Shown here piece after piece: positions 1-64,000 of a stretch of DNA of 64,000 nt (position 1 is its first letter; the number at the start of each line of letters is the position of its first letter). The stretch comes from Calliopum simillimum. Its lineage: Eukaryota; Arthropoda; Insecta; Diptera; Lauxaniidae. Under the pieces are notes generated by a model. That model ran no database searches and was not told the DNA's origin. It saw nothing but the letters and a program-made list of their open reading frames with translations. Where the stretch lies: NCBI GenBank assembly GCA_951812925.1, contig OX638371.1, positions 83,275,697 to 83,339,696 of the forward strand, written 5' to 3'. Made by a program: the position numbers and the translations under genes.

Positions 1-440
1 GATTTGCTTTTAAATATGTTAATGCTGTATATTTAATGAAAAAAACCGTTTTGATGCGCCTATTAGCAATTAAAAAATAATAAAAAGAAAAAACAGGAAG
101 AAAAATAAAGGGTAAAAAACCACCTCTGGTAGGATTCGAACCTGGGCAAATCCGTTTCGATTCCGTAAATACTTCAAATACGAACTCAAAACGGATTTGC
201 TTTATTTAATTTTTATGATAAAAAAAATATTTTTGATTTGTTTTTTTTTTTTCTTTTTATTTTATTGCGTATGATTTTTTGTAAACTTTTCAAACTCTGT
301 TTGAAAAAATGTTTTTGATTCCAAATTTGAGTATATAACATTTTTTATCAAAAGAAGGGAAGAAAAACAACACAGAATACTTATAAAAAAACAACAGAAA
401 TTTGTTTAATATACAAACTTTAAATCTCAACATCGAATAA
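1..440. other. AT-rich stretch without a gene
   Basis: Long A and T runs. A reverse-oriented tRNA-like B-box (TTCGAATCC type) at about 131-147 suggests a worn tRNA-derived repeat. No exon seen. Confidence 0.5.
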
Positions 441-858
441 GTCTACATCAGTTAAGCAAACATCATATCGGTCAATAGCCAAGTTGTCTAACGGCTAGTG
501 TATGAAAGAGTAATACCCCGGGAGCCTGAGTTCGACTCCCGGCCGGGCTAGTAATTTTTTTTTTTTTTTGTTATTTTGTTTTTTTTTAATTAAAAATAAG
601 CGCTTCACCCTGTTTTCTTTTTTTTTTTATAAGCAGCATTAACATTATTAAAAGCGAATCCGTTTTGAATTCGTTTTTGATGTACGTTACAGGTTCGAAA
701 CGGATCCATAAAAGAAGAAAAAACGATTCGTTTTTTTTTTAGGAATCCTTCCCGCAAACGGATCAGTAACGGATACTTAACGGATTCCGTAACGGATAAA
801 AAGAACGAAAATATGAACCCGTTACGGATCCGAAACGAGTCCGTTTGGCACACTGGGA
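441..858 (+). repeat. tRNA-headed repeat, tandem copy 1
   Basis: Starts with a tRNA-like head (about 478-549, with TTCGACTCC B-box and a pairing TAGCC/GGCTA end), then T-rich DNA, then a segment rich in AACGGATCCG-type words ending GGCACACTGGG. The tail is shared with the MITE family at 15288 and 25880. Confidence 0.7.
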
Positions 859-1280
859 GTCTACATCAGTTAAGTAGACATCATATTGGTCAACAGCCTA
901 GTTGTCTAACGTCTCGTGTATGAAAGAGTAATACCCCGGGAGCCTGAGTTCAACTCCCGGCCGGGCTATTATTTTTTATTTTTTTTTTTTGTTATTTGGT
1001 TTTTTTTTTTAATTAAAAATAAGCGCTTCACCCTGTTTTCTTTTTTTTTTATAAGCAGCATTAACATTATTAAAAGCGAATCCGTTTTGAATTCGTTTTT
1101 GATGTACGTTACAGGTTCGAAACGGATCCATAAAAGAAGAAAAAACGATTCGTTTTTTTTTTTAGGAATCCTTCCCGCAAACGGATCAGTAACGGATACG
1201 TAACGGATTCCGTAACGGATAAAAAGAACGAAAATATGAACCCGTTACGGATCCGAAACGAGTCCGTTTGGCACACTGGG
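859..1280 (+). repeat. tRNA-headed repeat, tandem copy 2
   Basis: Near-identical second copy in direct repeat with 441-858, starting at the same GTCTACATCAG and ending at the same GGCACACTGGG. The low divergence implies a recent duplication. Confidence 0.8.
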
Positions 1281-1798
1281 TACCTTTTTTTTTATCTTCA
1301 TTTTGAGTATTTTCAGTTTTTTAATTTTTTTTCTTTATCCTGATGAGATATTTATCTAAAAGTGAATCAGAATAAAGGTTAACTGTTTCCTTTACTGAAT
1401 GACATAAAATTAATTGTTTTGTCTTATGTATTTTGGGTTTTATTTAAAAAAGAAAGATGGGTGGTCCATATTTCCCTCCCTTACCCTATATGTATATACT
1501 TTACCATAACTGCCACGCCTCCTTCTCAGTCTTACAAACGGAAGGACAAAGTGAATATACTCTGGGTGTAGGGTATAAAAATATAAACAAAATACTTCGA
1601 ATGGCGCTTAAGCCTAAATTGCTTTTGCTATAACACCGTAACGGTACTTTTTACAGCTATGAAATTTGTAGAGAAGATGCGTACGAACACGAATTCTCGA
1701 TTTTCATCAAAAAACGAAAATCCAAAATCGTGTCGGTTAAGTCTTTTTTGCGGTTAGGTCTAGATATGGTAAAAAAAACATTTTATTTAATATAAATA
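1281..1798. other. Non-coding stretch with a fly-type dispersed repeat tail
   Basis: The text at about 1500-1580, ending GGGTGTAGGGTATAAAA, matches the repeat at 31560-31830. Nothing coding seen. Confidence 0.5.
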
Positions 1799-2092
1799 AC
1801 ACAGGCCCACAAAAAATAAAAAGCACCATGCGCGAAAGATCAGACCACCTGAACTTTATGTTTTCGGGGTCGCTGAATCCGAATATGGCGCCAGAATAGC
1901 GAAGTTGGTTCGCGTTTTTTCAGAAATCAACAATAATGCTGAAAATTAGAGATTTTTCCTGGTTTCTGAAAAAACGCGTGACAACTTCGCTATTCTGGAA
2001 ACATATTCGGATTCAGCGATCCCGAAAACATAAAGTTCAGGTGGTCTGATCTTTCGCGCATGGTACTTTTTTTTTTTTTTGTGGGCCTGTGT
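1799..2092. mobile_element. Foldback element with ACACAGG termini (294 bp)
   Basis: Two arms of about 110 bp are inverted copies: ACACAGGCCCACAAA at the left and TTTGTGGGCCTGTGT at the right, with GATCAGACCACCTGAAC in both arms. The tips resemble the element at 53468-54375. Confidence 0.8.
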
Positions 2093-2112
2093 AATCAATA
2101 CTATTTACTTAC

Positions 2113-2139
2113 CCTTGGATATTCAGGTGTTCTGTCGTA
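2113..2139 (-). CDS. Exon 46, last exon seen, 27 nt (residues 1038-1046)
   Basis: 27 nt reading YDRTPEYPR with a consensus GTAAGT donor, so the gene continues to the left of the window or into an exon not found. Acceptor TTTTTATTTAAAG. A foldback element ends 20 bp beyond its last base. Confidence 0.72.
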
Positions 2140-5100
2140 CTTTAAATAAAAATAAGAATTATTAATTTATAATTTCGGCTATATATACATACATTAGTGC
2201 GTATCAAGAAACGAGCACCCAATTACACGCCCACATTATGAAACAGGAAAAAAAGACAATTCCGGAAACATAACTTTTTCAACTTTGAAATAAATTTCTA
2301 AAGTTCGTTATTTTCAATCAAACGAATATATTTTGTACTGGACCCCGTCTAACGGGTACTCGATTCATCATTAAAAATAATTTTTGCATCCAAATTGAGT
2401 GCAGGAGCAAACGATGCACATTGGGCAAAATGTAAGACTTGCCGTTCGAAAATAGAAAAATCTTACTTTTTGTCGAATGCGCTTAGTGCGATTCCTCTAA
2501 AAATTTACATACATGTAGGATATTCTATTTAGTACAGTTCAAAACACTTTCCACTTTAGTTCATTTTAACATTTTATTAATTCAAAAGTTCACATTTGAT
2601 GTTCTTTGTTCTTTTTAACGTTTTAATATTTACAATATTTTTATTAGCATAGCAGCACGTCTTTTCGTTAGCTCGCCGCTTACGCAATTCACTTCGTTCG
2701 TTCGTTTTTAAATCTATTCTAGTCCGTTTTTCGTTCAGTCTATTCGTTCTGTTATCTTCGTCTTCGTTAAAGTCAGTGTTGCCGATCAGTTAGTAATTTC
2801 GTCCACCTCTAGTCAAACGTTGGGCCATTATGGGACCTAGGGATTTATTTTAAAGTTAAAGAAAATTATATTCCTCAAATTGACTTCACTTTTTGTTTCA
2901 TAACTTGGGCGTGAAATTGGGCTTGAATCGCGTAACCACAAACATTTCGATACACCCCAACATACTTACATACCTCATCTTCTGATATTGGTGGTAATAG
3001 TGCACACTTTTGCGCCCACTCATTCCAGAATTTTGCCATTCCTGGATTTTCAACACCTTGATGTGCTGTTAGATTAGGTTTCTACAAATAATAATAACGT
3101 GTTGTCATTACACCTTTATTTTTTAAAAGAATTTTTACATGTTATAATAAAAATAATTATTTCAAATATGCCATTTAGCTCTACAATAACGTCATTTTAA
3201 GCATGAATTGTAGGGTAAAGAAGTAAACATTCCCATATACTAACCCTTATTTTTCTCTTTGGTATTGGCAACTTTTTAGACGCCTGAAAAGATGTGGTAC
3301 ATATTTCATTTTATATTTTTTTAAGCTTTTTATTCAGCAGTAATTTATACGTTTGTCTCAAATTATGAAGTGGTCTCAAATTATGAAGTGGTCTCAAATT
3401 TTTTTTATGTCCTTTCTGCTTTAATGCAGTGTAATTTGGGAAAATTAAAAAAAAAATTTTTTCTTGTATATGGAGACCACTTCATAATCCAAGTAGATCA
3501 CAGATCCATTTTAATTGATACTCTATAAACATTAAGACATAAATACCTCTATCGCTTCTCGACGCTTTTGCTCTGCTATCTATTATGTTAATATGAAATA
3601 AATTAAAATTTGTATTTTAACAACAAACAATTAGCAATGAAAATAGAAAAAAAAAACTATTTTCCGAAACCTTTTGTATTAAACGTCTTATTATATTCCC
3701 ATAATAATTTCTATTTATCGGTTTTGTAGCCAAATATGAGAGTTCCGAATCACTGGTTTACTCAAATATAAGTACTTGGTTTTTTCTATCAATAACCTTA
3801 GCTTAAATGAATTGCATTATCATCTGGAAGTACGAAATTGGTATGCCTGAAAACAGACCCTTTTGGAATTTAAAGCAAGGATAACTCACAATGCTGAAGT
3901 CAAGTTTCGTAAATAAGTGGTCCGAAACTCCCATAATCGGCATTAAAAATCTTGAATTGAGAAACAATTTTGTAAATTTTTCCGGGCTTTATAATTAATT
4001 TATAACATTTTATTCTTTTATTATGAAAAACTATAGAAGAAAAATAGATATGACAAAAAAGATTTCACACAATATGTATATAGTATGTACTATATATTAC
4101 AAACTATTCGCCCGAATGCCGAATATCGAATAGTGGCCGAAAATTCGTGACATCTCTAGTGTCTTAGGTCAAAAACCCGAGCTTTATTGAATTCGGAAGA
4201 GGCAGTCATATCTGGTTTGAGTAAATAAGCACCAGAAACTTTTTGTACTTAATTTTGTGGCAAAAATATCATTGATTTCGGAGTGGCGTCATACATCATT
4301 ACCAATGTCATAGTCCCCATTTTGGCTATGGGGGTTATGTCCGCAAATTTTTCGGACATAATCCCAATTAAGATTGAACAAAATTTTTGCAATACTCCAT
4401 TTAAAAAATTCATATAGCGTTGGATGTTATAGACTGATTCGCGGCCGAAGGCCGCCGCGAAGCCGGTGTTGGTTTTTTGGGAGTTTTAAATCCTGAGCTG
4501 CGGCCGCAGGCCGCCCACTTACCCCTACCCTTATGTAAAATTACTGTGTTGGATATATTATAGACTGATCAGCGGCTGAAGGCCAACGCGGAAACGGTAT
4601 TGGAATTTTTGGGAGTTGTGAATCCTGAGCTGCTTCTGTTGTCAATAACAAAATATCGTTATGGGGACTATGTCCGTTTTTTCCTGGGGATTATGTCCGA
4701 AACACTTGCGGACATAATCCCCATATCGTGAATGGGGATTATGTCCACGGCACCGCGCAAGGAGACCTTATTTTGCAAAATCTGATAAGTTCACCACTAA
4801 AGATTTTGTGTGGGGAATTTCTGAGATTTTCTGTAAGTCTTTTGCGCCAAAATACCGAAAGTCTTAGCCTTAGAAAGCATTTCTGAAATGTATTACAAAA
4901 GACTTTCTGCTGTCGTAACCGGAATAGCCCTATTAGTCTTGGTCTCGAAAGACTACCACGTCAAAAAATAGTTTTTTTTAACTAAGTTTTATCTTATTTT
5001 TAAGTACCTGCTCTCTTGTTGCGGCAGCTCTTGCGGATCTCTAGAAAATAAAGTTAAATTTTTTTATTAATAAAACAATTTATTATGCACTTGGTATGGA

Positions 5101-8100
5101 TGAATAAAGCAAATTTAATGGAAACATGTCGAGATGTAAAATTTCACAGGAACTTCAGAAGTTTTAATAATTTTATAACCTTAAAAACTCAAAATTATGC
5201 TTAACAAATAGCTAAACCAACAACAATAACGATCATTTTATAAAAGAAAGTTAAGACTAAAAGCAATCCCAATGACATCAGCTTAAATTCTCCATCCTTT
5301 GCTCTCCAGAATCTGAAGCGAAGAGCTTTTGACATAAGATTGGCTAATTGGTATGCTAAGTAGATTACCAAAAAAAGTGAGGAATACCTTTGCTACCAGT
5401 ACCATCAAAAGTACTGACAAAAGTGCGAAAAACTTGATTCAGCCATCCGAAAGCAAAACGCTGAATTCCGGCGAAACCGATCACGCGTGGACCAAATCAA
5501 CACCCTCAAAATAATTGCTTACAAACCATGCGAGTGGAGTTCTGCGCCTCAACTTATTCTGGTAGACGTTGGCACTGCCTTCGATAATATCTCCCGCGAA
5601 AAATATGGGTTTGACGAAGAGGTATGGCCACAAAGGTCATTAATATAACACGTGCACAGAATGGAGGCTTTAAATGCAGTGTGTTATACAACGGGTTGTT
5701 ATCACCAACAATCACGTTTAATTCAGGAGCTCGGCAATGCGTCCATGACTTCAAGCATTAAGCTAAACTCAACTAAAAATTACATCACATTTATAGCAGT
5801 AAATGATGACATTGAAAATGTCGATGGTGGAGCAAAAGAGGATATTAAGTCATGAACATCAAAGGCGAAAGACGTGTTTGCTCAACTGAACAAAATATGG
5901 TCATCTTTTTAGTGTATTATCTGCATAAAAACGAAACTATGCATTGTTAATTCGAATGCAAAATCGGTTTTGTTACCGAACAATTAATGTACAAGCTGCA
6001 AGTATTCGTACTTTAAGCGCATACGAAAAGTTTGGTTGCCTCGCACCATCTTAAATGCCGAACTATTTATTACTAAAATGAATCCAGATGTCCATACGAA
6101 ACGAGATACATCTGCGCAAGTGGGAATGGATAGGTCATACTATTCGGAAACCACACAGTGAAGTCTGCCGCCGGGCCCTCGAACGATTTCGCAAGGCAGA
6201 AAGGGACGGGATAAACGAAGAATCGCCTAGAAAATGTCGTTGGAGAAATATCTAAATCCAAATATTGGGAAAGTCATCTCAAGGGATAAAAGATATGGCA
6301 AAGGATCGTGACACATGACGGCGTTTCGTTTTCGCCTTATGCTTCTCCTAGAAGTTCCAGGAGAGTACATCCAAACGTACTATGGAGCTTGAATAATCGC
6401 TTGTAGAACAGCAAGCGTAATCATTAGGATCGAATTTATACGCAAAAATCTCCATAAAGCTCTTTGATATTTTTAGATAACATCATGACCCAATAAAATT
6501 TTTTAATAAATTTGTAACGCCTTATACGATAATGATTAGCTTACTTGAATGTTAAAACATTTTAAATGTTGCATGTAATGCAATAAATTATGAAATACTT
6601 TTTTAATTACATGTAATGCAATGGGTAATGTGAGAACATAAATTTCAAAAGTTTTTTACTCAAGATTTTTTGATTTTTAAGCTATTTTGACGTTAGCATT
6701 TGTTAATATTTCAAAAGATATAAATAGTAAAACAGATAATTTTTCAGATAATGTTTCCTCTGATGAACTTTTGGCCGAAAACAGAACCCAAAATATTTCT
6801 ATAACGTCCTACTACATTCATTTAGTACTTATGCAACGCAAAAGTAACCAAGAAAGCACAAATAATTTTTTTAGATTACTCGATCGATTACATGTAATCG
6901 AATGTTTTGTTGGGGTAATCGATTACGCCCAAAGAAATGCGTATGCTAAAATAATGCCTTTGTAACCCAGAAAGTAATCGATACAAATAATTTTTTCGAT
7001 TACATGTAAGCGAGTGTTTTATTAGGGTAATCGATTACGCCCAATGACATGCATGTGTTAAAATAATGCCTTATGTAACCCAGAAAGTAATCGATGCAAA
7101 CAATTTTTTAGATTACTCGACCGATTGTAAACGAAGATTTTACTGGGGATAAATCAAAAATCAGATCAACCATTTTTACATTAGTGGAGAAAAGTAAGAT
7201 AATTAGTATTTTGAAAATATGAGAAGCGTTTACGTCGACATCGGCCACCATTGTACCAGTAATTCGGATAAAAATTACTGCTAGGAATCAACTTATTGTA
7301 AGAAAAGTCAACGTGTCCAAATTATAAAATCACCTTGTTGTCATGTCTTTCGACGAAGCGCTCAAAGTCTTGCCGACTGAATATGATGAGAGCAATAATA
7401 CCTTTATTATTGCCATTGAAAAGGTACTTGTGCTCTGTCTCGCAAACAAGAATCACCGAACAAGATAAAAAAGCATGATGCCAAGTTGAAATCAAAAATA
7501 AAGTAGAACAAAAAAAACTTCGAAAAAATCTTCAATTCCTGTGATACGAAAGTCAGGCGATATGACACAAAATGATCTCACAAGATAGTAGTAAAAAGCT
7601 CTCGGAGAGCTTTGTTGTATCAGGAAAAAATTACAACACAACCGTCGAAGGAAATAGAACTGGGAAAAAATGTATACCAAAACATTTTTGTGAAATCGTT
7701 AATTTCACGTGTAGGGGAGATGTGTGTACCTTGGTCCGCTTTTCAGTTTTTTCAATGTGCTGGATTTTCCAAAAAAGTTTCTTTAGTTTTTTGATTAAGT
7801 TATATTTCTACAATGTTTGCAGTATCAAATGACGTAACAATGATATTTCTATATCTTACCATTGAGTAGAAATATTACTTTTTCCGTTGCAATCTCAAAC
7901 GGTCCAAGGTACACCATGCAAGTGTACCTTGGACTATTAAAATAAAAGAGAATACATTGTATTTAGGTAATAAATTCTGAAAGAACCATTTATTATGTAA
8001 TCAAAAGTAACATTTTTTTCAATAAAAAAAAAAAAAAAATTATCATAAACAAAAATTATAACACAAAAAAGTGCATTTAGTAAAATACAATTAATTAAAC

Positions 8101-11100
8101 AAAAATAGTTGCAAATAAATACATAAATCACGTAAATAATAATAATAATATTATATTGAGAGGCGATTATGGCTTCCTGGTTGCCCATCGAAAAAGGTTT
8201 CCTGGTCAATAAGCATAGGTCCAAGGTACACATAGACAGCATATTTTAAAAACTGTCTACACCCATAACATATATTAATGAAAATACATCTAAAACACAC
8301 TATAAGCTTGAAACAATAACTAAAGTTCCTTCCTGATGTTGTAAAACTGGAATATTTCAAGTAAGTTTCTCAAAAAACTTTTCAAAGTTTACTCCAAAAA
8401 CAAATTTTTACACACAACAAACACTTTTTCCGTCACTTTTTATACACGCATACAGCTTGGCGGTCTGAAGTCTACTAATATCAGTCAGCAGTATGAGTGG
8501 AAAATTCCATAGAAGAACAATATCGTACACGTGCAACTGTTAAGTGGCAACCGACACTCGGACCGAGGTTCACTCGGACCAAGGTACACACATCTCCCCT
8601 ACCTATTGTATGAAATTATGAAAGCGATCTAAGCCATCACAAACAATATGGCCAACCGCATCGAACGAAATACGAGTAGAACTGATAAAACCATTCTCTT
8701 TAACTTCAGCCAAGATCTATCATTAACTGCTCTTCATAATCTGGAATAATGTGGAAAGTGCCCTTGCTAAAAGGTTAGATAAATTATATGTTGATGATGC
8801 TGAATAAAATCTGAAGATTTACGAGTTTTTCTCTTGTGTGGAAGACAAAAAGTCGCCAGAATAATGTCGCTACAGAAAGAAATAACGATATCGTTGGAAT
8901 CATTCTTTGCTCTTCCAAAAAGTTATAGGATATGACAAAGAAGAATGAATTAAGTAGATATTTTGTGCATAAATACCTGTGCTTTAGTTTGTTCAGCTCT
9001 CTGCTCAATCTATAAAATATATTTTATATTAGTATGTACTTTTTTTAATACCAAATCATATATATATATATGGAACATTATTTTACAAACCGTACACTTT
9101 TTTGGATTTCGGATTTGTTTGCTTACAAAGCAATTTTATAATATTCAAATAATTACGAATGGGGATCTCCCCATACTTTGATTTCGTTGTCATTTTTATA
9201 AAACTAAAATTGCTTAGCAACCCGGTGTGGGCACATTTTTGTCTGCAAAAATTGTTTAATATCTTTTGACCCAACAAGAAATCACTTTTTTTAAACTTTG
9301 TGGATGTAATGTTTTTCTGTTGCATAACGCGTGTTTGTGTTTTTTGTTCGAATCAGTTAAAAATAGTTTTTAAAACATAGATTTTAAGTTAAAAAAACAT
9401 TTAATGAAACACTGAAGGAACGAATTTGATCCGATAAGTAGAACTGCAAATATCTAGTTTTGAATATAAAAGGTTCCAGTGAGTACCTAATACATTTATT
9501 TTGAGAACTAATTATTTAAAAAAAATCCCTATATGTGAATTGAATCAAAGAAAAGGTGTAAAAAAACATTGAACTATTCACAGAATTCCAAAATTTTTTT
9601 CACAAAACTCGTACGGTTTGTAAAAAAACGTCCGTTAAAATAAGTGCTGGATAAGACTAAATTAAAAAAAAAAAAATTTTAATTCCACGATTGCCCCCAA
9701 ATCTGAAAAAAAGTGTCAAAAAAGTAAGCTGAGAATTTTAAAATTGTTTAAGGTCATTTGGTAATCTTATATCGCTGTTTTATTTAAAACATCGGTTTGA
9801 TAAGGTTCTTGTTTTATTACGATCTCAAAAACACTCAGAATGAGCATGCTTTAGATAAAATTTTTCGCCTTGAATCAAGGTGTATAGAAAAGATAATCAT
9901 AATTAAGCAAAATGTTAAAAAAAATTTAATAATCGTACAATCGTGAAATTTCGAATTTATTTTTTTTTTTTTTTTTTTGTTTTTTGATTCAGTTATTATA
10001 TTAAGAAACGGTTACCACCACAACTAATGTATACCTCTCAGTTTTTAATTTTCGAATTTATCCAGTTTACTGAGCAGAAAAAAATGCCACAATATTTAAA
10101 TCATTCATTTTATTGGAGCACCTTTATAACTAACTAACATCTCTTTAAACTGGACAAAAGGTACAATAATTTTTTAGTGATAACTTTTATTTCAATAAAG
10201 CAAAAAATTAATTTAGTTTTACTTAAAAAAGAAATTAACTTGCATACATTCATACTTCCATTGAACTAAAAATTTAATTTTATTTTGTTTATAATTACCG
10301 CTCTAGCTTGCTGTTCTCCTGATCCGCTTAAACATGGTTTCTTTAAATATTGAAAATTTGTTATTATATACATGTACATATGTGTTTGGATAGTCACAGT
10401 AGAATTGTCAAGCTTTTTAGATGCAAATTGATTTTTAATAGAGTTTTTTTCGAGCCTCCCAATTTTTGAATGTATTTTTCTCAAAAAAGGCGATAAAATA
10501 CAAAAAAATTACGGAAGCGTCCTCTAGTCTTACTCAGAACTAGGGGTCTGCACAAGACATCTTGAAATAAAGTGTACTTTTTTTTACACCCACATTTTAC
10601 ACTGAACTGATGCATTTGATCCAAAAAATTCAAGATTCAAATCATCGTGTACACTGATTTCATTCTGACACTATTTACATTGTCTTGTTTTATCAGTGTG
10701 AAAAATAAACTTGGTTCAAAAAATTACATCAGTGAACTCTATTTTATGAAAACAAATACTACAGGTCACTGTAAAACGTGCTAGTAGAGAAACCACAATA
10801 AAATGTATGATATGGTAACACTTGCAGAATAGTAGTAGCTTTCATACATTTTTGCGACAGAGAGAGAGAGCGTAAACAAAAAAGAGGCACAAGAAGAGAG
10901 CGATAAACTACTCTTATCACACCATTTGCATTTAGAAGTGTGCAATACTACTACAGTATGCAACTAAAATAACTAAAACAAATCAAACAAGACAAATTAG
11001 CACAGTATTTGTTTATTTTCTTTCAAATTCTAGTTCTGTCAAGACATTTACACACGACACTGAACTAGAGCATTTGATAAATAAAAAGCAGGTACAAAAT

Positions 11101-14100
11101 ATAACGTATATTGAAACGAAATGTCTTGAAACGCAAACAAGACGTCTTGTGCAGACCCCCACTCAGAACTGAAAATAAATGCCAAAAATGAATTCCTCGA
11201 CCCAAAAAGCACCGGATACACATTTGGGTTTTTTGTACAACATCTAAGTCGCTTTTTGAAAAAAAAACTTGCCCCTTGAAAAATTAAGTGGTTAGAAATT
11301 AATTTTAGAAGTATGGTTTCTTGAGCAAAAGTTTTTTTAAATGCTACAAAGAACACCGTGAAGGGTACGCAACTTCACAAGATGCTTTTGTTATGTGACT
11401 AAAATTATAAAAAGTTATGACAATTGACAGATGTCAATACATTAGATTTTATTCACCACTCTCATGGTGAAATATGCATTGGTTTAATTTATTTATTAAA
11501 TTAAAAAACTTTGGAAACATTTTAATACGTATACATTTGAGTATGTTTATCTTTGTGAGTAATTGTACTTACTGTTATTTGAATCCTCGGTATAGGAATC
11601 TTCCTTGATGCCTAAAAGACGAAAAATTGAATATTTATTTAGATGTTTTTCCATTTAAATTTTTTCTGCCTTAGTTCATATAATAATTAAGTTTATTCTT
11701 AACTATATTAAGCCACTAAAGAAGTCAATGAATTTAAGTCCTTTGAATTGCAGAAAAATATTTTTAGGTATTATTGCAATAGTACTTTTCCACAAAGGAT
11801 GCAAGCGTCAGTATAAGATTGCTCCCAAAGAACTAATGTTGATTACAAAGTCTATTTGGATAACTTTATATCGTTGGCCTGATTCTAACATGACGATAGT
11901 CAAAAAAGGCTAAACAAATAAAGTTACTTAGAAAAAAAAAATAACGTTCTAACGAAAGTTACCTTTTATTTTTAATAAACCATGTACATTAAATTCTGAA
12001 GAATTTGAGACTTATTATACAAAAATTTATGGCAAAAAACCTTTTAAAATTGAGATATACGTATCATGCAAAAACTTCAAACGTTAAACCTCCATACAAA
12101 CATTAAAAACTAGTAAAGTGCACAACAACCTAATATTTCTCTGATTGTAGGAATGAAAATATAAAAGTTTCAGCGTCTGGTTTTAACCTTATAAGTATTA
12201 GGTTTGTCCAACTAATTTCCATTTATAAATACCTCTGCGCATTCTTGTTTTCTCCTTTGATCCACCTGTAAAGTTAAAATGAATTGTATGAGCAAAATAT
12301 AAACTGTAATATAAAAGAAAGTAATAAAGAATAGGAGAGAGTGGGATTAGGCAGCTTATGAGAATACATGAACCAGTAGGGATATCTGTTTACTGTCTAG
12401 GACTATTCGGGGGATTATCATGTGTTGTTATCCCTGTCGGCAACCTAACCTCACACTCATTTGTGGTTGTGTCAATCGTTTGTTGTCGCGTATATCAATA
12501 AACAAGGTCATTACCCACCCGACAGTGCTTCAATTGTGGCATTAAGTTATTCCGAAAAAAGTTTCTTATATTCCACTTGTGGCACTGAACTCGATACAAT
12601 TCCTTGTTATCGTAAGTTCATACAAATTTTTTAATTTTCACAAATAATTCTACTTTATTGAAATATAGAGTAACTAAGGGTAATGTGGTTACCTTTTTAT
12701 TTTTTTTTTTTTTGTCATTTTCTACCAAAGTAATGGTAGTAGGTTATCTTGGTCAATTTATTTGTATTAGTTAATCTATTGTTTTTAGTATTTGATAATT
12801 TCTATACTAAAATATTAACATTTTCAAGCGTGAGACCAGTTAAATTGAAAGTACCTAAAAATAGCTGAAAAAGAAAAGTGTCGGGTAGTGTGGATCACTC
12901 CGTCCATTTCCTAAAGTAGTACCGTTATTCGCAATTTTTGTTGACTAAGTAGCTTCATAGGCAAATTAAAGAATATTTTTTACTAAGAAAAACCAAATTC
13001 ATACTAACAAATGAATAAGTGATAAGGGTTATCGAATCATACGTAAAACAGTACTCCACATTACACAAACTTGGGTGTTCCACACATGTAATCAGCTTTT
13101 TAAGGTGTAGTAGTAATCAAAGTTGAACTTGCTTATGCATTTTTTCATTGAATAATAGTTCCACAATTGCATTAGATTTATTTGAATTTTAGAAAACAGA
13201 GTTCTGAGGAAGTTATTTTGTTATTCACAGAGTACTACAAATAAGTCAACTTGACTTCACAGCATATGCTAAGAAATTGCACACGAATAATTAGCACAAT
13301 TGAAAAGCCGAAGTGCGTAGAAAATATATTTTTCGCGTTTTAATGTACACAAATAACCAGAATTGTTGTACAGTCTTTAATATGAGAAATAAAAGTGAGC
13401 ACCACATTACCCGCATAGTCCACATAACCCTAAATTACCCTATCATGTCACCTTAAAACTATTTCCAATTAGCTGATAGGATACATGAACCACAACTTAA
13501 ATTAGCTTGTTGCAAATGTCTTCGTTCAGTCTATGAAAAGTTTAAAGAGTATTTTTTTGGGCAGTACTACAGCTTAACGATCAACTGCAGGAGAGAATTT
13601 CAATGGAATGCCACGTTTTTCTTCTGCTGATTTATTTTCGAGAATATTTTGTACGAAATATAGAAATAAGGTTCATCAACTTCTCTTCCATCAGATCTAA
13701 GGCTAGTCTATACTAATACTTCGATCCAGCTTCATAATTAATTTTATATAATTTCACTGCTTTTAAACATAATTTTTAAGAGAACTTACCAATTCTATCA
13801 GAAAATTAACAAAACGTTTATACTTGAAATACAAATCTAGGTGACAATGAATGCGTATCTATTACTTTGATCAAGACAATTACTATTTTTTACAAATAAT
13901 GCTTTACATAGTGATAAAAGGAACATACAAGTACGGATATATTTTCTTTATAGGATGGCGGGATCATATTATTTATATTTAAACTAAAATTATTTTTTAA
14001 ATACACCAAAAGTTTGATTATCGAATTATAGTTTTTAAATACCTGTCTTGATGTTGTTGTCCTCCTTGCGCATCTCTGTAAAATAAAATAAAATAAATTA

Positions 14101-17100
14101 TTTTTTGTTAAATCACTTTCATACATAAATGATGTTCCACATATATGTTTTCCATCTTGCAATAAGAATTGGAAAAATTGTTAGATTGTAGCTAACTGAT
14201 GCAATTGAGTGTGATATAACTTTAAATATGCCTTTTAAGCTACGCAGGCAAACAAATCTGAGGATTTACCAACTTGAGTGTATAAGGATTTACTCAAAAA
14301 ACTAAGGCCGCAGAAAAATATATTTTTTTTGTCGCCCTGTCTTCGGCTTCTATTTTCCAAATTTTATCGAATACTCGCACATACATATACGGCTTAAGAG
14401 ACATATGTCCGAATTACATAGAAGAACATAAAGTAACTTTCTCCGAAGAAGTAGCGGTTGTGAAAAATCACTTTGTTTGCTACTTAATTGTAATTTAAAA
14501 TTCTACTTCAAATCTTTTGTAAAATGTTCAGGGCTTATCAAAACAGTAAGCACAAGTGGCCTAGCCCTTATTTAGTTAAAAAAGCAAAAGAAAATAACGT
14601 CTGCTCGTGTTGACACATGCCAAAGTTGCTGTGATATTCTTAAATAAATATTCTAAGACCAATAAAATGTAGCCTATGTATCTCTTATTTTTAGCTCTCT
14701 TGTAAATTTTTTTTTTTTTTATTTGGGACCCAAATAAACGCCTAAGAATGAGGGTTCCCATCAAGAAAAAATTCACAGAAATAAATGCTGTTAAAATTTT
14801 ACTAAGGATGATAAGTGTGGAACATCACATAAAGTAGATAAACTTTAACTAAGGGCATTCCTTAAAACGTATAATAGCCGGAGAGCCAGCGCTTAAAAAC
14901 GACTTTGCGTTTCTAAAAGCTGGATTTGTTACAGTTGGTTATAGTAGTTGTGTACACACATAAACTGTCGGTCAGTCAAGCGTACTGTAGAACAGACGGC
15001 TGATATATGGTCTCAAACATGTCATGATTTCGATGGTGATCAAATTAATTTCTAAAGGCTGAAAATTGTTATACAGATTGTATAATGCATTAAAAGAACA
15101 ATTATGTCAGTCAATCAGTTAAACGTTAGAACAAGGCTGGTCAGCAGCCCCGTGGAAGGCAAAACGTTTTTTTTACTCAGGAGGGAGGCATCTTACGGAA
15201 AAAGTGTACACGGTATAAAATGCTTAGAATCGTTCAAGGAATACGTGTAAATTTTTTATTTTTTTTTTTGTAAAATTTTTAACGTCACCCAGTGTGCCAG
15301 ACGGTTCACTTTCCGCTTTTTTATCCGTTACGGATCCGTAACTGATCCGTTTGCGGGAGAAATTCCAAAAAAAAAAAACGATTCGCTTTTTTCGGGTAAA
15401 AAAGCGGAGATATGAACCGTCTGGCACACTGGGCATTTTTAATAAATTTTTAGAAAAAAAAAAAAAAAATTTTTAAAAAATTCACACTTGTTCATTGGAT
15501 GATTCTAAGCATTTTATGCCATGTTCACTTTTTTCGTAAGATGCCTCCCTCGTGAGTAAAAAAGGCGTTTTGCCCCCCACGGGGCTGCTGACCAGCCTTG
15601 TCCTAACGTTTAACTGAGTGACTGACATAATTGTTTTTTATATGCAGCGTTTTTAAGCGCTGGCTCTTAGACTATAAATGCTTCAAAAACCTCGTAAACT
15701 CGTGATAGTTTTCAAAATCAATGCGTACTTTGACAGTTTTACAAATTAACGAGTTTTTCGAGGCTTTTACACGTTTTAAGGAATACCCTAACTGTTGCAT
15801 AATTACCTGCGCATTAGTTTGTTGTATTTTTGCTTTCATCTATGAGTATGAAAAACATTTACATTATTATTTTACATACAAATGCTTATGAAAATAAATT
15901 AAAAAACAAATAATAACCAAAGAGCATTTATTTTCGAGTGGGTATTATTTGAAGTAGCCCGTTCGCGGATTCGTTTACCCGATACAATAAATCTTTGGTA
16001 CTTATTAAGTACATATGTATGTACATGCAATGTATGTATATTATACATATATTCCCTTAATTAAAAATCAAATTTTGTATTGAGTGTAATTACCTCTTGC
16101 GCTCTTTTTATTCCTGCTGCTTCTCGCTATAAATAAATAAGCAATTATTATGTTATTATTACTTAATTGATACTATAAATCAAGGAAAAAGACATAAGAA
16201 CCTAAGAAAGTGAAAAGCAATGAGGTTTTTAATTAAAAAAAAAAAAAAGTTCATAAAAAATTTTTCCCACAAACATAAGTATAATTTTTCGTGCACACAA
16301 GCCAATCGGTGGAAGCACTTTTCCAAATGTTGCCTCCAAAGTTTTGTCATTTTTCACAATGTTTATCAACTGTTTTGAGTGATTGTCAAATAATGTGAGA
16401 TCCAAAGTACAGCTAAGTAGCTCTCTGACGACCGAATTTTCATGAGAGATGTATCATGATGATCTTAGTGTTTTTATACAGTTATATTGTCGTTTTTTTG
16501 GAAGAAAATTTTTGGGAAATTTTATGTACCACAAATACATTTAAGAGCTCTTGAGTCAGTCGAACAAGCAGCTGCTTCGACAGAAAATTATAACGAACTG
16601 GAAAACATTGAACTGGATTTAACGGATATTACGCCTACTCTTGCTCTTTCAGCTTGAGTCGACCTGGTTCAACAATTTGACCTGAGCTGTCTTTAGGATA
16701 AATATCATCAATGACATGAATGTCCGAAGCAGAAACGCCTATTTTGGTTAAGTCAGCAGGAGTGATATCCTACTACGGTTCATTATAATTGCTCAACTGA
16801 CTCAAGATCTCTTGATTGTACTTATAGCGCATCAAAGTCTACTTCGTTTTCATCCAATGATTCATTTCAACGTCAGAATTAGCCTCAAATAAGGATAAAA
16901 TCTGATCATTTTCAATCACATCCTTTGGATGAAGACATTTTCTGTAAAAATATTTAGAAAAAATGCTATAATGTCTAGAAAACTTTATATTTTTTTCTTA
17001 AATCCATACAAAAAGAAAAACTTTCTTTTGGGGATCAATGTCGAATATATGTATACATTATTTCTTTTTATCTGCAGACATTAACTAGAAAAGGCGGCAA

Positions 17101-20100
17101 TGGCAATGTTTAACTTACCGCTTTTTGTTGTGCAGGAGTTGGATAGAGACGTGGATCAAGTTGAATTGGTGATGAGAGCATTCCACACTGGAAAAAATAT
17201 AATTATGCATTAATTAAATTAAATTATTCATTAATTAATTTATTGCAATTTGTCTTAAAAACGGAATAAAACAATCTAGAATATATCGAAATATTCTAAC
17301 ATAAAAAGTTAAAATACTGCAGCAAAATTGTATTAAAAAAAAAAATCTTGATACCTAATAATCGTAAAGTTACCCTAAAAATGTGTCAATTTGTTTTTTT
17401 TTTTTTTTTTTGAAAACTGAATTTTGTTTAATGCGCTTGATAAAAAATAAAAAAAGCATGCTTTACGTTTAAAAATAGAAAATACATATTACTTTTTCCG
17501 AGACACCGAGTCACTTGCTTAAAAATTTTTCGCGTATATTTTGGGTACAAATGCAAAAATGTCCATATAAAACTTGTGTTTATTACATTTTTCAAACTTT
17601 TTAACTAATCAGGCATGTCGTGAGATCCGATTGATTTCAATCGGATTTCATTTGGGAGGATTTTTGATGAAAACGGTGAGTCGAACGATAAAAAGTATTA
17701 GAATCTCTTCTGTGGAGAAAAACAGGTTCTACAAAAAGTATTGATTTGCATTAACGCAAGAATTACGGTTTAGAAAATATTCGATAAAATCTAGTTTTTC
17801 GACTTTTTGCGGTTTTTTAAGAATAATTCCTAAACGGTTACTTTTTCGTTAATGCAAATCAGTACTATTTGTAGAACCTATTATTCTCCACAAAAGAGAT
17901 TCTAATACTTTTTATCTTTCGACTCACCGTTTTCATCAAAAAGCCTCCCAAATGAAATCCGTTTGAAATCTATCGGATTTCACGACATGCCTGAATATCT
18001 GTATTTTGTATGCTTAGATTTGGAAGTATTTTCATTCAACATTGTAATTTACTCAATTCACATGTTTTGTTTCAAATTATATTTTAGGAACAAGTCAAGC
18101 GTTGCTCCCAAAGCCAAATTTATTTTTTTGCCAAAATATGGCTTTGGTAAGTAATTACAACAACAACAGCAAAAACAAAAAGTGTCGCTCAGATCTGGTT
18201 TCGGAGATATAGCAATCGGAAGATCGGGATATAGCTTTTATGAAAACAAGTATAAGTTCTGAGTCCCTTGATGGATATCAAAAATTTTGATGTCATATGA
18301 AAGGTATTATAACTAGCTACCAAATTTGTGTACAAAAGTTTTAAATCCGACTTTTCGGTTTCGATATATGGCGATTTTAAGATAATTTTGACCAGGTTTT
18401 TTTAAAAAAAACACTATTTTTTCCAAAAAACGTCTCATCAATCCATAATTTTTGTAACAAAATATAAAAGGCCAATCTATTTTCTTTTATTAACTATGCC
18501 ATTTGTATCTGATTTCCTATATTTGTAAGGTTTTTCCAAAAAAAAAAAAAAAAAAAAAAAAAAATAGAAGAATTAAAATTTGTATTTTATTTTATAAGAT
18601 GTCTTCATCTACAACAATATCATCATCATCGTTCTCTGCTACATAGGAAACGACTTTATGCAATTCTCCCTCATATTTTAAAAAATCCTCCATTGGCTCA
18701 ACCCCCTCTGCTTTTCACTTTTTAAGGAACATGAATTTTGCAATATAGCCTTCGTAAAATCGTTTTCTTCTGTTAAATACATGCAAAGCGTTTTTGACAT
18801 ATCGCCACAGACCCTTAATCGTATTTGTGTGGTCATCAGTTACTGGATCTTTAAAAGAAATTGAGTGGTTCACCGTTAGGGGGTTAAGACCTTCTTTTTG
18901 AAACAAGTTATATAACCTGACTGAATAATTTGCAAAAATTTCCAAAAAAGAAAGCGCCGGAGGCGAAAAATTGTTATTAAAAATTTCGCGCGAAATTTTT
19001 AATAACAATTTTTCTCTTTTGCAATAAAAAGTAGTAGTAAACCTCACGTTTTTGAATAAAAATTTTAATTTTGTTGTGGTTGATAGTGGTGTTGTTGATA
19101 GTAATGTTGTTGTTGTTGTTAGTAGTAGTAGTTTTGTCGTTTTGCTAGTGTTGTTGATGTTGTTAGTAGTGTTGTTGTTTTGTTAGTGTTGTTGTGTTGT
19201 TCTTGTTGTTGTTGTTATTGGTGTTGTTGATGTTGTTGTTGTTAGTGTTGTGTTTTTTGTTTTGTGAGTGTTGTTGTTGGTTGTATTGTTGGTGTTGTTA
19301 TTGTTGTGGATAGTGGTGTCATTGTATTTGGTAGTGGTGGTGTCGTTGTTGTTATTATAACGACTCGAACGCCAGGCCAGATATTGTCGTCGAGGTTGCT
19401 ATTCCTGGCCCCCCAATAGGATGGTCTCTCTGAGACATTGCTGTTGTTGTTAGTGGTGGTGCTGTTGTTGTTTTTGTTAGCGCTGCTTTTGTTAGTGGTG
19501 GTGTTGTTGTTGTAATATTTGCTAAATTTCATGAAAATTTCTTTAGCTTAATTTGTGTTTTTCTATAAAATATGCCCTAATAATGCAAATTCAGCTTTAA
19601 ATGGAATACCTTATGAAAGAAAATAGATAAGGCTTCCATATTTCGTTTCTACAGCTATAGGTTATTAAGGTATTTTTTTAATTTATAATAGTTTTTTAAA
19701 AAAAAAACTGGTCAACATTTTCACAAAATCACCATTTCTTGAAAACTATAGCTTTGATTTTAAACTTTTTCAAAATAATTTTGTAGCCAGTTAAAATATC
19801 TTTCATATAACATCAACATTTTTGAAATCCATCAAGGGATTCAGAACTTATATCGGTTTTTATAAAAGCTATATCCCGATCTTCCGATGACCATATCTCC
19901 AAAATCAAGTCCGAGCGACACTTTTTGATTAAACATTTTTTGTAAGAATTATAACTTTAACAAGAAAAGTTTGGTTTAAACCAAATTGGGTTCTGGGAGC
20001 AACGCTTGACTTTAGCCATATTTTATTTTCGTGTACAACTTACCTGTCGCATGAGATCATAGTCATAACCCGGCATTTGCTTTTCTGGTGGCGGCGGAGC

Positions 20101-23100
20101 CTATTAAATAAATTTGCATTATTGAAGAAGTTAAGTGAAACAATGAAGCCAATGGATAGCACTTTTGTAAATTTTTGGTTATTTCTAAAGATCATGCCTT
20201 ATCAGCTCAAATTAAAATGTTAATTAAAATTATTATTAAAAATTTTGCAATTATTGATAAAGAAGTAACTATATCAGACATTGTGATTTTTGCTTTTTGC
20301 TTTTTACGGTAAAAATCATACTGAATATAAGTATATAATAGGCATATTAATACATACCCATGTCGGTTGTCTCGCCTGCTGTAAATTAACAAATTTGGAT
20401 TATTATAAATTTGTATACATACGAGTTATAAGTTATAAGTTATTATATATATAAAAGGAGAGTTGCAAAACCTATAAATTGTAATTCCGCAAAAAAATAT
20501 ATCTAATTGTTCAACTATGAAACTTCCGTGGTTTTTATTTAGACAGCCTTACGATCCAATTAGAATGATTTCTCTACGCAATTTTTATTTGTTAAATTTA
20601 CATATTAACGACAAATTACGAGTGTCTGTTCTAACCATGTTGCAATTTCTATTAAAATTTTGCATTTCATATTCTATTTCAATACTATTAAATATTGAGG
20701 GGATTCCTGAAAACGTGTAAAAGCCTCGAAAACCTCGTAAACTCAAAAAAGTTGTCAAAATCAATACGAAATTTGACAGTTTTACGAGTTTACGAGGTTT
20801 TCGAGGCTTTTACATGTTTTCAGGAATCGCGATATTATTTATATAGAAAAATTGGGAAGCAATTTGTAAATGCAGTTTGAAGAACACAGTATTTGATACA
20901 CCTGGCGCAATTAACCACTAAATTTATGTGAAAGAGTTCTAACAGAAACGTCTACTGAATATGATACGCCCTGGGTTATTTTCGCCAGATTTGGCGAGTT
21001 TTCACTATGGCAAATTGGCCATAAATTAGTATGAAGAGAATGGGGTCAATGATGTACCGAAAACTGCAAACTCTCCGAATCGCCTTGGGGCTTGGCCAAT
21101 TGGAAAATACTTGGCTATAATGAAGAGAAAATGGCTAAAAGTGAAGAAAGAAACGGAAACAAAAATGGATTATTATGAATTAATCAAAAACTAAAGAAAC
21201 TTTTTTGGAAAATCCAGCAAATTGAAAAAACTGAAAAGCGGACCGAGGTACACACATCTCCTCTACTGTTAATTTATCTTTTGCGAATAATCGAAGTATT
21301 GACATCCACAGAAAACTCTTGACATTATTATAAGATGCACAAACCTTAACATATTCCTTTCAAGAATTGGAAATTTCTTTGATTTTCATCTATGAGTTTT
21401 TTTCTGATGATTATATTTTACTGCATTTTCTACCGTTTTCATGGAGGATTTCAACGTTCTAGCTATTTCTTGGAATGAAAGTATGCTATTTTGCAGGATT
21501 TTTATTTTACCACAAAGCTAATTCGGAGTCACTGAATTATAAAATATGGTATTTTTTAATTTTTTTTTTTTTATATATTGTAATTCCTTTATCCCTGGAA
21601 AATATTTAAGAACCAGATTGTTTCAAATATATACATTTTGCACAGGCTAAACTGATTTAACCTCAGAAAATTATCAATAACAACGAAACGATTCAAAATA
21701 TTTTTGCATTGAAAATTGTGCGGTATGGTATGTTTGCCCAATTCTTTCAAATTGAAGCAGAGTTATGTTCCCTCCTCCCCTCAAAATTTTTCTGAATTTG
21801 CGCAACTGCTTTTTTACTTAAATTTTATTTTATATATAATTACCTGCTGTGTAGGTGGACATGATTGTATTTTCTATTAGAAAAAATTGGATTATTATTA
21901 CTTGAAATCATAAATGTATTTTCAAAAACTTAAGTAATTAATTAAGAGTAACTTTTAAAATTTAACTTCTAGTTAAATAAAAATTTACGTTACCATTGCT
22001 GTGATAATATTACTAGCAGTAATGACAGTTAAGCCACCTTAGAAATATACTAACCTTTGCTGCTGCTCTTGCTGCTACTACCGCCGCCTAAAATACAATA
22101 AATAAATAGTATGTGCTTTTCTAGTGTTACCAATAATATTTAAATTTCAAATAAAAGTGGACAAAACAAGCAGCTTATCATATCTACAGAAAATCGTTTT
22201 CGGTCTTAGACCCTCACGTCTTTCCGAATAAACGTAAACTCAGTTTGCATTGAAACAGGTTAATGTTGTTAATTCCATTTAAAGTTTCCTATTCCGAGTT
22301 CTATATTTTCGTTAAGAAAAAGAAAAGCAAAGTTTCATAAACTTTTTATACTAAATAAAAAAAGAATACTCATATCGATATAAGAATATATATCCTTTAA
22401 CCCATGTTGGCCCAGAGGGGTTGTTTTCTACCCCTTAACTAAAATAGGGATTTCTATGAACTAGAAACTCTAAAAATTATTTGTTGATACATATCTGATT
22501 TTTGGAACGTTGGCTATCATTTGCTTATCACGATAACCCTGGGATCACAACACCAACACTGCCCCCTCACATTAACCGAAAGTCTCCAAGACCATTTTTG
22601 GAAAAAAAAAAAACTAAAAATATTTTGATCCTTAAAATGATAACATCAGCACTCGTTTCATGTTGCTAAAGGATGGTAATTTCAGCTGATCAAAAAATAA
22701 TTCAAATCGGTACTGCCATGTCTGAGATATCCGACGTTAAAATTGCTGGGGTAACGTGCCAATGTCTATATACTTTTTGGATAATTTTGACGGTTTCGAC
22801 GGTTTTTTGAAAGCGACGCCATATTTTGTGAGCAATAAATGTTCTGATTCAGAATTCTAAAGGTTTTTGGCATGCTAAAAACGATGTCGTAACCAGTTTT
22901 GTTATAACACGTCAGAGTTTTTATATTTTCTTGTTTTAAAGTGAAAAGTAGCTGTGTTTTAAGCATCTAGCTTTGAAGTGCGCATTATAGCCTGGGCATG
23001 GCTTACAGGAACATGCATGAAACTATATCAGATACGTAGAACATAAAACAATTTTTGAAACAATGGATCATTTTAGTGTAACTAGTTTCTTTTTGCTCAT

Positions 23101-26100
23101 GCTGGGATTTTATCCCTGAGGATAAGAACTTTTCATACTAAGAAACCAAGATGGCCACTTGGTTACCTACCCATGGACCACTCAAAGATTATTAGATTGT
23201 AATGAAAACAAATGAAATTCATAGAATATAAAACAATGTTTAAAACGGTGTATCAGTTTGGTATAGTTTCTTTATCTTAATGCCGGATTTTTGCCCTTGA
23301 AAATAAAGACTATTCATGCCAAGAACCCAATATGGCCAGGTGGTCTTAAACCACTGAAAGATTAATGGATTCTAATTAAACCAAATGGAATTCATAGAAC
23401 ATAAAACAGTATTTGATACAATGTTTAAAAATATAGGGCAGTTTATTTTTCATAGTGCTAAGATTCTATCCTTGAAAATAAGGACTTTTCATACTAAGAA
23501 CCTAATATGGCGACTTGGTGACCTGAGCATGAACCACTGGATCATAATGGATCCCATTGAAACCAAATTTGATCAGTAAAAAAAAGTGTTTGAAAGCATA
23601 TATGAGCCGTTTATTTTGAAAGTGGCCTAAGCCCATTTCGGGACGAAAGTAATGTCATTCACAATTATGTGCCGTAATAATCGGTTTTTTGCCCAATATT
23701 ATTTTTAAACATAACGCCATTAATTTTACATAATGTGGTAAACTTTCTGTAAAGACAGAATTCAATTTTATTCGTTCTGAACAAAATGGCAGCTAATTCA
23801 TATTATGACACATTATGACGAAATGGACTTAGGTCACTTTCAATATGAACGCCTCATAAGTATCTATTTGGTGTAGTTTCTTTTTCCTAAAGCCAAAATT
23901 TTATCCTCAAAAATAAAGACTTTTCATACTAAGAACCCAATATGGCCTAACGAAAGTACCGTAAATTTCGGCGTTAGGAAATAACGCCAAAAAAAAAGAA
24001 ATAACATCCAAAAAATAAAATGACGTAATAAAACCCAAAATAAGAACGAAATAACGCCCAAAAAATATGAAATAATGCCCAAAAACAAACACGAAATAAC
24101 GCCCAAATTATTTTCATATAACTTTTGGGCAACAATCATTTTGGAAATAATACCCAAAAGCTTGGGTGTTATTTCCTAATGCAGTAAATTTCGGTATTTA
24201 TTTTGTGCGAGTAATACGATTGACATGTTTTTCTAACACTGATGGTCCTTGAGTAGAAAACACAACTTGATTGTGCAGATTTTGGTGACATAATAATTTT
24301 TACGGTTTGGCTCTGGTTTTCGAGATTATCGGGCTTTAAAACTTTACGCAAAAAACCCAAATACAAGTAGTTTTTGGTTCATTTGAATCATTTATTTAAT
24401 AGATTTTTATTCAGCCTAAATTCTATCTCTAATGATATATATTCCAAATTTTCTAACAAAAAGATGGTAATAAAACTCAAACCATTTAAGTATGTTTACT
24501 ACGCAGCATCCGCAAATGTTAGAATTTTCCACTAGCACTGTGTTAACAAAAATATTTTTGTATTACTTACCTCTCGAATAGCTTCCCTGCTTGGCTGTAA
24601 AAAAGAAATAAATGTTACTGATGCAAATCTTTCAGAATTAATGTATTGAAAATGAGCTAAGTACTAGTAATTTATTTATACTCATGCAAATGTTACAAAA
24701 TAAAATTGATGTTTCTACAAATAAAATTATTTTAATTGATTTATTTCCTGTACTACAAGTGATATAAAAAAAACCACTTTCCATATTTTATAGGTGATTT
24801 CCAGAGCTACAAATTAGTCACAAACATTTTCCTCTTGAAATTACTACCATTAGAAAAATGTTTGCAAAAAACTGATTTTTCTGACCTTTAACCTGTTTTA
24901 ACTCATTTGATGCCAAGTAAATAATAAGCAATATAAATTGTATAAATACCCCTCTTGAAAGTGCTCCAGGTCCTTGTGTTTTCTGTTAATAAATAATTTT
25001 TTAAAATTATTATTTATGTTAATTCCAGATAAAAAAATTTAATAGCCTTATCATATATGACGATCGAATAAAGTGACTGATTTTAACTCATTAATATCAA
25101 CTTATTAAAACTTTTTATAAAGAACTTACTATATTCTAAGCGTTCATTTTAGTTCAAAGAATAAAGTGTGTAAGCATAAACTTCAAATCATCTTTTAACT
25201 TGGAGGATACAATATAAGCAGTTGAAAATCAGTAAAACGATTCGTTCGTCATACATGATAAGGCTATAAGTTGAAGTTTTGACTGATTTCATTACTCTGA
25301 ATTTAATGGATTTAATGTTTAGGTGCAATGCTATTTTTAAAAATTTTTTATCGCATTCATATTTTTTCGGTTGTTTTGGTATTGCTCCTTGACTTGCACA
25401 AGTTTAATACAACGCCATTAGACTTGGAGCCTGTGGCCACCGGACAAAAGTGTATCGTGGTATAAAAGTCAAGAATTCTTGTGTATATTGTTAATATTCA
25501 TACATATCGATACCTTAGAGCGCTATAGTCTTATCTCCATTTTTCCAATTGTTGGGAAATGCAAAAAGAAGATTTCAAACAGTGGTTATTTAGGATTGGC
25601 TGCTATTTTGATATAACGATATATGTAATATCTTTACCTATAGTATATTTTATCATAATTTAATGTTTTTAACCAATTTTATTAATTTCTAGCGAAATCC
25701 CAGCCAATTTGTAGTATGTCATTACTTTTGCCCTTATATACATAGAATTCCACTATTATTGAAATAAACGACGTATTTATTACATTTTTTGAATTTTTTC
25801 CACTAAAATGTCGTAAAAAGTCATGAAACGCGTAGAAAACACGAAAAAAACGGTTTTTTTTTTGAATTTTTGGTTCCGACCCATTGTGCCAGACCGTTCA
25901 TATCTCCGCTTTTTTATCCGTTACGGATCCGTTACTGATCCATTTGCGGGAGATTCCCAAAAAAAAAGTGAATCGTTTTTTTTTTTTTTGGAATCTCTTC
26001 CGCAATCGGATCAGTAACGGATCCGTAACGGATAAAAAAGCGGAGATATGAACCGTCTGGCACACTGGGGACAAACACAAGTGGAGCCTTGGGTGTAACC

Positions 26101-29100
26101 AAATTTGTTCACTAAAATGTCGCAAAAACGCGAAAAAACGATTTTTTTTTTTAAAAAATGTGACTTATTTAATTATTAAGTGGAGATAGGACAGTATCGC
26201 TCTTGAAAAAATTACAGTTTGGAGATAGGATTTTTTTGAATTATAGAATATTTTGATATTTTTCTGGTATTTTGACATCACACAGTTTTCCACACGGTAA
26301 AGAATCCCACAATGATGCCATAACTGTAAAAATCTCAAAATCGCAAAAAGTGGAGTTAAGACTATAGCGCTCTCCTTAGATTCCTTTATCGATACCCAAG
26401 AGGAAAAATTTCTAGCGCTTCTGATCCAAGCACTTCAAAAGTGCTTGTCCCCATAGAAATATAGAAGCACTATCACAATGATTTTTTATAAGGTTGCAGT
26501 AAGAACAACGTGAGTTCGAACCTAGCCCGGGAGATTTTTTTTTTTTACTTTTTTTTAATTTTTTTTGCTTTATTTTAATATTTTTTATTCAACATCTTTT
26601 ATTTCACTTTTCTATTTTCCTTTCTCTTATTAATTTACTTTTGTTTAACCGAATTGAAATTGATTACACAATGATTCCATATAAGGCTGCAGTAAGAACA
26701 ACGTGAGTTCGAACCCAGCCCGGGTGATTTTTTTTTTCCGTTTTTTTATTTGTTTTTGCTTTATTTTTTTTTTTTTATTAAAATATTTTTTATTCAACCT
26801 TTTTTATTTCACTTTTCTATTTTAATTTCTCATTTTTATTTACTTTTGCTTACTTGAATTGAAACTGATTGCACAAAGATTCTATGTAATGCTGCAGGAC
26901 AGCATTTGCTTAATATACAAATTTAATACCTCTTCATATCATCGGGCGTTGGTGGAGCGGTCTAAAGGGTTGGTAAATGTAAGAAAAAAATATCTAGCAC
27001 GCGGAGGGTCATGGATTCAAATCCTGGCGCGGCCAGTTTTTTTTTTTTTCTTTTTTTTTCTTTTTTTTTCTTTTTTTTAATTTTATTGAAAAAACGCTTA
27101 CCGCAGCATTACAAATAAGCGCTTTAAAAACTCTCTTTTGGTAAGGCTGCGGTAAGCTTTTGCTCGCTTACATCCTATGACATGCAATGTTAAAAAGAAA
27201 GTATTGTTCTTACGGAGCGGAAGCGCTTATTGGTGAAAAGGATGCACTTCAGAAGGGTTTTTGAAGCACTACTTTTCCCCTTGGGTATGAGCAGTTTATT
27301 TTGAAAGTGTGGTTAGTCCAAAATGTGGTTAGGCAAAAGTAATGTCATACACTTTATGCACCATAATAATCGGTTATTCGACCGATATAATTTTTTTAAT
27401 TTAATACTATCATTTCCACATCGTCAAATAAACTTTTCATGAAACTGAGACCAATTTATTTATTTCCAACAAAATGTCAGCCAACTCATATTATGGCATT
27501 AAAAATTTCAGAATCCGCGATGACGGCACTTTTAGTATTGTCAGCTCCCGGATTATCAAGAGTTATGTTTGAACGTTTAGATTGCTATGAGTATTTGCAA
27601 ATGATACTTGTAAGGGTAGCAAGTGGAGAACGAAGGTTTCCTAAGGTAGAAATAACTAAAGCCTATTTAAGGTCATCAATATCACAAAACAGGCTTTCTA
27701 GTTTAGAAACTCTTTAATTGAGAATGAAATTGCCAAAAATTTTGACTTTCTGAACTTTTTAAAAATTTTGTATCTTAGATTTTGTAAATTTTTAATGTTT
27801 AACGACCTAGATATTGATTTAGCTAAACTTAAAGCTTTAGACTGATTGCTTTTCCTTTAGCTTAAGTAAAGGGTTTGCGAGTTTAACTTTCTTAAATTAA
27901 GTAAAAGCCACGCGTAATAAAAAATTTTAACATTCCGATGACCAAAAAACCTTATGTATATAAAAAAATTATAAGATTAATGTGTAAATAATATAACAAT
28001 TCTATTTATGATTGTTCAAATATTTTGGTGTTATTTTTATATTAAATAATGAGTAATAACAAATTTTGGTTTAGTCTACGGAATCAACTTTTGTTCAAGA
28101 AGCGTTTTCAATATAAAGTACTTTGCAAGAAGGCTAAGGCCGGCTCTGAACTATTTCAGGACCTTTGTTGATTATTAATAGGTATAGAAACATAAATGCA
28201 AATATCTTGGAATCTTAAAACGCAGCTAAATTACAATACCATATGTGTTCTTTCGGTTAACAAATGAAAAAGTTTTGCTAAATATATACTTACAGCAGGA
28301 GGTGGTAGAGTTTGACGCAACTTGTTGACTCTGTTAACAACTGATTGACTGAAACTAGCGTCATAATGTGTAGGTTCCTATAATTAAAAGAGTTCATGAA
28401 ATTCACATAAATTTGCATATGTATACATAAAATGCTACACAACAACTGAATCACCAAAATTTTGGTTCATCGATCATGAATTAATTATGAGGTTTTAAAA
28501 TTTTTGCCTAAGTTAGTTCTATCTGCAAAGTGTTGGCTTTTTGAAATTATGATGGTTCAAAAATGGTTTTGCATTTAAATTACTTTATTCTTTACATTTT
28601 ATTTTGAAAATTTTTTTTGTTGTCACCCACTTTTAGCCGCCATATTGGATGCGCTTTAATGTTTTTTTCAGGAAGTCAAAATTTTTCCGAAGATTCTTTC
28701 TTATGTAGACAAAGTATGCCTTAACATTTCCAAAATGATGCTTAAGCATCGAACTGCGAACAAAATTATTTGCAAAGTTAAATTGTAAAAATGTTCTTTG
28801 AATATTGTCAGTAGATTTTGGGGTTTTTTTGTTAAATTTTATATGCACACCAAATTTGCAACTCCACAAGAGAGACATCCCTAAACAAATGCAGTGAAAA
28901 CCAGCATAATTAAATTATAATGCGAAGCTCTGTTAATGTTTGGTTTAGCTCCATGAAATACTCGTGAACCAAATTCATTTCAAGTTCTTGGACTAATATA
29001 TTTTCGAAAAAAATAGATCCATTCCTTTCATTTTCAATGGACTTTAATATTAATAAGAAATATATTGCTTATACTTACAATCGCTTCTGGGGTCGGACAC

Positions 29101-32100
29101 ACCATTTCATTTTCTGATAGTTCTATTGACATGTTTCTTTTAGATGGTGAAACCTAAAAAAAAATACAATTATACTTAACAACTAAGTATGAACTTATGT
29201 GTATTATAATACACAATTTTCACCGCACAACAAGACGGTTTAATAGCCCAGTGCGACACATGAAAAGTGAACTAAAATCCGTTATAAGGCGTCGAAGTAC
29301 TCGGCGAAACAAGTAATTCTGCCAGAGCGTTTTGCAAAGTTGACTCATATAAGGATTTTATGGTCATTTTTGCGATTTTAAGGCACTAGATGAATTTTTT
29401 TCGGTTAAGATTGTTCGGCATTTTTTTTCTTCTATACAATAGCTACAACATTGCTGAAGTCATCAAAACAATATCTCGGCTCGTTACCGAGATATAGCCA
29501 TATGAAAATGATGCTGAAAATTGCAACTTTTTGCCTCAAATTGGATTTTGAGCGATTTTTCGATTTTTTCATATGGCTATATCTCGGTAACGAGCCGAGA
29601 TATTGTTTTGATGACTTCAGCAATGTTGTAGCTATTGTATAGAAGAAGAAAAATGCCGAACAAACTTTACCGAAAAAAATTCATCTAGTGCCTTAAAATA
29701 GCAAAAATGTCCATAAAATCCTTATATGAGTCAACTTTGCAAAACGCTCTGGCAGAATTACTTGTTTCGCCGAGTACTTTGACGCCTTATAACGGATTTT
29801 AGTTCACCGTCAATGACTTGAAAAATGTTGCACTGTGTTATCAAGGATTGAAAGGATAACTGACTACATATTTTGGCAAAAATAGACAAGTAGACAAAAC
29901 CAGACGTATTTTTTAATAAAATATAAGAAGCAAAACACGCCAACTTTCCAGAGCAACAACTTAATTTCACCAAAAATACCATCAGGTCACGGGTAGAACG
30001 AGAAAGTTAATTACGCTTTGTATTACTTTGGATAGCGCAGAGCACATTGCAATGGGGCAGTAGTTGCTTGTGTTTGTTGCCTAGCTTCTTTTAGGGACAA
30101 GCTGAATATTGGTAATCTTCCAACACGAGGGAAATTCACTACTAGTAGTGAAATATTAAAAAGATTGTGCAATGGATGAGCCAGTGCTGAATAACATTTC
30201 TGAAGAACACGGGCTGATGTACCGTCTGGACCCGAGGCTTTATGAATGTTGAGATTTGTAAGAAACCTTTTAACAGCCCTTATTCGAAAGCGTATATTCG
30301 GCATAACAGAAGTCTATCTCTCTACAAAGAGCAGTGGCTGACCAAATACTATTGGGGAGATGTGAGTTTTTAGCAAAGAAGCTAGCCAGAAGATTAGCCT
30401 TAGCTCTGTGATGACTTTGTCGTCTATCAAAAGAGTTGGAATAGACGAAGAGTTCTGTTTTTTCACCCTTTTGACAAACGATCAGAAGTTTTTGCTACCT
30501 TTCTGAAGGCTGAGGACTTTTTTACGCATACCAAGTTCATACAGAAACTTTTCGCGCTGAATCGTAGCATTGCAGCAATTTCTAAACAAAATGCGTATTC
30601 TTTCAGAATTGGCATTTCTGTCAGATCACCGATTCCAAACCGCTTCCTCTTTCGAACTAACCGCGTTTCTGCAAGTCTCATTAAACCAAGAACAGTCTAT
30701 TGCTTTAATGGAAATATTTTTAAAAGGAATAAAATACCGCATAATCTCATGCATCATTAAAGCCATGGCATTTATGTTTCTATCGATGAAACACTACTTC
30801 CAACTGAATGACCATTTTCGAAAAAGTTACATATCCGAACTTCAAAAGTTTTCCGGAAACGAAACAAACTGATTATTTTCTGAATTACCTAGTTTAACAT
30901 TTATGAAATTTCTTTTTGAGTTACATTCAAGGACTAATTACACTGTACAACACGAAAATCTGAATTTGATCTCGATAAATTTTTGACTAATTCAAGGTTG
31001 CTGGCAACCGTTTTTTTCCTATCACGTCAGAGATCCTAGTTATCCTTGAATTAAAGTGCAGAAAATGCTATGACCAGACATGTGGCGTACATCCGGGGAC
31101 TAGTGTAGTTCACTTTGAGCCAAAGACTCTTAAAAACGATATCTGCATCATTATTTATTTTTTTTTTTTTCATTCTTAGGAAAAACCAATGGAGCACTTT
31201 TCATTCTACTGAAGGCTTATTTTGGCTAAAAAAACATATTTTTTGGTCATCACTTTTTATTTCATTAGAATATGTATACCCAAGAGTGCTTTAGGAAAAA
31301 AGATTATGTTCTTACAAAAATTTTGGCGTTTAAAATTTTTTTTTTTTTTTTTGGGGGGTATTGATAATATTCGGTTCCAAAATCGATTTTTTTACGTTTT
31401 TCAATAACGAGGTCACAAAAACGATTTTTTACTTAAAAGCAAAGTAACTCACAAGAAAAGTTTGTAAGGCAAAAAATGCTCAGAACTGTTCAAAGGATAC
31501 ATGTGAACTTTTTCAGAATTTTGTAATTTTTTTTTTTTTTTTTAAACATAGCATTTTAGTGGGTTTGTTGGCCGATTTTGTTCATTTTCAATCTCGGAGA
31601 CTAAATTTCATGGAATTACCGTGCTTAGTTTTCCTATGAAAAATATTTCAATGGACAGACATACAGTCAGCCAGGCAGACGGATATGGCTATATCGACTC
31701 ATGAGGTTACATTGATTAAGACATTCAACATGCTTTCGCATACCTGACACTCCTCCTTCACGGTGTTACATACGGAAGGACAAAATGAGTATATATCTGG
31801 GTGTAGGGTATAAAAAACTTTTTAACAAAAACAAATAATATAAACTATGAGAATAACAGAAAGGAAAACTTACTCCATATGTCGGCAATTCATCTTCAGT
31901 CAGTGTCATATTCATTCTTCTTGGATCCTAAATCATAAAGATGATTATTAATAAAAATAAATTGTATAAATTTTTATATTGAACTTCATTTTAAATTACC
32001 AGTTCTCTTTGTGCTCGAAGTTGTTCCAAACGTGACATATATGTAGGATCATGTTGGCAAAACTGAAATTTATTTTTAAATGAATTCCATCATAATCATT

Positions 32101-35100
32101 TGAATATCACTGTTCAACGAATTTTAGACTATTGATTTTATCTGAGTTTGGATTATGTAATTATTTTGCATTCTTATTGACGTAATAGCACTGCATTTAT
32201 AAAATTTTTCCATCACGTCTCAGTTTCCAGATAAAATGAAAAATCCAAAATCAAAATTTGCATCCATGAAAAAATATATTAAGAAATGTTTTGCGGTCAA
32301 TATATAAAATAAAAAATTTAGGACGATGCAAAAAATAATAAGAGTTTCAAATCTGAGCAAAACTTTCGAATCAGTCTAAAAGATTTAATTTATGCCCGTT
32401 TTATTGAAAAAATTTATTAAGAAAATCCCTACTTACCCGTTTGTCGAGTGTTTCACTTGCTCGCGTTGGTCGTCGGAGAAGTGATGGTCTCTGTTATTAA
32501 ATAAATTTTTATTATTTATTTATTCTTGTTATTATAAAATTTCTATCTATACTTTTATCTAGATCTCGATCTGAGCTAACAGTATTTATTCACAATTAAA
32601 ATGATTTATTTTTTCATAAGCTTAATAAAAATACGAAATTTTTTGTAATAACTTACAGGTTGTGGTGTAGGAATGGCACGTCTCTATAAAACATATTACA
32701 AAATTAAACTTTTTCTCTATGCGAATACGTTTAAAATGAATTAAAGTGAATTATCTGAGAGCCATATCATAACCAACTATCAGTCAATGCGATAGGTCAA
32801 TGAAAAACCTAATAAAAATTCATAAAATTTTTGTAATAACTTACAGGTGTTCGTGATAAAGCAGCGTCCCGCTATAAAACATATTCGAAAATTAAACTTT
32901 TTTTCAATATGAATACTTTTAAAAATCAATTAAAGTGAAATATCTATGAGCAGTGTTAACTGTTACTCAACTCGATAGATTTTAAAATAACCATTAAAAT
33001 GGTGTTGAAGCCACACTTACGCTGTAAGAATAAGGCACGGCTCCAGGCATTGCAATTTCAGGGCAGGTCTGAAAACAAAGTGTTTGTTATTTAATATATA
33101 AGGCAAGCAATAATCATCATTAAAAAATTTTATGACTCTTTGAAAAATTTTCGGATCCCGCCCACTTTCCGGAATCTAATCTCCGGAAGGTCTATTTTCC
33201 GGAATGTCCAAAAACCCGAAATCTTTTTTCCGGAATCCGTTTTCCGGAATGCCTTTTTCCTTAAGGACTTCTTTCCGGTATCTCTGGATTTTCTTCAGCT
33301 TTTCGTTTCAGCCCAATTTTTACTGCTTCGGCGTCGACTTCGTTGAAATCTGGGGGATGGTTTTCGTGTGGCGAAGAAGAGTTTGGACCTTTGTACACTA
33401 CGATGGCACTTCTCGGTACACTTTCAGCCGTGATTGCTCTTGCGCGACATTCTTTAGAGCGATAGCGTATGCACTCCCAATATATTTTTCCTTCCTCACG
33501 TTTTCTGCGAGTGTAGAGAAAGCCATCGATTGACAATTTTTTACCAATCATTTCTGCATCCATCTCGGTAAATTTGGAAAAATAGACATGCGTAGAAATT
33601 TTTTAAACCTAGACGTATGTCAAATGATGACAACTTCAAATAAACAAAACAAAAAACATTCCGGAAAATGTCCGTTCCTAAAATATGTTCCGGAAAAAGA
33701 AATTCCGGAAAATGGATTCCGGAAAAAAGTTTTCGTATTTTTGGTCATTCCGGAAGGTAGACTTTCCGGAAACTTAATTCCGGAAAGTGTACGGTAATCA
33801 AATTTTCAAATTCCATGCTTTGGTAAATTTTTTCGAGTTTCACCCGTACATATTGGGTGTAATCGATAAAGTTATGAAGCTTCTGGGAGGTGATAGGGGA
33901 GGCCTAGACTAATGAAAATAGCACATGGAGGGGAGTCTCAAATGTTACCCTGAGGAAATATATGAATATAACTGATATTCTGACGTATCTTACAAAAAAC
34001 GCTTTCTTGGGTCATCCTAACGTTTTAGTGAACTTTTTTATAACAGATTTTAGTTAACTGTATGATCTTTCTAAGAGTGTGTCTGGTCTATGTGTTTAAT
34101 AGGATTTCACAAAGCTTATACACTTAGATAAAAGTTTCTTTTACAAAATTGTTCTCTTAAACGTTAGGGTGACCCAAGAAAATTTTTTTGTAAAACAAGT
34201 CAGAAAATCAGTTTTAACGCTAAAACTCCTCAGCGGTACATTTAAGTCCTCCGCTCAAAGTGCTAGTTTTTGTTAGTGTAGGCCTCCTTAACCCTCAGAA
34301 GCTTCATAACCTTAACGATTACACCCTAGGTGTAAGTAAAAAACAGTTGAAACGTACCAAAAATATATTTTTTTGAAGTTATTATTTCGAAGCCCAGTGA
34401 CTAATCGTCGACTGAATATTATTTTGCCGTAAACGCCACTACGTTGAAAAAGCAAAAGCACATAACTTGTGTAGATACGAGAACAAGTTATCTGCTTTTG
34501 CTTTTTCAACGAAGTGGCGTTTACGGCAAAATAATACTCAGCCAACGTAGTGTTGTTAGTAGAAACTGATTAATCTAATCATAAATCCCATTATTGTTAT
34601 AGTCTTTTTGTGAGTGTATGTTTGATTAGAATAATCAAATCACATCACATTTTGGTTGACACAATTATGGTTTGCTAGTCTTTATTTATGGTTTTCGAAT
34701 TTTTTGCAATTTTATCGAAAGATATTTTTTCTTTTCTATTACCTGATTTGCTGTCCATAATCTCATCGGTGCCATTTCGTTTGCTGTCGGACGCTGTTAA
34801 ATTAAAAAAGGAATTAAGAAAATTTTGATAGGAGGAAAATTTTGTGTGTCCCTTTTTCAATGAAAGATTAATCGATCAAAAAATCGGTAAAATCAGATTC
34901 CATTCATTCCATACAAGCTTAAGAAAACTTTGGACTCGTACGCAACAGGGACTTCCAAGCCCCTGGGAAAAATACTTTTTGAATTTCACTACTTGCAGTA
35001 TTCGAATTCAAAACACTGCAGAACAAAGACACCGGTGGTATCGATTTTTTTTTTTTTATTTACAGTATCTGTCATGATCAAACATCATCTGCTCCCCAGA

Positions 35101-38100
35101 ATTTATGGAGAACGCTAAAATACTTAATTTTGTGGGGTTTGGCCAAAAAATTTGGTGGATTGTTCAAGAATATTTAAGAATGAATGACAAATATCCCAAT
35201 AGCTGCCTAGTTGTCGCCTAAGAGAGAGAAAATCTAAGAACAACATCTATTATTTTTTCCACTTATAATTTTTCCTGGACATATCTGTTCTCTAAGAAAA
35301 ACCCTAGCAAAATTTATTTTGTGCAATTTTTTCCCCCACCTCCAGGGCTTTCAAGGTGCCCTCAACCCTTTCACCGAACTTACTTAATTTCCTACTTCAA
35401 TCCTTAAGGGGAGTCCTCTGCAAAAATTAAGTGTTTACGAAACTGACTTCCCAACTTCCAGTTGTGCCCCTGGTCGGAGTTATATCTGTATCGGACCTAC
35501 CTTACTTTGACCCTCTCAAATTTTCCCCGGTCATACCAATCCTTATCTCTACCTCTTAGGGGGCACCAGAAACGCGAAGGTAAAATCCCCTCAATGGTGG
35601 GTATAGCGGAAAGCATTTTTGGGGAAAGTGTTGAGTGGAAAAAATAATAGGGGTAAGTCTCATATTTTACCCCCACCATGAAGTAGCTGGAGACAATTTC
35701 ATATCAACATAATTTTTGCAGCGATGAACTTCTAAGGCGTGAAGATAGATGGCGCATTCGGAAAAATTGAAGAAAAAAATTAATTCAGGTTAGTCTTAAA
35801 TTTTACAATACCTCAGGCACCCTGGAACTGGACAAAGTCATAATTTAATTTTTGCAGGTGAGCGCCCCTTATGCTTAGAGATAGGCGTTAAGTATGTTCA
35901 AGGAAAATTTTGAGGAAAATAAATTAATGGAGGTTTGCCTTAAACTCTACCCCGCCAGGGACTCTTCGGAAGAGTAGGGAGCCAGTTTCAAAAGTTTCAT
36001 AAAATCGTAATATTTCAGAGGAGGCCCACTAAGGGGTGAGTGTGGAAAAAAAAAAATATTAAATGGATAAAATAATGAATGTTGATCCTACATTTTATCC
36101 CTCTCGGGGCGTTATCTGAGCAGCTATGGGGCCATTTGTAGAGCATCCTCACATTTTAGTTAACTTTGACATCGATGAGACACGTCTTATCTTCATCTGA
36201 TCACAGCAATTTTTCGGATCAGGCATTACTTGATCAAAACTCACGAAATGAAGGGTTATCGCGTATCCAAATCTTATTATTAAGAATTTCCGTACTAAAC
36301 TAAATCATGTACATAGAGCATTAATGAATGATGGAATGAATGGCGCGGGAACAATGATTTCAGCATTTGTGATTTTCGATTTTGTGATTTCTGAATCCTT
36401 ATCGACAATGTTCGTGTTCGCTTTGTTATAGGGTAATATGCCAGGAAGGCAAAAAAAAACCAACATATTTCTTGGCGTTAGGAAATAACGCCCAAGGAAA
36501 TAACGCCCAAAAAAAAAACGAAATAACGCCCAAATTATTTTCATATAAATTTGGGCGATAATCATTTTGGAAATAACGCCCAAAAATTTGGGCTTTATTT
36601 CGTGTTTTTTGGGCGTTATTTCCTTTTTTTTTTAAAAAACGAAATAACGCCCAAAAAAAAAATGAAATAACGCCCAAAAAATAAAATGACGTAATAACGC
36701 CCAAAATAAAAAACGAAATAACGCCCAAAAATATGAAATAACGCCCAAAATCAAAAACGAAATAACGCCCAAATTATTTTCATATAAATTTGGGCGATAA
36801 TCATTTTGGAAATAACGCCCAAAATTTATTTGTATGAAAATAATTTGGGCGTTATTTCGTTTTTCGTTTTTGGGCGTTATTTCATTTTTTAAAAATAAAA
36901 CGAAATAACGCCCAAAAAAACGAAATAAAGCCCAAATTTTTGGGCGTTATTTCCAAAATGATTATCGCCCAAATTTATATGAAAACAATTTGGGCGTTAT
37001 TTCGTTTTTGTTTTTGGGCGTTATTTCATATTTTTTGGGCGTTATTTCGTTTTTTATTTTGGGCGTTATTACGTCATTTTATTTTTGGGCGTTATTTCGT
37101 TTTTTTTTTGGGCGTTATTTCCTTGGGCGTTATTTCCTAACGCCATATTTCTTACCGGGGATGCACATGTGCTTGGAGGAGGACCACTTGCGTCTGATAC
37201 AGGGCACTGTTAAGTAAAATAAAATAATTATATTTAGAGAATAAATAATGACTAGGTACACTAAAGGGCAAGGTTGTTGAATTGTTGCTCCACGTAAATG
37301 GGCGCATATTGGCCGATTAACTTGCTAACGTTAAAGAATTTTCAATTAATGATTCAGCAAAGGAAGTTGCAACAAGGCAATTTTAACAAACATTTAAAAC
37401 ATTATTAACAATACATATTTTTCTTACTTCTTGTGAAGGTATTTCTAATGGGCTCCTAGCTCCACTAGCGTACGGACGTGTTGCCTACAAATATAAGAAA
37501 CAATAAAGTTATTTATATTAAATTTTTTTTAAATATTAATTCATTCATTTCATAAAAAATGTTACTTTGTTGTCCCAGAAAAATAAATTTCTAAAAAAAT
37601 ATTTAAAAATTTTTGGATATCTCAAAAACTTTGCATTCGGCACAATATTACATCGGTGTTATATTGATTTTCGGTTCAAAATCTTGGTATGCTAAAGATC
37701 AAGTCATAGTCTTTATAAAGATAATAATCAAGACTGCTACTTTGCCATCTTTATTTTCGGAAATTTTGCATACTCAATACCCTCGAGCAGACTAAGGCCA
37801 AAACCATGACTGAGAACGAGACTGCACACTAAAGACCAAGACAAGGACTGCTATGATCTTGGTCTTGACTTTAAACTTTTTTCCCTACAAAATTACACTT
37901 GAAAATTATTAAACGCTTTACTGGAAATGGATTAACTCAAAAAGGACTATTTCTAACATCGAAAAAAATACGGCGTAAAAAATGCGTGTGCATTTAAGAT
38001 TGTGGACATGGCATTATTCATTCATACTAGCAATACATATTTTAAACCCCCGCATCTGCTCAGCTAGCAATTATAATTCTATTTATAAATTGCATTAATT

Positions 38101-41100
38101 TTTCATCAACAACAAGATTGAATTCAAAACGAGTACATACCTCTGCTGAACATTGATGGGGTGAAATAGGACTATCGTCATAATATGGGTATTGCTGGTG
38201 AAAAAAGGAGTGTTAGGTACTTCATGTAAGACTAAGTAAATGTATGCACTTACATTATCGACATTTCGTCGTGAACTCATAAGCATATCAGCAGCCATAT
38301 ACCACTTTGCGAGATTTTCGCGTGAAGCATTTATAACCATTTGAGCGGCCCCTTTCCACCTTTCTGATGGTGAGGGTTGCAACGTACAAGAACTTTCATT
38401 TCCATGCAATACTTGTGGTCTTTGTCTAGCTGAAGGAGCTGGTACCTGAAAAGGACTTTGATTTTCAAGTAAGTGAGGACAAGAGAATTGATCATCTACT
38501 TTATTTCGCAACTGGAGATGTTGCCAAGCAAGAACTTTTACATTTTAACAGGTGATACCAGCAAAGGTGGATTTTAATTTTAAGGTCACCGTAGATAAGG
38601 TGACCTGCATTGTCACTGGCGGTGAGGATAAGCGAGGGTTTTTATTTTTAAGCTATTATGTTCCTACGGCCAACATAAGAATTGATTTTTTTTCTTTTAA
38701 GTGGCATTGGAATAATTTGATAAAAAAATTATTTTTATTTGATTCTGCGGAACACTCTTAAGCGTGATATTAAGATACGTTATTCCAATTAAAACTTTAA
38801 GCTATTGTAATAAACGAGATTGACCAAAAACCACTTGCATAACATTAAAATTAAAATCTAACCTCTAAAAAGGAATGGGCAGCCATGCCATGTCCACTTG
38901 TCTAAATTTGTCATTACTCCGCAAATTCTTTTATCTCGCCGAAAATTTTTCCGCCAAATTCGATTAAATAAGTGAATTTTAATTAATTCCAGCCAAATGT
39001 AACAAATCTCTATCACTGAGCGACGTTTCAAATACATTGCCAAAATAAAGTTGTTGAAGCCATACGTAGGTTTTCTTTTAGTGTAAATTTATATATGTAC
39101 ATATGAATGTACATTCATAGGTGGTACTATCGTAAAACTTGAGGATATGGCAACCCATGTGATATGGTACCCCCATGTGGTATGGAACCCCCATGTGATA
39201 TGGCACCCTTATGTGATATGGTACCCCCATGTGATATGGCATCCCCATATGATATGGCACCCCATGTGATATGGCACCCACATGTAATATGGCACCCCCA
39301 TGTAATATAGCACCCCCATGTGGTATGGCACCCCGTGTGATATGGCACCCTCATGTGATATGGCACCCCATGTGATATGGCACCCTTTTTAATTACAATG
39401 CTTCAATATTCCTACTGTATGGGAGATTCTTTCAATAGTTTTAAAAATTTTTGAGTATGTTACTTAATGACATGTATATGGGGCATAGTAGAGACTAGCG
39501 TCCACGATTATTTTAAATTTTTTTTTCAAACGGTTTTAGAATCATAAAGTTTTAAAAAATTGAAAAAGCTGCTAAAACGAAATTAAATAGATTTTTTTAA
39601 TGCTCATAACTCCGCCAATAGTCGGCCAAATCATGTGACTATTTTTTTAGAAGTCTAATGCTTTTGAGAAAATTTTTATAAAAAATTCAAAAATAATTTT
39701 AAATAATTTTTGACGTTAACAGCTTAGGTGCTCTCCGTATACCTTGTGAGATTTACATAAAAATTTATCTTCTGCCACCTATGTTTCGGTAGACAGAGGC
39801 TTATGAACAGCCCTTTATATGCATATCTCGTTATTTGTAAAATAAGAAAAAGGACATAAAAGATGTCCTGGCACAAGCACGAGTTACTTCCCTTTGATTT
39901 CTTCCTTAAAATGAATAAACAACTTAATAATAACAGAAATACTTATGTCTCTTACCTCTACGCATTCATCGTCTTCTTCAGAATATTCTTCATCCTAGGC
40001 AAAAAATTTTAAATATTTTCAGTAATTGTTTGACGAAATAAGATATATTAGTGGTTCAAATTTTGTATGGAAAAACCAAAAGTCTTATAATTTCAAGGAC
40101 CACACGACTTTTCTGAAACCTTTAATTCTCTTGATTTCAAAACGTACTTTAGAACCAGAAGAAAAAATAACATAGGCTTAAAATAATTGCAATTAAATGT
40201 GAATATTGAATCTACAACGCAGTTAATTTTGTTCAAATCATGATTATTTTATTTTTTATAGAAGCAAAATTAGTAGTTTTTTTTTTATATAAACGTTAAA
40301 AAAATAAATTCAATCATACTTAGCGTTCTTCAAACACTTTCATGTCTATGAAGTGAAAATCTCAAAAAATTTAAATTTTAGGATTTCTCGAAAACGGCCC
40401 CACGGAAAAAAAAATGCGATTTTCGGGTTTAGCGTTTTTAAATTAGTTTAGAAAATAAGATTTGTAAAATGTTACAAACACTAACCAAGTCTTTGTAATC
40501 TCGTGTAATCAGTAGGATCCAAAGATTCAGAAAAGTAGCGCGCACCTTGAATTTTGGGTAGCGCGGCGCGAAGAAACGCGATCATAAACACAGCCTTAAA
40601 CATACCTCGTCCTCATCCGTATCATCTGATAATAATCCAGCACGTCGACAAAAATCTGCTAACTAGAAAAATCAAATAAAATCAAATCAGACTTTTTTTT
40701 TGCTTTTGTTATGAATAGTAACAAATAAAACATAACTTGAGGAGTTATTTTTCGAAAAGGGCGTAAAACCATGTTAAACAAATTTTCAGTAATGAGAAAA
40801 AACTTTTATAGGCTGTTTACAATAACATATTTTTTTTTAATGTCTCCTGTATTATATAGTAGTGAGTTGACCAAAGATTCTAATCCCCTTAACATTTTTG
40901 TTGTAGCATATTTGCAGTAATTGCAAAAAGTAAAAAACATTTGGAAATAAGCCCTTTTGTTCTGAAACGTTTGAAAATAAGCCTTTTGGTTTCAAAATCA
41001 CTCTTATTTCACCATTTGGAAGTTTATTTCGATGTCTATAAGCATGGTATTTAAGCACCTATATAGCCTGGGGCATATAAAAATTATTTGGGGGATTCCT

Positions 41101-44100
41101 TTAAACTCGCAAATGCCTCGAAAACCTCGTAAACTCGTAAAAGTTGTCAAAATCAATACAATATTTGACAGTTTTACGAGTTTACGAGGTTTTCGAGGCT
41201 TTTACACGTTTTCAGGAATCGCCTTATTAAAAGTTTTTTTGGCCACTATTCAAAATACGTCATTTTGTATCAAACTCTAAAAATTTCTATGAAATTTTAT
41301 GGAAATAAGCCCTTTTGTTCTGAAATGCAACTTTTGATCACGACTTTACCTTAGAAAAATACATTTTTTGTGATGAATTTTGGACTAGAGGATGCATTTT
41401 AGCATGGTAATGGCGATGGGATTCTTAAGTTTGTTCGAGGTTGGAAGTAGTTATACGCCCTTTTGAAAAATCACTTCTCACTTATGTAAAAAAACGATCT
41501 GACAAAATAACTTAGAGGCTGTCCATAAACCATATGACGATAAAGTGGAAGCTTATGGACAGCTTATTATATATCTCGATCTTCATAAAAAAGTAAAAGC
41601 ACATCACATGCACAAGAAGGAGTTACTTGCCTTTGTTATTTTCAATAAGATAGAATTAAGTTGTTTTATCAGAAATCAGCAGAAATACTTAGATCTCTTA
41701 CCGTTCCGCCCCCTCCTGCGCCTGCACCTGCTCCTGCACCTGCGTCTGCGCATTCGTCGTCTTCGTCTTCTTCGTCTTCTTCTTCAGAACATTCTTCATC
41801 CTAGGCAAAAATTTTAAAACATTTTCAGAAATTATATACTACAGTCATTTGGTAGTTTCACATGGAAGGTTTTGCGGGATTTTTGCAAATGAGTTATTTT
41901 ATAAATTACGATGTGCTCTTCCAGAATTTCTGCTTTGCTACCTCGAGTCGTGTTCGCTCACGGAGCCATATTGGAAAAATGGCGTCCAAAAGCGGTGTTT
42001 TACAAATATCTCTTGAACGGTTACATTTAGAGAAAAATATTGTGACGCAATATTGTAGCTTATAAAAATAACCTTTTAAATGTTAACGTACGACTTATAA
42101 CTCAGGAGATATCCTAAATTAAAATTTTAAAAAAATTTGTAAATTTTGTATGCCGCTTACGAATAGGCTCAGTGATGTATTGAGCTTAACCCCTTGAGAC
42201 CGATGGGGTCACATAGGACCCCAAGCATTTTTTGATACATCAATATTTTAATTAAAATTAGTATCAAGGAGTACTCGTATGATATTGACATGCTCTAGAG
42301 AGTTGTTCAGTTAAGTCTTGGCTAAAATTTTGTTTTAATTGTTTGGCAAAATACTGAACGGTTTTATAGCTATAACCAAAAATGGTACAATTTTTCGGTA
42401 TTTTTGTGATTTTAAGGCCCAAAACCCAATTTTTTCGTGTCAGTTTCTTGAACACTTTCTTTCCTTTAGTCTATATCTACAACTTTGTTGAAGATAGGAA
42501 AGCAAAATCTCAAACGGTTTACGAATTATAGCCGTGGCAACTTTGGAAAATCAGTTTTGAGGCAATTTTTATAGTACTATAAAATTCGACCTGGAGGCAA
42601 ACAAGCGAAACACAGATAGGGTTTTACAAGTAACATCATGTGCTATCTGGAATGGTATTCAAAAAGTTTTTTGGATTTTTTTTGCTGCACTGTGTAATAT
42701 GACTGGACCATTGACGGCTATAAGGGGCTTTTCCGGACCTACTTTTTTTTCTTAATTTAAACATTAGAAAACTTAGTCCGAAGTTAATTTTTCGATATCT
42801 ACAATGGTCTAGGCTTCGGTCTCAAGGGGTTAAAATTACGATAACTCATGAACGGTGAGTCACACGTTTAAAGTAAAAATATCTTTTATACGGAATTACT
42901 TGCAATTTAAGTCACATATGGTTTTTTCTTTTCGTGTGACTTATAGTTAAGGAGATATTTCTTTAACAAACCTAATGTTTGGAAAACAACGGTTTTTCCA
43001 AAAAATCTCCAAAACGGTTCGTTCTAGAAAAAAAAGTTTTCTTGCATTTTGTACAACGTTCAATTGCCTATAAGGGTCTCTCCGAACTATTTTTTCGTCC
43101 GACTTACCGTTCATGAGATATCCCGTCTTGAAAATCATTCAAAATTGAAAATTGTACTATGCGCCCTCCTATGTTCAGTTTTGAATGATTTTCAAGTCGC
43201 GATATCTAATGAAGGGTAAGTCTGACGAAAAAACAGTTCGAAAAGATCCTTATAGGGAATTAAACGTTCTACAAAATGCATGAACAATTTTTTTTTCTAG
43301 GACATACCGTTTTGGAGTTATTTTGAAAAAACGGATTTTTTCTAAATTTTAGGTTTGTTGAAAAAATATCTCGTAAACTATAGGTCATGTGAAAAAAAAA
43401 ATAAATTTAACTTATGTATGTATGTATGTATTCTCCTTTAACTCCTAGGAGGAGGTGTTTTTGCTTTGAACGTGTGACTCACCGTTCATGAGTTATCGTA
43501 ATTTTAAGCTCAACACATCACTGTGCCTGCTCATAAGCGGCATGCACAATTTACTAATTTTTTTCAAATTTTGAATTAGGATATCTCTTGAGTTGTAAGT
43601 CGTACGGAAACAATTGAGGTGTCATTTTTATAGACTACAATATTGCGCCACAAAATTTTTCTCTAAATGTAACAGTTAAAGAGATATTTGTAAAAAACTG
43701 ATTTTGGATGCCATTTTTCCAATATGGCGGTGCGAGCGAACACGACTCGAGGTAGCAAAATTGAAATTCTGAAAGACCACATCGAAATCTAAAAAATAAC
43801 TCATTTGCAAAAATCCCACAAAACATTCCAAGTAACATCATTTTATTCTCCCAAATGATTGTACTAAATGCTATTAAAAATTTTTTTAAAAATTATTCAA
43901 GGAAAAAAAAATTTTTTAACTTTCCAAAAAATTCACAAAAAAAAAAAAAATTCCATATTATGTATGTATCTGTATTAAAACATACCTCGTCCTCAGCTTC
44001 ATCATCTGCGCAATTTGTTGTCAATCCAGCACGTTGAGCATAATCTCGTGACTAGAAAAATCAAATTAAATCATTACAAATCAAATCAAATCTAATCTGA

Positions 44101-47100
44101 TCTAATTTTATCTAATCTAATCTACTCTAATCTAACCCAATTTAATCTAATCTAATCGAATCTAGTCAAATTAAATCTAATCTGTTTTTATCTAATCTTA
44201 TCAAATCAAATGAAATTCTTTGATAATCAGAAGATACTTACTTGCACACGCGACAGAGAATAACTTCTTTGGGGTGCAGATGAAAATCCACTGCATGGTG
44301 TGCTGGAAAAAGCTTGTTGTGAACGAGATGCTCCACTGGTCAAGCAACTAAAAACACAAGCAGCCTGGTCCGCAGTTAGGCCATCCAGAGTTATTTGCAT
44401 TCTCTAAATTAAATGTGAAATATTATAAGGATATTCCATATATGTATGTCGCAAAAACTTTATAAGGCCTGTCAATATCAATAAAAGTGGGGGCATATTT
44501 ACAAGGTTTTCAAGCAATTTAGACATTTGTGTAACATTTTCAATGTCGAAGAATCATACATACGTTATGTAGTAGATAATAATACATATTGTTATTTTCA
44601 AAAGAACTATTAAATAAGATAATGACATCAGTGCTCAACGCTCAGTATGTATTTCGTACTTATTAAATGAGGAGTAACCGGATAGTTATGCAAATTGGTT
44701 ACATTTGAATTCTCAAGAAATTTTTGTTTTTAAATTTACTAAAAAGAAGTAATTTTTTACTCTTCATCATGATGTTAAAATTTTTTACGCAGATAAGTAG
44801 ATGCGTCTTAGCCGTTTTATTGTGTTTTCCATTAATATCACTGCAACTATGTCTCTTTTTTTTCTATTTTGTATTATTTAAGTAGTCGTATTTTTAAAGA
44901 TACTCCTGGCCACCTTACTCCTTACACTTAACAGAGTTTATCGAAAATGAAGTTTTAGAAATTTACAGAGAGCCAGCGCTTGGCTGACTCATAGTATCAT
45001 AGCTGCATTTTTTTGTGACTGTTCTTCCAATAGTAGGTATGAACTTTAGTTCTAGTCAAACCTTGAGAAATGGTGCTTTCGTAAGATATCGGATGCAAAA
45101 GGTCGAGAAAAACGGCTTTTTGGAAATATCTCGCTAACGGTAATACATACGAAAAAATTTGAAAATTGTTTTTGTACGACCCATTGGGTATCGCACACAG
45201 GTGCCAATCGAAGTAAAAGATGGCCAAAAATCGTGAAATCGACTTGCGATTTCGATTATTTTTTCAGCTAAGTTTTGTAAAAAGAACACCAGCGCATGAT
45301 TTGGCGTTTGAAATATTACGTAATATCAAGTTGCCCCTCTTGTACCTTAACGCAAAGTCGTAGTTCCTAGCACAGATTATTTTTCTTCTTTGCAAGAGTA
45401 ATATGGTATGCGTTGTTAAAATGTTAAAAACGTCATTGGATAGTAAGGAGGACATCCCCCAGGTACGTAAATAATGATAATCGATACTAAATTGGAAAAT
45501 ATTAGTGGTGTTTTGAGTACATGATGTAAGGTTAGCTGCGAGAGATACAAAGTTCCATCTAGTACCACTCTGGCGACAACGGGGTCCGTTTGTCAAATGA
45601 TTTTTCTATAATTGGTGAAAAAAATTGGGTGCTAGTTTTTGCTAATTTGCTTCCTATGCTTGCCCACAGTGAGAGATTCTGCCAGTCCGGATGCTCTTAA
45701 TGAAATTGCACCCGTAGTTTGAAAGATACCTTCTTGAAATATAGTCATATGAAAGAATTTTCCATTTTCTTTCCAAAAAATATATTTTGGAAGGTAAAAA
45801 AGGTGTACCTGGTTACGTTTTTTGTAGTTTAGTACTAAAATAGTAGTAAATTTAGTTTTTTTTTTCCAAATACGAACAATTTTATCTTGAGCTTATAGCC
45901 TAATTTAATACCTTTCCAGGAGTGGTCTGAACATGAAAATCGGTTAAGAAATGTCTAAGTTATTGACAATTATTTGAGGAGAGTTTGTCACAATTTACAG
46001 ATTTTTTCACACTTTGCACCCTTCCCACAAGCCACGAAAAAAATCGCAAAATTCTTTTTTTGCATTTTCTTGAAGACCAGGCATGAAGCAAAACCATGTA
46101 TCAAGGGGTGTAGCAGAACTTGTTACGCTAGGCGTGAAATAGCTGTATTGCATTTTGAATTTTTTATATATATGGGAGGTGCTACGCCCTCTTGTCCTAC
46201 CTCGCCTAGCTTTTACTCAAAGTTTTCATTTAATATTCTTAGTATCTCAGTGAAATTTGGACAGCTTACCTCCTTTTAGCATAGCATTTTTAAACTTGCT
46301 TATATGGGAGGTGCCACGCCCTCCTGTCCGAGATTGCCTACGTTTTACTGAAAGCTTGCATTTAATATTTTTAGTATCTGAGTGAAATTTAGACGGCTTA
46401 TCTTAAAAAACGCTTTTAGTATAGAATTTTTTTGTAGGTATTTTTCCATTAGTTGGTACTAACACCCAAGAAGGGTGAAATTTCAAAAAATTTTCTGACG
46501 TTAATTTTTGGAAATAAAGCCAGAAATTAACTAGGATATTTGTTATGGCATTTTGGAAATAACGAGAAAAATGTTTTGGAAATAAAGCCAAAAAAATGTC
46601 CATACAAAATTCTGCCCTTATTTCCATTTTGTTTTGAAAGATATATCAAAAGTATATGGCATTATTTTCAAAAGTTATGTTGAAATAAAGAAATTTATTA
46701 TTTTTTGGGCGTTATATCCTATGGCGTTTTTTCTAATGGCATTATTTCTAAAATTCTTGGGTTATTTCCAATTTAATTTTTAGCTTCATTTCCCAGAATT
46801 AAATGCCAAAAAATTGTTGGCTATATTTCCAAAAGATTTTCTGCGACCCCAAAGTTCGAGATATTATTTATTTTTATATCTTGATTTAAGTAAAAAAAAA
46901 TAAATATCACACGACTCTTGCCTTTTTCGAGATAATAATAAAATAAAATCTTATCAAGCCCAGACTTTGCATTAAACGCCGCACTATGGCGACATTTCTC
47001 AAAAGTGGTTCCGAAAATCCATTTTGGTGTGGTGGAAATTGGCTACTTTTTTTATTTTCTAATTTTTTTCTAGCAATTACTCAATATTCGCTGACTTAAA

Positions 47101-50100
47101 AACCAAATAATGTTTAGTTTCCTTCGGGCTTAGTCTATTTCCATTCCGAATTTTATAAAAATCAAGAAAACAAAACGATTGTATTTATTATTTTTGGCTT
47201 GGGCTTAGTTTATCACTAAATCGAATTATAACATAAAAATTGTTTTAGTAGCTTAGCTGTCAACGGCATGACATCGCTCAAGAAAATACCGCCGACGCCA
47301 ATGCAGAACTGCAGTCCAAAAGTATCAAAAAGTATTGACATATATCTAAGAAATCGGTAAAATTTCAAAAGCATAAAAAATTGATTTCTTAGATAAATAT
47401 TGGTAAAAGTCCAAAAGTATCGAGAAATATCTAAAACAAGTTCAAAAATATCGAAAAACATTGAAAGACATCAAAAAAATCAGTAAATGCCAAATGTAGC
47501 AAAAAATACCTAAAATGTCGATAAAACTCCAAATGCATACATCGAAAAAAATCTAAAATATCTAATAAAGTCGAAAAATATTGGAAAACAACTAAAATAA
47601 TAGGATAATTTTTTGTTTTGTGCATTCTACATTCCATTACCTTCCTTATAAAAAAAAAAATATACCAAAAATCGATCAAATAGTTAGCTGGTAAAAAAAG
47701 AGATACGAAAACTGTTCATGTATTTATATGCAGATTTTTCTAACTTTGCGTTTTACAACGGATATCTCATAAAAAACAATAATTGGGTCAAGCATTGGTG
47801 CCATTATGTATCTTAGTATAAGCTAGGTAAATTTCTTACTTGTGCAGGATCCTCATATTCTACCTCCTCCGATGGTTCCTATATTTGAAAATTAAAAATC
47901 ATTAAAAATTAAACATCGATACATCCAACGTATAGGTTGGTAACTTAAGTTAAAACTTTTTTATGGGACAGTGTTTTTCACTTAAATATAATTAAATTTT
48001 AACTTTTAAAATAGCTCCCAGCCCTTAAAAATTTTAAGCTAGAAGTACCACAATTTGGCACAAGATAGATAATACGCAGTCTTCGAAAAACACTGTCCCG
48101 TAAAAAGTTGTGACTTGAGTTACCAAGTTACGTTGGATGCATCGAAATGACATACTGTTTTTTTTTTTTTTTTTGTTAAATTTCAAAAACGCTTAACTTA
48201 GGAAATTATAAGTTTTATTCATTATCAAAATTTTTCTAAATTTTACCAAAAAGTTTTATAACTGAATATGTATAATTAAACCGTTTTTTAAAATAATTTA
48301 GTGTAAAAATTTTAAATTACAAAGGTCAGACGTTAGCAAAATATTTAGATCTCCACTTTTAAGAGTACTTTTCTTCAATACTTATAACCAAATATTACTG
48401 CATTAAAAACTTACATCTTCAGTATCTGATAACAATCCTTGACGGCGGCAAAAATCTCTTAGCTAGAAATATATTTACAGATTTTGATTGTTTTTATTGC
48501 AAAAAAAGTAAGTATTCTGTTTATTGAATAGTTTTCATAAATGCAACGTCGTAAAAATGGTAAATAACCGGTGTCTCAAAAAGAGAATTTATCAGCAATG
48601 TTCTCCATTCCGATTTCGATCGGAATCGGAATGGGCGATGACACGCCCACTCATATGCATAACTCACTTTCAAAATAAGCAAGAAAATATTTATTTTACA
48701 AAATCTAATTATTTTTAGATAAAGTAAGAATGTCTAGATTGATATTTTTGGTAAATGAGCTGAAGCCACTTTCAAAATAATCGTCTCAATTTTTCAATTT
48801 CAAAATAAAATAAAAAATTAAAGAAGTAGTTTGTCTAAAACTCGTCTATAAGTTAATATATGTAGAAGAGTAATTCATTTAATATCCCACTAGTCACATT
48901 TATTTTAAAAACAATTTAAGACAGAAAACATTGAACACGTAAGATTTCTTTCCAGCCTTAAAAAAACAATTCTTTTCTTTTTAGACAGTTTTCACAACTT
49001 ATTTTTTACTAAAATTTTTTCAAAGCCTGATGTCAAATCAAACCCGAAATTCACAATGCAATGACCCTTATAGAAAACATTGTAATTTCTTTATTACAAA
49101 GTAGGTAAATTCAGACAAAAATTATCTATAATTTTGAAACATTTTCTTGAAGTAAAATTAAAACGGCTGGAGGTGTAGAATTTCTTAAATTCCTTTAATT
49201 GCATTGCATTTTACTTAAATAATATAGAATATCATTAATTCAAATATGGCAAAAATTAACTTACATTTGTGCTTGGTGCAGGTGCAACCTGGTTTAAAAA
49301 AAAATAAATTAAAATCCATTTTTTTGTTCAAACAATCGAAAACTACTTATATACTTATACACACGGTGATACGGAAGAAAATTATTTACGTATAAAAGTG
49401 TCGCTAAAATCGGTTGATATGAAAAAATTTGCTTTTTTTTGCTAATTCAGAATCTGTTTTTAGCGAAATCCTTTCAGATTCCTTTAAAAAGTTATACTAA
49501 AAATACCTTTTAATAAGTATTTTTGGAATTCTTCAATTAAAAATATGTTGTTACATTTGCATAAGGTTACCAAGCTTCTGGGAGGTAATAGGGGAGGCCT
49601 AGGTTTACAACAAATTGCACTCGAAGGGGGGTCTAAAATGTACCCTTAAGGAGTTATAGGGTTAAAACTGATTTTCTGCCTCTTTTCAGAAAAAAAAATT
49701 TTCTTGGATCACCCTAACGTTTTAGGGAAAACATTTCTATGGCAAAGTTTTAGCTAATTGCAAAAGGGTTTAAAAGGATTTAGCAAAGTTCTGTACCTTT
49801 AAAATTGATATTTTAATTTTTTTCCCCATTTTTTGACTTTGATGGCCATTTTAGTATGAAAAAGGTCCTATTAATATAGCTTTTTGTAATTCTTTTTGAA
49901 ATTTTCGTTAAATATTCTTTAATTCGATGGTACATTTGTCATACCAATTTTTTGATTGAGGTTAGACAACAATACTTTTCTATGTAACACACGGGTTCTA
50001 TGTAACACACGGGTTACTCGCATGCGTTGCGCTGCATATGATGTAGTGATGAGCAAACCAAGACCAAGACCAAGACCGAGACCATAGCAGTCTTGGTCTT

Positions 50101-53100
50101 GGTCTTGTCCTTGCACATTGTGTATAACTCCTATAACTATATAACTCCTTAAGGGTACATTTTAGACCCCTCTTCGGGTGCAATTTTTTGTAAACCTAGG
50201 CCTCTCCTATCACCTCCCAGAATCTTCGTAACCTTATGCAAATGTAACAACATATTTTTAATTGAAGAATTCCAAAAATACTTATTAAAAGGTATTTTTA
50301 GTATAACTTTTGAAAGGGATCTGATAGGATTTTTCTAAAAACAGATTCTGAATCAGCAAAAAAAAAAACAAATTTTTTCATATCAACCGATTTTAGCGAC
50401 ACTTTTATACGTAAATAATTTTCTTCCGTATCACCGTGTACAGTAGAATGAAAAAGTAGGAAATTTCACGATTTTCAATAAAACTCAGAAAGACGATGTT
50501 GTCAAAGTGAGTTAAGTTTCAATACATTTAAAATTTTTCACAAGTTATTTTGAGGTTGAATTAAATGAGATCAAAAAATGGTACTTTCAAAAACAAAACA
50601 TACAATAAACCAAAACCATTTTGGTCATTTTCGATGTGTTTATCGTTGCCGAATCCGAATCCAGTCTATCCTTCATCATTTAAATAAGTTATGAAATGGT
50701 CTTGCATGATTATTCCTTAAAAAGCTATGACCACTTTTAAATGATACATGAAAGTTAAAAATCGTAAGTGGATTCTGATATGATTTGTCACTCTTGGGTG
50801 TCATTTTCAAATAGCTATAACTTTTTAAGGAGAAATCACACAAGACCAAATAATACTAAGCCACGCATTTGTAGAAAAGAGTATTTTATGCGTCCTCTAT
50901 ATAAATTCAAAAATTGTGTTTTTAAACTTTTAGGCAAGAATATCTCAAAAACCATACGTGACAGAGCAAACCCGGCACTGGATTTGGACTATTTTGATTT
51001 TTTGGGTTCAACCTCATTCAAACGCACTGTGATCTACGTTTCAATAAATAGAGTTGAAACCAGTCAGTAGCCAATTTTATTTAAGTCTTGAAATAATTAA
51101 TTAATTAATATAAAACTAATGGGGTACACAAACGACAGCTTTAGTTAGGATAATATACGTAATAATGCAATTTCAGCTCACTTTTTTGACACCACCTCTT
51201 AGATTTTAAGGGTAATCGTGGAGTTTTCAGAAATCGTTTGTTTTTTTTTTTCATCAGTCTGATATCGTTGGGTTAAAACTACAACTAGACATCTACATTT
51301 TTCATGTTTTGAGAAAAAAGCGTTTTAAGTTTTTTGAAATTCGTTTTTTGTATGGGATTTTGCAGTTTTCTGATTTCTATTCTTTATATTAAATTGAATG
51401 GGGACTATATTTCACAAAATTGACTAAACTGAGGCATAGAGCCGTTTTTTCTTATAATTAACTCAAAACATCAATATATTTACAATATATGTCTAGTTGT
51501 AGTTTCAACCCGACGATATATAATCAACACTTTTAATTTTTTTTTTTTTTCCAAAAATCAGATACTTAAATACATATATGGGATATGGAATGTCACGAAA
51601 TGCCAAAAAACACTTGTCCCACGAGTATATTGCACGACTACAGCAAAATTTCGACTATCCCTCCATGACATTGTTTAAAAATTAACATTTTGAATAATGT
51701 ACATACATACATCCCGGAATCAAAAAGAAGTCGTAATAAAGTTTAATCGCATGAAAACTACCGAAAATCTCCCCTCCGTCATCATCCTCTTTCCAATCAA
51801 GCCTTTTCCACGCTCAATTTAGCCAAATACAATATTCCACTGATGTTCTGCGTATAGACATATTTAAGTTCCATAAGAACAGATGCATTTTCGTAGAGCA
51901 AGGCCAATTCTGACCCTCTGATGCTCGCTGGTGGCTTTATCACTTTTGTCCCACGCATTTTTCATATTCCGTAGGCAATTCTAAATATCCGCGGTTATTC
52001 TGCCGCGTCAGACATGGAGGGCTTCCGCGCCGGGTTTTTTCAAATCCATCAACACAGAAACCAAACCCAACAGAGGAACTTTCTCCAAATTTTCCCATAC
52101 ACTTGCTGCGGTCGAAACAAAATGACAAAAGTACAGGAAAAAAGTCAAAGTCCCCTCCATCAGGGGGATGTCAAAATATTGGTGGGAATTTCTTCGGTGC
52201 ATCATTCTTGTGGAATGAAGAGTCTGTCAAACTTAGTCGATTGTGCCCAGTGCTTAACTATACATTTCATGAATGGACCATTTTAACAACTTTTCAAATT
52301 CAAATTTTCATATCCCGAAATTACGGTGTTACGTAACATTCACCCATATGTTTGGATGGCAAGTAGAAAAATTAGTTTTTAAAATGTTTCTTACATCGCA
52401 TTCATCTTCATCTTCGTCCTCATCTTCATCTTCGTCTTCATCATCAGCTTCGTCGTCACACTGGCTCTATATTGTAACAAATAAATTATTAGATTAAAAA
52501 ATTTTGCTTCAAAACAACCTTGATTAGAGTTTTGATTACGAATTGGGGAATGATATGATTTTACTGAGATAAAAACTTCTATTTTCAAAAACCAAGCATT
52601 TGCTCAAATTTTCTTGTTTAAATTCTTCTGATGATGAAAGAATGCACGAAATTAAAAAGAAAATTACAGTTCTTTCGAAAAAAATCAATGTCAAAATTCT
52701 TTATAAATAATTTCGACGTCTTGTATAATTTTAAAGCCATTTCATTTCAAGAGACGTAATCAGGGTTGTTCTCGCAACAAAGTCAGAATAGATCTGTGGC
52801 AGAAAAGAAAAACTGCTTAAGTCGACTTAAGCAAAAATAGTTTTAAGATCAATTTTCTATTAGTTCTGGGTAAAATCACTCTTTTGTTTTTGGACATTAT
52901 CAAAAACTAAAGTACAATTGCTTCCAGAACTAATCGAAAATGTAGCCCAAACATATTTACCTTAAGTCGACTTAAGCAATTTTTCCTTTCTTTATAAAAA
53001 AAAGATACACTTTTTACCTGCGCTACAGATTCAGCACGAGCTTCTGTAACTTGAGCCAAAACGTCTTCGTAATTAGCCGATTGAGAAGCTAGATTTAAAC

Positions 53101-56100
53101 GTGCCAACATCTCTTTTAGCGATTCAGTGAGTAACTACAGAATAAATACAAAATAATTTAAGTTAAAACATTTGTGTAATTCATAGAAAAATGAAAAAAA
53201 AAAACTTTTAATTCAGGGTAATTTAAAGTAAAAATTAAAAAAACTTTTTTTTGTGACCTCAGGCTCATCTTAACACTAGTACTAGAGTGTGTAAACTACT
53301 CCAATCTTCTCATAAATTGTACTGCATAAGTTAGTAGTGCTTTTACTATACTGTGTGAGCAGGAATTGGTAGAACACCGGAAAATGTAAGATTCCTGGGA
53401 CTATTCTGTACAACTTTTCTTATTTCCACTTTTCGAAATTCGAACATATTACTTACTAGCAATAATAACACAGGTTTACAAAAAAAAAAAAATGTCATGG
53501 CGTTTTGACCAGACTATTGTTTCCTAGAGACTTTGACATCCTGAATTCGAATCCCGAGTCCGTTATTTTTTAGAACGTCTGAGAAAAAAGATTTCAAGGT
53601 CATATGGAGGTCAAAATGGGGTTCATGTGTCGTTTAGTGATAAATTCGCTAAAATTCTGAAACTAATTTTTTATCATTGAGTTCTTAGGTCTTAAAAAAA
53701 ATTTGTGATCAAAAAGGGTATCTTGGACTTAGTTTCGGAGATATAGCCATCGGAAGATCAGAATATATATCTGCTATGAAAACCGCTATAAGTTGGGAAC
53801 CCCTAGATGGATTTGAAAAATATTGGTGTCGTAAGAAACGTATTTTGTTGTTGTTATTGTTGTTGTTGTTTTTGTTGTTGCTGTTGCTGGTGTTGTTGAT
53901 TTATTTGTTGTTGTAATTGAAAAATTTCACAAAATTTCAGAAAAGCTCATATCTCGTAAATTATGAATCCAAATGAAAATATGCACACAACATTTTTATA
54001 GGCTGTCAAAATACCTTTCATATGACATCAATATTTTACAAATCCATCCAAGGGTTCTTAACTTATAGCGGTTTTCATAGAAGATATATCCGGATCTTTC
54101 GATGGCTATATCTCCGAAACTGGGTGTGAAGTACCATTTTTGATCACATATTCTTTTAAATGGCTAAGGACTCAATGATAAAAAAAAAATTAGTTTCAGA
54201 ATTTTAGCGAATTTATCACTAAACGACACATGACCTCCATATGACCTTGAAATTTTTTTTCTCAGACAAAAAAACGGACCCGGGATTCGGATTCAGAACG
54301 TCAAAGTCCCTAGGAAACTCATAGTCTGTTCAAAACGCCATGACATTTTTTTTTTTTTTTTTTGTAAACCTGTGTAATCGGTTGTGTGAACGAGGTATTA
54401 ATTTCAACTTATCATATTCGACAATATCAAGCCATCAAGTAAACTTTTCGTGAAAACAGACCCCAATTTTATTCATTTTTAACAAATTATAAAGCAATTC
54501 AGATTATGACATTACTTTTGTCTCTTTATTTAATTACTATAATAGCTCCGTTGGTTTTGCGAATTTCGAAAAAGAACATATGGGTTTTGAGATATTCAAG
54601 CCTAAAAGATCAAAAACACGATTTGCAAGGTTTCATAGAGGGCGTACAAGATCATTTTATATCTAACTTTTGTTCTAAGCAATGCATTTACAGTAGACCC
54701 CGCTTAATTGACTTGATGAAACCGGGACCCGCTTAATTGATACGATTGATCAATTAACCCTTTCGACTTGGCTGGGACAATTTATCCCAATTTTATATAC
54801 TAAAAAAATCTCGTATATACTACCAAATTTAATAATTTTATTATCTTTAAAAATAATTGGGCTGAAGACCATAACTGTTATTGCCTAGCTTTAAGTTTAT
54901 CTATATAATTCATTACATAAATAAATTATCTATAAATAAATAAATATTTAATAAATATTTAATATATATTGTCTCAGCCGGGTCGAAAGGGTTAAAAGAA
55001 TTCCGGATCATTGAGCGAGTTGTTCATTTAAACATAGAAAAAATTAGCATTTGGCGACTTTATGTAGTTTTAATTTAATGGTTTTTTATATGTTCAAAGC
55101 ATTAAGAATTTCTTTAAGTCACAAACTCCAGAAGCAGATAACGAATACGAAAATATGTATGTATATTGTACATTAGAGGTGTTTTAAGAATGTATGGAGA
55201 TCCTTAGTAACAACATTTTGATACTTGACACCCCTCAATTTTGTGAGGTTGGAAAAAAAAAATGAGTTTGCAAAAAAAAATTTGTGGGTGGGGTGAGGGT
55301 AAAGGTTGGCGCATCGAGGTCAAAGGTGAGAGAACAAGAGAAAAAAATTACATACAGCAATACTAATGTTTAGGGGTCCCCTCTAGAGGGGTCGAATGTA
55401 TGACCAACCCACATTATTTTCCATCCTCCAACATTTTTACCAAGCATACTTACCCCCTATCTCTAACCCCTAAGGGGGCACCCATACAAAATTGACATTT
55501 TTAGGAAATCGACCCCTACCACTCCCTGGGTGCCCCTAGAAGAATCAAATGTAAAACCGGCCCCTAATATTTTTTCCTCTACAAAACTTCGCACCATACT
55601 AACCCTCTATCTCTAGCTCTTAAGAGGACCCCCATACAAAATAGATGTCATAGACATGAAAAATATGGAAAGGAAATCGTCAAATAGGCCCATAACTGCC
55701 CAGAAGTCACTCCTAGAGGTGTCAAATATAAGACTGACCCCCAGTAGCCCCCCTCCAAAGTTTTTTCTCAGCATACCTACCCCCTATTTCTAATCATTAA
55801 GGGGGCTCCGATACAATGTTACTGTTTTTATAAAAAATGCCCCCACTGCCCTAAATGGCCCACGGGTACCCGTAGAAGGGTCAAATGTATGACCGACCCC
55901 ATTATTTTTTTACGACCTATATTTTTTTTCACATTATTGCCCCCTATTTTCAACCCTGAAAGGGGCTGCCATACAATTTTTTTTTTTATAAATTTTCTTA
56001 GAGATAATAGGGGTCGGTCACACATTTGACCCTTCTAGGGGTACCCATGGTCCAGTTAGGGCAGTGGGGGCAGTTTTAAAAAAAAAAAACGTAACTTTGT

Positions 56101-59100
56101 ATGGGAGCCCCCTTAAGGATTGGAAAAAGGGGGTAGGTAAGCTGTGAAACTTTGGAGGGGAGCTAATGGGGGTCGGTCATGTATTTGACTCCTCTAGGAG
56201 AGACTTCTGGGCAATTATGGGCCTATTTGACGATTTTCTTTTCATATTTTTTATGTCTATGACGTCAATTTTGTATGGAGGCCCCCTTAAGAGCTAGAGA
56301 TAGAGGGAAAGTATGGTGCGAAAAAATGTTGTAGAGGAAAAAATATTAGGGGCCGATCATACATTTGACCCTTCTAGGGGCACCCTGGGAGTGGTGGAGG
56401 TCGAATTCCTAAAATCTCAATTTTGTATGGAAGCACCCTAAGGGGTTAGAGGTAAGGGGTAGGTATGTGTGGTAAAAATGTTGGGGGAGAAAAAATAATG
56501 TGGGTCGGTCATACATTTGAACCCTCTAGAGGTGGCCCCTTTTGTAGGACTGTAAGTAAATTGTTTCTCCTTTTCTCTTATCTTTGACCTCGATGCGCCA
56601 ACCCTTACCCTCACCCCACCCCCGATTTTTTTTTTTCAAACTCCTTTTTTTTTTCCAACCTCACAAAATTGAGGGGTGTCAAGTATCAAAATCCGAAATT
56701 CGTGCACTAAAACACCCCTATTGTACATTAAAAAGTGCATTAGGTACATAAAGGGAACTTCAATTCACCTTAAAATAAAATAAAGAAAATTAATATAAAA
56801 TACGGGTATGTGCGTAGTAGACTTATAGCTGGGCATATTAATTTGGAAAAACTAGGTGTAATGGAAATGCAAATGGGATAGCTTAGGATATGTTTACTAC
56901 GAGTTCATCAGTCTGTCGTGCTGAGTCGGATGCCTAAGCACATGACCGGCCTGAAGAGGATGCGAAAATCTGTTTTTTTTGCAAATATCTCGCTAACGGT
57001 TACTTCTATAGAAAAATGTTGGGACAATTTTGTAATTGTGTGCTTATAAAAAGTAATTCAGGGTCAAATTTTTAAATTTTTTTCTAATTTTCAGTGGCAT
57101 TAAAAATAAAAAAACAACAGACGTGATTTTGACTTTTTAAAACCTTTAAAGCCATCACCTCTTCTGGACATGGTATGTAAGCATAATCCACTTTTGTCGG
57201 CGTTAAAAATATCAGCTTGATCAATACCCTTTAATAATCCGGGAAGAACTAAGTTATTGAAATCATTTGACCCTTTTGCGTTTTCTGAGGATTTCTCTGC
57301 ATGGACTTTACGAAAGACGACATATTAACGGTTTTGCCTTTGCCATAGCCAGTTCGGAGTAGGATTAAATCTTTATTGAGCTGTATTGAAAATTGTTCAG
57401 ATTTTTCCATCAGTATAATTTTTGTTACTTTTAATATTGTTGATCTTTTAAAAGGGGTATTTTATTTTTCATTTGGAAATCATTTTCTTCTTATCAATTA
57501 ACCGGGCAAAAAGCAAAAGACGTGTTTGCAGCAAAAGGCGCGTTTGCTCAACTGAACAAAATATGGTCTTCATTCGTTATATCCACCAAAACGAGAGTGC
57601 GCAGTTTTGATTCGAATGTGAAATGGGTTTTGTTACATGGGTGCGAAACGTGGCTTGTTACTGAACAACTAACAAAACAAGCTGCAAGTATTCGTCAACA
57701 AATGCTTAAGGCGAATACTAAAGGTTTGGTAGCCTCGCACTATATCGAATGCCGAGCTACATCAAAAATGCAATCAGAGGGCTATAGCAATCGAGGTCAA
57801 GCTGCGCAAATGGAGATGGATTGGTCACACTCTCCGGAAACTACACAGCGAAGTTTGTCGCCAGGCTCTTGAGTGGAATCCACAAGATAGTAGAGCACGT
57901 GGTAGACCCAAAACCAACTGGAAGAGGTCGCTGGAAAAGGAAACCCAAGAATCGGGAAAGTCGTGGCAAGAAATTAAAGTCAACGCAAGGGATCGTGACA
58001 AATGGAGAGATTTCATATTGGCCCTATGCTCCTCCTAGGAGTTAAAGGAGAATACAATTAACCGGGGAAACCAATTAAGCGGGAATCAATTAACAGGGGA
58101 TTTGGGTGCCTTTTTCAATGAGACAGTTTCACTAGGCTTTTTTTAGTTCAATTATTCGAGGAAGTCAATTAAAAGGGGGTCAATTAAGCGAGGTCTACTG
58201 TAGTAGTAAAGAGCAGAACAATTTCGTGCGCCCTCCATATAACCTCAAAAACCGTGATTTTAAACTTTTTGTATATAATTTGAGTTTTTGGCACCTTGTT
58301 GGTTTATGTTCTCATTTTCGAAAACTTCGCAAATATTTTTTTAGAATTATTTATACATATTTTCTATATCAATACTTACACTTGCGTCCAAATCTGATTC
58401 TTGAAGACTATACTCAGCATCACACTGAAAATAAAAAGCAAATATTTTTTCAAAATAATGAGGGGATTCCTGAAAACGTGTAAAAGTCTCGAAAACTTCG
58501 TAAACTCGTAAATGTTGCCAAAATCATTACGAAATTTGGCAGTTTTACGATTTCAGAAATCCCCTCAATAATAAAATAAAAACGGTCGCTAAAAACCAAC
58601 AACCTACATTGTTTCAAAGAAATTTTTTTATCACCGTTTGAAAAAGCGGGGACATTTCCATTTTGTATGTAATTCAAACCGATAATGAGCCAAATATCTG
58701 GACGGCTATCATCGATCGCTCTGAAACTTTATTCGATTTGAATGGAAACATATCGTCGGCTTGACAAGAAAAAGAGCTAAGTCAATTTTATGGCAATTCT
58801 AAAGCATCAACTTTTAACTTTTCATAAAAACAGAACCCAGATTCATTTATTTTTAGCCCTTTCGATCATTTGTAGCCATATGGCTACACAACTTTGAGCG
58901 ACATAATGCATTAGATTATGCCAAGTGTGTCAGCATATCAAAATTACTGAGCCAAGCACAGTCAACGTAGAATTTTGGCTCGTCTACAACAATCACAATA
59001 TTTTGCAAAGTTCTCGGAATTACAACACCCATTAAAAATTGTTTGTGTGTTTTTTTTTTTTTTTTTGGCTCGACGACAACAAACACAATCGGAATGAAAG

Positions 59101-62100
59101 CAATCTTCAAGAGCTCGGCATTTCGATAATTTACACCAAATCGAATTTGTGTTTCAGCAAATCGAATAGGAATCATTATCAAATTTTATTTACTGAAATA
59201 GAAATCCGATTTCATCCTTTTTGTAGCAATGCAGAGCTCTTGAAGATTGCTTTCATTCCGATTCCGAAGTGAATCGGATTTCAGAGCATGCCTGAATATT
59301 TCCCATTTCTCGGAATTAAAATTGTTTTTGCTTGTTGTTGCAAAATTGTGTGTGTTGTAGACGAGCCAAAAAAATAATAAAAACAATTTTTTATGTGAGT
59401 TGTAATTCTGAAAAATTTTAAAAATATTGCTGTAGGCTCACTCACTTTAGTTTTGCGCTGACTGCCTTGCATTATGCATTAACTGTTTTTTTGTGTAATA
59501 AAGTACTTTGACAGGAAATAGGGTGTATCATTTTTGAAAGTAATTTTTGAAAATCATTTTTCAAGTTATACTTTCTTCTGTGTGCGAAACTTGCTGTTTT
59601 CAGCCATATAAGAAAAAATATAATTTCGCGAAACAGTACTTCATCACATGACTCATCAAAAGTTGTGTTTTTTTCCCCAGGTTGCAAAATTTTATATAAC
59701 TTGCAGCTTCACACTTGTCGACTTAAGATTATGATGGTCAATGTTCATTGCTTACGCTTACCTCATCGTAATCTATTGCTCCTCCTTCAGCTCGCTGAAT
59801 AAGTTCTGTTCCGTTTTCGAATTGCTGAGTGTATTGTTCTCCTCCTTCAGCTCGCTGAATAATTTCTGTTCCGCTTTCGAATTGCTGAACGTATTGTCCT
59901 CCTCCTTCAGCTCTGTTAAAGGAGGATTCTTTTATTTCACTCACAGCTTTATGTATCATTATAAAACGTCCTATATTATCTACTTCTTTCCGTGCATCTT
60001 GCACTGGATTTACTAAGCGGCTTTTAACCTGGAAAAATAAAAATAAAAACGAAATATCCGTAAATAGTATGTAATTATTTTATTAAGATTGATATAATAG
60101 TGCAGGCAAATCAGGTAAAAAAGGGTTTAATATCTAATTTTGTTGAACAAGCACCGATTTTGATCCGTCATGGCTCATTTTGTTGATAATTGAAAAAGAA
60201 AATAAAAAAACCAACACTTTAAATTTATGCAGTTTTTGGAAAGAGGTCGAAAAACGGTTTTTTAAATAAAAAATAGAAACACTTTTAAAAAACGAAATAA
60301 CGACCAAATAAAAAACGAAATAACGCCCAAAAATATGAAATAACGCCCAAAATCAAAAACGAAATAGCGCCCAAATTATTTTCATATAAATTTGGGCGAT
60401 AATCATTTTGGAAATAACGCCAAAAATTTATTTGTATGAAAATAATTTGGGCGTTATTTCGTTTTTCGTTTTTGGGCGTTATTTCGTTTTTTAAAAATAA
60501 AACGAAATAACACCCAAAAAAAGCGAAATAAAGCCCAAATTTTTGGGCGTTATTTCCAAATTGATTATCGCCCAAATGTATATGAAAATAATTTGGGCGT
60601 TATTTCGTTTTTGTTTTTGGGCGTTATTTCATAGTTTTTGGGCGTTATTTCGTTTTTTATTTTGGGCGTTATTACGTCATATTATTTTTTGGGCGTTATT
60701 TCTTTTTTTTTTTTGGGCGTTATTTCCTAACGCCTACAAAATCTTTACTAGTTGCTACAAAACATCATGTCTTTAAGACCTTTTTTACGTTTAATTTCTT
60801 AGGTAGCTCATTTCAGAAATCACTCGGGTGATTTCTATTGATCCGAATGTCATAAGGGCGAAAAATATCACTTTTTTTGCGAGTTTTGTACTCTAACTTG
60901 CCGAAAATGCATTCAAAAGGACTGATGTGTTGGTGAAAGTTGTAGATATTGACGAGACAAAAAAACACATAAATCGATGAGTTGAAAAACCGTCTCAAGG
61001 TGCAAAATTCAAATATCCGTTTCTCGAAAACTAGAGCTAACTTGAACAATCCAAGCCAAACGGTCACTTATTTTGCCTATATTTTTACCCCGCAGCGTCA
61101 AAACCGTGTAAACTTATGACAAAAAAATTTTGTTTTACAGTGTAATTCATCACACCTCTGAAACTGTTTGGGCCAGATTACTGAGATTCGGAGCAAATGC
61201 GAACAGCAACAGAACAATTAACATCCATTGAAATAAAACAAAGCGCAATCACTCCCCTTAAAAACTAAACTGGTCGTATTTCCAAAACTGTTCAACGCAG
61301 ACGTATGAAATTTGGTTCATAGACAAAAGGCATCAGGACAAATAATAAAAAGGGTTAATGTTCACGAAAGTGCCAATTTTTAAAAACTTTCGAAGTTAAT
61401 CTTAGTTATCCTTTTGCTTTGGTGCAAATAATATAAAACTTAAGTTTTTATTGATTTCGCTAGGAACATGAATTCGTTCGACTTAATGTACTAAAAACTT
61501 AGTAATGCTGGAAGTATTGCAATTAGCTTTCAATCATTAGTTCAACAAAATTTTATCTCTTTTAAGAATACTTAATCTTTAAGATATCCTTTAAATGTTC
61601 AATAAATAAAAATAATACCAACCCTCATAGGATGAAATGGCGATTTAATTGGAAATTCTAGAACATTTAAGCCTTCGGGAATACTTTTATCGTCGAATTC
61701 ATTCATTAATATTGGCGTTTCATTAGCGATTATGTGCTCAAATTCTTCAGATGTTGTTTCGGTGTCATGCGAAAGAGTTACTTGATTTGCAAAAAATATC
61801 GTATCGATTTGTTCCTCTTCAATGGGAAGATTAAGATGCCTGGAAAACTGTTAATTAAGAAATAATTTATTTTCATAAGCACGACTTTTTTATGAATTTT
61901 TTTATTTTATTTTACTTACACTATTGTACTTGTATAATTGACCAAACATATCAGTTTCTGATGATGGCTTTAGAAAAAGAAATAAGAAAAATTTAAATTA
62001 AAAAAAATAAATTCTGTAAACAGTGAAGATCATTCTATTTAAAGACTATATAAAAACTATGCTTCACAAATGACTCGTTCAACATTTTGCTATAAAGTCT

Positions 62101-63500: not shown

Positions 63501-64000
63501 CTATGTATGTAAAATATAAATGTTGTAAAACACAAGTAGATTTTGAAGTGTGATTTGCAACTGCGTCATACCTTTACTTTTCACTTATCTTTACTACTCA
63601 AAAGAATAGAGTTGAGGGTAAATACGTTGATCACGTTTGATGTCTTATATTCATACGATGTTCTTTTACGTAAATTTTTAAATATTTTGTTTTAGTTAAA
63701 ATGCTAACAAATAGCATAGAGAAAACATGAGAAAGAAATAATTTAAATTTATTTTGCGAAAATTTTGTATTTTTGTAAAGTTAAAAAAAACAAATCATAT
63801 CGAAACGAAATTTCAAATAGAACGTAAGGAGCAAAGATTTATTTATGAAGGAACAAAAATTTAAAGTATTTTTTTAAAAAAGTTTATGTATAGATTGTGA
63901 TAACAATTTTTATTGATTTACTGTCGGCATATTAAATTTTTTTAAAAAAAGAAGAAACAATAGCCTTCTACGCTTAGGAGCGATTACTACAAAATTATTT
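63501..64000. other. Region upstream of exon 1
   Basis: AT-rich. A 22-nt segment at 63572-63593 with GTATGA donor and GAGTAG acceptor could be a 5' UTR exon but is non-coding in phase 0 (begins TAA). No clear promoter element could be identified. Confidence 0.3.

Follow-up and report, generated by a model that had tools for sequence, protein, structure and literature searches.

The window analyzed here (the whole stretch of 64,000 nt from the lauxaniid fly Calliopum simillimum) carries on its minus strand a series of 48 blocks, each preceded by AG and followed by GT, which were picked by eye after the whole of that strand had been read and which we treat as proposed exons. They lie between positions 2113 and 63500 and join into 3,144 nt, or 1,048 codons, with no stop; each has a length divisible by three (48/48), and every proposed junction falls in phase 0. 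The original prediction had counted 46 such exons with 1,046 stop-free codons, sixteen of the exons being of 33 nt or less, a description that the present set bears out and slightly extends, with 17 of its 48 exons in that size range. The acceptors (n = 48) are TAG in 27 cases, CAG in 18, and AAG in three, the most frequent donors are GTAAGT (18/48) and GTAAGA (7/48), and the introns range in size from 59 to 5,245 nt.

Eight of the 48 exons measure 30 nt or less and 28 measure 51 nt or less, with a median of 48 nt. By coding length, exons of up to 33 nt contribute 507 of the 3,144 nt (16%) and those of up to 51 nt contribute 996 (32%). The earlier characterization of the gene as built almost wholly from mini- and microexons thus stands when exons are counted and is overstated when coding length is measured, because the eight exons of at least 99 nt carry 1,386 nt, or 44% of the total. 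The proposed exons are listed below in transcript order, where weak marks a score below 15 bits in the leave-one-out test and blocks A and B are the two copies of a five-exon series.

Exon 1: 63285..63500 (-), 216 nt; ATG directly 3' of an acceptor-like site; weak donor; weak by model
Exon 2: 61920..61967 (-), 48 nt; weak by model
Exon 3: 61623..61847 (-), 225 nt; codon score below 0 though the phase-0 frame is top; weak by model
Exon 4: 59762..60028 (-), 267 nt; 20-residue tandem units RAEGG..QF.NGTE.IQ
Exon 5: 58380..58424 (-), 45 nt
Exon 6: 53018..53134 (-), 117 nt
Exon 7: 52395..52466 (-), 72 nt; acidic tract
Exon 8: 49265..49288 (-), 24 nt
Exon 9: 48415..48462 (-), 48 nt; repeat unit xxDFCRRxGLLSD
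Exon 10: 47840..47878 (-), 39 nt; acidic
Exon 11: 44242..44403 (-), 162 nt; an acceptor 2 nt downstream, in another phase, outscores
Exon 12: 43986..44051 (-), 66 nt; copy of exon 14 including part of the flank
Exon 13: 41702..41800 (-), 99 nt; acidic; copy of exon 15 including part of the flank
Exon 14: 40606..40662 (-), 57 nt
Exon 15: 39956..39994 (-), 39 nt; acidic
Exon 16: 38254..38445 (-), 192 nt; second half a predicted long helix
Exon 17: 38141..38194 (-), 54 nt
Exon 18: 37428..37484 (-), 57 nt
Exon 19: 37156..37206 (-), 51 nt
Exon 20: 34743..34793 (-), 51 nt
Exon 21: 33021..33068 (-), 48 nt; weak by model
Exon 22: 32845..32871 (-), 27 nt
Exon 23: 32657..32683 (-), 27 nt
Exon 24: 32437..32490 (-), 54 nt
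Exon 25: 32000..32062 (-), 63 nt
Exon 26: 31874..31927 (-), 54 nt
Exon 27: 29079..29153 (-), 75 nt
Exon 28: 28294..28377 (-), 84 nt
Exon 29: 24950..24982 (-), 33 nt
Exon 30: 24571..24594 (-), 24 nt
Exon 31: 22055..22087 (-), 33 nt
Exon 32: 21844..21873 (-), 30 nt
Exon 33: 20358..20378 (-), 21 nt; shortest of all
Exon 34: 20044..20100 (-), 57 nt
Exon 35: 17119..17187 (-), 69 nt
Exon 36: 16094..16126 (-), 33 nt
Exon 37: 15807..15839 (-), 33 nt; block A unit 1; partner exon 42
Exon 38: 14043..14075 (-), 33 nt; block A unit 2; partner exon 43; another frame outscores
Exon 39: 12233..12265 (-), 33 nt; block A unit 3; partner exon 44
Exon 40: 11573..11611 (-), 39 nt; block A unit 4, ASRKIPIPRIQIT; partner exon 45; weak by model
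Exon 41: 10299..10340 (-), 42 nt; block A unit 5; weak partner exon 46
Exon 42: 8977..9009 (-), 33 nt; block B unit 1
Exon 43: 5008..5040 (-), 33 nt; block B unit 2
Exon 44: 3547..3579 (-), 33 nt; block B unit 3
Exon 45: 3245..3283 (-), 39 nt; block B unit 4, ASKKLPIPKRKIR; weak by model; other frames slightly better
Exon 46: 2974..3081 (-), 108 nt; block B unit 5 plus an extension
Exon 47: 2467..2496 (-), 30 nt; weak by model; another frame outscores
Exon 48: 2113..2139 (-), 27 nt; followed by the strong donor GTAAGT

Exon 1 may open the coding sequence or lie inside it, since its ATG adjoins an acceptor-like site and an in-frame TAG lies just upstream. The original prediction held that end exons were missing on both sides, and these were sought within the window: an initial exon in positions 63501-64000 (best score 4.7, for a three-codon ATG piece at 63922-63930) and a terminal phase-0 exon in positions 1-2112 (best score 6.0, the plus-strand control reaching 21.3). 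Because a strong donor follows exon 48 and no convincing terminal exon lies leftward of it, the 3' end of the gene is probably outside the window, and the 5' end is perhaps outside it as well. When exon 48 is read through unspliced, a stop follows after three more codons, and in that unspliced form it could be the last exon. The three-codon piece upstream of exon 1, ATGCCGACA at 63922-63930 (-), is followed by GT and resembles the start of exon 1, ATGCCGACT, a likeness that may be due to chance.

Tests of the exon set against chance

Picking by eye favors open frames, and therefore signals other than openness were tested. Strict pairs of splice sites enclosing 18-300 nt were counted in nine classes of phase and length, and the two strands were compared. 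On the minus strand, the open class in phase 0 with a length divisible by three (hereafter phase 0/3n) stood at 36/186, with 28 of the 36 being proposed exons and the other eight classes at 5-19, versus 8/193 on the plus strand, where the other classes stood at 3-12. When looser donors were allowed, the phase 0/3n class stood at 52/437 on the minus strand (36 proposed exons; other classes 14-34) and at 18/450 on the plus strand (other classes 10-24).

A codon-position model trained on the 14 exons of at least 60 nt was applied to the 34 shorter exons, which together scored +186 bits in the proposed frame (30/34 positive), −81 and −15 bits in the other two frames, and −249 bits antisense; length-matched random stop-free intron scored −131 ± 23 bits, the best of 500 such sets reaching −65. 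In the leave-one-out test, the phase-0 frame was both top and positive in 43/48 exons, the exceptions being exons 2, 3, 38, 45, and 47. A combined splice-plus-codon model was trained on all 48 exons, so that its results are partly circular: at 21 bits or more it returned 40 minus-strand clusters, of which 37 were phase 0/3n and all 37 proposed exons, versus two clusters on the plus strand, none of them phase 0/3n, and at 15 bits or more it returned 57 clusters on the minus strand, 43 of them phase 0/3n (42 proposed exons), versus eight on the plus strand, again with none in that class. A less circular model combined the codons of six long exons with a generic splice consensus set by hand; it imposed no rule on phase, and its consensus weights were chosen once the exons were already known. 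On the minus strand, phase 0/3n candidates made up 42 of its best 50, a figure that may include the six training exons, and among these 35 of the 42 held-out exons were matched to the base; on the plus strand, phase 0/3n accounted for 4/30 candidates. Fly splice matrices gave four open phase 0/3n pairs on the minus strand and one on the plus strand at a threshold of 10, and they were dropped as almost powerless in AT-rich DNA, the pattern, codon, and held-out tests being used instead.

Seven of the 48 exons (1, 2, 3, 21, 40, 45, and 47) are weak in the leave-one-out test, at under 15 bits. A reading outside phase 0 outscores the proposed one in exons 38 and 47, through another frame, and in exon 11, through an acceptor 2 nt downstream, so phase 0 for every exon is less than proven at the level of the single exon. 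Exons 40 and 45 back each other as duplicates, both being 39 nt long with 7/13 residues identical, and the similarity of exons 38 and 43 (5/11 residues) lends support to the phase-0 reading of exon 38. Phase 0 throughout is the best reading of the exon set, and a less certain one exon by exon. The same scoring, applied to further internal phase 0/3n exons at 15 bits or more, returned one non-overlapping candidate (33324-33563), which lies within a FLYWCH zinc finger ORF, and another candidate at 14599-14628 scored 13.8 bits. With these tests in hand, we are close to certain that the gene and its phase-0 architecture on the minus strand are real.

Exon duplication and splicing signals

Comparison of the exons with one another indicates that the gene has lengthened in part because single exons, and blocks of them, were duplicated in tandem. 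One unit is present three times, as exons 9, 12, and 14, and a second one twice, as exons 13 and 15; in 12/14 and 13/15 the duplication is seen at the DNA level and takes in part of the introns. Exon 4 contains an internal 60-nt direct repeat that is 92% identical. Exons 37-41 and 42-46 appear to be a five-exon series that occurs twice, with lengths of 33, 33, 33, and 39 nt in both copies. The best four-exon match, of exons 37-40 to exons 42-45, scores 100, a value reached by none of 2,000 permutations of exons 29-48 (best 82), and among 2,000 such permutations the three-exon match was reached by one and the five-exon match by none. The single exon pairs have diverged, with 4/11, 5/11, 2/11, 7/13, and 3/14 residues identical. 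Because the exons are symmetric and in phase 0, they could be duplicated, retained, or lost singly or in runs without a frame shift. A scan of the introns for decayed copies of 41 of the 48 exons (those of 9-60 residues) found none; one match above its null, on the opposite strand and without splice sites, was attributed to chance.

The GC content of the exon flanks is 16.2% upstream and 24.3% downstream, versus 32.4% for the whole strand, and the upstream flanks are rich in ATTTA, TTTAT, and TTATT. Purines make up 65.5% of the exons of up to 33 nt versus 55-57% in the three longer classes, an excess that may be a by-product of the basic, helix-like peptide composition of the short exons. In Drosophila, neuronal microexons of the eMIC program are described as alternative exons with UGC near the acceptor (PMC8797185). 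The exons described here are likewise fly microexons, but TGC is not enriched in the 77 nt upstream of the 48 exons (28 occurrences versus 36.4 ± 6.1 expected), so that the eMIC code finds no support in the exon set as a whole. Downstream of the exons TGC is mildly raised (48, z 2.1), and exons 13 and 15 alone have TGC adjoining the acceptor. Intron motifs of Rbfox, PTB, CELF, QKI, and Mbnl showed no enrichment over z 1.1. Inclusion of the microexons would probably depend on a high purine content in the exons and on strongly AT-rich surroundings, not on the eMIC code.

Predicted product, relatives, and interpretation

The whole join has a GRAVY of −0.87, a pI of 4.7, and a cysteine content of 3%, and the pI by segment, from exons 1-6 through to exons 36-48, runs 4.4, 4.1, 8.5, 9.8, and 10.8. 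From this composition, and the GRAVY in particular, we infer a mostly disordered product whose mixed N-terminal part would give way to an acidic central part and then to a stretch rich in Ser and Pro, ending in a basic tail that is prone to helix formation, is rich in Arg, Ala, Gln, and Lys, and would consist largely of 11-residue exons. Neither a signal peptide nor a membrane segment was found by hydropathy in the visible 1,048 residues, in which the N terminus is not hydrophobic and the top mean over any 19 residues is 1.03; the absence of a signal peptide applies to exon 1, as 5' exons may lie outside the window. Modelled alone, exon 16 forms a helix over residues 26-63 (mean pLDDT 76), and exon 4 forms a helix and four strands at low confidence (pLDDT 56), which hints at beta structure. 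Glycine turns recur in exon 4 roughly every 10 residues within the 20-residue units, and its model matches generic meanders only, and weakly. We had presumed a likeness between this repeat and the G-box (Tcp10_C) of centriolar proteins, for which we found no support, no CPAP or Sas-4 chain being among the best 50 rows of either structure comparison.

The original prediction had proposed a profile search of the join against related fly genomes. No relative emerged from Pfam, from PDB, or from a large set of proteins, which were the collections covered here. Pfam returned no family at E ≤ 1 for the whole join or at E ≤ 10 for six single exons, PDB sequences gave no match at E ≤ 1, and the protein set held no relative of the whole join, residues 535-800, or residues 1-306. 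The whole-join search of that set scored only the 7,985 candidates with the most common words, and acidic words perhaps swamped it; residues 307-534 and 801-1048 were covered by this search alone, and the set perhaps lacks spliced fly proteins, so its empty results say little on flies. A PDB match of exon 4 alone to yeast RSC8 (E 1.3) was taken as chance, and of eight pattern matches of exon 4 to viral contigs none was confirmed. Rfam searches at gathering scores and tRNA searches gave no relative, and the literature matches listed included no account of a comparable dipteran gene.

Several known gene groups offer comparisons of architecture. Vertebrate SCPP genes, of which the caseins are members, have short exons and charged secreted products; the gene described here resembles them in its short exons and its charged, low-complexity protein, and differs in that SCPP products are secreted, vertebrate, and encoded by far fewer exons; the likeness drawn here is one of architecture. 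The PEVK regions of titin and of insect titin-like proteins are runs of short symmetric exons that encode disordered, charged, alternatively spliced springs. Pfam showed no Ig or Fn3 domain in the 1,048 residues visible of this incomplete gene. All introns of SCPP genes are in phase 0 (PMC7807025), as is every intron proposed here between the 48 exons. PMC9168663 describes the bicycle genes of aphids and their relatives as having internal exons nearly all in phase 2, a secretion signal, and salivary expression, and it describes an aphid megacycle gene with 118 exons, a length of about 100 kb, and a product of 2,092 amino acids. Many small internal exons, one common phase (as in bicycle genes), a long gene, and tandem duplication are shared with these, but the phase is 0 here versus 2 in bicycle genes, and no signal peptide is seen. 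The bicycle phase test failed, all 48 proposed exons being in phase 0, and the published bicycle classifier returned a linear predictor of −220 on this incomplete gene, which is negative, and of −12 when every internal exon was set to phase 2. Schistosome MEGs, as described in PMC4015677, encode small products, mostly with a signal peptide, in which microexons make up as much as 75% of the coding sequence; their symmetric exons can be skipped without a frame shift, as could those here (48/48). Exons of up to 33 nt make up 16% of coding here, and the protein has at least about 1,000 residues. The original prediction had set the gene apart from bicycle genes and MEGs, and the phase (for bicycle genes) and the lack of a visible signal peptide (for MEGs) agree with that separation. 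We claim no membership in the bicycle, MEG, or SCPP groups for the gene, and its structure would work like that of such modular genes.

The best explanation, which we hold tentatively, is an intact protein-coding gene under selection, with about 48 exons or more spanning at least 61 kb, that encodes a long, mostly disordered intracellular scaffold of symmetric exon modules. Symmetric exons would be kept or skipped differently across tissues, and the length and charge of the protein might be tuned by the choice of those included. The product might most likely serve the cytoskeleton, muscle, or sperm tail as a structural scaffold or linker, a guess made because, in a survey of Drosophila (PMC8042270), genes with microexons showed enrichment for cytoskeletal, supramolecular-fibre, and neural functions and because of the composition of the protein; that association favors a neural function as much as a cytoskeletal one. 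As no homologue was found in the databases searched, the proposed function rests on composition and statistical association.

Other explanations differ in how well they accommodate these results. That AT-rich DNA yields stop-free AG...GT stretches from which the exons were chosen by eye is barely credible: random stop-free phase-0 pairs do exist (8/193 strict pairs on the plus strand) and the initial splice-matrix test was almost powerless, but the recovery of held-out exons and the opposite-strand control refute it to our satisfaction, and the collinear duplication of an exon block also speaks against it. Two or more neighboring genes strung together, with exons 1-3 especially belonging perhaps to another transcript, would account for the weak splice and codon scores of exons 1-3 and for a composition of exons 1-6 that is unlike the remainder, and a selection rule of a donor and no stop would miss internal last exons by construction. 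We consider this distinctly unlikely, as a common phase-0 convention is rarely shared between two unrelated genes and as the 12 best minus-strand candidates of the phase-0 terminal-exon scan were only proposed exons extended into their introns and the FLYWCH ORF.

Rather unlikely is a secreted, fast-evolving protein of a MEG-like or bicycle/megacycle-like kind, or an SCPP-like secreted matrix protein, with a signal-peptide exon upstream of exon 1; such an exon, if present, would change the product from intracellular to secreted. A similar style of architecture, with numerous very small symmetric exons and tandem duplication inside the gene, is found in the megacycle gene (PMC9168663) and MEGs (PMC4015677) and favors this explanation, against which stand the visible N terminus without a hydrophobic segment, the phase 2 of bicycle genes versus phase 0 throughout, the classifier values on the incomplete gene even with phase 2 imposed, and a tail that is highly charged and basic in a protein with 3% cysteine. 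An explanation compatible with the scaffold gene, and one we regard as quite possible, is that the locus is the orthologue of an already annotated gene of Drosophila or another fly, whose architecture and function may then be on record. Intact fly genes mostly have orthologues, and the three empty protein-set searches weigh little for flies; the empty Pfam (E ≤ 1 for the join, E ≤ 10 for six exons) and PDB (E ≤ 1) searches count against it, and we recognized no Drosophila protein in the join.

If the scaffold gene is expressed as predicted, it would be a natural test of how very short exons, by the dozen, are recognized amid AT-rich, repeat-filled introns and of exon duplication as a route to a longer protein, and its tiny-exon architecture would seem independent of secreted effectors. 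For scale, a survey of Drosophila that set the limit for microexons at 30 nt counted 985 reliable ones across its samples (PMC8042270); this one locus has eight proposed exons within that limit and 17 that do not exceed 33 nt, each of them in phase 0. It is doubtful, if conceivable from the sequence, that the locus is a gene of the fly lineage without detectable relatives, still growing by phase-0 exon duplication and yielding combinatorial isoforms of a charge-graded scaffold, which would make it an independent, non-secreted counterpart in Diptera of the MEGs and megacycle genes.

Repeats and other features of the window

The following further features were observed.

440-1280: tandem duplication of about 420 nt, with parts 98-99% and 87% identical
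24034-24159, 36506-37109, and 60306-60716: foldback-like repeats rich in AACGCCCAAA / TTTGGGCGTT, in three introns
33264-33602 (-): FLYWCH zinc finger ORF (E 5e-13), flanked by inverted repeats
39135-39348: tandem array of 18-nt units, ACCCCCATGTGATATGGC-like
41860-43833, 18152-19951, 29267-29807, 49361-50439, and others: intronic inverted repeats
57444-57869 (+): DUF6451 ORF (E 4e-9)

The FLYWCH ORF is probably part of a mobile element, and the DUF6451 ORF presumably resembles a retrotransposon remnant. Pfam searches of two other transposon-like ORFs gave a below-cutoff match to Srw (E 0.01) for 18718-19182 and none for 51914-52333. Oligomers such as TACATACATA, of which the window has eight copies versus 0.16 expected, would fit higher flies. 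The long intronic inverted repeats have arms of up to 364 nt, some of them 98-99% complementary. Of 46 pairs, the 25 longest supplied the 42 arms that were entered into the overlap count; these arms occupy 10.4% of the intron sequence and touch no exon base. The sequences AACGCCCAAA / TTTGGGCGTT have 35 matches on both strands together, versus 0.2 expected.
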